Below are positions 1-64,000 of a stretch of 64,000 bases of DNA, piece after piece. This DNA comes from Caldilinea sp. CFX5 (GTDB lineage Bacteria > Chloroflexota > Anaerolineae > Caldilineales > Caldilineaceae). Every line of letters begins with the position of its first letter. Position 1 is the first letter of the stretch. The translations under genes and the position numbers were made by a program. The stretch is taken from positions 1 to 64,000 of the forward strand of contig QWII01000026.1 in NCBI GenBank assembly GCA_021405325.1, in the 5' to 3' direction. Under the pieces are notes generated by a model. The model made no database searches, was not told the DNA's origin, and was given only the letters and a program-made list of their open reading frames with translations.

Positions 1-33
1 TTAGGTTGCATGACTTTTCTCAATATGACATCA

Positions 34-145
34 AACCCCCTCCTAACCTCCCCCTGACAAGGGGAGGAACTGTCCCCCCCCTTGTCAGGGGGAGGCGCCT
101 AAAAGCGGGAACCCTCAGGGTGCGCCACTGGGCGCGGAGGGGGTT
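34..145. repeat. Nested inverted repeat, left edge
   Basis: An inner stem of 17 bp pairs 47-63 with 79-95. An outer stem of 10 bp pairs 34-43 with 136-145. No gene is visible in positions 1-426 apart from this element and the 89-bp palindrome that follows. Its role is unknown; it is one of many long hairpins in this window, each with its own sequence. Confidence 0.8.
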
Positions 146-168
146 AGTAGTTACGACGTAATCATTAG

Positions 169-257
169 GCTCATCTACGGAAAGTGTGAACACCTGTCAG
201 GTTTTGGAAACCTGACAGGTGTGGCGGGTCGAAACCTCACACTTTCTGTAGATGAGC
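169..257. repeat. 89-bp palindromic element, copy 1
   Basis: The outer arms (about 21 nt, starting GCTCATCTAC and ending GTAGATGAGC) pair with one mismatch. They enclose a 15-bp inner hairpin (ACACCTGTCAGGTTT, loop TGG) and an asymmetric GGCGGGTCGAAACC spacer. A second copy lies at 16104-16192 in opposite orientation. It resembles a small non-autonomous mobile or REP-like element, with no coding capacity. Confidence 0.85.
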
Positions 258-426
258 AAATCATTATTTTCACTAGGCTGTTTCATTATAGTAGTAGCGG
301 AAGCGGTTGCCAAGCGTTGCCTACCTAGTTGCCAAAATGCTGGGATCTGGGATTGGCATATTGACAGAAGCAATGGGTACTCCTATAATTGCAACAAGAA
401 ATTGTTTTTCGACAAGGGGATGGTGA

Positions 427-756
427 ATGATTTTAGCCAGAGAAAATGTGACGCTGCAAGATGTACTGTCACTGACCCGCTTTCTTTCGGAGGAAGACCG
501 CCAGTGGTTGGCAATGTTGCTCAACCGGCTCGAAGAGACGCCGCTACCTGAAGTGGCGACCCTGGATGAGGCCATTGCTTTCTATTTGGCCGATGTATGT
601 AGCCTGGGTCGCGCCGCAGAACTGGCCGGTGTCACACGTTGGGATATTATTGACAAACTTAAGGAACGAAATATCCCGATCCTGGTCTATGGTGATCAGA
701 CCGCTGAGGAGATGGACGCCCAAGCGGAACAACTTGAGCGTGAGGGTGTTTGGTGA
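427..756 (+). CDS. UPF0175 family antitoxin-like protein
   Basis: A 109-residue protein. The core around residues 45-90 (DEAIAFYLADVCSLGRAAELAG, then a DIIDKLKERNIPI stretch) matches the UPF0175 small HTH-like family, which usually sits directly upstream of PIN-domain proteins. An AAGGGGA ribosome site lies about 8 nt before the ATG. The stop codon overlaps the next gene by 4 nt (GTGA), so the two are translationally coupled. By analogy it would be the antitoxin that binds the PIN partner and represses the operon. The family call is good; the role is inferred from position. Confidence 0.75.
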   Translation: MILARENVTLQDVLSLTRFLSEEDRQWLAMLLNRLEETPLPEVATLDEAIAFYLADVCSLGRAAELAGVTRWDIIDKLKERNIPILVYGDQTAEEMDAQAEQLEREGVW

Positions 757-1295
757 TTGTTGTCAGTGACACAAACATTTTAAGTTCGTTAGCCGCGGGC
801 AATGCCTTTCCTGCCCTGTGCCAACCTTTTGCGCCTTCTCCCCTGTGGATCCCCTCTGCTGTATTTCAGGAATTGCTGGCTGCTATGGATCGCGGGAAAC
901 CCTATCTTGCCCCTGTATTTCAGGCAATTACTGATCAGCAGATTCTAATCATTACCCCATCGGAAGCTGAAGAACAACTACTCCAACACTACCCACCAGG
1001 TCTCAATCTCGGCGAAAGACAGGCTATTGCGATTACACAAACACGTAAAGCGCTATTCTTAAGTAATGATATGCGTGCTGTCCGTTATTGCCGAAGCCAA
1101 ACCCTATCCGTTCTTACGCTAGAGAACATCCTGCGTCAACTTTGGGTGCGTAATATTCTGTCACGCGCTAAAGTCAAACAAGTGATTGAGCAAATGGCGG
1201 AAGTCGAAAAGCTGGTAGTGCCGGCGGAACGCCAAGCAATCATCTTTGCCGCATATTCGCCAACAGTGTCCAAAACAAAGAAACCTAGAAAATAG
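753..1295 (+). CDS. PIN-domain ribonuclease toxin (DUF3368-like)
   Basis: 180 residues from the GTG that overlaps the antitoxin stop; a TTG one codon earlier is also possible. Acidic PIN residues are visible: Asp in VVSDTNIL near the N terminus, a Glu in FQELL near 40, the GERQAIAI motif near 90, and Asp in LSNDMRAVRYC near 105. PIN proteins of this kind are metal-dependent RNases held in check by the upstream gene product. The lysine-rich C-terminal tail has no domain I recognise. The toxin role is inferred from operon structure and family. Confidence 0.75.
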   Translation: MIVVSDTNILSSLAAGNAFPALCQPFAPSPLWIPSAVFQELLAAMDRGKPYLAPVFQAITDQQILIITPSEAEEQLLQHYPPGLNLGERQAIAITQTRKALFLSNDMRAVRYCRSQTLSVLTLENILRQLWVRNILSRAKVKQVIEQMAEVEKLVVPAERQAIIFAAYSPTVSKTKKPRK

Positions 1296-1306
1296 GAAGA
1301 CCATTT

Positions 1307-2314
1307 ATGCAACCAATGCGTTTAGGCGTGATCGGTCTCGGTTTGATCTGGCTGCGCGCTCACAAACCCATTTTGATCAACCACCCGGAGGCAATCACGC
1401 CGGTTGCACTGTGTGATCTAGCGGCGGAACGGCGCGCCACCGCCAGCGCCGACTTCCCCAATGCCAAAATCCTCGCTGATTACCATGAGTTACTCCAATT
1501 GCCTGAGCTTGATACGGTGTTGGTGTTGACGCCGATTGCTTTCAATGCGCCCATTGCCCTGGCGGCGTTAGAAGCGGGTAAGCATGTGATCATGGAGAAG
1601 CCGATTGCCCGTTCAATCGCCGAAGGGCAACGATTAGTTGAGACGGCGCGTCGGTTGGGACGACGGCTCTTTGTGTTGGAACAATTGGGTTATCGTCACG
1701 CCGAGACGCTGCTGGCGGAACAACTGGCCGCCGGGGTGATTGGCGATCTCGTTCTCTGGGAACGGGTGCAGCACCTGGAAGCCGACACCGCCCAAGGCGC
1801 CATGCGCTATGACTCGACGCCCTGGCGCAAAGAAGCGAATTTCCCTCTGGGAACGCTTTTCGACGGCGGCATTCACCTCATTGCCGCTCATTCCAAACTC
1901 TTTGGTACGCCGACCAAGGTCGCCGCAACAGGGCGCAAACTGCGTGAGGGCTATGGCGACTTTGACCAGGTGACCATGTTCTTTGAATATGCCAACGGCG
2001 TTACCGGCCTCTTCAGCCATTCCGCCTATCTGCCGCCGGCCAAGAACTATTTTTATCTGCACGGGACAACCGGCGCTATCAGCGTCGAGCCGGGGCGGCT
2101 AGTGATCGAAAAAGCGGGGCAAAGGGCGCAAGTCATCGAGCTACCAGCGGAACATGCCTATACCAACATGTGGCAGGCGCTCCTCGCCGCATTGATAGGC
2201 GGCAAGGAGCCGTACTATACTGCCGAACGTGCGCTGCAAGATGTCGCTATTCTGGAAGCGGTTGCCCATTCGATTAAAGCCGGTCAGCGTATGAGCATAA
2301 TGCCAGTAGTATAG
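1307..2314 (+). CDS. Gfo/Idh/MocA family oxidoreductase
   Basis: 335 residues. An N-terminal Rossmann motif GVIGLGLIW is followed by the conserved EKP motif (HVIMEKPIARS, about residues 92-102), which holds the catalytic Lys of the family, and a C-terminal alpha/beta domain with FDGGIHLIA, a variant of the GGxHxxD signature. Such enzymes oxidise sugars or inositols, or reduce keto-sugars, with NAD(P). The substrate cannot be told from the sequence. The gene starts 11 nt after the PIN gene with a GGAAGA site, so it may share a transcript. Confidence 0.85.
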   Translation: MQPMRLGVIGLGLIWLRAHKPILINHPEAITPVALCDLAAERRATASADFPNAKILADYHELLQLPELDTVLVLTPIAFNAPIALAALEAGKHVIMEKPIARSIAEGQRLVETARRLGRRLFVLEQLGYRHAETLLAEQLAAGVIGDLVLWERVQHLEADTAQGAMRYDSTPWRKEANFPLGTLFDGGIHLIAAHSKLFGTPTKVAATGRKLREGYGDFDQVTMFFEYANGVTGLFSHSAYLPPAKNYFYLHGTTGAISVEPGRLVIEKAGQRAQVIELPAEHAYTNMWQALLAALIGGKEPYYTAERALQDVAILEAVAHSIKAGQRMSIMPVV

Positions 2315-2411
2315 GGGCACAGTTTACAAATTTTCCTGCTTTTCTGCACCGTTATAGCCTTTTTTCGCAAATTGCAATCAAAATGTCATAATTCGCATAC
2401 GCCATTTGCTG

Positions 2412-2424
2412 TACAATAGGGGCA
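2412..2424 (+). promoter_or_regulatory. -10 element of possible leaderless promoter
   Basis: TACAAT lies at 2412-2417 and the ATG of the ABC ATPase gene starts 7 nt later at 2424. Transcription starting at the usual distance would begin at or next to the start codon. No ribosome binding site lies between them. Confidence 0.45.
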
Positions 2425-3368
2425 TGAACCCTATCATTTGCACTAGAGGATTGACGCGTCACTTTGGCGCGACGGTTGCAGTTTCGGATCTCACGTTGGA
2501 AATTGGCGCCGGCGAAGTCTTTGGCTTTCTCGGTCACAATGGCGCCGGCAAAACGACCACTGTGCGCTTGCTCAATGGCATTCTCCAAGCAACCAGGGGC
2601 CAAGCGCGTCTCTTTGGGCTTGATCCGTTCACCCATGGACCGGCCATCCGCCGCCAGACCGGCGTTTTGACCGAGACGCCCTCGCTCGATGACCGGTTGA
2701 CGGCGCGCACCAGCCTGCGGATTTTTGGCCGCATGTACAATGTACCGGCGGCGCAATTAGCGGCGCGGGTCGATTGGTTGTTGCAAACCTTTCAGTTGCA
2801 AGCCTACGCCGACCAGAAGGTGGGCGGCTACAGCAAAGGCACCCGCCAACGGTTGGCGTTGGCGCGCACCTTTCTGCATGATCCCAAGATCATCTTTCTC
2901 GACGAACCGACTAGTGGGCTGGACCCCGTTGCCATTCGCGATGTCCACAACCTGGTACAGGAGCTGACCCAGGAAAAGCAGCGGACCATCTTTCTCTGCA
3001 CCCATAATCTGGTTGAAGCGCAGAAGCTCTGCCATCGCGTCGCCGTGTTGGCGAAAGGCCGGTTACTGGCCGTCGGCACGCCGCGGGAATTGACCAGGCG
3101 CTTTAGCACGTCGCAACGGGTCAAACTGCGCATCGGCGCCGGTCAGGAGCGATTGCTCCCCCAACTGCTGATCAATTGCCCCCATGTCACCTATACCACC
3201 ACTAACGGCTGCGACCAGCAGACCACGCAGGTGATGATGCAAGGCATCCCCTACACCTATCTGCCTGATCTGTTGAGCCACCTCACCGAGCATCACGTCC
3301 ATCTGTTCGCCGTTGAGCCGGAAGAAGCCACCCTCGAAGATGTCTATTTTGCCCTCCAAGAAATGTAA
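2424..3368 (+). CDS. ABC transporter ATP-binding protein
   Basis: 314 residues from the ATG at 2424; a TTG at 2406 would place the -10 element inside the gene. Walker A is GHNGAGKTTTVR (about residues 40-50), the signature is GGYSKGTRQRLALAR, Walker B is IIFLDEPTSGLDP, and the switch His is in LCTHNLVEA. The C-terminal extension is typical of ABC-2 type exporters (CcmA/NatA group). The partner permease begins 17 nt downstream. The substrate is unknown; drug, lipid or Na+ export are the usual roles. Confidence 0.9.
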   Translation: MNPIICTRGLTRHFGATVAVSDLTLEIGAGEVFGFLGHNGAGKTTTVRLLNGILQATRGQARLFGLDPFTHGPAIRRQTGVLTETPSLDDRLTARTSLRIFGRMYNVPAAQLAARVDWLLQTFQLQAYADQKVGGYSKGTRQRLALARTFLHDPKIIFLDEPTSGLDPVAIRDVHNLVQELTQEKQRTIFLCTHNLVEAQKLCHRVAVLAKGRLLAVGTPRELTRRFSTSQRVKLRIGAGQERLLPQLLINCPHVTYTTTNGCDQQTTQVMMQGIPYTYLPDLLSHLTEHHVHLFAVEPEEATLEDVYFALQEM

Positions 3369-3385
3369 CCGGAAAGCAGGTCTTT

Positions 3386-4198
3386 ATGAACTGGCGTGCG
3401 ATTGGAGCGATTATCGAAAAGGATTTGAAGATTGTTTTACAAAGTAAATCCGTGGTGATCCCACTCGTTACAGTGCCGTTGTTAGCGATGGCGGTCTTGC
3501 CGTTAATGCTAGGCGTGCTGGTGCGTGGCACAGGGCTGGCTGAACAATTGCATATCGAGCGGATGGTCGCTGCGTTGCCGGCGCCGGTGGTTGACCAGAT
3601 GGCTCATCTCACCAACGAACAAGCCGTTTTCTACTATATCTTTATCTACCTCTTTGCCCCCTTTTACCTGCTGCTGCCCATTATGGTCTCCAATGTCATT
3701 GCCGCCGATAGCTTCGCCGGTGAACGGGAACGCAAGACCCTGGAAGCGCTGCTCTATACGCCCACCAGCGATCTGGAATTGTTGGTCGCCAAATTACTGG
3801 CGGCCTGGTTGCCCGGTCTCCTGGTTGGCTTTGGCAGTTTTGTCCTCTATGCCGCCGTTACCAATACCGTGGCCTGGCCGGTGATGCATCAGATCTTATT
3901 GCCCAACCTGCTCTGGGTGCTGCTCGTCTTTTGGGTAGCGCCGGCGGCGGCTGGCTTGGGGTTGGGGACATCGGTGCTGGTCTCGGCGCGCACCAACAGC
4001 CTGCAATCCGCCTACCAGATCGGCAGCCTGATTGTGTTGCCCATCACCGGGTTAATTGTGGCGCAATTGGGTGGCGCGCTCCATCTCAGTCCGCTCTTAG
4101 TCTTTGTCATGGGGTTGGGTTTATGGCTGATCGATGGCGGTCTCTTCTGGTTTGGGCGACGCACCTTTCAACGCAGTGTTTTGATTGCGCGGTTGTAA
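3386..4198 (+). CDS. ABC-2 type permease
   Basis: A 270-residue membrane protein with about six hydrophobic segments. The cytoplasmic motif AGERERKTLEALLYTP (about residues 110-127) is characteristic of ABC-2/NatB-like permeases with a GERE box. It forms an exporter with the ATPase encoded just upstream. A perfect 25-bp hairpin follows the stop codon and closes this two-gene unit. Confidence 0.85.
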   Translation: MNWRAIGAIIEKDLKIVLQSKSVVIPLVTVPLLAMAVLPLMLGVLVRGTGLAEQLHIERMVAALPAPVVDQMAHLTNEQAVFYYIFIYLFAPFYLLLPIMVSNVIAADSFAGERERKTLEALLYTPTSDLELLVAKLLAAWLPGLLVGFGSFVLYAAVTNTVAWPVMHQILLPNLLWVLLVFWVAPAAAGLGLGTSVLVSARTNSLQSAYQIGSLIVLPITGLIVAQLGGALHLSPLLVFVMGLGLWLIDGGLFWFGRRTFQRSVLIARL

Positions 4199-4201
4199 TA
4201 A

Positions 4202-4286
4202 GGGGTACAGACGCCGGCTCAGGAAACGCAGAGCCTTGCTGTGGCAAGGAGCCAATCCGCATTTCCTGAGCCGGCGTCTGTACCCC
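4202..4286. repeat. 25-bp perfect hairpin
   Basis: Arms 4202-4226 and 4262-4286 pair perfectly around a 35-nt loop. There is no T-run after the right arm, so it is not a standard intrinsic terminator. The following 150 bp contain two degenerate copies of ATCCGCGTCTGT (near 4314 and 4360). Confidence 0.85.
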
Positions 4287-4496
4287 TCCCCCGTCATGGT
4301 CCGCGTTCTCTAAATCCGCGTCTGTATCCCTTCCGCTTCCTGATCCGCGTCCCTTGCATCCGCGTCTGTCCCCCTTCTTTGTTTTGGTCATTCTGTACAC
4401 GAGCCAACATGCAAAGGGCGCCACCCTTAGTAAAATAGCAGTAGACTTGATTGGGTGGTATGGCGTCAGAACGGGCGCCTGGTAGGAATCGTGACA

Positions 4497-5987
4497 ATGA
4501 TGATGAATGAGATGATAGTGCAAGCCGGCGAATGGGCGCCCAGGTTGTTGTGGTTTACACTACTCGTATACGCTGTCGTAACCGGTGGTTTTATTCTGTT
4601 GGAAAATCGCAGCCCGGCCAAGACGCTGGCGTGGTTGCTGGCCTTTCTCTTTTTACCGGTGGTGGGCGTTGCGCTCTATTTGCTCGTTGGCCGCGACTAT
4701 CGCCCCTTTAGCCGCGAAGGAAAGTTGCTCCAACAGGAGCTGGGCAGCCATTTAACCAACAGCCCTGACGTGGCAGCCTTTTTAGACCGACAGCCGCGGG
4801 AGTTTACCCGCCTTAAGGCCGCCAATCCGCTGGTCTATGACCGGGTGTTGGAGTTGATGCACCGCAATCTCGAAGCGCCGATCTATCCCCATAACACGGT
4901 CGAAATTCTGCAAAATGCCAGCGAAAAGTATCCCCGTCTGCTGGCCGATCTCCAGGCGGCGCGCCATTCGATTCACATGGAGTATTTTGAATGGGCCGCG
5001 GATGAGGTCATGCAAGAGTTCAAGCGTGTCCTCCTGGCCAAGGCGCGGGAAGGGGTGGAAGTGCGGGTCATCTACGATCCGTTGGGTTGTTTCTGGATGC
5101 TGAGTCGGCAGTATGTGCAGGAGATGAACGCCGGCGGCGTCAAGATGATCGCCTGGTCATCGCTCTTTGCCATCCACACCATCAGCTACCGCAGCCACCG
5201 CAAAATTGTGGTGATCGACGGCAAGATCGGCTACACCGGCGGCTTGAATATGTCCGAAGAGCATCTCAAGGGTCCACATGGCGGGCGCTTCACCGGCTGG
5301 CGCGACACCCATGTCCGGGTCACGGGCGACGTGGTGCTGGGCTTGCAGTCCAGTTTTGCCGTGCAATGGTATAATACCACCAAGGAGCAACTGACCGACC
5401 CGGCCTACTACCCGCCGGTCAAGGAGGATCATCCCTATCTGCCGGTTCAGATCGCCCAGTCCGGCCCGGATGCCGAGTGGAAGGCGATTCGTAGCATCTA
5501 TTTTGGCTTGATCACCGGGGCGCAACGCCAAATTTATATTCAGTCCCCCTTCTTTATTTTGGATGCCGGGTTGGCGGAAGCAATTGCGGCGGCGGCGCAG
5601 TCCGGTGTAGAGGTCAAAATTATGCTGGCGCCCAGTGGGCCGGGGATCAATGCGCCCTATCAAGCCGGTTTTACCTATGCCGCCAACATGGCTGAGGCCG
5701 GCGTCAAAATTTATCTCTATCATGGCGACTATTTTCACGCCAAGACGATTAGCGTCGATGCGATGATCTGCTCCATCGGTTCGACCAACATGGATATTCG
5801 TAGCTTTGCCATCAACTATGAGTTGAATCTGATCATTTACGACCGGGAGACAACCCGTGCGCTCGACAAAATTTTCTGTCATGATTTAGCACATTGCACA
5901 GCGTTTGATCTGGCCGCCTATAAACGCAGCAATCTTTTGTGGCGGACGCGCGATTCTGTTATGCGACTCTTTTCGCCCTTGTTATGA
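4497..5987 (+). CDS. cls: Cardiolipin synthase (phospholipase D family)
   Basis: 496 residues from the ATG at 4497, preceded by an AGGA site; a GTG at 4455 in the same frame is less likely. Two N-terminal membrane helices are followed by two PLD domains with HKD motifs: HRKIVVIDG near residue 240 and HAKTISVD near residue 415. Cls joins two phosphatidylglycerols (or PG and PE) into cardiolipin at the membrane. TAAAAT at 4431-4436 is a possible -10 element. The next gene starts 9 nt after the stop, suggesting one operon. Confidence 0.9.
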   Translation: MMMNEMIVQAGEWAPRLLWFTLLVYAVVTGGFILLENRSPAKTLAWLLAFLFLPVVGVALYLLVGRDYRPFSREGKLLQQELGSHLTNSPDVAAFLDRQPREFTRLKAANPLVYDRVLELMHRNLEAPIYPHNTVEILQNASEKYPRLLADLQAARHSIHMEYFEWAADEVMQEFKRVLLAKAREGVEVRVIYDPLGCFWMLSRQYVQEMNAGGVKMIAWSSLFAIHTISYRSHRKIVVIDGKIGYTGGLNMSEEHLKGPHGGRFTGWRDTHVRVTGDVVLGLQSSFAVQWYNTTKEQLTDPAYYPPVKEDHPYLPVQIAQSGPDAEWKAIRSIYFGLITGAQRQIYIQSPFFILDAGLAEAIAAAAQSGVEVKIMLAPSGPGINAPYQAGFTYAANMAEAGVKIYLYHGDYFHAKTISVDAMICSIGSTNMDIRSFAINYELNLIIYDRETTRALDKIFCHDLAHCTAFDLAAYKRSNLLWRTRDSVMRLFSPLL

Positions 5988-5996
5988 CCTATTGTT

Positions 5997-6839
5997 ATGA
6001 CACGCTCTATGCCGGCTTTTTCGCTCATCACCTTTAATTGCTTCGGCGGCCTCAACTGGACAACGCCCCGCCGGTTGCGGTCACTGGCTCGTGAATTACA
6101 GCGCTGCAAACCGGATGTTACATGTTTGCAGGAGGTGCAGAGTAATCGGGCGCTGCGTCTGCTCCTGCAATTGACCAAACCCCAGTTGGCTCACGCTTAT
6201 CTCCCTGGGCGTAGTGCGCCGCTAGGGGCGCTCTTAACGTTAACCCAAACGCCGCCCCACAAGAACAGCTTCATCCGGTATACCAATCAAGGCGCCTGGC
6301 TTGGCCCTACGGTGATGGATCAACTCACGCAAAAGGGGATGTTGGTGATGCAAATTGAGTGGCATGGGCAACCGATCATTGTCATCAATACCCATCTGCT
6401 CGCCAACTACTGGGCCAAGTGGCAGCCGGAGAGTCGGGCCGCGCAAGATCAACAACAGCAACTCCACCAACTGGCGGCCCTGGTGCAAGCGCAACCGGCG
6501 ACGGCCCTAGTGTTGGTGGCCGGCGACTTTAACATTCCCCGTGGCAGTTGGCTCTATGCGGAGTTCTTACAACGTAGCGGTCTCACCGATCCCCTGGCCG
6601 GGGATGTACGGCCCACCTACCGTCCGTTCCCCGGCGTCCCCGTTCACTATGCGCTGCCCATTGATTTCATCTTTTTGCGCACGCCCCCCAGCATGACCGT
6701 GCAGACGACAGCAGATCTTTGCTTCACAGAGCCATGCGCTTATGTTGGTGGCGGACAGGGGTATCTCTCTGATCACATAGGGGTGCAGGTGACATTACGC
6801 TGGGAAACGGAGAAGAACAATGAAATTTATCATGAGTAA
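5997..6839 (+). CDS. Endonuclease/exonuclease/phosphatase fold hydrolase
   Basis: 280 residues with the EEP-superfamily landmarks in order: FNCFGGLN, the catalytic Glu in CLQEVQSNR (about 45), VINTHLLA, AGDFNIPRG (about 172), and a C-terminal SDHIGVQV. The family covers DNases, inositol-phosphate phosphatases and sphingomyelinases. Adjacency to cls hints at a phospholipid or phosphodiester substrate, but this is an inference from position only. Confidence 0.8.
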   Translation: MTRSMPAFSLITFNCFGGLNWTTPRRLRSLARELQRCKPDVTCLQEVQSNRALRLLLQLTKPQLAHAYLPGRSAPLGALLTLTQTPPHKNSFIRYTNQGAWLGPTVMDQLTQKGMLVMQIEWHGQPIIVINTHLLANYWAKWQPESRAAQDQQQQLHQLAALVQAQPATALVLVAGDFNIPRGSWLYAEFLQRSGLTDPLAGDVRPTYRPFPGVPVHYALPIDFIFLRTPPSMTVQTTADLCFTEPCAYVGGGQGYLSDHIGVQVTLRWETEKNNEIYHE

Positions 6840-6846
6840 CAGTTGC

Positions 6847-7173
6847 TCACGCTAGCGCCAATATAGCTTCACTACTGCGCTCCGCAATCTCGGTCAATAG
6901 CTGGGGAGAAATCGCTTGGCGGGCGAGCGAAAGACGATAGTCCGCTTCCAAGTTAATCCATAATTCAGGCGAAGTATTCAGCGCGGCGGCGATACGTAGT
7001 GCCGTTTCCGGTGTAATTTGTTTTTTGGCGCGCAGAATCTCATTGATCACCTGTGGTGGCCGGCCAATAATAGCCGCAAACTGCCGTTGCGACCAACCGC
7101 GTGCCGCTAATTCAATCGCCAAAATTTCCCCTGGTGGGGGCGTATACGCAGGAACTAGTTCATTTATTTGCAC
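6847..7173 (-). CDS. HigA-type XRE family antitoxin
   Basis: 108 residues. An HTH at about 28-60 (ARGWSQRQFAAIIGRPPQVINEIL) and the following KKQITPETALRIAAALNTSPELWINLE are hallmarks of the HigA/VapI addiction-module antidote. The gene is intact. Its upstream partner (HigB position, 12 nt away) is broken, so this is probably an orphan antitoxin. It is convergent with the preceding gene. Confidence 0.85.
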   Translation of the reverse strand: MQINELVPAYTPPPGEILAIELAARGWSQRQFAAIIGRPPQVINEILRAKKQITPETALRIAAALNTSPELWINLEADYRLSLARQAISPQLLTEIAERSSEAILALA

Positions 7174-7185
7174 TGGGTAGGCCCC

Positions 7186-7335
7186 CTAATGATAGTCTTC
7201 AATGTCAATCAACCAGAGAAGACGCCCATCCGCATCCTCTTGCCGCTCCACAATCAGACGCCATTGTTGGTTGAGACGCAACGAATAAAGAAAAGTTCTA
7301 AAGTCAATAGCATTTACTATGCTGGATATCCAACG
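7186..7335 (-). pseudogene. HigB/RelE-like toxin remnant
   Basis: Reading the minus strand back from the stop at 7186-7188 gives about 49 codons ending RLLWLIDIEDYH, preceded by YSLRLNQQWRLIVE. This matches the C-terminal half of HigB killer proteins (usual pattern: YS-IR-N-QWR-I ending in VEIVDYH). An in-frame TGA at 7336-7338 cuts off the N-terminal half and no start codon is available. The spacing to higA (12 nt) is the normal higBA layout. Confidence 0.65.
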
Positions 7336-7440
7336 TCAGATTTTCGCCTATTTTGATAGCTTGCCCACAGACTGTTATACTTAGGCCAGCCAACATACAA
7401 GTTACAGTCTACGAACGGGTGTCAGCAAAGGGAAACCGAA

Positions 7441-7695
7441 GTGAGCGCAGTCCATACCAGCATTCCAACCCCAAGGAGTCCAGCCCCAAAGATTCCAATC
7501 ATTGTCGCCAGCGAAAATGGTCGCTTTGGCGCCCTGGCCGCCATGAAACTTTTGCAAGAAGGGGGCAGCGCGCTCGATGCAGTCGAACTGGCCTGTCGGG
7601 TGGTGGAAGATGACCCCGAAGAACATAGCGTCGGTTACAGCGGTCTACCCAACATTGTCGGCGAGGTTGAATTGGATGCCAGCATTATGCCTTAA
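7441..7695 (+). pseudogene. Truncated N(4)-glycosylasparaginase / isoaspartyl peptidase
   Basis: Only 84 codons. The segment GGSALDAVELACRVVEDDPEEHSVG followed by SGLPNIVGEVELDASIM is the N-terminal part of Ntn-hydrolase asparaginases, which normally run about 300 residues. The reading frame ends right after DASIM, where intact members continue to the autocleavage Thr. The rest of the gene is missing; the next 65 bp are AT-rich and then the E2 gene begins. This is a deletion remnant. Confidence 0.7.
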
Positions 7696-7774
7696 TCCCT
7701 ACTCTAAATTTCGACCTTACAGACTAATCAGTATGATGATATTTAGATGAAACTGTTTTTTGAGCAAAATAAAC

Positions 7775-9091
7775 ATGTCAATCACTGTCAAAATGCCACA
7801 ATTGGGTGAAAGTATCGTCGAAGGCACCATTGCCCGTTGGCTCAAAGCGCCCGGCGACAGCGTTGCCAAATATGAACCGCTGCTAGAGATTAGCACCGAC
7901 AAAATCGACACCGAAGTCCCGGCGCCCGCCGAAGGCACCTTGCTCTCCGTAGTTGCCCAAGAAGGAGAAACCGTCGCCGTGGGCGCCGTGCTCGCCTACA
8001 TTGGCCAGCCACAAGAAAAACCAGCGACCAGCGCGTTGCCGGTCAATGGCGGTGTACAGCCATCTTCGGCGCCGGCAACGCGTCCATCCGCTGTGCGTGT
8101 TACCGAACCAATCAGCCAGACTTCGGCCAGCTCAGTCACCCAGTCACCCAAACCGAGCGGGCGCGCCTTCATCAGCCCTGTCGTTTCACGCATTGCCGCC
8201 CAACATCAAGTTGACTTAGACGCCGTGACCGGTAGCGGTCTGGGCGGTCGCATCACCAAAAAGGATATTCTCGCCTTTGTCGAAAGCCGCAAAACCGCCC
8301 CTATGCAACCGATTCAACGACCAAGCGACCAAGCGACCAAGCGACCAAACGACCAAACGACCCTGGCCGATGACGAAACCTTACAACCGCTTTCGGCCAT
8401 GCGCCGCGCCATTGCCCAGCACATGGTGCTGAGCAAGCAGACCAGCCCCCATGTGACCACCGTCTTTGAGGTCGATATGACCGCGGTTGTCCGCCACCGC
8501 GAAGCCAACAAGGCGCGCTTTGCCGAACGCGGAATCAACCTGACTTTTACCCCCTATTTTGTGGCGGCGGTCGCACGGGCCTTGCGCGAGACGCCGGAAG
8601 CCAACAGCCGTTTTACACCGGATGGGCTGATCCTCAACCGGCGGATTCACATTGGCGTCGCCGTCTCCTTGCCCGATGGCCTCCTTGTGCCCGTGATGCG
8701 CGATGCGGATGAAAAGAACCTGGCCGGCCTGGCGCGATCGGTCAATGATGTGGCCGAACGGGCGCGCAGCGGTAAACTGGCGCCCGATGAAATCCGCGGC
8801 GGCACCTTTACCATCACCAATCACGGCATTACCGGCAGCCTGATGGGGACGCCGATTATCAACCAGCCGCAGACCGGCATCCTCGGCATCGGCGCCATTA
8901 GCAAGCGCGCCGTTGTCCGCACGGCGTCGGCCTCCCTTCTCCCTAGCGCCGACGACGCCATTGTCATCCGCCCCATGTGCTATCTCAGCTTTAGTTTTGA
9001 TCATCGCGTGCTGGATGGGGCGAAGGCTGACTTATTTTTGAATACAATTCGCTTATCTTTAGAAGATTGGCAAAATGATTCAAGAGATTGA
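7775..9091 (+). CDS. 2-oxo acid dehydrogenase E2, dihydrolipoamide acyltransferase
   Basis: 438 residues. The lipoyl domain (1-75) has the lipoylated Lys in EISTDKIDTEV. The peripheral-subunit-binding domain (about 125-160) contains ISPVVSRIAAQHQVDL and GGRITKKDIL. The catalytic domain ends with the active-site motif FDHRVLDGAKAD. The ATG at 7775 gives the usual lipoyl-domain N terminus. The linker between the binding and catalytic domains is encoded by an 8-bp tandem repeat. E2 transfers acyl groups from the E1-bound intermediate to CoA. Pyruvate, branched-chain and 2-oxoglutarate complexes are not distinguishable here, and no E1 gene lies in the window. Confidence 0.9.
   Translation: MSITVKMPQLGESIVEGTIARWLKAPGDSVAKYEPLLEISTDKIDTEVPAPAEGTLLSVVAQEGETVAVGAVLAYIGQPQEKPATSALPVNGGVQPSSAPATRPSAVRVTEPISQTSASSVTQSPKPSGRAFISPVVSRIAAQHQVDLDAVTGSGLGGRITKKDILAFVESRKTAPMQPIQRPSDQATKRPNDQTTLADDETLQPLSAMRRAIAQHMVLSKQTSPHVTTVFEVDMTAVVRHREANKARFAERGINLTFTPYFVAAVARALRETPEANSRFTPDGLILNRRIHIGVAVSLPDGLLVPVMRDADEKNLAGLARSVNDVAERARSGKLAPDEIRGGTFTITNHGITGSLMGTPIINQPQTGILGIGAISKRAVVRTASASLLPSADDAIVIRPMCYLSFSFDHRVLDGAKADLFLNTIRLSLEDWQNDSRD
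8318..8362 (+). repeat. In-gene 8-bp tandem repeat (CGACCAAG/A)
   Basis: Five and a half copies of an 8-bp unit lie inside the E2 linker. Because 8 is not a multiple of 3, each copy is read in a different phase, giving a 24-bp protein-level period rich in Pro, Asp, Gln and Thr. Confidence 0.9.
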
Positions 9092-9174
9092 GCGATTGCG
9101 AGATTGCGAGATTGCGAGATTGCGAGATTGCGAGATTGAATCAAATCTCCTAATCTCGCAATCGCTCAATCTCC
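9086..9174. repeat. 8-bp tandem repeat hairpin (GATTGCGA)
   Basis: Units of GATTGCGA run from 9086 to about 9139 and begin inside the stop codon of the E2 gene. The opposite arm (9145-9174, AATCTCGCAATCGCTC core) is complementary to the array. It separates the E2 and E3 genes and could act as an mRNA stem between them. Confidence 0.9.
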
Positions 9175-9191
9175 TTCATTAAAGGAGAGTT

Positions 9192-10625
9192 ATGAGCAAT
9201 CAAAATTACGATTACGACGTTGTTGTCGTGGGCAGCGGGCCGGGCGGCTACGTGGCGGCCATTCGGACGGCGCAACTCGGTCTTAAGACCGCCATTGTCG
9301 AGCGTGAAAGTTTGGGCGGTGTCTGTCTGAATTGGGGTTGTATTCCCAAGAAGGCGCTGATCAAAAATGCCACTGTCTTGGAGACGCTGCATCACGCCGC
9401 CGACTATGGCTTTACCTTTGACAACTTACAGGTGGATTGGGGCAGTGCGATCAAACGCAGCCTGGGCATTGTCGATCGCCAGACCAAAGGCGTCGGCTTT
9501 CTCATGCGCAAGAACAAGATCGACGTGATCGAAGGCCACGGCGTTTTTACCGATGCCAACACGTTGCAGGTCGGTCCGTCCGAGTTCAAACCCAATGCCC
9601 AGAGCCGCACGGTGACAGCCAAGAATTTTATCATCGCCACCGGCTCCCGCGCGCGCGACCTGCCGGGGGTGACCGTGGACGGCAAGCGGATCATGCAATA
9701 CCGCGACCTCATGCGCCGGCAAGATCGCCCCAACTCGCTGATCGTCGTCGGCGCCGGCCCGATTGGCATCGAGTTCGGCTACATCCATCGCACCTACGGC
9801 GCCGACGTGACCATTGTTGAAATGTTGGATCAGATCTTGCCATTGGAAGATAGCGAGGTCGCGGCCGAGGTGCATAAAGCCTTTACCAAAAAGGGGTTTA
9901 AAATTTACACCGGTTCCCGCACCGAAGAATTTAAAGTCACTGATACCGGCGTCACAGTGGCAGTGAAAAATGTTAAGAGCGGTCAGACTGAAACGTTGCA
10001 GGCCGAAGCGGTTTTGTTGGCGATTGGGATTACCCCCAACACCGATAAGGTGGGGCTGGACAAGGCCGGCGTCAAGCTGGACAAGCGGGGCTATATCGAG
10101 ATCGACGCCAACATGCGCACCAATGTCCCCAACCTCTACGCCATTGGTGACTGCACGGGCAAACTGGCCTTGGCCCATGTTGCCAGCGCCCAAGCCCTGG
10201 TGGCGGCGGAAACCATTGGCGGCGCCGACACCTTGCCCATTCCGGCGGAAAAATATGTATTCATGCCGCGCTGCACCTACTGCAAGCCCGAAGTTGCCAG
10301 CCTGGGCATGACGGAAGCGCAGGCCAAAGAGGCCGGCTACACGGTCAAAGTAGGCAAGTTCCCCTTTATGCCCAATGGCAAGGCGCAGGCCATTGATGCC
10401 AAAGAGGGCTTTGTCAAGATCATCACCGACGCCAAGTATGGGGAAATTCTGGGCGCGCATCTGGTCGGCCACGAGGTGACCGAATTGCTGCCGGAACTGA
10501 GCCTGGCCCAGTTCATGGAGATCACCCCCGCCGAGATCGCGCGCACCGTCCATGCCCACCCCACGCTCAGTGAGGTGATCATGGAAGCGGCGCACGCCAT
10601 TGAGGGGCACGCCATTCATATCTAA
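9192..10625 (+). CDS. lpdA: Dihydrolipoyl dehydrogenase (E3)
   Basis: 477 residues. FAD-binding GSGPGGYVAAIRTAQLG starts near residue 14, the redox-active disulfide is in GGVCLNWGCIPKKAL, NAD-binding VVGAGPIGIEFGY is near 185, and the C-terminal HAHPTLSEVIMEAAH holds the catalytic His. It reoxidises the dihydrolipoyl group on E2 and passes electrons to NAD+. An AAAGGAGAG ribosome site precedes the ATG. With the E2 gene upstream it forms part of a 2-oxoacid dehydrogenase operon. Confidence 0.93.
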   Translation: MSNQNYDYDVVVVGSGPGGYVAAIRTAQLGLKTAIVERESLGGVCLNWGCIPKKALIKNATVLETLHHAADYGFTFDNLQVDWGSAIKRSLGIVDRQTKGVGFLMRKNKIDVIEGHGVFTDANTLQVGPSEFKPNAQSRTVTAKNFIIATGSRARDLPGVTVDGKRIMQYRDLMRRQDRPNSLIVVGAGPIGIEFGYIHRTYGADVTIVEMLDQILPLEDSEVAAEVHKAFTKKGFKIYTGSRTEEFKVTDTGVTVAVKNVKSGQTETLQAEAVLLAIGITPNTDKVGLDKAGVKLDKRGYIEIDANMRTNVPNLYAIGDCTGKLALAHVASAQALVAAETIGGADTLPIPAEKYVFMPRCTYCKPEVASLGMTEAQAKEAGYTVKVGKFPFMPNGKAQAIDAKEGFVKIITDAKYGEILGAHLVGHEVTELLPELSLAQFMEITPAEIARTVHAHPTLSEVIMEAAHAIEGHAIHI

Positions 10626-10736
10626 AGCGCTGATTGATGAAGGTTAGCTACTTGTTTCGGTAATCCTTGGAACTTGTCACGCCGGCGGCGATGACCTACA
10701 GTTACCAATTTATTTTCGTAACGTTCTTTAATAAAG

Positions 10737-10795
10737 GAGATTGAGAGATTCAGAGATTTTGTCACTCTCAATCTCTCAATCTCTTAATCTCTTCT
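10737..10795. repeat. 8-bp-phased hairpin (AGATTGAG family)
   Basis: GAGATTGAGAGATTCAGAGATT pairs with the AATCTCTCAATCTCTTAATCTC stretch 12-15 nt further on. The element occupies most of the gap between lpdA and the thioesterase gene and is the same design as those at 9086 and 60870. Confidence 0.8.
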
Positions 10796-10800
10796 TGAAC

Positions 10801-11250
10801 ATGATGCACTCATCTGACCAAATCATTCCCGCCGCCCCCGTCACCATCGAAACCGATGTCCGTTTTGCCGAAACGGACCAGATGGGGGTGGTGCATCACA
10901 GCAGTTATATTGTTTGGTTTGAAATGGGACGGGTGGCGTGGATGAAAGCCGCCAATATGCCCTATACCGAAGTGGCCGGGGGCGGCTATAATTTTGCGGT
11001 AACGGCAATTCATGCCGCCTATCGCGCCGCCAGTCGTTTTGGCGATACCATTCAAATTATCACGCGGCTTACCAACCTGCGCAGTCGGCAAGTTGAGTTT
11101 AGCTATGAAATCCGTAACGCCGCCGACCAAACGCTCTTGGCGACCGGTAGCAGTGAACATATCTGTGTTGACCAGAGTGGAAAGATGACCAAAATTCCGC
11201 AATCGATCTATAATCGGTTAATTGCCGGCGCCGAACGGTTGGCAGGGTAA
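10801..11250 (+). CDS. Acyl-CoA thioesterase, YbgC/FadM type hotdog fold
   Basis: 149 residues from the ATG at 10801. Upstream in-frame starts lie inside a hairpin repeat and are unlikely. The hotdog motif RFAETDQMGVVHHSSYIVWFE has the catalytic Asp in ETDQMG, and KMTKIP near the C terminus is typical of YbgC. It hydrolyses short or medium acyl-CoA esters. No clear ribosome site is visible. Confidence 0.85.
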   Translation: MMHSSDQIIPAAPVTIETDVRFAETDQMGVVHHSSYIVWFEMGRVAWMKAANMPYTEVAGGGYNFAVTAIHAAYRAASRFGDTIQIITRLTNLRSRQVEFSYEIRNAADQTLLATGSSEHICVDQSGKMTKIPQSIYNRLIAGAERLAG

Positions 11251-11295
11251 AGTAAGTTCAAGGTATGTCAGACTACGTTTACTGACTGATGAACT

Positions 11296-12231
11296 ATGAT
11301 TCACGTTGAGCAGCACGGTCCAGTTTTAGCCATTCGCATGTCGCGTTCGATCTTTGGCCGTCCCTTTTGGTGGACGACCGCCTACTGGGTTGACGGCTTG
11401 TTGATCGACACAGGGCCGCGTTTTGCTGTGCGCGCCTTGCTCAATGCGCTGGAAAATCTGCCAGTCGATCAAATTGTCATTACTCACGCCCATGAGGATC
11501 AGATGGGCGGCCTCTTGGCGCTACTGCAACGCTACCCCAAAGTGACTATCTATGCGGCCCCCCGCGCCTTACCCATCCTGGCTGACCCGGAAAGCATGAC
11601 CCTGCCCTTCTACCGGCGCATTGTCTGGGGGCGACCGCAGCCCTGCCGGGTGGCGGTTTCGCTGGATACGGTGGATAACCAGATCCGTACCGCCAATTAC
11701 CGTTTCCGCCTTCTGGAAACGCCTGGCCATACCCCTGATCACATTGCACTCTTTGAGCCGGGGCAACGGTGGCTCTTTAGCGGCGATGTCTATGTCCATA
11801 GCCAGCAGAATGCCTGGGCGGCGGAAGCTGATCTCTTTGGCGTGGTTTGCAGCCTGCGCACCCTAGCCGAGTTGCACCCGGAACGACTCTTTCCCAGCGA
11901 TGGACGCATTAGTCGGACGCCCTTGCCAGAGCTACATGGCAAAATCGGTCAACTGCTGCAATTGACGCGCGAGGTGGCGCGGTTGGATGCGCTGGGTCTA
12001 AGTAAAGAAGAGATGGTGCTGCGCCTCTTTCACAAAGAGCCGCCGCTCTACTTCTGGACGGCCGGCTATTACTCGGCGGCCAATCTAATTGATGCCTGTC
12101 GCAGTTACAACGCCCTCTTTACCCAACTCGACGTGACGACGCCGCCATCAGCCAGCACCGACCCTGATGAGGAGACCGGCCCTTCCGACTCCTCGAACTG
12201 GCCTTTTGATTGGGAGGATTTAATCCGCTAG
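11296..12231 (+). CDS. MBL-fold metallo-hydrolase with altered metal motif
   Basis: 311 residues. The motif THAHEDQMGG near residue 60 stands where MBL enzymes have HxHxDH, so the last His is Gln. The other landmarks are present: ETPGHTPDHIALF with a metal His near 145, and FSGDVYV with the bridging Asp near 165. The substrate is unknown. The missing ligand may reduce binding at one metal site. The acidic Ser/Pro-rich C terminus (about 280-300) is likely disordered. Confidence 0.8.
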   Translation: MIHVEQHGPVLAIRMSRSIFGRPFWWTTAYWVDGLLIDTGPRFAVRALLNALENLPVDQIVITHAHEDQMGGLLALLQRYPKVTIYAAPRALPILADPESMTLPFYRRIVWGRPQPCRVAVSLDTVDNQIRTANYRFRLLETPGHTPDHIALFEPGQRWLFSGDVYVHSQQNAWAAEADLFGVVCSLRTLAELHPERLFPSDGRISRTPLPELHGKIGQLLQLTREVARLDALGLSKEEMVLRLFHKEPPLYFWTAGYYSAANLIDACRSYNALFTQLDVTTPPSASTDPDEETGPSDSSNWPFDWEDLIR

Positions 12232-12274
12232 ATAGAGCCGGACTCCGGACTCTACGACTGATAAAGGACTGACC

Positions 12275-13213
12275 ATGCGTATTTTGATTACCGGGGGCGC
12301 CGGGTTTATCGGCAGCCACCTGGCGAACCAACTCCACCACCAGGGCCATTTTGTCCGTGTGTTGGATGACTTGAGCAGCGGCGACCCGACCAAATTGCCA
12401 ACCGGCATCAACTTCAGCCGCGGCGATGTGCGCGATATTCCCAAGCTCTGGTCGCTCTTACAAGGGGTGGAGGTGGTCTATCATCTGGCGGCGCGCGTCA
12501 GCGTGCCGGCCTCGGTGTTATACCCGCGCGAATATAACGATGTCAATGTCGGCGGCACCGTCGCCCTGCTTGAAGCCTGTCGTGATGTGGGGGTGCGGCG
12601 GGTGATCCTGGCGAGCAGCGCCACCATCTATGGCAACCAGATCCAGCAGCCGGTGCATGAAGAGATGGCCCCGCAACCGACAGTGCCCTATGCCGTGAGC
12701 AAGTTGGCGGCTGAACAATTTCTTTTTATCATCGGGCGGTTGGCCGGCTTTGAAACGGTGGCCCTGCGCATCTTTAACGCCTATGGCCCCGGCCAACCGT
12801 TGCCGCCGGTTCATGCACCGGTGATTCCCCAATTTATGCACCAAATTCTGGGCGGCGGCTCGGTGGTGGTGCAGGGGGATGGCAGCCAGACGCGCGACTT
12901 TGTCTTTATTGATGATGTCGTCAAAGCGTTGATGGCAACCGCTGACGCTGCCGGCGTCGATCAGCAGATTATTAACATTGGCAGCGGTCTGGAAATTACC
13001 GTGAATACGTTGATCGAACGTATTGCCCAGACTGTTGAGCGCAAGGCGAATATCTTGTACAATCGGGAAACGTCGGGCGGCGTGGCGCGTCTGGTGGCGG
13101 ATCTGAGCAAAGCCAGGCGCCTGCTGGGGTACACGCCTGCTGTTGACATTGCAACTGGCCTTCAGCGGTTGTTGCAACGCGATCCTTTGTTTCGCCCGGC
13201 CCAGATGAAATGA
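12275..13213 (+). CDS. NAD-dependent epimerase/dehydratase (UDP-glucose 4-epimerase-like)
   Basis: 312 residues of the extended short-chain dehydrogenase family. GGAGFIGSHLANQL binds NAD at the N terminus, ASSATIYGN supplies the Ser/Thr, and YAVSKLAAEQF is the YxxxK active site near residue 145. RDFVFIDDVV is a sugar-nucleotide epimerase hallmark. It probably acts on a nucleotide sugar for surface polysaccharide. A GATAAAGGAC ribosome site precedes the ATG. Confidence 0.85.
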   Translation: MRILITGGAGFIGSHLANQLHHQGHFVRVLDDLSSGDPTKLPTGINFSRGDVRDIPKLWSLLQGVEVVYHLAARVSVPASVLYPREYNDVNVGGTVALLEACRDVGVRRVILASSATIYGNQIQQPVHEEMAPQPTVPYAVSKLAAEQFLFIIGRLAGFETVALRIFNAYGPGQPLPPVHAPVIPQFMHQILGGGSVVVQGDGSQTRDFVFIDDVVKALMATADAAGVDQQIINIGSGLEITVNTLIERIAQTVERKANILYNRETSGGVARLVADLSKARRLLGYTPAVDIATGLQRLLQRDPLFRPAQMK

Positions 13214-13305
13214 GTGCATACCAGTAGTCTGTAGGCGCTTGGTCGCGGAGGCCGGTGTTCGCCTGTTGTACTCGCAGGTAGGTTGTACTCTAGGGAAGAT
13301 GTTTT

Positions 13306-14460
13306 TTGCGTATTAAAATTTTCATGACTGCTTTCACACATTTAGCCAATCGACAGTTTCGTCTCCTCCTCTGCCTGCTTTTGCTCCTGCTGCCCTTACC
13401 TGGCTGTGGCCTGGGCGGCGACATGATGTCACGCGTCTATCTACAGATGAACCGCGCCCAGGTCGATCAACCGGCCGGCGCGTCCAGCCACCCCGTGCGC
13501 TTTACCATTGCGCCCGGCGCCCCGGCGCGCCAGATTGGTCAACAACTGCAAGCCGCCGGTCTGATCAGCGATGCGCGCCTCTTTGAAGCCTATGTGCGCG
13601 TCAATGGTTTGGTGGCGGACTTGGAGGCGGGCGCCTTCATCCTCAGCCCCAGCATGACCCTGGCCGAGGTTGTCACCACGCTGCAACATGCCGAAGCCGC
13701 CAGCCTGACTCTTACCATCCCCGAAGGGTGGCGCCTGGGCCAGATCGGCGACTATCTGGCAGAAGCCGCCATCTTTGCCCATGATCCTGCTGCCCTGACC
13801 AGCTATCGCAACCAGACTGAAACCGGTGTCTTGACCGATCTCGACCCGGCGCAATACCCCTTTTTGCAAGAACGCCCGGCCGGCGCCAGTTTGGAAGGCT
13901 ATCTCTTCCCTGACACCTATGAGTTACCCTTAGAAGGCGCCACCGCCCAAGATCTGCTCCGCCGGCAACTCGACACCTTTGCACGTCGGGTGTTACCTTT
14001 ATATGAAGAGGCGCGTAGCCGGCAAACCACCACCCTGTCCCTCTATGCGGTGCTAACGATGGCAAGCATTGTGGAGCGGGAAGCGGTGGTGGCGGAAGAA
14101 CGACCTGCCATTGCCGGCGTCTATCTCAACCGGCTGGCGGCGGGCATCAAGCTGGAAGCCGACCCGACAGTGCAATATGCCATGGGCTATCAACCGGCGA
14201 CCGACCAGTGGTGGAAAACGCCGGTCTTTCTGGAAGAATACAGCAGCGTGGACAGCCCCTACAACACCTACCTCTACCCCGGTCTGCCCCCCGGCCCGAT
14301 TGCCAACCCCGGCTTGAGCAGCATTCAAGCGGTTCTCCAACCGGCGGACCATGATTATCTCTACTTTGTCGCTCTGCCGGATGGCAGTGGACGCCATGTC
14401 TTTGCGACCACTTTCGCGGAACATAGCGTCAATGTACAAAAGTATCTGCAAGGGCGGTGA
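13306..14460 (+). CDS. mltG: Endolytic murein transglycosylase MltG
   Basis: 384 residues. The start is chosen as the TTG at 13306 because AGGGAAG sits about 8 nt before it; the ATG at 13324 is too far from that site. The hydrophobic N terminus ends in a lipobox-like LPLPGC, so this copy may be a lipoprotein. A LysM-like region follows, then the YceG catalytic core with the Glu in [11 protein letters not shown] (about residue 260) and [13 protein letters not shown] near the C terminus. MltG cuts nascent peptidoglycan at the membrane and sets strand length. Confidence 0.9.
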
Positions 14461-14469
14461 CAGTAATAC

Positions 14470-14542
14470 AACAACGGATTTAGGAAGTAACGGATTTGCC
14501 TTTGCCGGCGAAAAATCCGTTGCTTCCTAAATCCGTTGTTGT
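14470..14542. repeat. Long hairpin between convergent genes
   Basis: About 27 bp of AACAACGGATTTAGGAAG... (14470-14497) pairs with 14514-14542. It sits between the stop codons of mltG and the M50 gene and may terminate transcription from both sides, though no T-run is present. Confidence 0.8.
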
Positions 14543-14545
14543 GAT

Positions 14546-15784
14546 CTACGCGCTCCACCAGGCGAACTGTTGATAGCCGGTTGAGATCAATTCAATGGGG
14601 ATTTGCAGACGAGCCGCGGTGAGAAAAGCGAACCGCCAGAAGGCCGTGGTAATTGGATTGTCCGTCCAGAAGAGAAACATGAGCAACATAAAGCCAATAT
14701 TGCCCATTGCCTGGAGTTGGTAACGCACATGGGCGGGAAACTGGGTCGACAGCAGATGAAAGCCATCCAGCGGCGGGATCGGCAGCAGATTGAAGAGCAA
14801 CGAGGTCACCTGGAGAAAGCCCAAAAAGGCGAGCGCCGGCCAGAAGTACCAATTTGCCTCGGTTACCCAATTCAACCAATCAAAATAGAAGGGGATGCTG
14901 ATGATGACGCAAAAGATCAGGGTTCCCAATGGCCCTGCTGCGCTCATCAACGCCTCCCAGCGTGTGCTACGGAGCGCACTGGTGCGGATGTAGACGGCGC
15001 CCCCCGGCAAGCCCAAGCCGCCCATGACCAGAATCAGCAGCGGAAAGATGATACTGAGCAGCGGATGGGTATAACGCAGCGGGTTGAGGGTGAGATAGCC
15101 CGCCTCCCCCACGGAAGTATCCCCACCCAAATACGCTGCCAGGGCATGACCAAACTCGTGTAGACAGAGGGAGACAACCCAACCGCTGATAATAAAGAGC
15201 GTGGTCAAAGGGCCGGCCCACACTTCGCCCGGATTGAGCCACAGCCCCACGCCGCAGGCAATCATGACAGCCACCAACCCCAAGAAGACTGGGCTGGGTC
15301 GCACATTGGCATGCAAGGTGTCGCGCTGGCGGGTCTGAAAGCGTTTAGGCGCTTCCAACACGGTCTGGCGCAATTCGTAGAGCGAGACGCCGGCTTCGGT
15401 CAAGAGCTTGGTGGCCGGATCATCATTCAAGTAGAGCAAGCCCAGTAGCAGATGGAGGGCGTCAACGCGCCGGTGGCCCAGATGAACCGCTTCTTTAAAG
15501 GCGGAACGCACCACCCGTTGCGCGTCTGCACTAAGCGTTGCCGGCTTATTGTTGGTCGGATCGCCCAGCGGCAGTTGCGCTTCTAGGCTTTGCCGTAATG
15601 CTTTGGCGTCAATACCGGCCTTGTTCAACTCCTGCGTCGCCAGATGATTGCCGTCGAGTAGCGCATAGAGCAGATGGCGCGGTTCGACCGTGCCGGTGGC
15701 GCGCTGGCTTGCGGCCTGTACCGCCTGGTCGAGAATGGCACGCGCCTGGGGTGTCAAATCTTCAAGTGATAGTTCCGGGGGCAT
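14546..15784 (-). CDS. Clp N-domain / M50 site-2 protease fusion
   Basis: 412 residues. Residues 8-70 and 85-145 are two Clp_N repeats (LTPQARAILDQAV...RHLLYALL and LSADAQRVVRSAF...LHLLLGLL), the adaptor-binding fold normally at the N terminus of ClpA/ClpC. Membrane segments start near 165. The M50 zinc site is LHEFGHALAAYLG (His209, Glu210, His213) plus NLLPIPPLDG with Asp340. It is an intramembrane metalloprotease of the rhomboid-sized SpoIVFB/S2P class fused to a substrate- or adaptor-binding domain. The function is inferred; I do not know this fusion as a characterised protein. Confidence 0.85.
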   Translation of the reverse strand: MPPELSLEDLTPQARAILDQAVQAASQRATGTVEPRHLLYALLDGNHLATQELNKAGIDAKALRQSLEAQLPLGDPTNNKPATLSADAQRVVRSAFKEAVHLGHRRVDALHLLLGLLYLNDDPATKLLTEAGVSLYELRQTVLEAPKRFQTRQRDTLHANVRPSPVFLGLVAVMIACGVGLWLNPGEVWAGPLTTLFIISGWVVSLCLHEFGHALAAYLGGDTSVGEAGYLTLNPLRYTHPLLSIIFPLLILVMGGLGLPGGAVYIRTSALRSTRWEALMSAAGPLGTLIFCVIISIPFYFDWLNWVTEANWYFWPALAFLGFLQVTSLLFNLLPIPPLDGFHLLSTQFPAHVRYQLQAMGNIGFMLLMFLFWTDNPITTAFWRFAFLTAARLQIPIELISTGYQQFAWWSA

Positions 15785-15902
15785 GAGTGGCCTCTTCTTG
15801 CATAAAATTGTTAAGGGTTTTGCCGTAGTTTGTTGCGCTTAGTATAAGCCCTTTTCGTGTCGTGAGCAACTTGTCAGGCGCAAGCGGCTCTATTTCACCT
15901 TT

Positions 15903-15958
15903 GGGGCGCGTTTGATCCGAACGGCACCCAGGGGTGCCGTTCGGATCAAACGCGCCCC
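15903..15958. repeat. 27-bp perfect hairpin with 2-nt loop
   Basis: Arms 15903-15929 and 15932-15958 are perfect complements. With a 2-nt loop this is close to a pure palindrome. It lies in the 450-bp divergent gap between the M50 and subtilase genes, which otherwise holds the 89-bp element at 16104 and TATACT at 16075-16080, a possible -10. Confidence 0.9.
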
Positions 15959-16103
15959 ACTAGAAATCACTGCCATTAGAAATAGACCCGGCGCAAGCGA
16001 CGGCAGTTCAACTTGTAACCAACCTGTGAACAAAACGTAAGAATAGCGTGATAAATTTCCGACAATAGTTATGATATACTTGCCTGTGTTGATAAATCTT
16101 TTC

Positions 16104-16192
16104 GCTCATCTACAGAAAGTGTGAGGTTTCGACCCGCCACACCTGTCAGGTTTTGGAAACCTGACAGGTGTTCACACTTTCCGTAGATGAGC
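16104..16192. repeat. 89-bp palindromic element, copy 2
   Basis: The reverse complement of the element at 169-257 in arms and spacer. The inner 15-bp hairpin has the loop TGG in the same orientation as copy 1, rather than the CCA expected from simple inversion. It lies between a possible -10 element and the subtilase start. Confidence 0.88.
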
Positions 16193-16235
16193 CAATCTTT
16201 TTTCTCGTTTATAACTGAATCTTGGAGGGGATTGT

Positions 16236-18029
16236 ATGCGAAAATTTTGGCAGTACTATGCCATGCTCATCATTGGCGTACTCGTATTGGCAACAGCTTT
16301 GCCGGCTGCCGCCCAGGAGCAAACAGAAGCGGATCAGCCGTTGCCCCCACGTCTCTATCTGCCGCTGGCGATGGGAGCGGCGGCGACGCTGGTCGCGGCT
16401 GATCAGGCGACCATGACCGATCAACTGATCATCCGCTTTACGCCGGCGGTGCAGGCTGCGACGGTGGATCGCGTGGCGCAGGTGGAAGCCTTGAGCGCAG
16501 CGGCTGGCGTGCAGTTGGCCTACGGACGCGAAATGTCAGGCGAAGCGACTGTGCTGCGCTTACCCCAACGCATGGGGGGCGGCGAGCTACAAGCGGTGAT
16601 CGACCGGTTGGCCGAGGTGGAAGCGATCGAACTGGCCGAGCCGGATACGATCATGCAGACATTGGTGGAGCCGACTGATCCCCGCTATCCTGAACAATGG
16701 CACTATCTGGAGCCAAGCGCCGGCCGCTATGGCGCCAATCTACCCGCAGCCTGGGATATTACCACCGGTGCAACGAGTGTGATCGTTGCGGTCATTGATA
16801 CAGGTATTATCAATCATATCGATTTGGTTGGGCGTACAGTCGCCGGCTATGACTTTATTGCCGATAGCCTGGTGGCGAATGATGGCAATGGCCGGGATGC
16901 CAACCCGGCTGATCCAGGCGATTGGATCACCACGGCGGAGAGCGCCAGCGGTTATTTTACCGGCTGTCCGGTGCGTAACAGTTCGTGGCATGGCTCCCAT
17001 GTGGCCGGCACCATTGCCGCCAACAGCAACAACGGCGCGGGCGGCGCCGGCATCAACTGGAATGCGAAGATTTTGCCCGTGCGTGTCCTCGGCAAATGTG
17101 GCGGCTACACCTCTGACATTGTCGATGGCATCCGTTGGGCCGCCGGGTTGAGCGTAGTCGGCGTGCCGGCGAACGCCAACAAGGCCAAAGTGATCAACAT
17201 GAGCCTGGGCGGGTCCGGCGCCTGTAGCGCCACCTATCAAACCGCGATCAATGATGCGGTGAATGCCGGCACTGTTGTCGTGGTAGCGGCAGGCAACAGC
17301 GCCGCCAACGCGGCCAACTACTCGCCGGCTAGTTGCGCCAATGTCATCACTGTCGCAGCGACGGGCAAAGCGGGCAATCTCTCCTACTACAGCAACTTTG
17401 GCAGTGTGGTGGAAATTGCCGCGCCCGGCGGTGATAAGAACGCCGACGCCGGCGCCACCGTCCTCTCGACCGTGGATCTCGGCTTGACGACGCCGACCGG
17501 CGAAGGCTACGCGTTCTACCAAGGCACCAGCATGGCGACGCCCCATGTAGCCGGTGTCGTTTCGCTGATGTTCTCGGTCAATCCAGACCTTACGCCTTCA
17601 CAGGTAACAAGCCTGCTCCAAAACAAGGTCACAGCCTTCCCGGCGGGCAGCACCTGCAACACCACCAACTGCGGCGCCGGCATTGTGAACGCGGCCTTGG
17701 CGGTGGCGGCTGCCCGGAACCCGTCAGCGCCGCCCGCGCCAGGCGCCTTTAACAAAAGTGCACCAGCCAATGGTGCGACACGGATTCGGGCGAATACTGT
17801 CAACTTGCAGTGGGGCGCCAGCAGTAACGCGACTTCATATGAGTATTGTATCGATACAAGTAACAACAACACTTGTAACGCCACCTGGCTTAATATCGGT
17901 GCAGCCACTTCGGTGCGCCCTGCCGGTTTGGCTGGTGGAACGACCTACTACTGGCAAGTACGGGCTGTCAACGTTACCAATACAACCTTGGCCAATGGCG
18001 GAACGTGGTGGAGCTTCCGCACCCGGTAA
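16236..18029 (+). CDS. Secreted S8 subtilisin-like serine protease
   Basis: 597 residues. A signal peptide occupies about 1-26 (hydrophobic core then PAAAQE), followed by a propeptide to about 145. The catalytic triad is Asp in VIVAVIDTGI (about 187), His in SSWHGSHVAGTIA (about 250) and Ser in GTSMATPHVAGVV (about 432). A C-terminal fibronectin-III-like domain (about 505-597) contains NLQWGASSNATSYEY and TTYYWQVRAVN. GGAGGGGA lies 7 nt before the ATG. It is probably exported for degradation of extracellular protein. Confidence 0.92.
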   Translation: MRKFWQYYAMLIIGVLVLATALPAAAQEQTEADQPLPPRLYLPLAMGAAATLVAADQATMTDQLIIRFTPAVQAATVDRVAQVEALSAAAGVQLAYGREMSGEATVLRLPQRMGGGELQAVIDRLAEVEAIELAEPDTIMQTLVEPTDPRYPEQWHYLEPSAGRYGANLPAAWDITTGATSVIVAVIDTGIINHIDLVGRTVAGYDFIADSLVANDGNGRDANPADPGDWITTAESASGYFTGCPVRNSSWHGSHVAGTIAANSNNGAGGAGINWNAKILPVRVLGKCGGYTSDIVDGIRWAAGLSVVGVPANANKAKVINMSLGGSGACSATYQTAINDAVNAGTVVVVAAGNSAANAANYSPASCANVITVAATGKAGNLSYYSNFGSVVEIAAPGGDKNADAGATVLSTVDLGLTTPTGEGYAFYQGTSMATPHVAGVVSLMFSVNPDLTPSQVTSLLQNKVTAFPAGSTCNTTNCGAGIVNAALAVAAARNPSAPPAPGAFNKSAPANGATRIRANTVNLQWGASSNATSYEYCIDTSNNNTCNATWLNIGAATSVRPAGLAGGTTYYWQVRAVNVTNTTLANGGTWWSFRTR

Positions 18030-18074
18030 TGGTTGTGCGACAGTTACAAAGCCAACCCCTACTCCCACTGGTGA

Positions 18075-18201
18075 ACAAGCCGGCTCAGAATTAACAATCG
18101 TAGGGGCGGCCCCTTACGGGCGCCCGCAAGGGGCCGCCCCTACGATTGTCGGATTTGGTTGTGAAAATTCATCAGGTGTGGTTCAAACTGAGCCGGCTTG
18201 T
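18075..18201. repeat. Nested long inverted repeat
   Basis: An inner 22-bp stem pairs 18094-18115 with 18128-18149, and an outer 14-bp stem pairs 18075-18088 with 18188-18201. It fills most of the gap between the subtilase and the first MalT-like gene. The remainder of the gap holds TATGAT at 18255-18260, a plausible -10 for the regulator. Confidence 0.88.
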
Positions 18202-18313
18202 GATCGATAACCACTGTTCATCCTGGATTTGCGTCGGGCGACGACAAACTGTGGTATGATAGCAGTCGCGCCAATTCATTTCTGTTTGTCTATAACAGTG
18301 GGATCGATGAACG

Positions 18314-21028
18314 ATGAATACGCCAATTTTAGCGACAAAACTCTATCTTCCTGCACCACGTCCCAAAGTGGTTGCCCGTCCGCACCTGATCACACGGTTG
18401 AATGCCGGCCTGCACCGCAAAATGACCCTGGTCTCCGCTGCTGCCGGCTTTGGGAAGACGACGTTGGTCAGTGAATGGGTCAATCAAAAGCCTGCCAGTG
18501 TTGCCTGGTTATCGCTGGACGAGGCGGATAATGACCCTACGCGCTTTCTGACCTATCTCGTTGCCGCGTTGCAAACGGTGGCGCCGAAGGTGGGCGCCGG
18601 GGTGCTGGCGTTGCTCCAGGCGCCGCAGCCGCCGGCGCCGGCCACCCTTCTGACGGCGCTGCTCAATGAAATTACGACGATCCCGGATAAGTTCATCCTC
18701 GTTCTGGATGATTACCACCTGATTGAGGATAAAGCGATTGATCAGGCGCTCACCTTTTTGATCGAACATTTGCCGGCCCCCATGCACCTGGTCATCGCAA
18801 CCCGCGCCGATCCGGATCTGCCGCTGGCCCGTTTACGCGCCCGCGATCAATTGACGGAAGTGCGCGCCGCCGACTTGCGCTTTACCCCCGCCGAAGCCGC
18901 CGATTTTCTCAATCAGGTGATGGGGTTGGCCCTTACGCCGGCAGCCATTGCCGCTCTGGAAAAGCGCACTGAAGGTTGGGTGGCCGGCTTGCAACTGGCC
19001 GCGCTCTCCCTACAGGGACAGCAAGTCGCCGACCCCCAGCATGTCAATAATTTCATCCACGCGTTCACCGGCAGCCATCGCTTTGTGCTGGATTATTTGC
19101 TGGAAGAAGTGCTGCACCAACAGCCCGAACCCATCCAAACCTTTTTGCTGCACACGGCAATTCTCGACCGGCTCTGCGGTCCTCTCTGTGACGCCGTGTT
19201 AGGAAAGGATGAAGGCGGAAGGCATGCCCGGCGTATAACCGAAGGGATGAAGGATGAACTGGGTGCTTCATCCTTCATCCTTGAACAGCTTGAACGGGCC
19301 AATCTGTTTATCGTCCCTCTGGATAATGAGCGGCGTTGGTATCGCTATCATCATCTTTTTGCTGAATTGCTGCGCCAGCGATTGCAGCAGCGTATGGCTG
19401 CGTCAACCACTGCCCAGAATGACAGAGTGGCGGCATTGCATATTCGCGCCAGTGTATGGTATGAAGTGAATGGCCTGGAACTGGAAGCGTTTCACCATGC
19501 GGTTGCTGCTCATGATATTGGACGGGCCGACCGCCTGATTGAAGGGAAGGGGATGCCGCTGCACTTTCGGGTCGCGGCTGTGCCAATCTTGAACTGGCTG
19601 AAGTCATTGCCGACAACGGTGCTGGATACCTGGCCCCGGTTGTGGACCGTCTATGCCTCGGTAGCGCTGGTGATGGGTCACATTACAGGCGCCGAAGAGA
19701 AATTGCAGGCCGCGGAAGCGGCGCTGCAAAACCCGTCATTGCAGCCGATGCCGGATGAGATGCGCCAAGACCTGGTGGGCCGGATTGCGGCGATCCGGGC
19801 CACCGCCGCCGCCTCGCAAAATCAGGCTGAAGCCATTATCACCCATTCCCAGCGCGCCCTAGGCTATCTACACCCCGATAACCTGGCCTTCCGCACTTCG
19901 ACGATCTGGAAGTTGGGTTATGCCTACCATTTGCAGAACGACCGCGTCGCTGCCGGTCGGGCCTATCGTGAAGTCATCGCAACCGGGGAGGCGTCCGGCA
20001 ATCGTGTCTTCGTCCTCCTGGCGGCTATCGGTCTGGGGCATATTCAGGAACTGGAAACCCAGCTTCATCTGGCCGCCCAGACCAATCGGCGGATTCTGGA
20101 ACAGATCGGTGAGCAACCGCTCCCGGCGGCCGGCGTAACCTATCTTGGCCTGGCGCGTATTCACTACGAATGGAATGATCTGGCGGCCGCCCAGCAATAC
20201 GCACAGCAGGGCCGGCACTTGGCGCAGCAGATGGAAAACAAGGGCCAGTTCGTTGCCGGTGAGGTTTTGCACGCGCGCCTACAACTCGCCCAAGGCGATG
20301 TGACCGGCGCCGCTGCACGGTTAGCCGCGGTGGAGCCGTTGGCGCGTCAGCACAATCTTGCCTATCAACGGCCTGATTTTCTGACGACCCAGGTTGTGAC
20401 ATTGCTGCGGCAGGGCCATTGGGCGGATGCTGCGCAGATTGCCCAGAGCCACAGCCTTGCCATCGCTCAGGCCCGTGTCTATCTGGCGCAGGGCGATCCA
20501 GCCGCCGCGCTGACTGGACTTGCCGTCTGGCGTCGCCAGGTCGAGGCCAAGGGTTGGGCGGATGAACGGCTCAAGGTGTTGATTCTCCAGGCGCTCGCAC
20601 ACCAGGCGCAGGGCGAACCAAAGGCGGCTTTGCCCTTGCTGGGCGAAGCCCTAGCCCTAGCCGAGCCGGAGGGCTTTGTCCGCATTTTTGTCGATGAAGG
20701 GCAACGAATGGCGGAACTTTTACGCAGGATGAAGGATGAAGGCGGAAGGATGAAGGTGTATGTTGACAAATTGTTGGCTGCTTTGGACCAACCGGAAGCA
20801 CTTCCGCTTTCATCCGCCAGCCTTCATCCTTTCGTAGAGCCGTTGAGCCAACGCGAGTTGGAAGTCCTGCAACTCATCGCACAGGGTCTCTCCAATGATG
20901 AGATCAGCAAACGGCTCTTCCTCGCCCTGAGTACAGTGAAAGGGCATAATCGGATTATTTTTGACAAACTCCAGGTACAGCGGCGTACAGAAGCCGTTGC
21001 CCGCGCGCGTGCATTAGGTTTGCTGTAA
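18314..21028 (+). CDS. MalT-like LuxR-family STAND regulator 1
   Basis: 904 residues. The N-terminal NTPase has Walker [15 protein letters not shown] (about 38-50), [10 protein letters not shown], and Walker [15 protein letters not shown] helical TPR-like middle region (about 380-780) is followed by a LuxR HTH at the C terminus ([26 protein letters not shown], then [14 protein letters not shown]). MalT-type proteins bind ATP and a small inducer, oligomerise, and activate promoters with repeated boxes. Relative to paralogs it has about 20 extra residues near 297-320 encoded by a palindrome (19203-19280) and a repeat-derived hinge near 805-840. It is followed by a type A promoter and eight small genes or gene remnants. 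Confidence 0.9.
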
Positions 21029-21057
21029 TTTTACCGGCAGCCATCCTCAGCGATTCC

Positions 21058-21119
21058 ACAACAATACTCAACAACAATACTTTAGTATCTATACAGCCAT
21101 ACCGCCCCCTCGCTATACT
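21058..21119 (+). promoter_or_regulatory. Type A promoter: repeat boxes plus TATACT
   Basis: Two 13-bp direct repeats (ACAACAATACTCA at 21058-21070 and ACAACAATACTTT at 21071-21083) lead into TTTAGTATCTATACA. The TCTATAC box (21088-21094) lies 26 bp upstream of the TATACT -10 (21114-21119). No good -35 exists, as expected of an activator-dependent promoter. The same box and spacing occur at 42069 and 29692. Confidence 0.7.
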
Positions 21120-21151
21120 GTTGGCAGATTGCGCAAGCGGAGATACAAGCT

Positions 21152-21427
21152 ATGGCAAACCAACGTGACATAAATTCTGAGCCAACGCAACCGATTGTGT
21201 ATGAAGCACTGATCTATCAAATCAGGCTCAAAGGCCACTTGGATGGGCGATGGGTCGAGTGGTTTGGTGGTCTCACAATCACGCAAGAAGCGAACGGCGA
21301 TACCCTGCTCGCCGGCCCGGTGGTTGATCAATCCGCGTTGTTTGGCTTGCTCAAAAAGGTGCGTGATTTGGGGCTGCCCCTGCTGGCGGTCAATTGTATT
21401 CAAGCCGAAGAGGAGAAATGCCAATGA
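21152..21427 (+). CDS. Conserved ~90-aa protein, paralog 1
   Basis: 91 residues, no signal peptide or membrane segment. The pattern YQIRLKGHLDGRWVEWFGGL, then ITQEANGDTLLAGPVVDQSAL and GLLKKVRDLGLPLLAVN is nearly identical in a second copy at 42181. The GPVVDQ.ALxGLLxKVRDLGLPLL block is the strongest conservation. I cannot name a function; it resembles small proteins often found next to Chloroflexota LuxR genes. It is the first gene after a type A promoter and precedes an N-truncated DUF4386 gene. Confidence 0.7.
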   Translation: MANQRDINSEPTQPIVYEALIYQIRLKGHLDGRWVEWFGGLTITQEANGDTLLAGPVVDQSALFGLLKKVRDLGLPLLAVNCIQAEEEKCQ

Positions 21428-21452
21428 CGACCCGCCCTCATGAAACATCACC

Positions 21453-21905
21453 TTGATCCAGACGGCCGTTTTGGTTGCCAACAAGCTGAGTTTGGTGGCG
21501 CCCTTGCTGCTCCTAGGGAATGCAGATTATCTTAAGGCCGTCGAGCCACAACAGATACACACGTTGGCTTATCTCTTGATCAAAGCCCATAGCTATGGCT
21601 TTGGCATTGGGCTGATCTTTTTCGGCTTTGCGTGTCTGGTGTATGGCTATCTGATTTTGCGCTCAGGCTATTTCCCCTGGGTTTTTGGGCTTTTGGTACA
21701 AATTGCCGGCTTGAGCTATCTGATCAATAGCTTTGCCCTGCTGCTGGCGCCCACCACCGCGGCGCTGATCAGCCCCGCGATTCTGCTGCCGGCATTTATT
21801 GGAGAACTGGCGTTTTGTCTCTGGCTCTTGTTGAAGGGCGTGAATGTCGAACAATGGGAAAAACGGGCGCTGGCTTCGCCTGATCTAGCCCATGCCACGG
21901 CGTGA
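21453..21905 (+). pseudogene. N-terminally truncated DUF4386 membrane protein
   Basis: 150 codons aligning with the last 60% of the DUF4386 protein at 43050 (shared landmarks LLLGxADYL, LxFGxxCLxxGYLI, FxGExxxxLWLLxKGVNVExWxKRAL). The first helices are missing and only a TTG start is available; an in-frame TGA lies at 21441-21443. It may still be translated as a 4-helix protein coupled to the neighbouring genes. The stop overlaps the next reading frame. Confidence 0.6.
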
Positions 21906-21919
21906 ATGAGAGGATCGCT

Positions 21920-22480
21920 ATGCGTACAGAACAACTTCGCCGGATGCGCATTCTGTTGACAGCGTTGGTCGTACTCGCCGAACTGCTCCACCTGGCCTGG
22001 GAGTATACACACGGCGGTGTGATAAGTCATCACTTCCTGGCTCGGCCCGATATGCCGGCGATCAGCAACTGGTGGGGCGTGCTGCTGCTGCCGGCGCTTG
22101 CTTGGTTTTTACTCGGCCCGATCCTTCGCCGCGCACAAGCTGAAGGTATGGGCAAGGCATTCCCGATCCCCAGAGGTATCGTTGCCAGCTTTGTCGGTTC
22201 ATTTTTCTACGCGCTCTTGCTTGCAGTTGCGTTCACGCTCGGCTATGAGGAGATCACTGGCTACCTGTTTCTGGGTATATTCCTGCTTGCCCTATTGCTT
22301 CCCATCTACCGACCGGAATTCGTGCTTGGCTTCATCTTTGGCATGACGTTTACCTTTGGCGCAGTATTGCCAACCATTGTCAGTTCAGTGGTGGCGGCGC
22401 TGTCGGCAGCGCTTCATTTCCTTGTGCGTCGTGTCATCCGGCGGCGACGGCGGCCTGAAAGCACGCCACAAAAGGCGTGA
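21920..22480 (+). CDS. Predicted membrane protein (186 aa)
   Basis: Start ATG at 21920, 7 nt after GAGAGG; a GTG at 21902 overlapping the previous stop is an alternative. About five hydrophobic segments are followed by a very basic C terminus (RRVIRRRRRPES). AELLHLAWEYTHGGVISHHFLARPDMPAISNWWG near the N terminus recalls small hypothetical Chloroflexota membrane proteins. Function is unknown. Confidence 0.65.
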   Translation: MRTEQLRRMRILLTALVVLAELLHLAWEYTHGGVISHHFLARPDMPAISNWWGVLLLPALAWFLLGPILRRAQAEGMGKAFPIPRGIVASFVGSFFYALLLAVAFTLGYEEITGYLFLGIFLLALLLPIYRPEFVLGFIFGMTFTFGAVLPTIVSSVVAALSAALHFLVRRVIRRRRRPESTPQKA

Positions 22481-22483
22481 GCA

Positions 22484-22639
22484 ATGGCGCTAGGGACGAA
22501 CAAGCCGGTCGGCAAAATCACCCCGCTGATTGATCGCTGCTACCCGTTACGCGAGACGCCTGCCGCTCTCCGCTATCTGGAAACAGGACACGCCCGTGGC
22601 AAAGTAGTTATCACCGTTGACGAAAGGAGCGCTGCTTGA
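22484..22639 (+). pseudogene. C-terminal fragment of an MDR reductase
   Basis: 51 codons. After about 11 unrelated residues it reads ITPLIDRCYPLRETPAALRY and then LETGHARGKVVITV, the last ~40 residues of the MDR enzymes found seven times in this window. The catalytic and nucleotide-binding parts are absent. Its stop overlaps the start of the next gene (TGATG), so translation could still couple through it. Confidence 0.75.
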
Positions 22640-23352
22640 TGACCCTACTACACATCATTGCCGGACTGTTAGGACTCGCTTCGGGCGCGGTTGCCCTCTA
22701 TGCCCGTAAGGGCGCAACACTTCATCGCCGGAGCGGCATGGTCTTTGTCTATACCATGTTGCTCATGTCGGCCAGCGGCGCGCTGCTGGCGGCGCTGAAA
22801 GTTGAACGGATCTCAGTGGTGGCCGGCTTGCTGACCTTTTATCTGGTCAGCACCGCTCTGCTTACGGTGCGTCGCCCGCTGCGCGGCTTTTCCTGGCTGG
22901 ATACGGGCGCTCTGTTGGTAGGACTAGCGGCTGGTCTGCTTGGCCTCGCCTTGGGGATGGTCAGTTTAGGCAACGCCAACGGCGAAATCGATGGCTTGCC
23001 CGGCGTCATGGGCTTCATCTTTGGCACAGTGGCGCTGCTGGGCGTGATCGGCGATCTGCGCATGATGCGGGCGCGGGGAGTTCAGGGAAAACTGCGCCTG
23101 GTCAGACATTTGTGGCGCATGTGTCTGGCGCTCTGGATTGCCACCGCGTCCTTTTTTCTGGGCCAGGCTGACGAATTTCCGGCGTCATTGCGCAACCCTG
23201 CCCTGCTGGCAACCCCGGTGGTAGCGGTCTTGCTGGTCATGCTCTACTGGCTGGTGCGCGTGCGATACCGGGTTATGCAACCTGATTGGCGAGATGGCCG
23301 TAAACTATTTGGCGCGCAACTGGATCACAACAAGTTTGGAGGCAACCCGTGA
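22639..23352 (+). CDS. DUF2306-like membrane protein
   Basis: 237 residues with about seven hydrophobic segments. The early motif LYARKGATLHRRSGMVFVYTM matches the KG-x-LHRRxG pattern of the DUF2306 family, and RHLWRMCLALWIATASFFLGQ near residue 170 is also conserved in that group. The biochemical role is unknown. It overlaps the next gene by 4 nt (GTGA). Confidence 0.65.
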   Translation: MTLLHIIAGLLGLASGAVALYARKGATLHRRSGMVFVYTMLLMSASGALLAALKVERISVVAGLLTFYLVSTALLTVRRPLRGFSWLDTGALLVGLAAGLLGLALGMVSLGNANGEIDGLPGVMGFIFGTVALLGVIGDLRMMRARGVQGKLRLVRHLWRMCLALWIATASFFLGQADEFPASLRNPALLATPVVAVLLVMLYWLVRVRYRVMQPDWRDGRKLFGAQLDHNKFGGNP

Positions 23353-24326
23353 AAGCAATGGTTTGGACGAACTATGGGCCGCCGGAGATGCTGCAACTGC
23401 AAGAGGTTGCAAAGCCGACGCCCAAGGACAATGAACTCTTGATCAAAGTCCATGCCGCCACCGTCACATTAGCGGACTGTGAACTGCGCCGGTTAAAAGT
23501 CGCCGGTTGGTTATGGCTCCCCCTGCGTCTCTATATGGGCCTGCTCAAACCCACACGCGTGACCATTCTGGGGCAGGAACTAGCCGGGGAAGTGGCAGCC
23601 GTCGGCAAGACAGTCACGCGCTTCAAGCCGGGCGATCCGGTCTTTGGGCCGACCATGCTCCGCCTGGGCGCTTATGCTGAGTATATTTGTCTGCCCGAAA
23701 AAAATCTGGTGCGAAAACCCGCCGACCTGAGCTATGAAGAGGCCGCCACCATCCCGACCGGCGGCGTCAACGGGTGGCATTTTCTCAACGTCGCCCAGGT
23801 GCAACCCGGCGAAAGCGTTTTGATCAATGGCGCCGGCGGCAGTATCGGCACCTATGCTGTGCAGATTGCCAAAGCGCAGGGGGCGACGGTAACGGCCATC
23901 GATAGTGGGGAGAAATTACCCATGCTGCGCTCGATTGGCGCCGATCATGTGATTGATTATCGGCAGGAAGATTTTACCAAGAGCAGCCAGCGTTACGACG
24001 TGATTATCGACGTGGTCGGCAAAAGCCCGTTTGCCCGAAGTGTCAAGGCGTTGAAGCCCAATGGCCGTTATATTTTAGGGAACCCCAGTTTCCTATCGCT
24101 GCTTCGGGCGCGCTGGACTCCGCTGCCGGCCGGGAAGAAAGCAACCTTTGCCGTCGCCGGCTATCAAGCGGAAGATTACGCCGCGCTCCAAGCTTTGATG
24201 ACCGCGGGCAAGCTCAAGCCGGTCATGGATCGGCGCTACCCGCTGGCGCAACTTGCCGAGGCCCATCGCTATGTGGAGGAGGGCCACAAAAAGGGTAACG
24301 TCATTATTCTTGTGGAGAACGCTTAA
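23349..24326 (+). CDS. Quinone-oxidoreductase-type MDR reductase, copy 1
   Basis: 325 residues with a GTG start after GGAGG. N-terminal GroES-like domain (MKAMVWTNYGPPEMLQLQEV type), Rossmann motif INGAGGSIGTYAVQIAK near residue 160, and SIGADHVIDYRQEDF near 200. The Cys/His zinc ligands of alcohol dehydrogenases are absent, placing it with the zinc-free quinone or enone reductases that use NAD(P)H. The substrate is unknown. It is first in a string of three such genes with overlapping ends. Confidence 0.85.
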   Translation: MKAMVWTNYGPPEMLQLQEVAKPTPKDNELLIKVHAATVTLADCELRRLKVAGWLWLPLRLYMGLLKPTRVTILGQELAGEVAAVGKTVTRFKPGDPVFGPTMLRLGAYAEYICLPEKNLVRKPADLSYEEAATIPTGGVNGWHFLNVAQVQPGESVLINGAGGSIGTYAVQIAKAQGATVTAIDSGEKLPMLRSIGADHVIDYRQEDFTKSSQRYDVIIDVVGKSPFARSVKALKPNGRYILGNPSFLSLLRARWTPLPAGKKATFAVAGYQAEDYAALQALMTAGKLKPVMDRRYPLAQLAEAHRYVEEGHKKGNVIILVENA

Positions 24327-25303
24327 TGAAGGCTGTTGTTTATACCGAATATGGCTCACCGGAGCAACTTCAGTGCAAAGAAGTGGCAAAGCCTGCCCCG
24401 ACAGACGATGAAATCCTGATCAAGCTTCACGCCACCTCCGTCAACCGCTCTGACTGGGAAGGGTTGAGCGGAAAACCGTTGTATGCCCGCATCGGCGGGT
24501 TGTTCAAACCACGACGCCATATCCTTGGCTCGGACATCGCCGGGGTGGTGGCAGCGGTCGGCAAAAACCACAAACAATTTCAACCGGGCGATGAAGTCTT
24601 TGGCGACATCCTGACCTCGTTGGGCGGCTTTGCCGAATATGTTTGTGTCCGTGGCGGCGTCCTGGCGCTGAAACCACCCAACCTGAGCTTTATTGAAGCC
24701 TCGACCATCCCGCAAGCAGGCGTGATTGCCCTGCAGGGGATATGCACGAAAGGCCAGGTGCAGCCGGGGCAACAAGTGCTGATCAATGGCGCCGGCGGCG
24801 GTGGCGCCTTTGCCGTCCAGCTTGCCAAACTCTACGGGGCGGAAGTGACGGCAGTAGATAACACCGGCAAGCTTGAATTTCTACGTTCGCTGGGCGCCGA
24901 CCATGTCATTGATTACACCAGGGAAGACTTCACCAAAAGCGGCAAGCAATATGATCTGATCCTCGACCTGGTCGCCCATCGTTCGGCTACCGACATCCCG
25001 CACGCGCTGCGGCCCAACGGCAGCTATCTCTTTGTCGGCGGTTCGGTGGCGACGCTGTTTCAAATTTTGTTCCTGGGGCCGTGGATCAAAAAAACGACGG
25101 GCAAACAGGTGCGCATTCTGGCCGTGCAACCAAATGCCAAAGATATGCTCCACATAACCGAGCTTTGCACCGCCGGGAAAATCAGGCCGGTGATTGATCG
25201 CACCTATCCATTAGAACAAGTGCCGGCAGCGCTCCGCTATCTGGGCGAAGGGCGCGCCAAAGGAAAAATCGTCATTACGATGGCGGAGAATTACCAAAGG
25301 TAA
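24326..25303 (+). CDS. Quinone-oxidoreductase-type MDR reductase, copy 2
   Basis: 325 residues starting in a TAATG overlap with copy 1. The family layout is intact, but the nucleotide-binding loop reads INGAGGGGAFAVQLAK, one residue shorter than GASGGVGTFAVQIAK in its paralogs. This could weaken or change cofactor binding. The C-terminal signature IRPVIDRTYPLEQVPAALRYL is conserved. It is probably a reductase of small enones or quinones. Confidence 0.82.
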   Translation: MKAVVYTEYGSPEQLQCKEVAKPAPTDDEILIKLHATSVNRSDWEGLSGKPLYARIGGLFKPRRHILGSDIAGVVAAVGKNHKQFQPGDEVFGDILTSLGGFAEYVCVRGGVLALKPPNLSFIEASTIPQAGVIALQGICTKGQVQPGQQVLINGAGGGGAFAVQLAKLYGAEVTAVDNTGKLEFLRSLGADHVIDYTREDFTKSGKQYDLILDLVAHRSATDIPHALRPNGSYLFVGGSVATLFQILFLGPWIKKTTGKQVRILAVQPNAKDMLHITELCTAGKIRPVIDRTYPLEQVPAALRYLGEGRAKGKIVITMAENYQR

Positions 25304-25320
25304 GCAAGGAAGGAGTGCTG

Positions 25321-26292
25321 ATGAAGGCAATCGTCTATCACGAATACGGTTCACCGGATGTCCTCAAAGTTGAGGAGATCGCCACGCCGACGCCCAAGGA
25401 GGATGAACTGCTGGTACGCGTTCACGCCACGTCAGTGAATCCGGCGGAGTGGTACGCTATGACTGGCCTCTATATTGCGCGGATGGACTCCGGGTGGCGC
25501 AAACCAAAGGATAACCGCCTGGGCGTTGATTTCGCCGGGGTGGTGGAAGCGGTTGGCAGCCATGTCAAGCGCTTTCGACCGGGTGACGCCGTCTTCGGGG
25601 CGCGGCATGGCGCTTTTGCCGAGTATCTCTGTGTCCGGGAAGAGCGGGCCGTCGTACTGAAACCAGAGAACATCACTTTCGAGCAGGCCGCGTCCGTCCC
25701 GACCGCCGCGCTCACTGCGCTCCAGGGACTGCGCGATCATGGGCAGCTTCAGCCGGGGCAGCAGGTGTTGATCAATGGTGCATCGGGCGGCGTCGGCACC
25801 TTTGCCGTCCAGATCGCCAAAGCGTTGGGCGCCGAAGTGACGGGCGTCTGTAGCACGCGCAACGTGGCGATCGTCCGTTCGCTGGGCGCCGATCATGTCA
25901 TTGATTACAGCCAAGAGGACTTCACCCGCTGTGGGCGGCGCTACGACCTGTTGCTCGACGTGGCGGGGAGTCGCTCCTGGTGGGAGTGTAAGCGTGTCCT
26001 GACGCCCAAGGCGACCTGCGTCATTGTCGGCGCGCCCAAGGGGAATCGGTGGATCGGCCCGTTGCGCCATGTGATCGACATGCGCCTGGCTTCCCTCTTG
26101 TCCAGCCGGACAGCAACCTTCTTTGTGGCAAAGGTAAACCCAGCGGATCTGGTCGTCCTGCAAGCGCTGCTCGCCTCCGGTCAGGTGACGCCGGTCATCG
26201 ACCGCCGCTATACACTGGCAGATCTCCCCGCCGCTATGTGTTACTTGGGCGACGGACACGCCCAAGGGAAAATTGTTGTGACAATGGTATAA
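25321..26292 (+). CDS. Quinone-oxidoreductase-type MDR reductase, copy 3
   Basis: 323 residues from the ATG at 25321 with AAGGAG upstream. Rossmann motif INGASGGVGTFAVQIAKALG; SLGADHVIDYSQEDF; C-terminal VTPVIDRRYTLADLPAAMCYL. No zinc-ligand cluster. The stop codon lies inside a TATAAT (26288-26293) that may be the -10 for the next gene. Confidence 0.85.
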   Translation: MKAIVYHEYGSPDVLKVEEIATPTPKEDELLVRVHATSVNPAEWYAMTGLYIARMDSGWRKPKDNRLGVDFAGVVEAVGSHVKRFRPGDAVFGARHGAFAEYLCVREERAVVLKPENITFEQAASVPTAALTALQGLRDHGQLQPGQQVLINGASGGVGTFAVQIAKALGAEVTGVCSTRNVAIVRSLGADHVIDYSQEDFTRCGRRYDLLLDVAGSRSWWECKRVLTPKATCVIVGAPKGNRWIGPLRHVIDMRLASLLSSRTATFFVAKVNPADLVVLQALLASGQVTPVIDRRYTLADLPAAMCYLGDGHAQGKIVVTMV

Positions 26293-26340
26293 TAGGCGAG
26301 AGCCAACGTAAAGTCGAACGTAATGTAAGCATGAGGAACT

Positions 26341-26733
26341 ATGAAACAAACAGCCGCCATTGTCTTCTCGCTTGTCACCGTTGGGGTGATTCTCTTTCAG
26401 CTTGCCCTGGCCGCCGGCGCGCCGTGGGGTGAATACGCCATGGGGGGCGCCTATCCTGGGCGGTTTCCGCCCGCCCTCCGCATCGCCGCCCTTATTCAGG
26501 CGGCTTTACTAGCCGGATTGATGGCGGTTATCCTAAAGCGAGCAGGGCTGATCGCGACAAAGCGGCTGTCGAGCGTGCGGAAGCTGGCCTGGGTTGTCGT
26601 GGCCTACATGGTGGTGGCCTTCGTGCTGAATATGATCACACCGAGCGCCGGTGAGCGCGCGATCTGGGCGCCGGTGACGTTGGTCCTGCTCGTCTGTAGT
26701 GTCGTCGTGGCAACCGGGAAACCGTCGCAGTAG
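26341..26733 (+). CDS. Small four-helix membrane protein (130 aa)
   Basis: 130 residues, mostly hydrophobic, with about four membrane segments and a short basic loop (KRAGLIATKRLSSVRK). EYAMGGAYPGRFPPALR between the first two segments is distinctive. It resembles small uncharacterised bacterial membrane proteins; function is unknown. GAGGAA precedes the ATG and TATAAT lies 48 bp upstream. Confidence 0.65.
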   Translation: MKQTAAIVFSLVTVGVILFQLALAAGAPWGEYAMGGAYPGRFPPALRIAALIQAALLAGLMAVILKRAGLIATKRLSSVRKLAWVVVAYMVVAFVLNMITPSAGERAIWAPVTLVLLVCSVVVATGKPSQ

Positions 26734-26878
26734 GTAGATCAAGGGTATGGTAAAAGCCAATTCTTGTGGTATAGTGGCCGTAAAGGTAACCCAAGCTGGC
26801 CCGACTGTTGCCGGCAAGGTCCATGCCATGAATTGATCGGCTTGCTGTAAAGCGAATGCCAACCCACGCCGGTGCGCG

Positions 26879-29623
26879 ATGTCTACGTCGATTTTAGCCA
26901 CAAAACTCTATATCCCGCTGCCGCGGCCCAATGCGGTTGCGCGTCCCCGTCTGCACGCCCGGTTGGATGGGAGCCTCCACCAGAAGCTGACGCTGATCGC
27001 GGCCCCGGCCGGCTATGGTAAAACCACGTTGGTGAGCGCCTGGATCGCCACCTGCGGACGCCCAGCGGCGTGGCTGTCACTGGACGAAGGGGACAATGAC
27101 CCTATCCGTTTTCTAACCTATCTTGTGGCGGCCTTGCAGACGGTGGCGCCCAATGTCGGCACCGGGGTATGGGCTGTGCTCCAGTCGCCGCAGCCTCCGC
27201 GGGATCCCTCTGGGTGCGAAGCGATCTTGACGGCGCTGCTCAATGAAATCGTCACCCTGCCGGAGCGCTTTATCCTTGTCCTGGATGACTACCATCTGAT
27301 TGAGGCCAACGCGGTTGATCAGGCGCTCACTTTTCTGATCGAGCATCTTCCGCCCCAACTGCATCTCGTCATGGTCACCCGCGAGGATCCCCAGTTACCA
27401 TTAGCCCGCTTGCGCGTCCGTGGCCAATTGACCGAAGTACGCGCCGCCGATCTGCGTTTTACGCCCGCCGAAGCCGCCGATTTTCTCAATCAGGTGATGG
27501 GGCTTACGCTCTCTGTTGAAGAGATTGCCGCCCTGGACGAGCGCACGGAAGGTTGGATCGCTGGTCTGCAACTGGCCGCACTCTCCATGCAGGGGCGCAG
27601 TGACACGGCCAGCTTTATCGCGGCGTTTGCCGGTAGCCACCATTTCATCCTTGACTATCTGCTGGAAGAGGTGCTGCAACGCCAACCTGACCATCTCCGC
27701 CGCTTCTTGCTGCAAAGCGCGATTCTCGACCGGTTGAGCGGGCCGCTCTGTGCTGCTGTTACCGGTCAGACCGATAGCGAAAGGATTTTGGAGACGCTGG
27801 AACGGGGGAATCTCTTTCTCATTGCCCTTGATGACCAGCGCCAGTGGTATCGCTATCATCATCTCTTTGCCGATGTATTGCACACCCGCTTGTTAAAAGA
27901 GCAACCGGAAGCGGTCGCCCAGCTCCATCAGCGGGCAAGCGCCTGGTATGCCCAGCATGATCAGCCGGCGGAGGCAATCCGCCACGCGCTGACTGCCCAA
28001 GATTTCGTGCGCGCCGCCGAATTGCTGGAACTGGCCTGGCCGGTCATGGATCGCAGCTTACAATCCCCCGCCTGGCTGCGCTGGGTGCAGATGCTGCCGG
28101 CGGCGTTGGTGCAGGTGCGCCCGCTGCTGCGCGTGAGCTGGGCCTGGGCCTTACTCGATCGCGGGGATCTGGAAGCCGGCCAAGAGCGCCTGCAAGCGAC
28201 CGAACGCTGGCTCGCCGAGGCTGCCGCCGGGGAGGCGATTGTGGTGGATGAAGCGCAGTTGCGCCTGTTGCCTGTCACCATTGCCAATGCCCACGCCTAT
28301 TACGCCCAGGCACGCGGCGATATAGCCGCTGCCATCCGCTACGCCCGTCAAGCACTCGACTTGTTGCCCGCCGATGCGCATTTGCAACGCGCTGCCGCTT
28401 CGCTTCTGGCACTAACCTACTGGTCGAGTGGCGAACTCCTCGCGGCGCGCCAGCCCTTTGGCGAGAGTATCACCCTTGCGCGTTTAGCGGGCGAAGCGGT
28501 GATGACCATCGGCGCCTCCTTTGTGTTGGCCGACATCATCGCCGCTCAGGGACATCTGCGTGAGGCTGCCGCGGCCTATACGCAGGCACTGCAAGAGGCA
28601 GAGACGATGGGACAGCCAGCAATGCCGGGAGTGGGCGAGTTGCTCTTGGGGTTGAGCCAGGTGCATTGTGAATGGGGCGATCTGGCAACGGCGGAAGCGT
28701 ACCTGCAACAGAGCAAAGACGTTAATCAACAGACTGGACTGCCGAACAGTCACTATCGCTGGCAGCTCGCCAAGGCGCGCCTCTGTGCGATCCAAGGCGA
28801 TGGGGCGGGCGCGCTCCATCTGATCATGCAGGCCGAACGCCTTTATGTCAGAACCGCGCTCCCGGATATTCGGCCGGTTACAGCCATGAAAGCACGGCTC
28901 TGGCTTGCCCAAGGCCGACTGCCCGAGGCAATGGCCTGGGCGCAGGCGCGTGGCTTAACGGTGGATGATGAACCTGGCTACCTGCGCGAATATGAACAGC
29001 TCACGCTGGTCAGGTTGCTCATTGCCCAATATCGACAGGAAGGCGCTGCCGCGCTCATTGACGGGGCCATGCGACTCCTGACGCGCTTGCTGCCAGCGGC
29101 GGAAACGGGTGGGCGCCTTGGCAGCCGCATCGAAATCCTGCTCTTGCAGGCGCTCGCCTATGCTGCTCAGGGCGACACGCCATCTGCGCTTACCGCACTT
29201 GAGTACGCCCTGACGCTGGCCGAGCCGGAAGGGTACGTCCGCCTCTTTGTCGATGAAGGGGAACCGTTGGCCCAGCTCCTGCACAGGCTGAAGGCTTGCC
29301 CTGAGTCGGGAGCCCGCTGGGCGCGAAGGGATGAAGACGGCAGGCTGAAAGCGTACGTCCAAACCCTACTCGCCGCCTTTGGGCAGCCAGGAACCGTCCA
29401 GCCTTCCCCTGCCACCCGTCAGCCTTTGATCGAGCCGTTGAGTGAACGCGAGTTAGAAGTTCTGCGCCTTATTGCCCAGGGTCTCTCGAACCCCGAGATC
29501 TGCGGACGTCTCTTCCTGGCCCTGGACACGGTGAAAGGGCATAACCGCCGCATCTTTGGTAAGCTCCAGGTACAGCGGCGCACCGAAGCCGTAGCGCGGG
29601 CGCGAGCATTGGGGTTGGTGTAG
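26879..29623 (+). CDS. MalT-like LuxR-family STAND regulator 2
   Basis: 914 residues. Walker A AAPAGYGKTTLVSAW, LSLDEGDNDP, Walker [14 protein letters not shown], and [12 protein letters not shown] at the end of the NTPase/winged module. A long TPR-like region follows, then the [29 protein letters not shown] and [31 protein letters not shown]. The last 35 residues are nearly identical to regulator 1, so the two should read similar DNA boxes. A repeat-derived insertion (ACPESGARWARRDEDGR) sits in the hinge before the HTH. A type A promoter follows at 29656. TATAGT at 26770-26775 is a possible -10 upstream. Confidence 0.9.
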   Translation: MSTSILATKLYIPLPRPNAVARPRLHARLDGSLHQKLTLIAAPAGYGKTTLVSAWIATCGRPAAWLSLDEGDNDPIRFLTYLVAALQTVAPNVGTGVWAVLQSPQPPRDPSGCEAILTALLNEIVTLPERFILVLDDYHLIEANAVDQALTFLIEHLPPQLHLVMVTREDPQLPLARLRVRGQLTEVRAADLRFTPAEAADFLNQVMGLTLSVEEIAALDERTEGWIAGLQLAALSMQGRSDTASFIAAFAGSHHFILDYLLEEVLQRQPDHLRRFLLQSAILDRLSGPLCAAVTGQTDSERILETLERGNLFLIALDDQRQWYRYHHLFADVLHTRLLKEQPEAVAQLHQRASAWYAQHDQPAEAIRHALTAQDFVRAAELLELAWPVMDRSLQSPAWLRWVQMLPAALVQVRPLLRVSWAWALLDRGDLEAGQERLQATERWLAEAAAGEAIVVDEAQLRLLPVTIANAHAYYAQARGDIAAAIRYARQALDLLPADAHLQRAAASLLALTYWSSGELLAARQPFGESITLARLAGEAVMTIGASFVLADIIAAQGHLREAAAAYTQALQEAETMGQPAMPGVGELLLGLSQVHCEWGDLATAEAYLQQSKDVNQQTGLPNSHYRWQLAKARLCAIQGDGAGALHLIMQAERLYVRTALPDIRPVTAMKARLWLAQGRLPEAMAWAQARGLTVDDEPGYLREYEQLTLVRLLIAQYRQEGAAALIDGAMRLLTRLLPAAETGGRLGSRIEILLLQALAYAAQGDTPSALTALEYALTLAEPEGYVRLFVDEGEPLAQLLHRLKACPESGARWARRDEDGRLKAYVQTLLAAFGQPGTVQPSPATRQPLIEPLSERELEVLRLIAQGLSNPEICGRLFLALDTVKGHNRRIFGKLQVQRRTEAVARARALGLV

Positions 29624-29655
29624 ACACCAGTACCCCAGTGAGCAACACTCCAGCA

Positions 29656-29723
29656 TAACACCCCTTAACACCCCATAACAACACCAAAGTGTCTATACGC
29701 CAACCCCTCTTGCCTCCTATACT
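29656..29723 (+). promoter_or_regulatory. Type A promoter with 10-bp-phased boxes
   Basis: TAACACCCC occurs at 29656-29664 and 29666-29674, and TAACAACACC at 29676-29685: three direct repeats on a 10-bp pitch. A TCTATAC box at 29692-29698 lies 26 bp before TATACT (29718-29723), the same spacing as at 21088 and 42078. It precedes the DUF6326 gene. Confidence 0.68.
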
Positions 29724-29805
29724 CTTTGTTAGGTTTTGCAACTTTCAGGATGTATTGTTGTAAAACTACGAAACTCATCCATATCGTTCAACAAGGAGTA
29801 TGAAT

Positions 29806-30237
29806 ATGAACTCACAAAAAGTACCACAAAAGGCGTTGGAAGACATCAAGCTCAATGTGAAACTGAAGCTCGCTGCCCTTTGGGCGAGTTTTATGTTTCT
29901 CTACATCTATGTGGATTATTTCGCCTTATATATGCCCAATAAGATTGAGGGTATTTTGCAAGGCAAGGTATTTGTATTTGATATTTCGCAAGGGTTTATT
30001 TTTATCGGACTCGCCTTGGCTACAATTCCGATGGTTATGATTTTCCTTTCTGTTGCCCTGCCAGCTAAAGTAAATCGCTTAACAAATATTATCGTGGCCA
30101 CAATTCATATCCCTTATATGTTGTTCAATTTGGCCGGAGAGGTTTGGGTACACATGGTATTTGCTGCTGTTGTGGAAGTCGTTCTTCTTTTACTAATTAT
30201 TGGCTACGCCTGGAAGTGGCCTAAGCAGGAAGCGTAA
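29806..30237 (+). CDS. DUF6326 family membrane protein
   Basis: 143 residues from the second ATG at 29806, which is better spaced from AAGGAG (29792-29797) than the ATG at 29800. Four membrane segments. LWASFMFLYIYVDYFALYMP and LPAKVNRLTNIIVATIH match the DUF6326 pattern. Base composition is distinctly AT-rich compared with flanking genes, suggesting recent acquisition. Function is unknown. Confidence 0.7.
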   Translation: MNSQKVPQKALEDIKLNVKLKLAALWASFMFLYIYVDYFALYMPNKIEGILQGKVFVFDISQGFIFIGLALATIPMVMIFLSVALPAKVNRLTNIIVATIHIPYMLFNLAGEVWVHMVFAAVVEVVLLLLIIGYAWKWPKQEA

Positions 30238-30254
30238 CATAATCCCCACGGCTA

Positions 30255-30374
30255 ATGAACATTATCTATTTATTTCGGTAATCGTAGGTGCGGTTTGTAA
30301 CCGCACTGGCTCCAGTGGACAAGTGCGGTTACAAACCGCACCTACGATTACCGGTTTATTTACCTAATGTTCAT
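30255..30374. repeat. Nested 31-bp inverted repeat
   Basis: The inner stem pairs 30277-30307 with 30322-30352 over 31 bp; an outer 10-bp stem pairs ATGAACATTA (30255-30264) with 30365-30374. No gene is visible between 30238 and 30511; the rest is short spacer. Confidence 0.88.
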
Positions 30375-30511
30375 AAGGCAGGGACGGTTGCCTTCTAGGC
30401 GCGTCCCTAAACCCCATTTTCGATGAACCGATCCCATGTTTTTCGAACTCATCAGAGCAAAAGCAGTCATATCAATGAACCTGATCAATACCGTTCAAGT
30501 CAAGGAGATCA

Positions 30512-31279
30512 ATGATGAACGATTTACGGAAAGTGGCGCAGGTGAGTACAGACACCCAGTCCGCGATCGGCGGAACTCGAATGAGTGAGGCCGCGACACC
30601 AGCAGTGGCCGCAGGGAACCCGGTGTCCACGACGCGAATCGTCGGCGGCGTCGCGGTCGCCTTAGCCGCGTCGTTGTTTGTTCAAAACGTGCTGTTTTCG
30701 GTCAATGGCGCGCCTAGCTACAGCGATCCGCTTGGTGTGGTCCTCACCTACCACATCGAGAACAGGAGCGCGCTGGCCGTCACTTCGGGTCTGGAGGTCG
30801 CGAACATGACGCTGCTCCTGTTGTTTGTCACGGCGCTGCACGGGCTTGTGCAGCGCCGTGGTGGTGCAGGGGCGGACTGGTCGCGGCTGGCGGTGGCAGC
30901 CGGCGCGGCGCTCTCAGTGTTATTCGCCATCACCATTGCCACACACATCGCGGTCGTGCTTGCTGCGGTTGGCCTGACCGAGCCGACCCCCGCCTTCGCG
31001 CTGATGTGGCAGTTCCATGCCGCGGTCTTCGCGCTCGCGCTGCCTGCGCTCGGGGCGACCTTCATCGGCGCAGCGTTGGCCACCCACGCCAGCGGTTTGA
31101 CGCGGCCGTGGCAGCTGGTGCTGGGCGTGGTGGGCGGCAGCTTGCCCATCGTGGCCGGGGCCGGAAACCTCGCCATCGCGGATGGGTCGCCACTGTTGTT
31201 CGTCGGGGTTTTGGGCTTGGCGCTGTGGCTTGTCTGGCTCGTTGCCACCGGCCTACGGCTCATCCGTGGACAGGGCTGA
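30512..31279 (+). CDS. Predicted membrane protein (255 aa), GC-rich
   Basis: About six hydrophobic segments after a 40-residue polar N terminus. Ala/Val-rich helices such as VGGVAVALAASLFVQNVLF and an FHAAVFALALPALGATF segment recall DUF4386-like or actinobacterial hypothetical proteins. Third codon positions are strongly G/C, unlike the AT-rich gene just upstream, which suggests transfer from a high-GC donor. AAGGAG lies upstream; the ATG at 30515 is equally possible. Confidence 0.6.
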   Translation: MMNDLRKVAQVSTDTQSAIGGTRMSEAATPAVAAGNPVSTTRIVGGVAVALAASLFVQNVLFSVNGAPSYSDPLGVVLTYHIENRSALAVTSGLEVANMTLLLLFVTALHGLVQRRGGAGADWSRLAVAAGAALSVLFAITIATHIAVVLAAVGLTEPTPAFALMWQFHAAVFALALPALGATFIGAALATHASGLTRPWQLVLGVVGGSLPIVAGAGNLAIADGSPLLFVGVLGLALWLVWLVATGLRLIRGQG

Positions 31280-31399
31280 CGTCGCGCTATGGTGGCGCTC
31301 TTTGAAGCGAAAGAAAGGCGGTTGCAATGGGAGCTGGAGTAAAGGCAGCCGAGCCTATGATCTTCAGCACCCCGTGCGAAAATCAGCCCTTACTGCGCA

Positions 31400-31520
31400 C
31401 TCATCCCTTTGCCGAGTATCTCTAAGGTCGGGTCTCTGCGGCTGTCGCTTTGGCCCGCTACCCGTAGGAAAGCCAATACGACACCCACCAGGGGAAAATC
31501 GTTGGCGAAACGCGCAAAAC
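31400..31520 (+). pseudogene. Degenerate MDR reductase traces
   Basis: Positions 31405-31425 read FAEYL followed by a stop and match the same stretch of MDR copy 3 at 25615-25640. Positions 31480-31510 encode a THQGKIV stretch like the GHAQGKIVVT terminus of that gene. The middle of the gene is missing. These are weak but positionally ordered traces in a 290-bp gap that has no other gene. Confidence 0.4.
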
Positions 31521-31570
31521 GTGCTATGATCTAGCAAAAGTGCGTGCCAACCTATCCTGGTGACAAGTCA

Positions 31571-34417
31571 ATGTCTACGCCAATCTTAGCCACGAAACTC
31601 TATATCCCCCCGCCGCGCCCGACCCTTGTGCGCCGTCCGCGTCTGCTAGCGCGGCTGAATGCGGCGCTACAGCACAAAGTGACCCTCATCTCCGCCCCCG
31701 CCGGCTATGGGAAGACAACGCTGGTCAGCAGTTGGATTGCCGATCCTGCCAGGACAAGCTTTGGATTGCCGATTTTAGATTTTGGGGTAGGATCCCCCGA
31801 AAACCCATCAATCCAAAATCAAAAATCAAAAATCAAAAATCAAATTGCCTGGCTATCGCTCGACGAAAGCGACAATGACCCCGTTCGGTTTTTGACCTAT
31901 CTGGTGGCGGCTTTGCAGACGCTGGCGCCGCATTGGGGCGTTGGCGTGTTGGCGCTCCTGCAATCGCCGCAGCCGCCACCGCTGGCAACAACGTTGACGA
32001 TGCTGGTCAATGAAATTGCCGCGTTGCCTGATCAGCTTGTCTTGATCCTGGACGACTATCATCTGATTGACGCCGCGCCCAACGGCGGTGGCCTTTTAGG
32101 CGCGCCGCTGGGCACAGTTGACCAGGCGCTGACCTTTCTCATCGAACATCTGCCGCCGCCAATGCACCTGGTCATCACCACACGGGAAGATCCGCAGTTG
32201 CCACTGGCGCGCCTGCGCGCACGGGGCGAGTTGAACGAAGTACGCGCCGCCGACTTGCGCTTTACCCCGGCTGAAGCCGCCGACTTTCTGAACCAGATGA
32301 TGGGACTAACCCTGGCCGCCGAACAGATCACCGCCCTGGGCGTCCGTACCGAAGGCTGGATCGCCGGTCTCCAACTGGCTGCGCTCTCCTTACGGGGGCG
32401 GGAGGATATTCCCGGCTTCATCCAGGCTTTCACCGGTGATCATCGCTACATTGGGGATTATCTGGTGGAAGAAGTTCTACAACGCCAGCCGGCGCATGTG
32501 CGCACCTTCTTGCTACAAACCGCGATCCTCGACCGTTTGTGCGGGCCGCTCTGTGATGCTGTCACGCAGCAGACCGATGGTCGCGGGCTGTTAGCGCTGC
32601 TGGAACGGGCCAATCTCTTTGTAGTGCCGTTGGATGACAAGCGTGAGTGGTACCGCTATCATCACCTCTTTGCCGATGTACTCCACGCCCATGCGCTGGA
32701 GGAGCAGCCCACGCAGGTTGCGACCTGGCATGGGCGCGCAAGTGCGTGGTACGAAGCGCACGGCCTGCGCGCCGAAGCCATCCACCATGCCCTGGCTGCG
32801 GCAGATTTTGCGCGCGCGGCGGACTTGGTGGAGTTGACCTGGCCGGCCCTGCATCGAAGTAATTTTCGCTCTGCGGCCTTGCTGCGCTGGATGAAGGCGC
32901 TGCCCGCGGCGGTGGTGCGCACCAGACCGGTCCTCAGCGTTGGCTATGCCTGGGAGTATCTGAATAATGGTGAGTTGGAAGCCGCGGCGGCGTACTTACA
33001 AGATGCCGAACAGTGGCTCGACCAGACGGACGCGCTGCCAACCGATGCCATGACCTTTATGGATGCCGAGGAATTTCGGTTGTTACCGGAGGAGATCGCC
33101 TCGGCCCGCACCTTTCTGTCCATGGCACAGGGTGATATCGCAAGTACCGTAACCTATGCGCAACGGGCGCTTGACCTCTTGCCGGCGAACGCGTATGTCC
33201 GACGTGGGCCGGCAGTGGCGCTTTTGGGGTTGGCCTACTGGGCCAGCGGCGAATTGGAAGCGGCCTACCAGGCTCTGGCCGAGGGCATGGCGGGTTTTCA
33301 GCAGGCCGGCAATCTCATTTTCGCCCTCAGTGGCACCTATGGTCTCGCCGACATCAGGACGGTGCAAGGTCGCCTCCACGAGGCGGTACAGGTCTACAAA
33401 CAAGCCTTGCAACTAGCCCAAGCGCAGGGGGAGCCGGTTATTCAGGGTACAGCCGATCTCTATTTAGGCTTGGGTGAATTAGCCCGTGAACAGGGCGACC
33501 TGCCAGCCGCCGCCCAATATCTGGCGCAAAGTGAAGCGTTGGGCGAAGGCGCGGCCTTACCAAATTGGCCTTGTCGCCGCGCCATTGTACAGGCGCAAAT
33601 GCAACAAACCCTAGGCGATCTGGCAGGCGCGCTCGACCTACTTGACGAGGCGGCGCGCCACTATTTTCGCGGGCCTGTACCGGATTTTCGCCCGATTGCC
33701 GCCTTGAAGGTGCGCGTGTGGGTGCGACAGGGGCGGCTGACCGAAGCGTTGGGCTGGGTGCGTGAACGTGGCTTGTCGATTGCTGATGAACTCAGCTATC
33801 TGCGCGAGTTCGAACATGTAACCCTAGCTCGCGTGTTGATCGCCCGCTATCAACACGACCGGAGCAAAGCCCACTTACAGGCGGCCATAACACTACTGGC
33901 GCGCCTTTTGCCGGCAGCAGAAACCGGCGGTAGGATAGGCAGTGTTATTGAAATCCTGATATTACAGGCGCTTGCGTATGAGGCGCAAGATAACCTTCCT
34001 TTGGCCCTCGCTGCATTGACACGCGCCCTGACCTTGGCTGAACCGGCGGGCTGTGTCCGTCTCTTTGTCGATGAAGGGACGCCGATGGCACGACTCTTAT
34101 CCGCCGCCGTCATCCACGGGGTAATGCCAGACTACAGTGCTAAACTGTTGGCGGCATTGGGGACGGCGCAACCAAAGAACCCTCACGAAGCCCTGCGTCC
34201 CGCCGCACGCCAGCTACACCCCCTCATCGAGCCATTAAGCGAGCGTGAACTGGAGGTGCTGCGGCTGCTCGGTACCGAATTGAGTGGCCCGGAAATGGCT
34301 CATCAACTCATGGTTTCCCTGAACACGCTGCGCACCCATACCAAAAACATTTTTAGCAAATTGGGGGTGAACAACCGGCGGGCAGCCGTTCGCCGTGCCG
34401 AAGAACTTGGTTTGTAG
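31571..34417 (+). CDS. MalT-like LuxR-family STAND regulator 3
   Basis: 948 residues from the ATG at 31571 ([11 protein letters not shown], as in the paralogs). Walker A SAPAGYGKTTLVSSW and Walker B LVLILDDYHLIDA. About 30 extra residues (positions ~65-95) between Walker A and LSLDESDNDP are encoded by a palindromic AT-rich insert (31762-31844). The TPR-like middle region is followed by the HTH LSERELEVLRLLGTELSGPEMAHQL and NTLRTHTKNIFSKLGVNNRRAAVRR, clearly different from regulators 1 and 2. The type B operator follows directly. TATGAT at 31525-31530 is a possible -10. Confidence 0.9.
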   Translation: MSTPILATKLYIPPPRPTLVRRPRLLARLNAALQHKVTLISAPAGYGKTTLVSSWIADPARTSFGLPILDFGVGSPENPSIQNQKSKIKNQIAWLSLDESDNDPVRFLTYLVAALQTLAPHWGVGVLALLQSPQPPPLATTLTMLVNEIAALPDQLVLILDDYHLIDAAPNGGGLLGAPLGTVDQALTFLIEHLPPPMHLVITTREDPQLPLARLRARGELNEVRAADLRFTPAEAADFLNQMMGLTLAAEQITALGVRTEGWIAGLQLAALSLRGREDIPGFIQAFTGDHRYIGDYLVEEVLQRQPAHVRTFLLQTAILDRLCGPLCDAVTQQTDGRGLLALLERANLFVVPLDDKREWYRYHHLFADVLHAHALEEQPTQVATWHGRASAWYEAHGLRAEAIHHALAAADFARAADLVELTWPALHRSNFRSAALLRWMKALPAAVVRTRPVLSVGYAWEYLNNGELEAAAAYLQDAEQWLDQTDALPTDAMTFMDAEEFRLLPEEIASARTFLSMAQGDIASTVTYAQRALDLLPANAYVRRGPAVALLGLAYWASGELEAAYQALAEGMAGFQQAGNLIFALSGTYGLADIRTVQGRLHEAVQVYKQALQLAQAQGEPVIQGTADLYLGLGELAREQGDLPAAAQYLAQSEALGEGAALPNWPCRRAIVQAQMQQTLGDLAGALDLLDEAARHYFRGPVPDFRPIAALKVRVWVRQGRLTEALGWVRERGLSIADELSYLREFEHVTLARVLIARYQHDRSKAHLQAAITLLARLLPAAETGGRIGSVIEILILQALAYEAQDNLPLALAALTRALTLAEPAGCVRLFVDEGTPMARLLSAAVIHGVMPDYSAKLLAALGTAQPKNPHEALRPAARQLHPLIEPLSERELEVLRLLGTELSGPEMAHQLMVSLNTLRTHTKNIFSKLGVNNRRAAVRRAEELGL

Positions 34418-34480
34418 CAGTCACCCTATCCTCTGGCTCAAGTATAAACTCTCCGCATTCCTCACCACATCTGCCTCCAC

Positions 34481-34551
34481 AATCACCACATCAATCACCA
34501 CATCAATCACCACACATGGTGACGACACCTCACCACATTGGTTGGTATCCT
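34481..34551 (+). promoter_or_regulatory. Type B promoter: three 12-bp boxes plus TATCCT
   Basis: AATCACCACATC occurs at 34481-34492 and 34493-34504, and AATCACCACACA at 34505-34516, followed by TGGTGACGAC and CTCACCACATTG. TATCCT (34546-34551) lies 41 bp from the start of the third box. A near copy with identical spacing is at 40088. It is a likely activator array for the CPBP gene. Confidence 0.75.
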
Positions 34552-34599
34552 CTAATCGACGCAATGTTTACCCAATTACACCAAAGGCAGAAAAAAACG

Positions 34600-35544
34600 A
34601 TGAATACATTCGATGATATGGTTCAGCTAGCAGCCCCTCCCATTCAATATACACCAGAGACCCGCCTAGCGCTGGCGCGAAGGATTCTTCTGCATTGGGT
34701 AGTGCGATTCCTGATCACGTGGTTTGCCTTTGGCCTCATCACTTGGGCGAGTGTAGCGGGGCTGCAAGCCATGGCTGTCGAAATCGGTCCGATCATCTCG
34801 GTCGGTATGCTTGCCGTGAGTAGCTTACTGGCCGTCTTTGCGGTGACGTGGCTACTTGAACGGCGCAATCCCGTAGAAATCGGTTTGAGTTGGCGGCGTT
34901 TCGTCATGGACTGGCTCAAAGGCGCAGGAGTTGGTGCGGCCTACATCTGCGCAGCGGTGGGCATCCTCGCCTTGTTGGGTGGCTATCGAATTAGCGGTGT
35001 CACGTTCGTCGGACAAGCACTGGCGAGTGGGTTGCTGTTACATGTTCTCGTGGGTGTTTTTGAAGAAACCCTCTTTCGCGGCATTCTCTTTCGGTTTTTG
35101 GAAGAAGGCTTTGGGTCGTGGATTGCCTTGACCCTGACTGCGCTATTCTTTGGCTTTGTACACCTTAGTAACCCGAACGCCACGGTATGGAGCGCCATCG
35201 CCATTGCCTTGGAAGCCGGCGTGTCGATTGGCGCCATTTATCTGGCAACGCGCAGTTTGTGGGTTGCGATGGGTTTTCACACAGCCTGGAATTTTCTTCA
35301 GGGGACTATTTTCGGTGTAGCTGTTTCGGGTGCCGACGCGCCGACCGGTAGCCTGTTTCAACCGATCATCCAGGGCAATCCCTGGTTGACCGGTGGCGCA
35401 TTTGGGATCGAAGCCAGCGTGATTGCAGTGGTGTTGGGGCTTGGCTTGGGTAGCTATTGGATGGTTCGTGCCATGCGACAGAAACGCATCATGCGTGGAT
35501 TGTTGTGGCATGGCGGAATCAACAGGTTTCGCAACGTTTCGTAA
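34600..35544 (+). CDS. CPBP family intramembrane metalloprotease
   Basis: 314 residues from the ATG at 34600; an in-frame GTG/ATG at 34516 would run through the operator and promoter. Seven to eight membrane segments. Motif 1 EETLFRGILFR (EExxxR) near residue 180, motif 2 FFGFVHLSN (FxxxH) near 210, motif 3 FHTAWNF near 255. Members cleave prenylated or other membrane substrates, or act in bacteriocin immunity. First gene after a type B promoter. Confidence 0.85.
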   Translation: MNTFDDMVQLAAPPIQYTPETRLALARRILLHWVVRFLITWFAFGLITWASVAGLQAMAVEIGPIISVGMLAVSSLLAVFAVTWLLERRNPVEIGLSWRRFVMDWLKGAGVGAAYICAAVGILALLGGYRISGVTFVGQALASGLLLHVLVGVFEETLFRGILFRFLEEGFGSWIALTLTALFFGFVHLSNPNATVWSAIAIALEAGVSIGAIYLATRSLWVAMGFHTAWNFLQGTIFGVAVSGADAPTGSLFQPIIQGNPWLTGGAFGIEASVIAVVLGLGLGSYWMVRAMRQKRIMRGLLWHGGINRFRNVS

Positions 35545-35643
35545 ACGAGCATTGCGTGTACTGGTATGAAGCAGTCCGATTGATCAACAAATACGAATCA
35601 TGAATTTATTCACACCAAGTGAGACCACTTGGAAAGGAGACCT

Positions 35644-36615
35644 ATGAAAGCGATTGTCTACACCCACTATGGCTCACCCGATGAACTTCAGTTCAAAGAA
35701 GTGGCCCAACCGACCCCCAAAGACAAGGAGGTCTTGGTCGAAGTCCATGCGGCGGCGGTCAATGCTGGCGACTGGCATCTCCTGCGGGGAAAGCCGTTCC
35801 TGATGCGCCTTGGTACGGGGCTGCGCAAACCCAAACACCCGATCCTCGGCGCTGACGTGGCCGGGAAGGTTGTAGCAGTTGGTCCTAACGTCACCCGCTT
35901 CCAGCCGGGGGATGAGGTCTTTGGCGATTTATCCGGTTCCGGCTATGGCGCCTTCGCCGAATATGTCGCTGCTGAGGAAAGCGCCTTCGTGCCGAAACCA
36001 GTGAATGTGACCTTTGAGCAAGCCGCCGCCGTGCTTTCGGCGGCGGTCACCGCCCTGCAAGGGCTGCGCGATGAAGGCCAGATTCAGCTTGGTCAGCAGG
36101 TGTTGGTCAATGGCGCAGCAGGCGGTGTGGGCAGCTTTGCTGTGCAGATTGCCAAGGCGCTCGGCGCCGAAGTGACCGGCGTGTGCAGTACGCGCAACGT
36201 CGAGATGGTGCGCAGTCTTGGCGCCGACCATGTCATTGATTATACCAAGCAAGATTTTACGCAGAATGGCCGCCAGTACGACCTGATTCTCGATGCTGCC
36301 GCCTATCGTCCGCTGGCGGATTTCAAGCGTGCCCTGACAGCTCATGGTCGCTACGTCATGGTTGGCGGCTCCGATCAACGCTATTTTCAGATGATGATCA
36401 TGGGGCCGTGGCTCTCACGGAAAGACGGACAGCACTTTGGCACCTTCGTCAAAGCAGCAAAGCCCAAGGATTTGGCGTTTTTGCAAGATCTGGTGGGTGA
36501 GGGCAAAGTCACCCCAATCATCGACCGCCGTTATCCATTGCGTGAAGTTGCCGAAGCGATCCGCTATGTGGAAACCGGACATGCGCACGGCAAAGTCGTC
36601 ATCACCGTGGCATAA
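35644..36615 (+). CDS. Quinone-oxidoreductase-type MDR reductase, copy 4
   Basis: 323 residues from the ATG at 35644, with a strong AAAGGAG 5 nt upstream. VNGAAGGVGSFAVQIAK binds NAD(P), followed by SLGADHVIDYTKQDF and the C-terminal VTPIIDRRYPLREVAEAIRYV. No zinc ligands. It probably lies in the same transcript as the CPBP gene. Confidence 0.85.
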   Translation: MKAIVYTHYGSPDELQFKEVAQPTPKDKEVLVEVHAAAVNAGDWHLLRGKPFLMRLGTGLRKPKHPILGADVAGKVVAVGPNVTRFQPGDEVFGDLSGSGYGAFAEYVAAEESAFVPKPVNVTFEQAAAVLSAAVTALQGLRDEGQIQLGQQVLVNGAAGGVGSFAVQIAKALGAEVTGVCSTRNVEMVRSLGADHVIDYTKQDFTQNGRQYDLILDAAAYRPLADFKRALTAHGRYVMVGGSDQRYFQMMIMGPWLSRKDGQHFGTFVKAAKPKDLAFLQDLVGEGKVTPIIDRRYPLREVAEAIRYVETGHAHGKVVITVA

Positions 36616-36621
36616 ATAAAG

Positions 36622-36769
36622 CCACAGTGAGACAGTAGGACAGTGAGACAGTAGGACAGTGAGACAGTAGGACAGTGAGACAGTAGGACAGTGAGCTTGT
36701 CGGCGTAGCACTGTCTCACTGTTTTACTGTCTCACTGTTTTACTGAACCACTGTCTCACTTATGCCACT
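36622..36769. repeat. 8-bp-phased tandem repeat hairpin (CAGTGAGA/CAGTAGGA)
   Basis: Alternating CAGTGAGA and CAGTAGGA units run in register from 36625 to 36695, then the complementary arm (CTGTCTCACTG and CTGTTTTA units) from about 36711 to 36765. It sits right after the MDR stop codon and may act as a 3' stem. Confidence 0.9.
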
Positions 36770-36849
36770 GTGTACTAGGAAATAGACTAAGCAGCCTTTC
36801 TCCTCAATTCTGGGTCGACTGAACCCAAACGACACCAAGGGGGTATTCA

Positions 36850-37866
36850 ATGAATCAGTATCTTTCTTCGCTTGAGCCACAAAAGCGAAGTCGCTGGCAA
36901 AAAATGCGCCGAGTGATGAAAACTATCGGCATTGTGTTCCTGGGCTTACTGCTGGTTGGGTTGATATATGAGCCGATGGCCGAACAAACCTATGTACAGA
37001 CCCACCAAGCGCCAGGGAAACTATTCCCAGTGGGTGACCATCAACTGCATGTGCACTGCACAGGGTCAGGTTCCCCAACCGTGGTGCTGGAAGCGGGACT
37101 GAGCGAAACTTCCTATAGCATGGCTGGCTGGATCGCGCCAGCCGTCGCCCAGGCGACCCGCGTTTGTGTCTATGACCGGGCGGGCTATGGTTGGAGTGAG
37201 GCTGCTAATGGTGTGCGAGATGGCGATGCCGTCGCCGCTGACCTTCACACGTTGCTCGCCCAAGCCGAAGAAAAAGGTCCGTATGTGTTAGCGGGGCACT
37301 CGACCGGTGGCGCCTATGTGCGCGTCTTCGCTGCCCGTTACCCGGAGCAGGTGGCGGGAATGGTCTTACTCGATTCCCAACCGAATGAAGCTTTTACTCG
37401 CTTACCAGACTATCCCGCTTTCTATGCCGTTTTCCACCCAGTGACGAAAGTATTGCCCTACTTGGCGCAAGTCGGGATCCCACGACTGCTCGCTTTCTCT
37501 GCCCAAACCGGTCTCCCCGCAGCGGCGAATGAGGGCGAAATCGCCGCTGGGGCGACGGTCCATCAGTACCGCGCACAGCGCGACGAAGTTGCGGGGATCC
37601 CCGCTGCACTTGAGCAAGCGCAGTCGCTGCAAAGTCTGGGCCACAAGCCGCTGATTGTGGTCACCGCACTGCTGGATGCACAAAAGGGGTGGCTTGCCCT
37701 CCAGGCCGAGATGACAAACTTATCGACAAATGGTGTCCAACGCGTCATTCCCAATGCAACCCACGCTTCCCTGATTTTGGACAAAGCCGATGCGGTCGCA
37801 TCTAGCCAAGCAATCCTGGATGTGGTTATGGCGGTGCGAACCGCGCAGCCGCTTGGCAACGAATAA
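36850..37866 (+). CDS. Alpha/beta hydrolase, membrane-anchored
   Basis: 338 residues. One N-terminal membrane segment (about 23-43) anchors the enzyme. The oxyanion region is VVLEAGLSE, the nucleophile elbow GHSTGGAYVR (Ser near 155), and a C-terminal NATHASLIL supplies the His. AAGGGGG lies 6 nt before the ATG. It is likely an esterase or lipase-like hydrolase facing the outside; substrate unknown. Confidence 0.82.
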   Translation: MNQYLSSLEPQKRSRWQKMRRVMKTIGIVFLGLLLVGLIYEPMAEQTYVQTHQAPGKLFPVGDHQLHVHCTGSGSPTVVLEAGLSETSYSMAGWIAPAVAQATRVCVYDRAGYGWSEAANGVRDGDAVAADLHTLLAQAEEKGPYVLAGHSTGGAYVRVFAARYPEQVAGMVLLDSQPNEAFTRLPDYPAFYAVFHPVTKVLPYLAQVGIPRLLAFSAQTGLPAAANEGEIAAGATVHQYRAQRDEVAGIPAALEQAQSLQSLGHKPLIVVTALLDAQKGWLALQAEMTNLSTNGVQRVIPNATHASLILDKADAVASSQAILDVVMAVRTAQPLGNE

Positions 37867-37931
37867 ACGTTACCTGATTCTGATGACGGTTGATGATCAA
37901 CGATTTTTATACCGATTTATAGAAGGGAGAA

Positions 37932-38423
37932 ATGGACGAAACGGCCGTGACCTATGGTTGGGTGGCAACGCAGGAAGCCTCAATCGGTGAGCTAAACCTT
38001 GTCTTTCCGATTGCCGCCGATAGTCGCTACTTGTGGGATTTCGCCACCTTACCAGAGTGGCAAGGCAGAGGGCTGTATCCGCGTCTGCTACAGGGGATTG
38101 TGCAGGCGGAGCGGGCGGAACGTTTCTGGATTCTCCATGCCCCGGAGAACTTGCCATCGGGTGCGGGAATCCAAAAGGCGGGCTTCCAGGCCGTCGGGCA
38201 GCTTTCGTTTCAGCGTGATAACACCCTTGGACTGCTGCCGTTTGGTCTGGCAGAACGAGCGCCTATCGGCGCAGCACTGTTGGGGGTGACGTTGATTGAG
38301 GGTGGATTAAGCCCGTGCTGGCGTTGTGTCAACCAAGTGGCCTGCACTTGTCAGGTTAACCCCGAAAGCTGTTCGTGTGCGGTTGCTGTTCGCGCATCCT
38401 CCCTACAATCATACCCGATGTGA
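37932..38423 (+). CDS. GNAT-like protein with Cys-rich C-terminal tail
   Basis: 163 residues. PEWQGRGLYPRLLQGIVQ (about 42-58) is the acetyl-CoA loop Q/RxxGxG/A of GNAT acetyltransferases, followed by FWILHAPEN and a GIQKAGF motif. The last 35 residues hold six Cys in CWRCVNQVACTCQ and ESCSC, unusual for GNATs and possibly a metal site. The N terminus is shorter than in typical GNATs. Confidence 0.65.
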   Translation: MDETAVTYGWVATQEASIGELNLVFPIAADSRYLWDFATLPEWQGRGLYPRLLQGIVQAERAERFWILHAPENLPSGAGIQKAGFQAVGQLSFQRDNTLGLLPFGLAERAPIGAALLGVTLIEGGLSPCWRCVNQVACTCQVNPESCSCAVAVRASSLQSYPM

Positions 38424-38467
38424 GATAGAACACGACCCTTGATCATAGGGTAATTTAGGAGCCAAAC

Positions 38468-39997
38468 ATGTCCCAGACAAAAAGCACAGGCGCGCGGCTA
38501 ACCATGCTGATCCTCATCAGCCTATTGTTCATTACTTTGCCGGTTACGTCAGCGGCTGCCCAAGGCTTGCCACTCGATCAGATTGATAAAGATCGAATCG
38601 ATGCCTATATTCAAGAAAGAATGGCGGTGGCCGGCATTCCTGGTCTCGCATTGGGCGTGGTCTATGGCGACCAGGTTGTCTATCTCAAAGGCTATGGCAT
38701 CGCCGGGCCGGATGGGCGGGCAGTGACTGCGCAGACGCCCTTCATTCTCGGTTCAACCTCTAAATCTTTCACGGCGCTGGCGGTGATGCAACTGGTGGAG
38801 GCGGGCAAGATCGACCTGGATGCGCCGGTCACCAAGTATCTACCCTGGTTTCGCACGAGTGATGCAGCGGCATCGGCCCAAATCACCGTGCGCAACCTGC
38901 TACATCAAAACAGTGGGCTACCGACCTACGAAGGCCGCCGGGGTCTCGCCGATAATGACCAGAGTAGCATGGCGCTCGAAAACGGTGTGCGAGCGTTGTC
39001 CAGCGTGCAACTCAGCCAGCCAGCCGGCCAGGGCTACGAATACGCCAATGAGAATTACGATACCCTGGGTCTGATCGTCCAGACAGTTTCAGGGCAATCA
39101 TACGAGGAGTATGTCCGTTCTGCCATCTTTGCCCCGCTCCAGATGAACCACAGTGCGGCTGCCCTTTCCGACCCAGCAGCCGCAGACCTCGCCACGGGCT
39201 ATCGCAATTGGCTATTTTGGCCGGTCGCCTTTGCGGCTCCCTACTCGCGCCGAACGCTCCCATCGGGTTTTCTGATTTCCTCGGCTGAAGACATGACACA
39301 CTATTTAAGCGCCCAGTTAAACGGCGGCAAGTATGGTGATCACCAACTCTTATCTCCACAAGGAATTGCTACGCTCCACACGCCTGGCGCAAAGATCAGT
39401 CCTTCGAGTTCGTATGGCATGGGCTGGGTGATCCAGGGTCAACCAGGATCAACCGCAATTTGGCACAACGGGGATGTCAGCAATTTCCACTCAAACCTGG
39501 GTCTGCTACCTGACCAACACATCGGGATTGTCATCTTGATCAACATCGGTAAAGCCTATAACAACGCCGCGATCAATATTCCAATTGAAGGTGTAGCCGC
39601 CATTCTTCTCGGAGAGAGCCTAACCGCAAGCACCAATCCTCCAGGAACCATCATCCCACAGATACTGCTGCTGGCTACGCTTCTTATTCCTATCCTTTGG
39701 ATCGTAGGGTCTTATCTGTCCATGAGGCATTGGCGCCAGCGCGCTGAACTCCCCCCGCACGGTAGCCGTCGTTTCTGGCGGCTCTATCTGCCGCTGGCAA
39801 TCGATCTTTGTCCGCTGGGTCTGGCCTGGATAGTCGTACCAACCCAGTTCCATACGCCTATGAAAACGATTGCTGTGTACGCTCCCGATCTGTTTGTCGT
39901 GATCGTCACGCTGACTGTCCTGAGCGTGGGCTGGGCAATCGCTCGCACCTTCTTTACCCTTTACCCTCGTCGTCTCCTGAAGCAGGCAAGTCGTTAA
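38468..39997 (+). CDS. Serine hydrolase, class C beta-lactamase / PBP-like
   Basis: 509 residues. Signal peptide about 1-32; SxxK motif in LGSTSKSFTAL near 97; YxN in EYANENYDTLG near 198; HxG in IWHNGDVSNF near 330. Three hydrophobic segments at the C terminus (about 400-500) tether it to the membrane. Members are D-Ala-D-Ala peptidases, esterases or lactamases, so resistance cannot be inferred from sequence alone. TAGGAG precedes the ATG. A terminator-like hairpin follows. Confidence 0.87.
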   Translation: MSQTKSTGARLTMLILISLLFITLPVTSAAAQGLPLDQIDKDRIDAYIQERMAVAGIPGLALGVVYGDQVVYLKGYGIAGPDGRAVTAQTPFILGSTSKSFTALAVMQLVEAGKIDLDAPVTKYLPWFRTSDAAASAQITVRNLLHQNSGLPTYEGRRGLADNDQSSMALENGVRALSSVQLSQPAGQGYEYANENYDTLGLIVQTVSGQSYEEYVRSAIFAPLQMNHSAAALSDPAAADLATGYRNWLFWPVAFAAPYSRRTLPSGFLISSAEDMTHYLSAQLNGGKYGDHQLLSPQGIATLHTPGAKISPSSSYGMGWVIQGQPGSTAIWHNGDVSNFHSNLGLLPDQHIGIVILINIGKAYNNAAINIPIEGVAAILLGESLTASTNPPGTIIPQILLLATLLIPILWIVGSYLSMRHWRQRAELPPHGSRRFWRLYLPLAIDLCPLGLAWIVVPTQFHTPMKTIAVYAPDLFVVIVTLTVLSVGWAIARTFFTLYPRRLLKQASR

Positions 39998-40021
39998 GCG
40001 CAAAACATAGCTCTATTCCAT

Positions 40022-40066
40022 GCCTGTGCAGGCTGACGCGTCAGCCTGCACAGGCGATTTGTTTTT
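40022..40066 (+). terminator. Intrinsic terminator after serine hydrolase
   Basis: A perfect 17-bp stem (40022-40038 with 40039-40055, no loop bases by strict pairing) is followed by TTTGTTTTT at 40058-40066. Confidence 0.7.
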
Positions 40067-40087
40067 CTCACCATGCCCAGTCGCAGT

Positions 40088-40158
40088 AATCACCACAGTA
40101 ATCACCAGATCAATCACCATGTATGGTGATGACGCCTCACCACATTGCTTGGTATCCT
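40088..40158 (+). promoter_or_regulatory. Type B promoter, second copy
   Basis: AATCACCACAGT (40088-40099), AATCACCAGATC (40100-40111) and AATCACCATGTA (40112-40123), then TGGTGATGACGCCTCACCAC, and TATCCT at 40153-40158. The third box to -10 distance is 41 bp, the same as at 34505/34546. ATCACCAT-GT-ATGGTGAT at the third box is also an inverted repeat. Confidence 0.75.
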
Positions 40159-40232
40159 CTTAACGAAGCAAAGCACGAAACCAACGACACAAAAACTGTC
40201 AAACATCATTAAATTAAAAAGGAGAAAGTACG

Positions 40233-40970
40233 ATGAGTGCTAAAGTAACGGTCAACACGTATCGAACGACGGCCATCGTCGTCGGGGTAGTCTACTTGGC
40301 TGGGTTTGTGGTCGGCATTGGCGGGGAGATGCTCTTCCAATCCGTTCTGGGAGCGCCGGATTCCCTGGCTACGCTTTCCGCCAACAGCATGACGGTGGCG
40401 ATTGGCGCGCTGCTCTGGCTACTGGCGGTCGCAGGCGATGCGGCGCACGGGGTACTGCTCTTCCCGATTCTGAGGCAACACCACGAACGTATTGCGGTTG
40501 GCTATCTGGCCGCCCGGATCATGGATGCTCTCTTCATTGCCATCATGGTGATCTTCATCCTGTTGCAAGTCCCACTGGGCAACGCCTATCTGAACGCCGC
40601 GACCGCCGATGTGGCCGCGCTGCAAACCCTGAGTACGCTCTTCACCCACGGGCAGCACGTTGCCTACCAGATCGGCATGAGTACGCTGGGCGCGGCTGGG
40701 TTGCTGCTCTGCTACACGCTTTACAAGGCGACGTTGGTACCGCGCTGGCTGGCCGTTTGGGGTCTTGTGGGCTATGCGATCATCTTGGTCGGGATGCTGT
40801 CGGAACTCATGGGTTCCGGGCTGGGGCTGGCGTCCTCCCTGCCCGGTGGTCTGTGGGAGGTCTTTATGGGGGTGTGGCTGATCGTGAAGGGGTTCAACAC
40901 TTCAGCCTTCGCTGCCGAGTCGGCCACAACCGCGATCAATGTCGATAATGCGCGTTTGTCGGTGGCATAA
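40233..40970 (+). CDS. DUF4386 domain membrane protein
   Basis: 245 residues, seven or so membrane segments. TYRTTAIVVGVVYLAGFVVGI at the N terminus and LYKATLVPRWLAVWGLVGYA, then SLPGGLWEVFMGVWLIVKGFN at the C terminus are DUF4386 features. AAAAGGAGAAAG precedes the ATG. Function is unknown; it is first after a type B promoter and 26 nt upstream of an MDR gene. A truncated paralog lies at 42454. Confidence 0.8.
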   Translation: MSAKVTVNTYRTTAIVVGVVYLAGFVVGIGGEMLFQSVLGAPDSLATLSANSMTVAIGALLWLLAVAGDAAHGVLLFPILRQHHERIAVGYLAARIMDALFIAIMVIFILLQVPLGNAYLNAATADVAALQTLSTLFTHGQHVAYQIGMSTLGAAGLLLCYTLYKATLVPRWLAVWGLVGYAIILVGMLSELMGSGLGLASSLPGGLWEVFMGVWLIVKGFNTSAFAAESATTAINVDNARLSVA

Positions 40971-40996
40971 TCTAAAAAATCTGAGGAGAAAATCTT

Positions 40997-41974
40997 ATGC
41001 AAGCAATGGTCTATCACAACTATGGTTCACCCGATGTATTAAAACTGGAAGAAGTGCAAAAGCCCACACCCAAGGATAACGAAGTCCTGGTCAAGGTTCA
41101 TGCCGCTTCCGCCGCCGCAGGCGATTGGCATCTATTGCGCGCCGACCCGTTCCCGATACGCTTCATGGCTGGGCTGCTCAAACCAAAGTACAAGATCCTC
41201 GGGGCTGCCGTTGCGGGGCGGGTGGAAGCGGTAGGCCGCAACGTTACGCTCTTCCAACCCGGTGACGCGGTCTTTGGGGACTTATCCCTGTGTGGCTTTG
41301 GCGCATTTGCCGAATATGTGGCGGCGCCTGAAAATGCCTTCGTGCTGAAGCCTACCCGGTTGACCTTCGAGCAAGCCGCAACCGTACCAGTGTCGGCTGT
41401 CACCGCCTTACAAGGGCTGCGCGCCGGACAAATTCAGTCAGGGCAGCAGGTGCTGATTAACGGGGCATCCGGCGGCGTCGGCACCTTTGCCGTGCAGATT
41501 GCCAAAGCCTTTGGTGCGGAAGTCACGGCCGTATGCAGCACAAGCAAAGTTGAAATGGTGCGTGCGCTGGGCGCTGACCATGTCATTGATTACACCAAAG
41601 AAGCGTTCACCCAAAGTGACAAACGTTACGACCTGATCCTGGCGGCTAACGGCTATCAACCCTTTGCCGCCTATCAACAGGCTTTAACGCCTACAGGCTG
41701 CTATGTGATGACTGGCGGCGCCACGCGGCAAATGTTCGAAGCCATGCTGCTTGGCCCCTGGCGCTCCAAGAAGGGGGGTCAGCAACTGGGGAATCTCCTG
41801 GCGAAACCCTGCCAAAAGGATTTACAGTTGATGAAAGAGTTGATCGATGCCGGCAAAGTGACACCCGTGATCGATCGTTGCTACCCGTTGGCCGGGGTGC
41901 AGGCTGCGATCCGCTATGTGGAAGCCGGTCACGCCAAAGGGAAAGTCGTCATCACCGTGGCGCAGAACGATTAA
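40997..41974 (+). CDS. Quinone-oxidoreductase-type MDR reductase, copy 5
   Basis: 325 residues. INGASGGVGTFAVQIAKAFG, ALGADHVIDYTKEAF and VTPVIDRCYPLAGVQAAIRYV are all present; no zinc cluster. GAGGAGA precedes the ATG. It lies in one operon with the DUF4386 gene, under the type B promoter. Confidence 0.85.
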   Translation: MQAMVYHNYGSPDVLKLEEVQKPTPKDNEVLVKVHAASAAAGDWHLLRADPFPIRFMAGLLKPKYKILGAAVAGRVEAVGRNVTLFQPGDAVFGDLSLCGFGAFAEYVAAPENAFVLKPTRLTFEQAATVPVSAVTALQGLRAGQIQSGQQVLINGASGGVGTFAVQIAKAFGAEVTAVCSTSKVEMVRALGADHVIDYTKEAFTQSDKRYDLILAANGYQPFAAYQQALTPTGCYVMTGGATRQMFEAMLLGPWRSKKGGQQLGNLLAKPCQKDLQLMKELIDAGKVTPVIDRCYPLAGVQAAIRYVEAGHAKGKVVITVAQND

Positions 41975-42050
41975 TGCCACTGGGACGCTCACGGTGGATT
42001 GGGGCATAGCTGCTACCTTTTGATAGAACTATACTCACCTTCACGCCAAA

Positions 42051-42109
42051 AACAATACCTTGTTCAACACTTTAGTATCTATACAACAACACCTGTCTGT
42101 CGCTATACT
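42051..42109 (+). promoter_or_regulatory. Type A promoter, third copy
   Basis: ACTTTAGTATCTATACA at 42069-42085 is identical over 17 bp to 21079-21095. TATACT at 42104-42109 keeps the 26-bp box-to--10 spacing. AACAATACC (42051-42059) precedes it. Confidence 0.75.
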
Positions 42110-42180
42110 GTCGGTAAATGACACAACCACAATAGACCGACAGGCACGATCACGGGAAGATGGCACGGAGGGATGGGGCA

Positions 42181-42453
42181 ATGACAAACAACCTTCAGAC
42201 AAAACGGGATCCCGATGCCCCGATGATCTATCAGATCAGGCTTGCGGGCCATTTGGGGGCGCAATGGACGACGTGGTTTGATGGCCTGACCATTACGCTG
42301 GAAGAGAGTGGTGCAACCCTATTAACTGGCCCAGTGGTCGATCAAGCGGCGTTGTATGGCTTGCTCAAAAAGGTGCGTGATCTGGGGCTGCCTTTGCTCG
42401 CTGTCAATTGTGTGAACGCCGGCCAGGTCGATGGGCCGGATGACAAAGTGTAA
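42181..42453 (+). CDS. Conserved ~90-aa protein, paralog 2
   Basis: 90 residues from the ATG at 42181, 7 nt after GGAGGGA; an ATG at 42160 is possible. It shares IYQIRLxGHL, GLTIT, LxGPVVDQxALxGLLKKVRDLG and LPLLAVN with the protein at 21152. No known domain is recognised. Like its paralog it follows a type A promoter and precedes a truncated DUF4386 gene. Confidence 0.7.
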   Translation: MTNNLQTKRDPDAPMIYQIRLAGHLGAQWTTWFDGLTITLEESGATLLTGPVVDQAALYGLLKKVRDLGLPLLAVNCVNAGQVDGPDDKV

Positions 42454-42780
42454 GCGCCGAACAATCGTCAAGCCTACCAGCTTGGCATGATCACCCTGGG
42501 GCTGGCCGGTTTGCAGCTTTGTTGCACTTTGTACAAGGCAACGCTTGTACCACGTTGGCTGGCTATCTGGGGTCTCGTCGGCTATGCCATCATCGCTACC
42601 GGAATGGTAGCGGAATTCATGGGTTCCGGGCTGGGGTTGGCTTCGTCGCTGCCTGGTGGTCTGTGGGAGGTGTTCATGGGCGTTTGGCTGATTGTGAAGG
42701 GCTTCAATACGCCGGCCATCGCTTCGGCATCTGTCCCAAGCGAGATCAACCCGGAGCAGGTGCGTTTGTCGGTCGCCTAA
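42454..42780 (+). pseudogene. N-terminally truncated DUF4386 remnant
   Basis: In the same frame as the ~90-aa gene and directly after its TAA. The reading NNRQAYQLGMITLGLAGLQL, then LYKATLVPRWLAIWGLVGYA and SLPGGLWEVFMGVWLIVKGFN matches the last 95 residues of the protein at 40233. A start at 42487 would give a 97-aa product. The front two thirds of the gene are gone. Confidence 0.7.
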
Positions 42781-42813
42781 ATAGAGCTTACGCATCGAAT
42801 ACAAGGGTAGACA

Positions 42814-42890
42814 GGCCAGACCTCCGGGAAGGGGGCAATTGCCGGCTTGTCATACGGAACAGTTCCCGCCCCCTTCCCGGAGGTCTGGCC
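42814..42890. repeat. 22-bp perfect hairpin
   Basis: 42814-42835 pairs with 42869-42890. The remaining gap to 43049 has GTATCTATCA at 42971-42980, a possible degenerate type A box. Confidence 0.85.
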
Positions 42891-43049
42891 GGCTCGTACA
42901 TAAGTCCTAATAAAATAATCTGGTGGTTGATGATAGCAGCTTATGGTCAACCACCGGAGCAAAGGGCAATGTATCTATCAAGTGGCAGCCCAGTGTAATC
43001 ATACAAAATAAACTTATCCAGCGCTATCATTCAAACAAGGAGCAGCAAA

Positions 43050-43748
43050 ATGAATGCAATCCAGAAAACCGCCAGAATGACTGGTTTACTTTATCTCGCC
43101 ATCGCGCTACTCAGTATCTTTGGGTTGACCTATGTTCCCGCGACCTTGATTGTCGCCGGCGACGCCGCCGCCACCGCCAATCGTATTATGGCTGCCGAGT
43201 CGCTCTTCCGCCTTGGCTTTATCAGCAACATCCTTACCTTTACCATCAATATCTTTGTCGCTATACTGTTGTATAAATTGCTGGCTCCGGTGAATAAAAT
43301 GCTGGCAGCATTGATGGTCATTCTCATTCTTGTTGGGGTGGGGATTGCCATGCTCAATGAACTAAATCAAATGGCTGCCCTGTTGTTGCTGGGCGGTGCG
43401 GACTATCTGACTGCCTTTACTACCGAGCAACGGCAAGCGCTGGCCGCGCTCTTTCTCACCCTCCGTGAACATGGCTTGATGCTCGGTCATCTCTTTTTTG
43501 GTCTTTGGCTCTTTCCCCTGGGCTATTTGATCATCAAATCAACGTTCCTCCCCAAATGGATCGGCTTCCTGTTGCTGGTGGCGGGGGCGGGCTATGTGGT
43601 TGATTTTGCGCTCTTTTTTCTTGTGCCAGGGATTACCATCAAAGTCAGTGTGTTTACTTTTGTTGGCGAGGTCTGTCTGCTCTTGTGGCTACTGATCAAA
43701 GGCGTCAATGTCGAACGGTGGCAGAAACGGGCGCTTGCGGTTGCCTAG
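43050..43748 (+). CDS. DUF4386 domain membrane protein, second full copy
   Basis: 232 residues with seven membrane segments. KTARMTGLLYLAIALLSIFG, LLLLGGADYL and a C-terminal LLIKGVNVERWQKRALAVA are recognisable. AAGGAG precedes the ATG by 7 nt. Function unknown. Followed by a 31-bp hairpin, then two MDR genes. Confidence 0.78.
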   Translation: MNAIQKTARMTGLLYLAIALLSIFGLTYVPATLIVAGDAAATANRIMAAESLFRLGFISNILTFTINIFVAILLYKLLAPVNKMLAALMVILILVGVGIAMLNELNQMAALLLLGGADYLTAFTTEQRQALAALFLTLREHGLMLGHLFFGLWLFPLGYLIIKSTFLPKWIGFLLLVAGAGYVVDFALFFLVPGITIKVSVFTFVGEVCLLLWLLIKGVNVERWQKRALAVA

Positions 43749-43750
43749 TA

Positions 43751-43826
43751 TATCACCGCGAATCACAGGATTAGCGAATCTTTTCCTGCCAGACGAGATT
43801 CGCTAATCCTGTGATTCGCGGTGATA
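43751..43826. repeat. 31-bp perfect hairpin
   Basis: Arms 43751-43781 and 43796-43826 match exactly around a 14-nt loop. Confidence 0.92.
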
Positions 43827-43890
43827 GTGGCGGGGAGACTTACGCTATCAGAACTTTGCTGATAAAACAAGAGAGATGGGGAGAAAACCG

Positions 43891-44886
43891 ATGAAAGCCA
43901 TTACCTTTACCGAATATGGTTCACCTGATGTTTTGAAACTTACAGAGGTGGCAACGCCCACACCGAAGGCGAATGAGATCCTGATCAAAGTCCATGCCAC
44001 TACGGTCAATACCGGCGATCTCTGGGCGCGCAATTTCAAGGCGATTTCGCCTGGGCAGTTTTCCATGGCCCTGCCGCTTTGGGTTATCAGCCGTTTGGTT
44101 TTTGGCGTCAATAAACCCAAGATCCAGATCCTGGGGGCCGAAGTGGCCGGCGAGGTGGCCGCGGTGGGCGCCAAGGTCACGCGCTTCAAAACCGGTGATC
44201 AGGTCTTTGGCTATCGCGGGCCGGCCTTTGGTGGCAATGCCGAATATCTCGCCATGCCCGAAACCGGTCTGGTGGCGCACAAACCGACCAACCTGACCTT
44301 TGCCGAAGCGGCGGCCATTCCCTATGGCGCGCTGACTGCACTGAACCTGCTGCGCAAGGTGAATTTGCAACCGGGACAGAAAATCCTGATCAACGGCGCT
44401 TCCGGCGGGATCGGTTCCTACGCCGTGCAGCTTGCCAAACTCTACGGCGCTGAGGTAACGGGGGTATGCAGCACACCGCGCATGGCATTAGTGAAAACGT
44501 TGGGCGCCGATCAAGTCATTGATTATACCAAAGAAGATTTCACTCGAAACGGCCAGCGCTACCACGTAATCTTTGACATCTTGCGGCGGAGTTCCTTTGC
44601 CGGTGTGAAAAACTCGCTCACTGCGGATGGTCGCTATTTATTAGCCAGTTTCAAGACGCCCCAGCTTCTGCAAATGCTCATGACCGCCCGGACGAGCGGT
44701 ACAAAAGTGATCTGCGCCCTCTCATCGGAAAGTCTGGCCGACCTCCTGCACATCAAAGAACTGGTTGAGGCAGGGCAGATCAAAGCGGTCATCGATCGCT
44801 GCTTTCCGCTGGAGCAGGTTGCCGAAGCGCACCGCTATGTCGAAGCCGGACAGAAAAAAGGCAGTGTCGTCATCACCGTGTCATAG
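43891..44886 (+). CDS. Quinone-oxidoreductase-type MDR reductase, copy 6
   Basis: 331 residues, slightly longer than its paralogs because of an insert near 45-60 (ISPGQFSMALPLWVISRLVF). INGASGGIGSYAVQLAKLYG, TLGADQVIDYTKEDF, and IKAVIDRCFPLEQVAEAHRYV are present. No zinc cluster. GGGGAGA precedes the ATG. Confidence 0.85.
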   Translation: MKAITFTEYGSPDVLKLTEVATPTPKANEILIKVHATTVNTGDLWARNFKAISPGQFSMALPLWVISRLVFGVNKPKIQILGAEVAGEVAAVGAKVTRFKTGDQVFGYRGPAFGGNAEYLAMPETGLVAHKPTNLTFAEAAAIPYGALTALNLLRKVNLQPGQKILINGASGGIGSYAVQLAKLYGAEVTGVCSTPRMALVKTLGADQVIDYTKEDFTRNGQRYHVIFDILRRSSFAGVKNSLTADGRYLLASFKTPQLLQMLMTARTSGTKVICALSSESLADLLHIKELVEAGQIKAVIDRCFPLEQVAEAHRYVEAGQKKGSVVITVS

Positions 44887-44899
44887 AAGTTTAAACCTT

Positions 44900-44970
44900 C
44901 CGTGTTCCTTCGATCTGTGTTTAGTCATTTGTGGTTGCCCAAAGACTAAACACAGATCGAAGGAACACGG
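44900..44970. repeat. 27-bp perfect hairpin
   Basis: 44900-44926 pairs exactly with 44944-44970 around a 17-nt loop, between two MDR genes. Confidence 0.92.
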
Positions 44971-44989
44971 CGATAACGAAGGAATCCTG

Positions 44990-45949
44990 ATGAAAGCAAT
45001 TCTCTACCCAACCTATGGATCGCCGGATGTACTGCGGCTGACAGAGGTCGCCATGCCTACCCCGAAAGAGCATGAGGTGTTGGTGAAAATTTATGCTGCC
45101 GCCGCCAACCCAGCCGACTGGCATCGGATGCGCGCCGACCCCATCCTGGTGCGCTTGAGCGACGGGCTGCGCAAACCGAAAGATCCCCGTCTGGGCGCCG
45201 ACATCGCCGGACGAGTGGAAGCGGTTGGCGCGCAGGTGAAGGATTTTCAGCCGGGGGATGAGGTCTTTGGCGAGATCGGCGCGGGCGGCTTTGCCGAGTA
45301 TGTCGCTGTGCCGGCCAAGGCGTTGATGCACAAACCGGTCAATATTACCTTTGCCGCTGCCGCCGCCGTGCCGATTGCCGGTTTGACGGCGTTACAAGGA
45401 TTGCGCGACAAGGGCAAGCTACAACCGGGGCAGCGGGTCTTGGTCAATGGCGCGTCGGGTGGTGTCGGCACCTATGCGGTGCAACTTGCCAAGATCTTTG
45501 GCGCAGAAGTAACGGGCGTGTGCAGCACCCGCAATGTCGAACTGGTGCGTTCACTGGGCGCCGACCAGGTGATTGATTACACCCGAACCGATTTCACCAG
45601 AACCGGCCAGCGTTATGACGTGATCTTCGACGCCATCGGCAATCGTTCCGTGGCCGATTGTCGTCGGGCCTTGACGCCGCAAGGGGTTTGCGCCGTCGCC
45701 GGTTTTACCACCCTGGCCCGGTTGTTCCAAGTCGCTCTCCTGGGGTCATGGGGCGGCCAGAAGATGGCAAACTTTCTGGCGCAGCCGAACCAAGACGATC
45801 TTCGGGTACTCAAAGAACTACTGGAAGCCGGGAAGATCGTTTCGGTGATCGACCGATATTATCCCCTGGCACAGACTGCTGAGGCGATCCGCTACCTGGA
45901 AACCGGGCGCGCCCGTGGCAAGGTGATCATCACTATCGCAGAAGAATAG
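44990..45949 (+). CDS. Quinone-oxidoreductase-type MDR reductase, copy 7
   Basis: 319 residues from the ATG at 44990 after GAAGGAA; longer in-frame readings run through the hairpin and the preceding gene. VNGASGGVGTYAVQLAKIFG, SLGADQVIDYTRTDF, VSVIDRYYPLAQTAEAIRYL. Zinc-free type. It is the last member of the array; TATAAT at 45985-45990 starts the next unit. Confidence 0.85.
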   Translation: MKAILYPTYGSPDVLRLTEVAMPTPKEHEVLVKIYAAAANPADWHRMRADPILVRLSDGLRKPKDPRLGADIAGRVEAVGAQVKDFQPGDEVFGEIGAGGFAEYVAVPAKALMHKPVNITFAAAAAVPIAGLTALQGLRDKGKLQPGQRVLVNGASGGVGTYAVQLAKIFGAEVTGVCSTRNVELVRSLGADQVIDYTRTDFTRTGQRYDVIFDAIGNRSVADCRRALTPQGVCAVAGFTTLARLFQVALLGSWGGQKMANFLAQPNQDDLRVLKELLEAGKIVSVIDRYYPLAQTAEAIRYLETGRARGKVIITIAEE

Positions 45950-46034
45950 AATAGCAACAGATTCTCCTCTGCTTGGTTACATGGTATAATAGCCTGCATA
46001 GCAACGGCAATGCAATCATTTCATGAGGTGAAGC

Positions 46035-46652
46035 ATGGCATACAGTGATTTTACAGTGCAAGAAGTTGTCCGGCGCTTCCAGCTTACCCTTGACGAAGCG
46101 CACGACCTCTTCTCGCCCGTGGTTGACCTTCAGCCGAGTGCGTTGTTGCAAGAGACATTAGCGGAAAATGTTCCGTTAGCCCTGGCCATCCAAACCGAAA
46201 AGGCGCGCTCCGAACTGATCATCGCTCCCATTCTGGTGGAAGTACGCCGACAGCTTGACCGGACGATTAGTTTGTTTTCGGGTGTTGACTTTACGGTCGA
46301 TCCGGCTCAAGGTCTCAATGGCGTTTGCGACTATATTATTTCACAATCACGGGAGCAACTTTACATTCAAGCCCCCGTGATTGCGATTGTCGAGGCAAAA
46401 AACGAAAATATCAAAGCCGGCATTGGTCAATGCACGGCTGCGCTTGTTGCGGCACAACGCTTTAATGAACGGGAAAATACAGGGATTACCATCGTATACG
46501 GCGTGGTTACGACCGGCAACATCTGGCGTTTTCTGAAATTAGAAGCGCAAACGCTCTATGTTGATCAGATTGAATACTACGTCGATCGCGTTGGCGCGAT
46601 TCTTGCCATCCTTACCTTGATTGTCACATCGAGCAACGCTATACCGGAATAA
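46035..46652 (+). CDS. PD-(D/E)XK nuclease-fold conserved protein
   Basis: 205 residues. GVCDYIISQ followed by APVIAIVEAKNENI gives the D...ExK arrangement of PD-(D/E)XK nucleases (Asp near 99, Glu-x-Lys near 119), and GIGQCTAALVAAQRFN and TTGNIWRFLKL match a family of cyanobacterial and Chloroflexota hypothetical proteins. Catalytic activity is unproven. GAGGTGA precedes the ATG. Confidence 0.6.
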   Translation: MAYSDFTVQEVVRRFQLTLDEAHDLFSPVVDLQPSALLQETLAENVPLALAIQTEKARSELIIAPILVEVRRQLDRTISLFSGVDFTVDPAQGLNGVCDYIISQSREQLYIQAPVIAIVEAKNENIKAGIGQCTAALVAAQRFNERENTGITIVYGVVTTGNIWRFLKLEAQTLYVDQIEYYVDRVGAILAILTLIVTSSNAIPE

Positions 46653-46701
46653 CCATTGTCCTAACACTTTTCACGGTTGATCAACCATTGCTCAGGGGAA
46701 A

Positions 46702-47349
46702 ATGGGACATATGCACAGTGTTGCCGAAAAAGTAACCGCTTTTGTGATGCGCACCACCGCACAGGGTGCAGAGCTTCTCCTCTTCGAGCATCCATACGCC
46801 GGCATTCAACTTCCGGCCGGCACGGTGGAAGATGACGAACCGCACGCCGTGGCGGCGGCCCGTGAAGCGCGCGAAGAGACCGGTCTGCTCGACCTGCCGC
46901 CAGGCCGTTTTCTTGAGGCTGTGTCCGAACCGCTGCCGGATGACTACTACCTAACGCTTGCCACAACGACCGTCTATGCCCGCCCCGATCCCACCAGCTT
47001 TGACTGGGCCACCATCCGGCGCGGGATTCGGGTTTTGCGCCATCGCACCATTGCTGATTTTTCACACGTCACCTATGCCGAACAGGAGCGGCAGGCCGAT
47101 CCGCCCTACGTAAGCTTCCAAATCACCGGTTGGGTGCCGAGCGCCATGATCACCCGCGAGGCGACGCGCTATTTTTACCAGTTCCCCTATCACGGTGAAA
47201 CGCCAACCACCTGGTGGGTTGATACGGACAATCATCGCTTTCGGCTCTTTTGGGCGCCGCTGACCCAGTTGCCGTCGATTGTCGGGCCACAGCGTTGGTG
47301 GCTGGATATTTTGTTGCGTTCCTCCCTTGAGGCTCTTTCCGCTGATTGA
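46702..47349 (+). CDS. NUDIX hydrolase
   Basis: 215 residues. A complete Nudix box GTVEDDEPHAVAAAREAREETGL (about 37-59; G-x5-E-x7-REUxEExGU) is present. The C-terminal half (about 110-215) has no recognised domain. Such enzymes hydrolyse nucleoside-diphosphate-linked compounds. Start ATG at 46702; the ATG at 46711 is an alternative. Confidence 0.85.
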   Translation: MGHMHSVAEKVTAFVMRTTAQGAELLLFEHPYAGIQLPAGTVEDDEPHAVAAAREAREETGLLDLPPGRFLEAVSEPLPDDYYLTLATTTVYARPDPTSFDWATIRRGIRVLRHRTIADFSHVTYAEQERQADPPYVSFQITGWVPSAMITREATRYFYQFPYHGETPTTWWVDTDNHRFRLFWAPLTQLPSIVGPQRWWLDILLRSSLEALSAD

Positions 47350-47466
47350 CCAAAGTCAGAACTTCGCCTATACTTACCACACACCCAAGACTTTACCGAT
47401 CAATCCCAGTCCGTCAACTTGCTGCGCTGAGGCGCTCTGACAGACTGGGCAATAACAGGGAGAACA

Positions 47467-48531
47467 ATGGCAATGAGTACACAAGCAGACCCAATCCCCA
47501 TGCGCGCCGTGCCGGGCTACGCTTCGAGTACGCCGGGCATCCAGGTCGCGATCCAAACGAGTTCTGACGCCAGCGACGAGGATCTACAGTTTTTTCAACA
47601 ACTCGGCGTCGAGTGGACCATGGTCGGCATCCGCCACCAGGAGCAGCATTCGGTTGATTTTTACAAGAGCCTGGTCAAACGGTTTGGCGACTTCGGCTTG
47701 AAGATCTACCGTGTCACCAACATGAGCGTGCATAATGTGCCGGAGATCACGCTCAACCTGCCTGGTCGCGACGCCAAGATTGAAGAATTTAAGCAATTTA
47801 TCCGCAACATCGGTGCGGCGGGCATCATGTACAACACCTACGCCCACATGGGCAACGGCATCTGGTCCTCCGGGCGCACCAAGGGGCGTGGCGGTATGGA
47901 TGCGCGGATGCTCGACATCAAAAATGCCGTCGGGCGCTGGGGGGATGTCACCTTCGCCGGCGAGTTGACCCACGGCCGGCCCTACAGCGAAGAAGAACTG
48001 TGGGATAACTATGCCTATATGATCGGTCAGATCGCACCCGTGGCCGAAGAGGCCGGCGTCTATATCGGCATCCACCCCGACGATCCGCCCGTCTATGCGT
48101 TGGGCGGCATTCCTCGCTGTATGTTCGGCAACTTTGCCGGCTACAAGAAAGCGATGGAGATCGCCGACAGCCCCAACATTGGCGTCTGCCTCTGTGTGGG
48201 CTGCTGGCTGGAAGGGGGCGAGATTGGCATGGGCGTCGGCGTGATCGATGCCATTAAACATTTCGCCGCCCAAAATCAACTCTTCAAAGTCCACTTCCGC
48301 AACGTCACCAACCCCATGCCGGAACCGTGGGCCGAGACGCTGATCGACAACGGCTACCAGGATATGCACCAAGTCATGCGCGCCCTGCGTGAAGTCAAGT
48401 TCGACGGCTGTGTCATCCCCGATCACATCCCGGCCATGTTGGGCGGGCCACGGGTCGGTACAGCCTATTCGATTGCCTACATGCGGGCGCTCGTCCAGGC
48501 GGTGAATAACGAATTTGGCGGGCCGGCGTAG
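47467..48531 (+). CDS. Mannonate dehydratase-like enzyme (UxuA family)
   Basis: 354 residues of the TIM-barrel UxuA family. IHPDDPP near 205, LGGIPRCMF, CLCVGCWLEGG near 243, VHFRNV near 276, and GYQDMHQVMRAL and IPDHIPAMLGG near the end match metal-binding and substrate residues of the family. It would dehydrate D-mannonate to 2-keto-3-deoxygluconate, though sugar-acid specificity is uncertain. AGGGAGA precedes the ATG. No uxaC or kdgK is nearby. Confidence 0.78.
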   Translation: MAMSTQADPIPMRAVPGYASSTPGIQVAIQTSSDASDEDLQFFQQLGVEWTMVGIRHQEQHSVDFYKSLVKRFGDFGLKIYRVTNMSVHNVPEITLNLPGRDAKIEEFKQFIRNIGAAGIMYNTYAHMGNGIWSSGRTKGRGGMDARMLDIKNAVGRWGDVTFAGELTHGRPYSEEELWDNYAYMIGQIAPVAEEAGVYIGIHPDDPPVYALGGIPRCMFGNFAGYKKAMEIADSPNIGVCLCVGCWLEGGEIGMGVGVIDAIKHFAAQNQLFKVHFRNVTNPMPEPWAETLIDNGYQDMHQVMRALREVKFDGCVIPDHIPAMLGGPRVGTAYSIAYMRALVQAVNNEFGGPA

Positions 48532-48561
48532 CGCTTAACCAACGGCTTTGTGTGGACGGAG

Positions 48562-48593
48562 AAACCAGGGTTTTGGCAAAACCCTGGTTTCTG
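48562..48593. repeat. Hairpin after UxuA-like gene
   Basis: AAACCAGGGTTTT pairs with AAAACCCTGGTTT around a GGC loop. It may act as a weak terminator; no long T-run follows. Confidence 0.6.
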
Positions 48594-48611
48594 TATGCTT
48601 GACTGGGAGGC

Positions 48612-49265
48612 ATGATGACACTTATCGAACCCGATGGTACATGGCAATCTGCCTTTCTGGCAATGGCAACCGAGTTTGCTGCCAGTGGTGATACGCGCTA
48701 TCAGGCCGCGCTGACCGATTTTGTCGGCTACCTCCAACTTCGACAGCGGTTCGCTCGTGGCGAAAACTTACCACCAGATCGGGTGCGCGAAACTACCTAT
48801 TGGGGTGTCGAAGGCGACATGATTGTTGGCACGGCTCGTGTACGCCATACGCTCACCCCGGCCTTAGAAGAATTAGGCGGGCATATCGGTTATGACGTGC
48901 GCCCATCGCAACGGCGGCAGGGTTATGGTACAGCGCTCTTAGGCGGCGCCCTGGAACGGGCGCGCCACTTCGGCCTTACCGGTGTACTGGTCACCTGCGA
49001 TACGGATAACATCGGTTCAGCACGCGTAATAGTGAAGAACGGCGGCCAACTGATCAACCAGACGATGGTTGACGGCTACGCCAAATTGATCTCACGCTAC
49101 TGGATTGATCTGCACCTGGCGACTGTGCCGTCCAATGAAGCGCAACCACGTCGATCGCTCTCTGGCGCGCTTGCCCCTCTGGGGCCGGCTCCATCTGCTG
49201 CAGAGATCGATCAAGCCCGTACGGAAGCCTGGGCCAATTTCCCACGAGAAGATGCAAAGGAATGA
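48612..49265 (+). CDS. GNAT family N-acetyltransferase
   Basis: 217 residues. IGYDVRPSQRRQGYGTALLGGAL (about 95-118) holds the QxxGxG acetyl-CoA loop, followed by VLVTCDTDNIGSARVIVKNGG, the usual ending of the fold. GGGAGG precedes the ATG; the second ATG at 48615 is better spaced. It overlaps the next gene by 4 nt. The C-terminal 45 residues are variable. Substrate unknown. Confidence 0.85.
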   Translation: MMTLIEPDGTWQSAFLAMATEFAASGDTRYQAALTDFVGYLQLRQRFARGENLPPDRVRETTYWGVEGDMIVGTARVRHTLTPALEELGGHIGYDVRPSQRRQGYGTALLGGALERARHFGLTGVLVTCDTDNIGSARVIVKNGGQLINQTMVDGYAKLISRYWIDLHLATVPSNEAQPRRSLSGALAPLGPAPSAAEIDQARTEAWANFPREDAKE

Positions 49266-50194
49266 AAGAAATCATGAGCAATCAAGAACGTGTTGCCTAC
49301 TTTAACGGCAAAATTGTCCCCGAAAGCCAGGTGCTGATCCCCTTTCGCGACCGCAGTTTCAAATACGGCGACGGCGTCTTCGACATGACGCGCACCTTTA
49401 ACGGTCGCATCTTCAAATTGCAGGAGCATATCGACCGCCTCTACCGCTCGCTCAAGTACGCTGGTATTGAGATCAGCCTGTCAAAGCAGGAGATGATGGC
49501 GATCAGCGAAGAGGTTCTCCAGCGCAACTGGTCGTTGTTGCCGCCCAATCATGACTATTGGGTCGGGCAGCGGGTTTCGCGGGGCGTGGATCGCGTGGGC
49601 GGCGACTTCTGGGAAAATGCCGGGCCGAATATCATCATCGAATGTACACCCCTACCGCTCAAGGCGCGCGCCCATCTCTATCGCGACGGCATTGATGTCG
49701 TCTTTCCCTCGGTGCAACGCACGCCGCCGGAGTGTCTGAGTCCCAATGTCAAGAGCCACAACTACTTGAACATGATCATCGCCGATTTAGAGGTGCGCAA
49801 CGCCAACCCCAATGCCTGGGCGCTCCTGCTCGACACGCGTGGCTTTCTGGCGGAGGGCATGGGGAGCAATATCTTCCTGGTGCGCGATGGTGTTCTCTAC
49901 ACGCCCAAGGTGCAATATGTGCTGGCCGGCGTCAGTCGCCAAACGGTCTTTGAACTGGCTGCCCAACTCAATCTCAAAGTGGTCGAAGATGACTTGACCC
50001 CCTATGACGCCTTTACCGCTGATGAAGCGTTTATTACCTCGACCAGCTTCTGTATCTGTCCGGTGCGTTCCTTTAATGGCAAAACGGTGGTCGATGGCAA
50101 GGTGCCGGGGCCGCTCACCAAGCGGTTGACCGACGCTTATTCGGATTCGGTTGACTGCGATTTTGTGGGGCAGTATTTGCAATATTTGTCGTAG
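49262..50194 (+). CDS. Class IV aminotransferase (BCAT/DAAT-like)
   Basis: 310 residues. FRDRSFKYGDGVFDMTRTFNG near residue 25 is the class IV start motif; the PLP Lys is in SPNVKSHNYLNMIIADLE near 160; LAEGMGSNIFLVRDG near 198 binds the cofactor. It could be a branched-chain or D-amino-acid aminotransferase. The ATG at 49262 overlaps the previous stop (ATGA); ATG 49274 is an alternative. Confidence 0.85.
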   Translation: MKEIMSNQERVAYFNGKIVPESQVLIPFRDRSFKYGDGVFDMTRTFNGRIFKLQEHIDRLYRSLKYAGIEISLSKQEMMAISEEVLQRNWSLLPPNHDYWVGQRVSRGVDRVGGDFWENAGPNIIIECTPLPLKARAHLYRDGIDVVFPSVQRTPPECLSPNVKSHNYLNMIIADLEVRNANPNAWALLLDTRGFLAEGMGSNIFLVRDGVLYTPKVQYVLAGVSRQTVFELAAQLNLKVVEDDLTPYDAFTADEAFITSTSFCICPVRSFNGKTVVDGKVPGPLTKRLTDAYSDSVDCDFVGQYLQYLS

Positions 50195-50200
50195 CCGTAC

Positions 50201-50289
50201 ACACTACCACGGATTCAGAACGCATCTGATTTTTCACACTCTCCACCGACAGACAATAAATCCGTTGCTATCCGAATCCGTTGTAGTGT
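50201..50289. repeat. Imperfect hairpin
   Basis: 50201-50216 pairs with 50274-50289 with one mismatch, between convergent genes. Confidence 0.65.
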
Positions 50290-50294
50290 TCCTG

Positions 50295-50912
50295 TTACCA
50301 GTATCCAATGGCTTCTGCTACCTCTCCCAATCGCCTACCATCCCAAGTCACATCCGCCACGACCGGCAGCGAATGCGTCGTAAAACTTGTTGGAAAACGC
50401 GCGGTCACAGCCACCGTTGTCACCTGACCCGCCGGCGCATCGACCTGCACTTCCGCCGGTTCGAGTTGCACCCCGGCGACAGAACGGAAGCGCAGCATAC
50501 AGTGTCGTTGTGCTGTTTCGTGATTCGTGATACGTACCTGAAAATCGACGACCTCGCCTGGGGTCACCCGCACCTTGTACGGGTAAAACTCGATCCAGTG
50601 TGGGTCCATGCCCAGGTTGGGGTGGGGCTGGTCGAGAATGGTGACAAAGTGCTGTTGCCATTGCGCCATTGACTCCAGAAATAGTCGCGCAGTTTTCCCG
50701 GCGCGGACATGAGATCGCCACAGGCCAACATTCGCTGCCCATCCACGGTGAAAAGATAACCGACGCTGCCAAAGGTATGGCCCGGCAAAGGAATGACTTC
50801 AATTGATAAATCGCGCCAGGCCAGGGTGGTGTAGTCATAAGCGTAGCGGTCGGCGCGCAGATCCTGGCGCGGCCCACGCCCCGGATAGTAGGCGGTGTAG
50901 TTATTGTAACCG
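50295..50912 (-). pseudogene. Broken MBL-fold hydrolase
   Basis: The minus strand reads NNYTAYYPGRGPRQDLRA, later IEVIPLPGHTFGSVGYLF and LACGDLMSAPGKLRDYF, the C-terminal half of an MBL hydrolase. Near 50675 the homologous reading shifts by one base to FLESMAQWQQHF and goes on to DPHWIEFYPYKVRVTPGEVV and a beta-sandwich-like tail to 50295. The zinc-binding N-terminal half is missing: homology begins at the stop codon of the aldolase gene. Two defects (truncation and frameshift) make it a pseudogene. Confidence 0.65.
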
Positions 50913-51674
50913 TGCGCGAATGCCGGCGGCAATGCCATCCATCGCTTCAACCATATAGCCAAAATCGCCGCCCACTTGTAGCCACTGGACCCCGCGCTGG
51001 GCCATCTTGGCGGCATAGGCTGCGTCCGTTCCCATGCCGGCGCCGACCGAGCGACCACTGGCGCGGGTTTTGTCGATCACGGTCTGAATTGCTGCTACTA
51101 CCGTTGGGTGTTCGACATCGCCCAACCGCCCCAGTGCGCCGGAGAGATCTTGCGGGCCAAGCACCAACGAATCGAGACCGGGGATCGCCAGAATGTCATC
51201 AAGGGCGGCGAAGGCTTCGGCGGTTTCAATCTGGACGGCGACAAAAAGTTCTTGGTTGGCGCGAGCAATGTACGCCGCGCCGCCATCGCGGCCATAGTTG
51301 GACGGCACGCGCGGACCATAGCCGCGATGCCCTTCGGGCGGGTAGCGACAGTCGCGCACAATGCGCCAGACCTCATCGGCGGTGCGCACCTGGGGAACGA
51401 TAATGCCGTCGGCCCCCATGTCGAGGATCGGCTTGATAAAGGGCGTGCTGCTACCGGTGACCCGTACCAACGCCGCCTTGCCTCGCCCGCGCGCCGCCAA
51501 CAGATGACCGCTCAACGCTTCGGGACTCATCATGCAATGTTCCAGGTCGATCCAGAAAAAATCGACCGAATCGGCCAAGGCATCGGTGACACGCGGGTCG
51601 GTAAAGGTGATCGACGCGCCGATACACGTCTCATCCGCCGTTAATCGTTCACGAAAACGGGTAATTGCGCTCAT
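50901..51674 (-). CDS. HpcH/HpaI family aldolase
   Basis: 257 residues from the ATG at 51674 (MSAITRFRERL); longer in-frame readings enter the upstream hairpin region. FFWIDLEHCMMSPEAL near 40, VQIETAEA near 145 with metal ligand Glu, and LVLGPQDLSGALG near 167 are family signatures. It cleaves or condenses 2-keto-3-deoxy acids with pyruvate or related carbonyls. It fits the sugar-acid theme of the neighbouring genes. Confidence 0.85.
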   Translation of the reverse strand: MSAITRFRERLTADETCIGASITFTDPRVTDALADSVDFFWIDLEHCMMSPEALSGHLLAARGRGKAALVRVTGSSTPFIKPILDMGADGIIVPQVRTADEVWRIVRDCRYPPEGHRGYGPRVPSNYGRDGGAAYIARANQELFVAVQIETAEAFAALDDILAIPGLDSLVLGPQDLSGALGRLGDVEHPTVVAAIQTVIDKTRASGRSVGAGMGTDAAYAAKMAQRGVQWLQVGGDFGYMVEAMDGIAAGIRARLQ

Positions 51675-51827
51675 GGGATCTGCTTTCTGTGTTGAGAGAA
51701 CAATCGAACGCGGATTGGGCGGATCAAGCGGATGATAGCAGATTTTATCCGCCATGATCGACTCAATCCGCTCAATCGTTCGACTGAGCTCACGCCGAAG
51801 TCCGCGTTCCATTCACTATGTTATACG

Positions 51828-53474
51828 CTATTGTTGTTGAAACGCCTGGTTGACGATCTGTTGAGCTTCGGCTTGGATCTGCTGCAGGTGATCCTCACTC
51901 TTGAAGCTTTCGGCGTAAATTTTGTAGATGTTTTCGGTGCCGGAGGGGCGGGCGGCAAACCAACCTTCGGCTGTCACCACCTTGAGACCACCAATCGCCG
52001 CACCGTTACCGGGGGCATGGGTTAGTTTGGCAGTGATTTTGTCACCGGCTAACTCAGTAGCTGTGACGGCGTCGGCGGATAGATTCTTGAGTGCATTACG
52101 CTGGGTGGCGTCTGCCGGGGCGTCAATACGGTCATAGAAGGAGGCGCCAAATTGGCTTTCTAACGCCTGATAATGTTCCCCCGGATCGCGCCCGGTGACG
52201 GCGGTGATTTCAGCCGCCAGTAGGTCGAGAATGATGCCGTCTTTGTCGGTCGTCCAGACCGTGCCCTCTTTGCGCAGGAAGGCGGCGCCGGCGCTCTCTT
52301 CGCCGCCAAAGCCATAGCTGCCGTCGAGCAAGCCATCGACAAACCACTTAAAGCCGACCGGCACTTCCGCCAATCGTCGCCCCAGATGCTGCGCCACCCG
52401 GTCGATCATGGCGCTGGAGACCAGTGTCTTGCCGATGGCGGCGTCAGCGCGCCAGCCTGGGCGATGTTGGAAGAGATACCAGATGGCGACGGCCAGGTAG
52501 TGGTTGGGGTCCATCAGTCCGCTGCTCTTGGTCACAATCCCGTGGCGGTCAAAGTCGGGGTCGTTGCCAAAGGCGATGTCAAAGCGATCTTTCAAGCCGA
52601 TCAGGCTCGCCATTGCGTAAGGCGAAGAACAATCCATGCGGATCTTGCCGTCCTTGTCCACCGTCATAAAGGAGAAGGTGGCATCGACGCGGCGGTTGAC
52701 CACTTCAATGTCAAGCCCATAGCGCTCCGTAATCGGCTCCCAATAATGAATGCCGGCGCCACCCATCGGGTCAGCGCCGATTTTGAGACCAGCGCGGCGG
52801 ATTGCTGCCATGTCGATGACATTCGCCAGATCAGCGACATAGGGGCCGATGTAGTCATGCTCATGGGTGGTTTCGACCTTGAGCGCACGGGCCAACGGGA
52901 GTCGGCGCACGTCGGTTAAGCCCTGGCGCAAGAGTTGATTCGCCCGCTGCTGGATTTGGGCGGTTGTCTCTGCCGCCGCCGGACCTCCTTCCGGCGGATT
53001 GTACTTAAAGCCGCCATCGCTGGGTGGATTGTGCGACGGGGTGATAACGACGCCATCAGCCAATCCACTGGTGCGACCACGATTGTAAGTCAAGATCGCA
53101 TGGGAAATGGCCGGCGTCGGTGTATAGCCGCGGTTCGGCTGGATCATCAGTTCGACAGCGTTGGCGGCAAAGACCTCAATCGCCGTTGAGAGCGCCGCTT
53201 CGGAGAGGGCGTGGGTGTCCATCCCCAGATAGAGCGGCCCGGTAATCCCTTGTGCGCGCCGCAACTCACTGATCGCCTGGCAGATGGCCAGAATATGCTG
53301 CTCATTAAAACTATTTTCTGTGGATGTCCCCCGGTGGCCCGATGTGCCAAAGGCGACGGCTTGCGTCGCCACCTGTGGATCAGGTTGATGGGTATAATAG
53401 GCGGAAACCAGACGCGACAAATTGGGCAAAAGGTCAAAGGGCGCCGGTTGGCCGGCCAGTGGATGGAGCGCCAT
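51828..53474 (-). CDS. pgm: Phosphoglucomutase, alpha-D-glucose specific
   Basis: 548 residues from the ATG at 53474. [10 protein letters not shown] near residue 45, catalytic phosphoserine in [12 protein letters not shown] near 142, Mg-binding DPDFDRHG near 300, [10 protein letters not shown] near 385 and the phosphate-binding [12 protein letters not shown] near 515 all fit bacterial Pgm. It interconverts glucose-1-phosphate and glucose-6-phosphate for glycogen and UDP-glucose. Confidence 0.93.
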
Positions 53475-53508
53475 GTGATTTTCCTTTTTGGCAGCCGTTG
53501 ATCGATGG

Positions 53509-54296
53509 TTATTGCGCCGTTGCAGCAATCATTTTAATCCATGCTGCATCTTCCTCTGAAAAATCGGGTTGGGGCGGCGGTTTTGTATAATCAATCCGCA
53601 TGTCATAGCCAGCCCGGTCATAGATGTTATGGATGGCTTGCGTTAGATCCAGGGGAATATCAGGATCGGGTTCACGCAAAGGGACTGGTAAAACAGGAAT
53701 TGGCTCTCGCAACTTGAGCGGCCAAATGCCCAAGCGTTTTGGACTTAATACCCGCCACAAAAAGACAAAGTAGGGCGCATCAGGCAGTTCTTTATTGGGT
53801 AGCGACCAGCGGCGACCGGTACGCAGTAGATCGATTTCCAACAAATTGACACCGGCGCGCATCAGCGCGGTTCGCTTGCGCTGGTGGGCAATATAGGCTT
53901 CGTGCTTGGCGTGTTTGTTCACGGGAGCGAGAACCTTGATTGCCGTAATGAGTGTGTCTAAGTCAACTTGACGAATTTCAATAGTCCATAACTTTACTGG
54001 GACCTCGTAGGCAATACTTTCAAAGAGTGGCGGTGGGGAAAGCATAGTAACAGTTCCCGGTGTTAGCTCCGCCACGTCGGTTTATGCCATTCTACCGTTT
54101 GGAGCTTTGTCTTGTCCAAATTTTCCTGGGGTAAAATTTTTTCATAGGCCAGACAAGAAACCAACGCCGCATAATATTTTGGCCGTAGGTAAGGGACAAG
54201 TTGGTAGCGAATTTCCATCGCAAGATTTTGGTGAAAATCTTCCCAAATGTCAGGCGACTCAAAGTATGGATTCATCCCAGGAAATGGTGATGGCAT
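53509..54296 (-). pseudogene. DUF4058 family gene with single-base frameshift
   Basis: The first part, from the ATG at 54296 (MPSPFPGMNPYFESPDIWEDFH), reaches HKP and then drifts into TWRS-stop at 54063. Shifting one base at about 54078 restores DVAELTPGTVTML and runs to 53509 through IEIRQVDLDTLITAIKVLAP and LLEIDLLRTG, completing a DUF4058 protein of about 265 residues. A missing base explains the break. AGGAGG and a good promoter lie upstream, so it may be a sequencing error or a very recent mutation. Confidence 0.7.
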
Positions 54297-54317
54297 AGGC
54301 TAGTCCTCCTAACCAGA

Positions 54318-54346
54318 ATTATACCGCGTTTACGATGTCGTACCAA
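54318..54346 (-). promoter_or_regulatory. Sigma-70 promoter of DUF4058 gene
   Basis: On the minus strand TTGGTA (54346-54341), a 17-bp spacer, and TATAAT (54323-54318) precede AGGAGG and the ATG at 54296. Confidence 0.7.
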
Positions 54347-54418
54347 ATGAGGAAGCAGAGGTTGCCCTCGTGTTTTGAACTGTTGTTGGCTTTTTCTGGG
54401 CGTATAGCGCTTAGCGGA

Positions 54419-55375
54419 TCACAACGGGATCTTTAGGAGTCGTGCCGCGTTGCCGGCAAAGATCATCTGGATATGGTCATCCGGCATATTCAAATCGAGG
54501 CAATCGCGCACCTGATCTTGCAGGTAGCGGTAGGCAAAGCCGCGTGGAAACCAGCTTGAATCGGAGCCGAAGATGATGCGGCTGGGACCGATGGTTTCGT
54601 AATATTTGCGGAAGAGATACTTCACCGTTACCTCACCCGGCACCCACCGAATCCACTGGTTACTGCCGCTGGTGTCTACACAGACATTGGGGCAGGCCCA
54701 GCAGAGTTGCAGAGTCTCCCGCTCCCAGGCGCAGCCAAAGTGGGGGATGACAAAGGTCACTTCGGGAAAGGCTTTGGCGATAGGATGGAGCTTGAGCGGG
54801 TTGATGTTCTCATGCCAGGCGATGCCGCCGGCGCCGCCCTGAATGCCAAAGTGAATTAAGACCGGAATGCCCAAATCGGCGCACTTTTCCCAGACCGGGA
54901 AGGCGGTAGGGTCTTCAATTGGCTCTTCAATCAGCGGCGCCAGCAACTTATAGGCGCGCAAGCCCAACTTGTTCACGGCCTGATCCAGTTTTTCCACGGC
55001 GTCGGGGATAAAGGGGCTATGGTGGGCAAAGCCGACAAAGCGATCAGGCTGCCAACTGATGATCTCGGCCAGATGCTCATTGCCGCCGCCGGTGACAAAG
55101 CCGATGGCATGGATGCCATACTTGTCTAACTCCGCCACCCACCGCCGCGCCTGTTCGCGATCCCCGGGGTGAGCTTCCTTCCCTTCGGCCTGGGGAAAGT
55201 CCCACATCCGCCGCCACTGTTCTTCATAGGGCTGTGCCAACTGGCGCAGGCGCGCCACCCGCGCCGGGCTAACGCACGCCAGATAATTTTTCATGGTATC
55301 ACCCATGTCGGGAAACCAGGGTTGATCCGTCGGAAAGTGAGCGTGAAAATCAATAATCGTAAAGCCTTGATACAT
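54419..55375 (-). CDS. Amidohydrolase family protein (metal-dependent, TIM-barrel)
   Basis: 318 residues from the ATG at 55375 after AAAGGAA. IIDFHAHFP at the N terminus gives the HxH metal site, IPHFGCAWE near 215 a further His, and IFGSDSSWFPRGF near 270 the Asp. The ending IFAGNAARLLKI is typical of the Amidohydro_2 group (decarboxylases and lactonases). It lies 25 nt downstream of the ribokinase gene, so they probably share a transcript. Confidence 0.85.
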   Translation of the reverse strand: MYQGFTIIDFHAHFPTDQPWFPDMGDTMKNYLACVSPARVARLRQLAQPYEEQWRRMWDFPQAEGKEAHPGDREQARRWVAELDKYGIHAIGFVTGGGNEHLAEIISWQPDRFVGFAHHSPFIPDAVEKLDQAVNKLGLRAYKLLAPLIEEPIEDPTAFPVWEKCADLGIPVLIHFGIQGGAGGIAWHENINPLKLHPIAKAFPEVTFVIPHFGCAWERETLQLCWACPNVCVDTSGSNQWIRWVPGEVTVKYLFRKYYETIGPSRIIFGSDSSWFPRGFAYRYLQDQVRDCLDLNMPDDHIQMIFAGNAARLLKIPL

Positions 55376-55400
55376 GGGTGGTTCCTTTGGCCTGGTATTG

Positions 55401-56330
55401 CTATCGGAAGAGTTCAGCGGGCAATGCTGCCCGTTGGGGAAAGCTGGTCTGCGTGCCAGGGCTTTGGACACTGACGGCGGCGACATAGTTGGCGTGGGCC
55501 ATCGCCTCCTCAATCGGTTGGCCGATGCCGAGGAAATAGGCCAGGCTACCGCAGAAGGCGTCGCCGGCGCCGGTGGTGTCGATGGCTTGAACTTTGGTGG
55601 TTGGCACATGCACCGTTTTTTCGCCTGTCACCAGCAAACTGCCCCGTTCGCCTAAGGTCAAAATGACCTGACCGGCGCCCCGTGCCAGCAAGCTACGGGC
55701 GGCGGCTTCGGCCTGTTCCAACGTGGCGACATGTTGGCCGGTCAACAACTCGGTTTCCGTTTCGTTGGGGCAGAAGAGGTCACTCAGTTGGTAGGCTTCT
55801 GCCGGCAGGGCAGCGCGCGCCGGCGCCGGGTTGAAGATCGTCATCACGCCGGCGGCACGGGCAATGCGTAGGGCGGCCAGCGTCGTTTCCAGCGGCGACT
55901 CCCATTGGCACAACACAATCTGGGCGTTGACAATGGCATTGCGCGCCGCTTCGACATCGGCCGGCGACAACAGATCATTGGCCCCAGTCGTGACAATAAT
56001 TGCATTGTTGCCGCTCACTTCGTCGACCCAAATCGGGGCGACACCGGTGGCGGCAGCATCGGTCATAAAGATATAACGCGTATCAAAGCCGAGCTGTGCA
56101 TAGTGATTGAAATAGTCCTTGCCAAAGATGTCATTGCCCACCTTTGTTACCATCGTCACCGCGGCGCCCAACTTGGCCGCCATCACCGCCTGGTTGGCCC
56201 CTTTGCCGCCAAAGCCCATCTGAAAGCGGCTGCCCGGCAACGTTTCACCCAACTTGGGCAAGCGGGGCGCGTAACTAATCAAGTCGATATTCGATGCTCC
56301 CACGACACAAATCTTGGGGTTTGTCATCAT
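55401..56330 (-). CDS. rbsK: Ribokinase / PfkB family carbohydrate kinase
   Basis: 309 residues. GGKGANQAVMAAKLGA near 42 and the C-terminal DTTGAGDAFCGSLAYFL (about 253-269, catalytic Asp in GAGD) are the two PfkB signatures. NPAPARAALP near 170 is ribokinase-like. It phosphorylates ribose or a related sugar with ATP. AAGGAGGA abuts the ATGATG start; the second ATG (56327) is better spaced. It is divergent from the MFS gene. Confidence 0.87.
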   Translation of the reverse strand: MMTNPKICVVGASNIDLISYAPRLPKLGETLPGSRFQMGFGGKGANQAVMAAKLGAAVTMVTKVGNDIFGKDYFNHYAQLGFDTRYIFMTDAAATGVAPIWVDEVSGNNAIIVTTGANDLLSPADVEAARNAIVNAQIVLCQWESPLETTLAALRIARAAGVMTIFNPAPARAALPAEAYQLSDLFCPNETETELLTGQHVATLEQAEAAARSLLARGAGQVILTLGERGSLLVTGEKTVHVPTTKVQAIDTTGAGDAFCGSLAYFLGIGQPIEEAMAHANYVAAVSVQSPGTQTSFPQRAALPAELFR

Positions 56331-56386
56331 TCCTCCTTATAATGAGTTGTTCCTTTTTGTCAATAGCAAAATCAGTCGGCCGCTAT

Positions 56387-56421
56387 CACAAACCAGGTTT
56401 CTCGCAGAAACCTGGTTTGTG
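56387..56421. repeat. 16-bp hairpin between divergent genes
   Basis: CACAAACCAGGTTTCT pairs with AGAAACCTGGTTTGTG around a CGC loop. Confidence 0.8.
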
Positions 56422-56447
56422 GCTCACAGCATTACAGTCTACTGAAA

Positions 56448-57674
56448 ATGAATTCGAGCTTATCTATGAAGAACCGCCATCTCACCGTCTTTATACTCTT
56501 TACCGCCGCCTATTTTATGTCCTATTTTTTCCGTTCGGCCAACGCCGTCATTGCCCCGGCGCTGGCGCGGGAAATGAACTTAACCGCTGCCGACTTGGGG
56601 TTGATGACCAGCCTCTTTTTTGCCACCTTTGCCGCGGTGCAGACTCCGTTGGGCGTCGGCTTGGATCGCTGGGGGCCGCGCTGGGTGACGCCATTGCTGA
56701 TGTTGGTGGGCGTGGTCGGCGCTTTGATCTTTGCAATGGCGCCCTCGTTTCCTGTCCTGGCGTTGGGCCGTGCGTTGATTGGGATGGGCATGGCCGGTGT
56801 GCTGATGGGTTCGCTAAAGATTTTTAGTCAATGGTTTGCCGCCGAACGCTTTGCCACTGTCTCCGGGGTATTAGTCGGCATCGGCGCGTTAGGGTCGTTG
56901 ACCGCGGCTTCTCCGTTGGCCTGGCTCGCCATGCAGATCGGCTGGCGCAATATTTTTATCATCGGCGCCATCCTCACGGCGATCTTTGCCACGGCCATTA
57001 TGCTCTGGACGCGCAACACACCGCCAGGCATCCCCTGGACAGGGGCCAGCCACAACGAAGGGACACTCATGACGATCTTTCGTAATCGGCAGGTCTGGCG
57101 GATCACACCGCTGATCTTTTTTCTGGCCGGTGGGTTGATGGGTTTTCACGGGCTATGGGCCGGACCGTACCTCTTTGATGTCTATGGCCTTTCACCGATT
57201 GACGGCGGCAACATTTTGCTCTGGCTTGGCGTTGGCGTTGCGCTGGGCTATGGCGCCTCCGGCTGGTTGGCTGATCAATTTGGCCTGGCGCGCATTCTGG
57301 CGATTGGCAGCTTTGTTTATATCCTCTGTCTCTTTGGCCTGGCCTTCCGCCCCGCCTTGCCGGTGGTCGTCGTCCTCTACGTGATCTTTGGCATCACCGG
57401 CGGCTTCAACGTCATGCTCATGGCCCAAGCGCGCCAGCTTTTCCCCCTGGCGATGACCGGGAAAGCCGTCAGCGCCGTCAACATGTTCGGCATCGGCGGC
57501 ACCTTCATCCTGCAATGGGTCATGGGCCTGATCATCAACCGCTTCCCCGCCGACGCCGCCGGCCACTACCCGCCGCAAGCTTACACGACGACGCTGCTCT
57601 TTCTCGCCACCGGTTCGCTACTGGCCTATCTTTGGTATTTGCCGTTAGTTCGCAAGCAGGTGCGTGTTGCGTGA
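56448..57674 (+). CDS. MFS transporter
   Basis: 408 residues, 12 membrane segments. LGVGLDRWGPRWVTP between TM2 and TM3 is the MFS motif A variant, and GRALIGMGMAGVLMGSLK near TM4 is conserved in nitrate/sialate/hexuronate-like carriers. The substrate is likely an organic acid or sugar acid, given its neighbours, but this is inference. ATG 56466 is an alternative start. Confidence 0.83.
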   Translation: MNSSLSMKNRHLTVFILFTAAYFMSYFFRSANAVIAPALAREMNLTAADLGLMTSLFFATFAAVQTPLGVGLDRWGPRWVTPLLMLVGVVGALIFAMAPSFPVLALGRALIGMGMAGVLMGSLKIFSQWFAAERFATVSGVLVGIGALGSLTAASPLAWLAMQIGWRNIFIIGAILTAIFATAIMLWTRNTPPGIPWTGASHNEGTLMTIFRNRQVWRITPLIFFLAGGLMGFHGLWAGPYLFDVYGLSPIDGGNILLWLGVGVALGYGASGWLADQFGLARILAIGSFVYILCLFGLAFRPALPVVVVLYVIFGITGGFNVMLMAQARQLFPLAMTGKAVSAVNMFGIGGTFILQWVMGLIINRFPADAAGHYPPQAYTTTLLFLATGSLLAYLWYLPLVRKQVRVA

Positions 57675-57710
57675 TGCGTGATGCGTGTCGAAGGCAACGC
57701 ATCACGCATC
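57673..57710. terminator. Hairpin between convergent genes
   Basis: GATGCGTGATGCGT (57673-57686) pairs perfectly with 57697-57710 and begins at the MFS stop codon. Likely a bidirectional transcript end; no strong T-run. Confidence 0.55.
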
Positions 57711-57719
57711 ATGGTTCAA

Positions 57720-59195
57720 TTAGCGTTGCCACTCATACAACGTCTTGCGCGCTAGATGATATTGCGCCGGCGGAATGCTGATCGAGGTTGCACCAGCAGT
57801 GTCCACTTCGATGATCCGTTTGCTCACCGGCTCATAGGCGGCGCGCGGGGCGACCGCGCCCTTGGCCACCAGGATGCGCTGGTGTTGCGGCACAATGCCG
57901 GCGCTGGTCAGTTGGTGGATGCTCATGGGCGGCATCCGTTCACTGTCGAGCAGGAGCAAGCCGCCTTTCCCTGGCGCCGTCCGATTGACTTCGATCACCG
58001 CCGTCAACCCCTGGTCATGATAGCGGCGACCGCCGTGGCGGCGTTCCGGCTCTTCATATTTGCCGTCGGAAAGCGTGCGCACTCGCCCGGTGATGGGCAA
58101 GGTGGGGCCGTGGATCTTGTCCACTTTGCCGCCTACCTGCAAGGAGACGGTGGCGCCGATACCGGCCTGGAAGCAGGTTTTTACCGATTCCGGGTCATAG
58201 ATGGCGACCACCCAGCCGTCCGCCCCTTGCGCCAGCAGTTGCTCCAAGATGATTGTCGCGTCGCCGGCGCTGCCGCCGCCAATGTTGTCGCCCAACTCGA
58301 AAAGCGAAACCGGCGTTTCCGTGGCGGTCATCGCCATCTGCACCGCGGTGGCGGCGTCAGGAATGTGCGGAATGAGTTGTTCACGGCTGCTCCACATCAT
58401 GTCGGCCAGCCGGTCACATTCACGGCGCGCCAGATCGGCATCGCCATCGGCTACCACGACGATACATGGCCCCATCGCCGGCACATCGGCATATTGATAA
58501 CCGGCGGCGATACTGGTGGCGAGAATGCCCGGCTGTTGCTCCAACGCAATCGCAGCCTGCATCAGCGGATACATCGGGCCGCGACTGGTGTTGTGAAAGG
58601 CGATGTTAAAGAGCACCGGCGGCTTGGCAATGGCACAGACCGGCTTGACCTCACCCCGAATGGTGCGCACCAGCAGATCTGCCGCTTGTAAGCCCCGCTC
58701 CGGCTGGTCGATGTGGGGGCAGGTTTTGTAGATGATCAGCGCCGTGGCGTCTTGCACCAGTTGTTCCGGCACATTGCCATGATAATCATGAGTGACAAAG
58801 AGCGGAAAGTTCGGCCCCACCACTTCGCGCACGCGGCGCACGGTCTCGCCGTCGGCTTGGGGGAAATCTTCGGCCACCATGGCGCCATGTAAGGCCAGCA
58901 ATAGCCCGTCAATCTGGGGCAGGGCCGCACGTAGCTTGTCCAGTAATTCACCGACAATGGTTTCATAGGTGGCGCGCGGCAGCGGACCACCCGGCGTGGC
59001 GTCGGCGCCGATCAACGGGTGCAGTTCAAAATCATATTCATCGGCCCCTTTGATATAGCCGGCTACTTCGTGAAAGGTGGGACGATAGTGGTCAACCACG
59101 GCGTCGCCGCGAAAAATATGAAATTGTTCCAACGTGGTTGGGTCAGCGGCAAAGGTGTTCGATTCGTGCATAAAGCTGGCAATGGCAATGCGCAT
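57720..59195 (-). CDS. M81 family metallopeptidase (MlrC-like)
   Basis: 491 residues from the ATG at 59195 (MRIAIASFMHESNTF, the canonical M81 start). FVTHDYHGNVPEQLV near 130 and YKTCPHIDQPERG near 160 hold the Asp/His metal ligands; LFELGDNIGGGSAGD near 300 is conserved. Related MlrC opens linear microcystin, but family members act on many small peptides or amides. Natural substrate unknown. Confidence 0.87.
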   Translation of the reverse strand: MRIAIASFMHESNTFAADPTTLEQFHIFRGDAVVDHYRPTFHEVAGYIKGADEYDFELHPLIGADATPGGPLPRATYETIVGELLDKLRAALPQIDGLLLALHGAMVAEDFPQADGETVRRVREVVGPNFPLFVTHDYHGNVPEQLVQDATALIIYKTCPHIDQPERGLQAADLLVRTIRGEVKPVCAIAKPPVLFNIAFHNTSRGPMYPLMQAAIALEQQPGILATSIAAGYQYADVPAMGPCIVVVADGDADLARRECDRLADMMWSSREQLIPHIPDAATAVQMAMTATETPVSLFELGDNIGGGSAGDATIILEQLLAQGADGWVVAIYDPESVKTCFQAGIGATVSLQVGGKVDKIHGPTLPITGRVRTLSDGKYEEPERRHGGRRYHDQGLTAVIEVNRTAPGKGGLLLLDSERMPPMSIHQLTSAGIVPQHQRILVAKGAVAPRAAYEPVSKRIIEVDTAGATSISIPPAQYHLARKTLYEWQR

Positions 59196-59289
59196 GGCGC
59201 TTTCCTCCCGATGCTCGTGTTGATTGGCGAAGAAGAGTTGATAGGTAAACGATACCAACGATGGGCAGGATTGTCAAAGTCGGGAAAAC

Positions 59290-59333
59290 GTTCACGTTTT
59301 GTTCACGCCCCGCTCACGCCGTTTTCATACAAT
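59290..59333 (+). promoter_or_regulatory. Three 11-bp-phased GTTCACG boxes and -10
   Basis: GTTCACG at 59290-59296, GTTCACG at 59301-59307 and GCTCACG at 59312-59318 lie exactly 11 bp apart, 10 bp upstream of TACAAT (59328-59333). A fourth GTTCACG is at 59350-59356. The pattern suits a dimeric OmpR/PhoB-type response regulator acting on the yceI gene. Confidence 0.6.
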
Positions 59334-59439
59334 GGGGACATAACGTGCTTGTTCACGACCGTGATTCAGCAAAGATCACGAACAGCGTAGAACAAACCTT
59401 GTCAACATCAACAAAACAGAGAAAAAGAGGAAATCACTT

Positions 59440-59961
59440 ATGGCATGGCAAATCGACAACGGTCACTCCCACATTCAATTCAGCGCCCGGCACATGATGC
59501 TCGCCAAAGTGCGCGGCGAATTTCAGAAATTTTCCGGCACGGTGAATTTGGATGAGAACAATCCGGTCAATACAACGGTGGATATTCAAATTGATGCCGC
59601 CAGCATTAACACCCGCGATGAACAACGGGACGGCCACCTGAAATCACCCGATTTCCTGGAAGTCGCCGCGCACCCATATCTGACCTTCAAGAGCACCGCG
59701 GTCAATGTCATCGGCAGCAACACAGCTAAATTAGCCGGTGATCTGACCATCCGTGGCGTCACCAAGCCCGTTACCTTGGATGTGGAATATGTCGGCAAAT
59801 CGAAAAGCCCTTGGGGTACCGAAAACTATGGCTTTGAAGCGCATACCAAGATCAACCGCAAGGATTGGGGACTGACCTGGAACGTTGCTCTGGAGACCGG
59901 CGGCATCCTGGTTGGCGAAGAGCTCGCGATTGACATTGAGCTGGAATTGGTGAAGCAATAG
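59440..59961 (+). CDS. YceI family protein
   Basis: 173 residues. WQIDNGHSHIQFSARHMMLAKVRGEF at the N terminus, LKSPDFLEVAAHPYLTFKS near 68, and LTIRGVTKPVTLDVEY near 103 are YceI hallmarks. The lipocalin-like barrel binds isoprenoid quinones or lipids. No signal peptide is visible, so this copy is probably cytoplasmic. AAGAGG precedes the ATG; a ~100-nt leader follows the putative promoter. Confidence 0.9.
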   Translation: MAWQIDNGHSHIQFSARHMMLAKVRGEFQKFSGTVNLDENNPVNTTVDIQIDAASINTRDEQRDGHLKSPDFLEVAAHPYLTFKSTAVNVIGSNTAKLAGDLTIRGVTKPVTLDVEYVGKSKSPWGTENYGFEAHTKINRKDWGLTWNVALETGGILVGEELAIDIELELVKQ

Positions 59962-59976
59962 ATTCTAAAAACCCAT

Positions 59977-60133
59977 GATGCGTGTTGTGTGATTCGTGAC
60001 CTTCGACAAGCTCAGGTCACGAATCACGCAACACGCATCACGCAACACGCATCACGCATCACACAACACGCATCACACAACACGCATCACACAACACGCA
60101 TCACACAACACGCATCGCGCAACACGCATCGCG
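59977..60133. repeat. Hairpin with expanded 14-bp tandem repeat
   Basis: A 25-bp stem (59977-60001 with 60015-60039, one mismatch) is extended on its right side by about seven tandem copies of a 14-bp unit (CACACAACACGCAT and close variants) to 60133. Only one arm has expanded. Confidence 0.9.
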
Positions 60134-60140
60134 CCCAAAA

Positions 60141-60173
60141 CAAAAAGCCTGGCTCTAAGAGCCAGGCTTTTTG
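60141..60173 (+). terminator. Intrinsic terminator after yceI
   Basis: A 15-bp stem (60141-60155 with 60159-60173, loop TAA) flanked by A5 and T5 runs. The clearest rho-independent terminator in the window; it could work in both directions. Confidence 0.85.
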
Positions 60174-60303
60174 TTGATCTACCGCAGTAGACCAGAGAAA
60201 TCAACCAAAGGAGAAATCACCATGCAAACCACCCTTCGTTGATTATTGTATCATTGGTTTGGTAAATCTGAGCTTGCAGAATGCTGTCAACCTGGGTGGG
60301 GGT

Positions 60304-60374
60304 AGGGCGTGCGTTGCACAGGTCAAGCGGTGTTGCGATTGGTGAACTGTTGTGCCCCGTGCAACGCACGCCCT
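60304..60374. repeat. 16-bp hairpin
   Basis: AGGGCGTGCGTTGCAC (60304-60319) pairs with 60359-60374. The rest of the gap 60174-60382 has AAAGGAG followed by a six-codon reading frame (60222-60242) that looks like the start of a lost gene. Confidence 0.8.
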
Positions 60375-60382
60375 CTACTCTC

Positions 60383-60646
60383 TTACCAGCGGCGCGGCTG
60401 GAGATCAAGCTGCCATAAACCATAAACCAGTGGAATCAGCCCGCACGACCATAAGGCCAGCGCCAGAATCTGCACCCAATCGCTGGATGATAAGCTCAAC
60501 AAAAAGGTTGTGACCTGAAAGAAAACGGTTGTCACGCACAGGATCAAGATAACCTTTAAGGCAACCCCATAGCCGGCCACAAAACGGCGCAGCCAGGCGC
60601 TAGAGTGAGGATGAACCCGATACGGGCCATTGTGGAGCATGTGCAT
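60383..60646 (-). CDS. Small two-helix membrane protein
   Basis: 87 residues from the ATG at 60646, which has GGAGG at the right distance. After an N-terminal basic stretch (YRVHPHSSAWLRR) two hydrophobic segments follow (about 30-50 and 57-77). No family recognised. Longer in-frame starts at 60712 lack a ribosome site. Confidence 0.55.
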   Translation of the reverse strand: MHMLHNGPYRVHPHSSAWLRRFVAGYGVALKVILILCVTTVFFQVTTFLLSLSSSDWVQILALALWSCGLIPLVYGLWQLDLQPRRW

Positions 60647-60825
60647 AAAACCCTCCGCTGGGAATGACAAGGGTGGCGTTACCACGCCGACGCGCTTACA
60701 AAAACAGAACATTTGTTCCTGTGATTATAGCAGAAGCGGGATCAATCAGCAAATTTCGGTAGAACGGATGAGCTATTTGCTTTTTCTGTCCTCACCAATG
60801 CTATAACCCTGCCCACGAATCCGCT

Positions 60826-60854
60826 TTGACGCTTACCCACTCTAGCGCTACAAT
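60826..60854 (+). promoter_or_regulatory. Sigma-70 promoter of DapA-family operon
   Basis: TTGACG (60826-60831), 17-bp spacer, TACAAT (60849-60854): near-consensus for housekeeping sigma. Leader of about 120 nt contains an 8-bp-phased hairpin. Confidence 0.75.
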
Positions 60855-60868
60855 ACGGGTACTAAATG

Positions 60869-60951
60869 GGAGATTGAGAGATGCAGAGATAAAGAGATTA
60901 TCATTGGCGCAATCGCTCTATCTCACAATCTCTCAATCTCCCCTACCTTTC
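60869..60951. repeat. 8-bp-phased hairpin in leader
   Basis: GGGAGATTGAGAGATGCAGA pairs with the CAATCTCTCAATCTCCC side. It is related in sequence to the elements at 9086 and 10737 and would fold in the 5' leader of the downstream mRNA. Confidence 0.8.
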
Positions 60952-60983
60952 TGTTCTCGCAACAATACACAAAAGGAAGCTAT

Positions 60984-61874
60984 ATGAGTCAATTTGGCGG
61001 CGCGTGGCCGGCGTTGGTGACGCCTTTTACTGCGGATAATCAGGTGAATGTTCCCGTCTTACGGCGGCTGGTCGATTATTTGATCGACCGGGGCAGTGGC
61101 GGCTTGTATGTCTGTGGCAGCACAGGCGAAGGTGTTTACATGACCGTCGCTGAACGGAAACTGGCGCTGGAAACAGTGGTTGAACAGGTCAACCGGCGGG
61201 CGCCGGTCATTGCCCATGTCGGCACGGTAGCCCTGCCGGATGCAACTGCCCTGGCCGCCCATGCCCAAGCCGCCGGCGCTGATGGCGTGGCGAGTATTAT
61301 TCCACCGCTCTACAATACCGTTCCCAGCACGGTGGCCTACTTTACGGCGTTGGGGGCCGCCGCGCCGAATTTACCCCTCTTGACCTATATCTTTGGCGGC
61401 CCCGCCGACGCCGTAGCGCTCATGCGGGCGCTCATGGGGATTCCTACCCTGGCCGGCAGCAAATATACCGGCCCCAATATGTTTGAATTTCGCCGTATTG
61501 TCGAATTAGGCCGAGGCGAGTGGACCGTCTTTTCCGGCATGGATGAGCAGTGCGCTTTCGCCGCCATGTTCGGCGCCAGCGGCAACATCGGTTCGACGCT
61601 CAATTACATGGTGGGCCTCTATCGCGCCATTCACACGGCTGTCCAGCAAGGCGACCTGGCGCGCAGCGTCGAACTGCAACTGGCCGCCAACCAGATCACC
61701 GGCGCCATGATTGACGCGGGCTTTATGGGCGCGCTCAAAGCCGTGATGACCCGCCTGGGCTTTGACTGTGGCCCTTGCCGTCTTCCCAATCGTACATTGA
61801 CCGCTGATCAGCAAACGGCGCTCTTTGCCCAACTTGACACACTCAACTTTGATCAACTGGTTGCCTTGTCATAA
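60984..61874 (+). CDS. DapA family lyase (N-acetylneuraminate lyase-like)
   Basis: 296 residues. ALVTPFTADNQVN at the N terminus, the GSTGEGVYMT phosphate/carboxylate loop near 46, and a Schiff-base Lys in LAGSKYTGPNMFEF near 162 (NAL-like GxKfT pattern). It would cleave or form a pyruvate-derived aldol such as sialic acid or a keto-deoxy sugar acid. AAAGGAAG precedes the ATG. Two related genes follow in the same direction. Confidence 0.85.
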   Translation: MSQFGGAWPALVTPFTADNQVNVPVLRRLVDYLIDRGSGGLYVCGSTGEGVYMTVAERKLALETVVEQVNRRAPVIAHVGTVALPDATALAAHAQAAGADGVASIIPPLYNTVPSTVAYFTALGAAAPNLPLLTYIFGGPADAVALMRALMGIPTLAGSKYTGPNMFEFRRIVELGRGEWTVFSGMDEQCAFAAMFGASGNIGSTLNYMVGLYRAIHTAVQQGDLARSVELQLAANQITGAMIDAGFMGALKAVMTRLGFDCGPCRLPNRTLTADQQTALFAQLDTLNFDQLVALS

Positions 61875-62060
61875 ACCTGAAGCTGATCAAAGCTTGCTTA
61901 GATTACACAGATTCAGTAGTCCGCGGTCCTAAGTCCAGAGTCCTAAGTCAGGCTCAATAGCCTTGCGGTCTACTGAGATTCAAAAAGTAAAAATAATCTG
62001 CACAGTCTGCGTAATCTTTGATGAATAATGCCGTGAAAACTAGATAAGTAGAGGACTCCA

Positions 62061-63137
62061 ATGGACTACGTTGCCCGAATTGAGGCGGGGGCGCTTCACA
62101 CTTTTGTACAAACTCTCTTTGAGCGCCTCGGCTGCCTGCCCGAACATGCCAAAGATGCCACCGATGTGCTGCTTTATGCCAGCCGCCGCGGCGTGGAGAC
62201 GCATGGTGTGCGCAATGTCAAGCCGATTTATTACAAACAGATCAAGAACGGTCTGATCAACCTGCGGCCCCAATTCAAGATCGACCATGAGACGCCGGTC
62301 TCGGCGCGTGTCGATGGCGATAGTGGCCTGGGCTTGGTGGGTAGCCCGTGGGCGATGCGCCTGGCGATGGCAAAAGCAAAACAGAGTGGCATTGGCATTG
62401 TCGCCATGCACAACAGCTACCACTACGGCGCCGCCGGCTACTATCCCTGGCTGGCGCTGCAAGAAGATCTGATCGGCATTAGCATGACGGGCCGTTTCTA
62501 TAGCGGCGGCAGTGAGTACGGTGTCTTGCCGACCTTTGGCGCCAAATCTATGTTCTCCACCAACCCGCTCGCCATCGCCTTTCCGACGCTGGAAGAGCCG
62601 CCCTTTTTGCTTGACATGGCCACCTCGGTTGTCCCGTTCAACCGCGTCACTATGATGCGCGACAATGGGCTGAATATTCCGCTGGGCTGGGGCGTGGACG
62701 CCGACGGCAAGCCAACGACCGACCCCAGCCAGGTGCGCAACCTCTATCCCCTCGGCGGCACCCGCGAACTGGGCGGCCATAAGGGCTATGGCTTGATGAT
62801 GATGGTTTCGGTTTTGTGCAATCTCCTCTCCGGTGGCTGGACTGAGTTGTATGAAGGCAAACCGCTTGGCTTCAATAACGACGGCCACTTCTTTGCCGCC
62901 ATGCGTATTGATCTCTTCCGCCCGCTGGCGGCGTTCAAACAGGACATGGACGCCATGATCCGCGCCCTGCATGATGCCCCCAAAGCCGCCGGCCATGATC
63001 GTATTTATGTCGCCGGCGAGATCGAGCATGAAACCGAGCAGGAGCGGTTGCGCAACGGTATTCCGCTGACCCAGTTTGTGGTTGATGAATTGCAGGAACT
63101 TGGGGTGGAATTGGGTGTAGAATTACCGTTAACTTAA
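62061..63137 (+). CDS. Ldh family NAD(P)-dependent oxidoreductase
   Basis: 358 residues of the malate/L-lactate/sulfolactate (Ldh_2) family. RRGVETHGVRN near 36 holds the catalytic His; DGDSGLGLVGSPWAMRLAM and YHYGAAGYYP are conserved; GGTRELGGHKGYGLMMMV near 235 matches the NAD-binding region. It reduces or oxidises 2-keto/2-hydroxy acids. Between two DapA-family lyases it likely serves the same catabolic pathway. Confidence 0.87.
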   Translation: MDYVARIEAGALHTFVQTLFERLGCLPEHAKDATDVLLYASRRGVETHGVRNVKPIYYKQIKNGLINLRPQFKIDHETPVSARVDGDSGLGLVGSPWAMRLAMAKAKQSGIGIVAMHNSYHYGAAGYYPWLALQEDLIGISMTGRFYSGGSEYGVLPTFGAKSMFSTNPLAIAFPTLEEPPFLLDMATSVVPFNRVTMMRDNGLNIPLGWGVDADGKPTTDPSQVRNLYPLGGTRELGGHKGYGLMMMVSVLCNLLSGGWTELYEGKPLGFNNDGHFFAAMRIDLFRPLAAFKQDMDAMIRALHDAPKAAGHDRIYVAGEIEHETEQERLRNGIPLTQFVVDELQELGVELGVELPLT

Positions 63138-63156
63138 CGAAAGGAATTGAGCAATT

Positions 63157-64000
63157 ATGGCGCGCTTTGACCATCTCAAAGGGGTCTTTGGCTTGTTGCC
63201 GACCCCCTATCATGAAGATTATGAGATTCATCTCCCTGACCTACGAGCAGCGGCGAATTTTTGTTGCACCAGCGGACAACATGGCATTGTCTGGCCGGTG
63301 ATGGTGGGGGAGTTCTACTTTCTGGGCGAGGAGGAACGGTTACGGGGGTTGGACGCGGTTTTGGAAGAGGTGAATGGGCGACTGCCCGTGGTCTTTGGCT
63401 GTTCGGGTGTTTCGCTGCCGCAAGTGTTATTCTTTGCACGGGCGGCGCAGAAGGCTGGCGCTGATTCCATTATCGCGATGGCGCCAGCCCGTGCCAATGC
63501 CGCCGTCGCCATCGAAATGTTCAAACGCATGGCCGATGCCTACGATGGGCCGATCATGTTGCAAAACGCGGCCGCTTATGCACCTCTTACCGGTGAACAG
63601 ATCGCCAAACTAGTGGAAGAGGTACCCTCTATTCAGTACATCAAGGAAGAGCGCCCACCCGGCCCCAAACACATTGCCGAAGTCCATAACCTGCTGGGCG
63701 ATAAAGTGAAGACGATCTTTGGCGGCTTTGCCGGGCGCTTTTTGCCGGATGAGTTGCGACGTGGCGCGAATGGCTGTATGCCCGCCTGTGAAATCGCTGA
63801 CCTGCTGGCGAAGGTAATGGAAAAGTGGTGGGCCGGTGACGAAGCCGGGGCGCGGGCGCTCCATACTCGGTTGCTGCCGCTGATCAACCTGGAGACCCAC
63901 CCCTTTATGCGCTATATTCTCAAACGCCGGGGCGTCTTTACCTCGCTGGTGGAACGGGCGCCCGCCGGTGCGCTGGAACTGGATGCCGAGGACAAGCGGG
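63157..64000 (+). CDS. DapA family lyase, partial at right edge
   Basis: The reading frame from the ATG at 63157 (MARFDHLKGVFGLLPTPY) stays open to the window edge, at least 281 codons. SGQHGIVWPVMVGEF stands at the GSTGE position in altered form; YIKEERPPGPKHI near 165 supplies the Schiff-base Lys; FGGFAGRFLPDEL follows. It diverges from the DapA-family protein at 60984, so the two probably act on different intermediates. AAAGGA lies upstream. Confidence 0.8.
   Translation, partial: MARFDHLKGVFGLLPTPYHEDYEIHLPDLRAAANFCCTSGQHGIVWPVMVGEFYFLGEEERLRGLDAVLEEVNGRLPVVFGCSGVSLPQVLFFARAAQKAGADSIIAMAPARANAAVAIEMFKRMADAYDGPIMLQNAAAYAPLTGEQIAKLVEEVPSIQYIKEERPPGPKHIAEVHNLLGDKVKTIFGGFAGRFLPDELRRGANGCMPACEIADLLAKVMEKWWAGDEAGARALHTRLLPLINLETHPFMRYILKRRGVFTSLVERAPAGALELDAEDKR

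Follow-up and report, generated by a model that had tools for sequence, protein, structure and literature searches.

MalT of E. coli and Klebsiella, a LAL/STAND activator whose protein architecture is that of the regulators described here, oligomerises in an inducer- and ATP-dependent manner (PMC4381067), and the reverse complement TC[M]TCC of its box GGA(T/G)GA varies at the third base (PMC7567727). Promoters with MalT sites in direct repeat figure in the title of Vidal-Ingigliardi 1991, and four MalT sites have been described for pulAp/malPp800 (PMC10427625). In Actinoplanes, a member of another phylum, a MalT dyad (TCATCC-5 nt-GGATGA) overlaps the -35 of 17 promoters; the available part of that report presents one dyad and one specificity and describes no residue-base code (PMC7567727). 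In the malP promoter sequence that we examined, TCATCC and TCCTCC lie 13 bp apart, accompanied by an inverted GGATGA.

The NarL/FixJ/LuxR-type HTHs of DosR/DevR, NarL and VraR are homologous to those of the present regulators, but these proteins are two-component response regulators and not STAND oligomers, and their operators differ from the arrays presented below. Comparative genomics has linked regulators and motifs in the LacI and GntR families (PMC4052901, PMC4494728), and the GntR work speaks of the prediction of protein-DNA contacts from correlations. For LAL regulators of the present kind, our literature searches found no published account.

Results

The window, by which we mean the whole 64-kb stretch of DNA analysed, encodes three MalT-like regulators of 904, 914 and 949 aa. 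Each of them carries an N-terminal STAND ATPase with the P-loop GFGKTT/GYGKTT, whose AAA/NACHT matches (E 7.3e-6, 3.5e-6 and 1.7e-5) all lie below the Pfam gathering score, a MalT-like TPR (SUPR) sensor (PF17874, 1.7e-66 to 4.3e-68) and a C-terminal LuxR-type HTH (PF00196, 3.7e-12 to 1.3e-16) whose residues, taken from the ORF translations, are as an earlier note on this DNA gave them. The candidate specificity residue, X, immediately precedes T[VIL][KR] within the recognition helix. The operators are of two types, A and B, and in both the array consists of two direct half-sites (D1, D2), an inverted half-site (I) facing D2, a further direct half-site (D3) and then the -10, as listed here with the associated genes:

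18314..21028, + strand: regulator 1, MalT-like LAL/STAND, 904 aa, X = Ser (ORF; Pfam TPR_MalT 4e-68, GerE 1e-16)
20930..20932, + strand: regulator 1 codon of X (Ser), from the sequence
21063..21119, + strand: type A operator/promoter 1, S dialect (sequence pattern); D1 AATACT 21063-21068, D2 AATACT 21076-21081, inverted GTAT 21085-21088, D3 CATACC 21098-21103, -10 TATACT 21114-21119
21152..21427, + strand: small conserved protein (..YQIRLKGHLDGRWVEWF..), first gene after promoter 1 (ORF)
26879..29623, + strand: regulator 2, MalT-like LAL/STAND, 914 aa, HTH LALDTVKGHNRRI, X = Asp (Pfam TPR_MalT 7e-68, GerE 2e-15)
29525..29527, + strand: regulator 2 codon of X (Asp), computed from the ORF
29667..29723, + strand: type A operator/promoter 2, D dialect (sequence pattern); D1 AACACC 29667-29672, D2 AACACC 29680-29685, inverted GTGT 29689-29692, D3 AACCCC 29702-29707, -10 TATACT 29718-29723
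29800..30237, + strand: DUF6326 membrane protein, first gene after promoter 2 (PF19851, 2e-13)
31568..34417, + strand: regulator 3, MalT-like LAL/STAND, 949 aa, HTH VSLNTLRTHTKNI, X = Asn (Pfam TPR_MalT 2e-66, GerE 4e-12)
34322..34324, + strand: regulator 3 codon of X (Asn), computed from the ORF
34483..34551, + strand: type B operator/promoter 1, N dialect (sequence pattern); TCACCA at 34483, 34495 (D1) and 34507 (D2), inverted TGGTGA 34517-34522, D3 TCACCA 34530-34535, -10 TATCCT 34546-34551
34600..35544, + strand: CPBP/Rce1-like membrane protease, first gene after type B promoter 1 (PF02517, 1e-18)
40090..40158, + strand: type B operator/promoter 2, N dialect, with no regulator gene immediately before it (sequence pattern); TCACCA at 40090, 40102 and 40114, inverted TGGTGA 40124-40129, D3 TCACCA 40137-40142, -10 TATCCT 40153-40158
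40233..40970, + strand: DUF4386 membrane protein, first gene after type B promoter 2 (PF14329, 4e-39)
42054..42109, + strand: type A operator/promoter 3, hybrid S/D dialect, with no regulator gene immediately before it (sequence pattern); D1 AATACC 42054-42059 (T), D2 AACACT 42066-42071 (C), inverted GTAT 42075-42078 (A), D3 AACACC 42088-42093 (C), -10 TATACT 42104-42109
42160..42453, + strand: small conserved protein (..YQIRLAGHLGAQWTTWF..), first gene after promoter 3 (ORF)

For regulator 3 an alternative GTG start is possible at 31544, the 949 aa being counted from 31568, and in the CPBP/Rce1-like gene an ATG at 34516 lies upstream of the -10. The two small conserved proteins are without a Pfam match; the kind encoded at 21152..21427 is also found behind sites in other genomes.

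The earlier note had reported TCTATAC-N19-TATACT at 21088, 29692 and 42078, and triplets of AATCACCA at 34481 and 40088 with TATCCT 41 bp after the third unit. All five sites match exactly, well beyond chance expectation: the type A pattern had a mean of 0.00 in 100 shuffles of the window, which holds no further TCTATAC-TATACT pair when a gap of 15 to 25 is allowed, and the extended pattern with at most 3 mismatches gave a single weak additional match, at 17823. The type B unit matches the window 8 times against 2.24 expected, its triplets standing at 34481/34493/34505 and 40088/40100/40112; at both sites TATCCT follows 41 bp after the start of the third unit, and CTCACCACATTGnTTGGTATCCTCT is common to the two. 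The regulators directly precede sites of the type proposed for them, with stops at 21028, 29623 and 34417 followed by the sites at 21088, 29692 and 34481, and the sites at 42078 and 40088 are not directly behind any regulator. The -35 elements are weak, as had been proposed. Scoring covered 58 aligned type A promoters and the five of the window, with type B represented by its two window promoters; the best TTGACA match is 3 or 4 of 6 in the window promoters, at a spacing of 16-18 bp, and never exceeds 4/6 in the 58, 17 of which reach that value, more commonly than shuffles do (11%). TCTATAC, in turn, is no conserved unit, since cross-genome alignment resolves it into the right arm plus a variable tail, and we rejected it as the operator because its TATAC tail varies across genomes.

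Regulators 1 and 2 had been taken as one HTH type. Each does precede a type A site, but a single specificity type did not hold: the two differ at X (S and D) and their operators differ accordingly, so that, judged from these sequences, they probably differ in DNA specificity. Site 3 mixes the dialects, which counts against our main model.

Both types share a single architecture, of which A and B are dialects. D1 and D2 are direct repeats 12-13 bp apart, in the MalT-type organisation of direct repeats with a poor -35; D3 follows D2 by 22-23 bp and falls within the -35/-10 spacer. The D2/I dyad is centred 31.5 bp upstream of the first -10 base, which would be about -43 if the usual distance to the start site applies. 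Across genomes the conserved type A sequence is AAYACnnnnGTRTCT plus AAYACC 22 bp on. The third half-site base lies at -4.5 from the dyad centre in type A and at -5.5 in type B, and this register, equal from D3 and unequal from the dyad, counts against our main model. Other Chloroflexota and one Paenibacillus have such arrays behind related regulators of the MalT-like (LAL) kind. Of 67 other LuxR/LAL subtypes, only 15 are recognised by the architecture score, which also counts against the model, and a general half-site table for all HTH subtypes was dropped, its half-sites being suggestive with only those 15 passing.

Compared with MalT, the half-sites are AAYACC (A) or TCMCCA (B) instead of TCMTCC, the core GGA(T/G)GA is absent from them, GGATGA-like arms occur only in other subtypes elsewhere (THIN, THVHH), and a role of maltotriose is not implied. 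Judged by eye, neither the tight D2/I dyad nor the spacer half-site D3 of the present arrays occurs in E. coli malP, and the Actinoplanes dyad, also the site of a LAL activator, resembles D2/I in position. The third base, at which the MalT box varies, is the base that X would read in the present arrays, a calibration in favour of the model.

Residue X predicts this third half-site base. In type A, X = S/P goes with AATAC and D/N with AACAC, a rule followed in 66 of 68 readable pairs among 79 regulators examined. Of these 68, 58 were readable by a blind score of at least 17 (56 follow the rule), 8 by dyad match only and 2 through sites further off; the threshold of 17 is not absolute, as the best score behind 90 other HTH types is 18. 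The exceptions are L063 (N; D2 has T, but I has G and D3 C) and L075 (S; D2 has C, but I has A and D3 T), and 11 of the 79, some at contig ends and some with diverged HTHs, have no readable site nearby. The P part of the rule rests on 2 regulators and the N part on 4, the latter having been fixed only after new genomes were seen. The S/P/D rule, stated before new genomes were drawn, was followed in 18 of 18 readable cases (9 D, 8 S and 1 P; 14 by score and 4 by dyad only) from 22 regulators examined; the other 4 have no site within 430 bp, and one of them, L218, has a D-type site 657 bp on.

In type B, X = N goes with TCACC (19/19 readable) and X = S with TCCCC (6/6 readable) among 30 regulators examined, 5 of which, again at contig ends or with diverged HTHs in some cases, have no readable site nearby. 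X thus covaries with the operator base in both types. A search of 23 genomes, chosen because almost every one contains such regulators, gave 19 type B matches, each coherent at the three read-out bases (A/T/A in 13 and C/G/C in 6), against 0 matches to the control pattern. X, X+3 and X+4 align with DevR/DosR positions 179, 182 and 183 (ungapped alignment, chain 3c3w_A), X falling on Lys179 by that alignment and position arithmetic; these DosR positions are reported to make base contacts (PMC4082495).

The proposal of paralogous regulator/operator pairs with a readable code is supported computationally by the wider genome data. In 60 regulator-bearing genomes, chosen because almost every one contains such regulators, 42 of 49 core type A matches have, by our own count, a type A regulator no more than about 2 kb upstream of them, and the reversed pattern gave 4 matches in all. 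A looser pattern was not enriched over 301 genomes of the phylum (13 matches against 15 for the reversed control, own count). For one site, in G273, no type A regulator was found in that genome. Twelve of 20 early pattern matches were set aside as chance, coming from unrelated phyla with no LuxR gene flagged, which is weak evidence, since the flagging expression failed to pick up the L004 and L010 regulators as well. We also read as chance two remote matches of mixed dialect (G615, C1:2085742; G454:C35), both of which are located within reading frames.

The main rival to X reading the base is co-inheritance of the HTH and the adjacent operator, in which the 3'-end HTH and the operator behind it would be one inherited or recombined cassette with X merely a marker; in the same joint reading, the base would be set by another residue or by general affinity. 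We consider this unlikely. On a tree of the non-HTH body (74 regulators; a quick tree with SH-aLRT support only), starred branches force at least 10-12 S/D changes, and in 8 independent D/S pairs the operator goes the same way 8.0 times on average and the opposite way 0 times. Body tree and HTH type are, however, shuffled against each other, and the tree of HTH-coding DNA without codon X requires only 8 changes each of residue class and base and retains 1 independent pair on starred branches, so that many switches on the body tree could be exchanges of an HTH-plus-operator cassette; the HTH by itself carries too little signal for a tree. Against co-inheritance, X alone predicts the operator base in 66 of 68 cases and the nearest HTH without X in 55 of 68, X carries 0.86 of 1.00 bit of mutual information with the base and every other HTH position at most 0.42, and of the 11 listed cases whose nearest neighbour has the other base, X matches the operator's own base in 10. 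Even the closest S/D pairs, with 3 other residues changed, differ at 37-40 of 180 nucleotides and are not fresh copies. Moreover, four sites away from regulators agree with the sole type seen in their genomes: G406:C51 (S), G332 (D, 5.8 kb off), G418:C60 (N) and G008:C45 (D), the last in the Paenibacillus. Further remote sites (G406:C18, G456:C64, G622:C107) are compatible in genomes with two types, and three more that follow the rule (G394:C134, G394:C4, G456:C83) are at or near contig ends and were excluded from the unlinked list. The covariation of X in type B argues in the same direction.

That the arrays serve a different factor (a special sigma factor or some other activator) and follow LAL genes by chance would suit a -10 without a -35, as an alternative promoter type would have; it is highly improbable given that the operator base tracks the recognition-helix residue of the adjoining regulator, that type A matches concentrate downstream of type A regulators, and that even in a Paenibacillus the regulator is accompanied by two sites. 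Duplicated DNA did contribute to the window: sites 1 and 3 precede copies of one small gene and are homologous, with 80% identity across 50 bp of promoter DNA and 78% across 189 bp of the following gene, while the type B pair is 86% identical over a common 84 bp, so that the five sites are not five independent observations. Copying of promoter and first gene without functional pairing still accounts in part for the number of copies in the window. As a full account it is refuted by the cross-genome result and scarcely credible, since the conserved columns recur behind dozens of diverged regulators elsewhere in the dialect matching the regulator, and site 2 precedes an unrelated gene (DUF6326).

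Discussion

The analysis establishes the array, its position and the residue-base association, which is coherent from one half-site to the next and recurs in new genomes; binding, activation, contact by X itself and an inducer we infer. We propose that a MalT-like LAL regulator (STAND ATPase, MalT TPR sensor, C-terminal LuxR-type HTH) would activate the promoter that immediately follows its own gene and, in some cases, one or two others belonging to the same gene families. Once activated and oligomerised, by analogy with MalT, it would set its HTH domains on four half-sites, the direct repeats D1 and D2, I in dyad with D2, and then D3, and RNA polymerase would thereby be brought to a promoter that has a -10 but lacks a good -35. 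X would read the third base of every half-site, S/P reading T and D/N reading C in the KGH (type A) background, and N reading A and S reading C in the RTH (type B) background. We give this model as a whole a probability of roughly 0.82.

A broader reading, to which we grant slightly less than even odds, is that a single residue at the beginning of the recognition helix may act in LAL regulators as a context-dependent specificity dial, which would set the third base in each half-site of the four-half-site array and would have been turned repeatedly during evolution. A genome with dozens of LAL genes could then be a set of insulated channels whose wiring is readable and probably rewirable, X might account for the choice of T or G in the classical MalT box, and hybrid arrays (42054-42109) might be nodes between two channels.

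To our knowledge, hardly any LuxR-type HTH/LAL regulator of this group has a known target, and two genomes of 9.8 and 9.4 Mb hold 46 and 44 LuxR-type HTH matches, smaller response regulators included. Each regulator adjoins its most likely DNA site, so that the pairing can be read from sequence, and an operator code readable in this way would turn orphan regulators into predicted regulons, with the genes behind the sites (DUF4386, DUF6326, CPBP, zinc-type oxidoreductases and the small conserved protein) forming predictable co-regulated sets. It would likewise offer single-residue tests of how MalT-type activators read DNA and an evolutionary experiment on the insulation of paralogous activators.

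Operator sites behind the MalT-like regulators

Pfam placed TPR_MalT and GerE domains in each of the three MalT-like LAL/STAND proteins of the window, and the five promoter sites reported in an earlier note were all recovered above chance, with one directly behind each regulator, as had been claimed (forward-strand coordinates):

18314..21028, regulator 1 (stop at 21028)
21088, type A site 1, behind regulator 1
26879..29623, regulator 2 (stop at 29623)
29692, type A site 2, behind regulator 2
31568..34417, regulator 3 (stop at 34417)
34481, type B site, behind regulator 3
40088, type B site preceding a DUF4386 gene, no regulator directly upstream
42078, type A site 3 preceding a small-protein gene, no regulator directly upstream

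The type A pattern TCTATAC-N19-TATACT occurs 3 times in the window against 0.00 expected, the type B AATCACCA triplets were located at 34481 and 40088, which share a 25-bp block, and the core patterns of both types found these five sites and no others across the window. The best -35 match in the five promoters is 3 or 4 of 6, in line with the earlier description of promoters having no good -35.

Six similar, paralogous oxidoreductase genes form one cluster here (23349-26292, 35629-36615, 40997-41974 and 43876-44886; 4 of 6 assigned to ADH_N/ADH_zinc by Pfam, the other 2 by eye), and genes of this type were also found behind LAL operators in other genomes. Two DUF4386 gene remnants were observed, one at 21453-21905 without its N-terminal half (profile 85-210) and one at 42453-42800, by eye a DUF4386-like reading frame that continues past the small-protein stop.

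A common array architecture

Regulators with type A and type B HTHs were searched for in the same 249 genomes of the class, with further HTH searches in 25 genomes of the order, three single genomes and 396 class genomes drawn with some overlap, and the DNA behind the regulators was fetched as regions for array reading. Each array comprises direct half-sites D1 and D2, an inverted half-site (I) facing D2, a direct half-site D3 and then the -10. Alignment of 58 type A promoters with a blind score of at least 17 gave the consensus D1 AAYACC, 12-13 bp, D2 AAYAC, 4 bases and GTRTCT, with D3 AAYACC and TATNNT lying 22 and 38 bp beyond D2, respectively. The type B consensus reads TCMCCA, 12 bp, TCMCCA, 4 bases, TGGKGA and then nGAC, with TCMCC and the -10 located 23 and 39 bp after D2. 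Measured upstream from the -10, the dyad centre lies at 31.5 bp and the third D3 base at 14 bp in both types. Half-sites within one type A array mostly agree with each other, and the -35 of the 58 promoters never exceeds 4 of 6 matches, a level reached by 17/58 vs 11% of shuffles. The array score (out of 21), in which scoring columns are enriched by construction and read-out columns are masked, had its 99% point at 15.5 and a maximum of 18 in shuffles, and a median of 13 and a maximum of 18 for other HTH types (n = 90).

Arrays of a similar kind were seen behind other LAL subtypes (eight loci), with half-sites TAAYACC for VHTRN, ACAACC for RHITN and TCCACC for THIN, several of them with ATGAC after the inverted arm.

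One recognition-helix residue tracks one operator base

An initial regex comparison associated S-type regulators with ATAC-N4-GTAT and D-type regulators with ACAC-N4-GTGT, the type being given by X, the recognition-helix residue just before T[VIL][KR] (Ser, Asp and Asn in regulators 1, 2 and 3). Among 79 type A regulators examined, 68 were readable, giving the residue-base pairs S-T (31), D-C (30), N-C (3) and P-T (2), with two exceptions, N-T at locus L063 and S-C at locus L075; the 11 unreadable ones carry D (5), S (5) or G (1). The score was reached by 58 of the 68 arrays, 56 of which obey the rule, while 8 were read from the dyad [CT]AC-N4-GT[AG]T at its best position alone, a form that admits C or T only, and for loci L047 and L218 the readings come from genome-wide matches, at sites 1.7 kb and 657 bp, respectively, downstream of the regulator gene. 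The S/P/D rule was recorded before the draw of 396 class genomes, which provided 22 new S/P/D regulators; 18 were readable and all 18 agreed, 14 by score and 4 by dyad only, with no site found within 430 bp for L217, L218, L225 and L239. Three new N-type regulators all read C.

For type B, 30 regulators were examined. N corresponds to A in 13/15 regulators of the first table, where no adjacent site was found for L114 and L121; widening the regex added six N regulators, read by eye, with the same base. S corresponds to C in 6/7, with D1 deviating in L175 and no site found for L134. A further S regulator, L130, has no site, and L127 gave no reading.

In four KGYTR loci (L072, L075, L081, L085) and four KGHNL/M loci (L082, L084, L090, L233), X+5 to X+7 are altered and GTAT of the inverted arm becomes GTAG, GTCG or GTTG, with D2 and D3 mostly ATAC or GTAC. 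Judged from sequence, this hints at a second code position and an asymmetric reading.

Specificity code or linkage

X carries 0.86 of the 1.00 bit of information about the operator base, followed by X+8 with 0.42, and X alone predicts the base in 66/68 cases vs 55/68 for the nearest HTH when compared without X; among the listed disagreements between nearest HTH and base, the base tracks X in 10/11. In a quick tree of the non-HTH protein, S and D are interspersed, with 21 changes for S and 19 for D, of which starred branches account for at least 12 and 10, respectively, and 8 independent pairs follow the predicted direction. Some of these switches may be exchanges of an HTH plus operator cassette, because the HTH-DNA tree, with 1 starred pair, has too little support to repeat the case, and L233, an HNL-type HTH within a D clade, looks like such an exchange. 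Linkage alone is opposed by sites remote from regulators: at four of them (G406:C51, G332, 5.8 kb off, G008:C45 and G418:C60) the base fits the sole type seen in the genome, and at three more (G406:C18, G456:C64, G622:C107) it is compatible, but with two types in each genome. Alongside the last (L273, near 4057), a short frame resembles a broken LAL gene start, as if the operator had survived a decayed regulator.

The earlier note had proposed searching the genome for the boxes near matching regulators. In 60 genomes, picked for carrying regulators, the core type A pattern gave 49 matches in 39 genomes vs 4 for the reversed pattern, and by our own count 42/49 have a type A regulator no more than ~2 kb upstream; the other 7 are remote, 2 of them chance-like. 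The core type B pattern gave 19 matches in 23 genomes vs 0 in the control, with read-out bases all A in 13, all C in 6 and mixed in 0. A looser type A pattern showed no enrichment across 301 phylum genomes (13 matches vs 15 in the control).

A scan for WWAGTRTCTATAC-N19-TATACT in genome contigs of 84,980 species returned 20 loci, 7 from Chloroflexota by title. In 6 of these 7 a VKGHNR-HTH regulator ends ~60-280 bp upstream of the site, and in the seventh (L018) 1.7 kb upstream. At an eighth locus, in Paenibacillus sp. PL91, a VKGHNR-type regulator adjoins the site, and another contig of this strain carries a second one ahead of a DUF4386-like gene. The remaining 12 loci were regarded as chance hits. 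The combination of Chloroflexota-type LAL regulator, operator and oxidoreductase gene in a Firmicute (L010, L282 and L029) suggests that the module was laterally transferred, or else that a contig was mis-binned.

Relation to MalT and proposed mechanism

MalT is described as oligomerising and binding cooperatively to MalT boxes (PMC4381067; PMC10427625), with a box core given as GGA(T/G)GA and, in Actinoplanes, TCATCC-N5-GGATGA over the -35 (PMC7567727). The T/G wobble falls at the same base position as that tracked by X. The E. coli MalT HTH reads TTIKTHIRN, and the malP promoter carries TCATCC, TCCTCC 13 bp on, and GGATGA. X, X+3 and X+4 align with DosR Lys179, Lys182 and Asn183, for which base contacts are described (PMC4082495). 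A literature search, with most subscription journals outside it, found neither LAL operators in Chloroflexota nor a LAL residue-base code.

Most likely, the LAL protein oligomerises on arrival of its inducer; pairs of its HTHs would then occupy D1/D2/I/D3 and switch on the gene set that follows the regulator. Regulator 1 would recognise AATAC, regulator 2 AACAC and regulator 3 the half-site TCACC. Site 42078, whose read bases are mixed (T in D1, A in I, C in both D2 and D3), could respond to both regulators 1 and 2. The earlier interpretation, a paralogous set of regulator/operator pairs whose DNA code can be read, is supported and sharpened, and the system would be a variant of MalT-type regulation whose specificity code can be put to the test.
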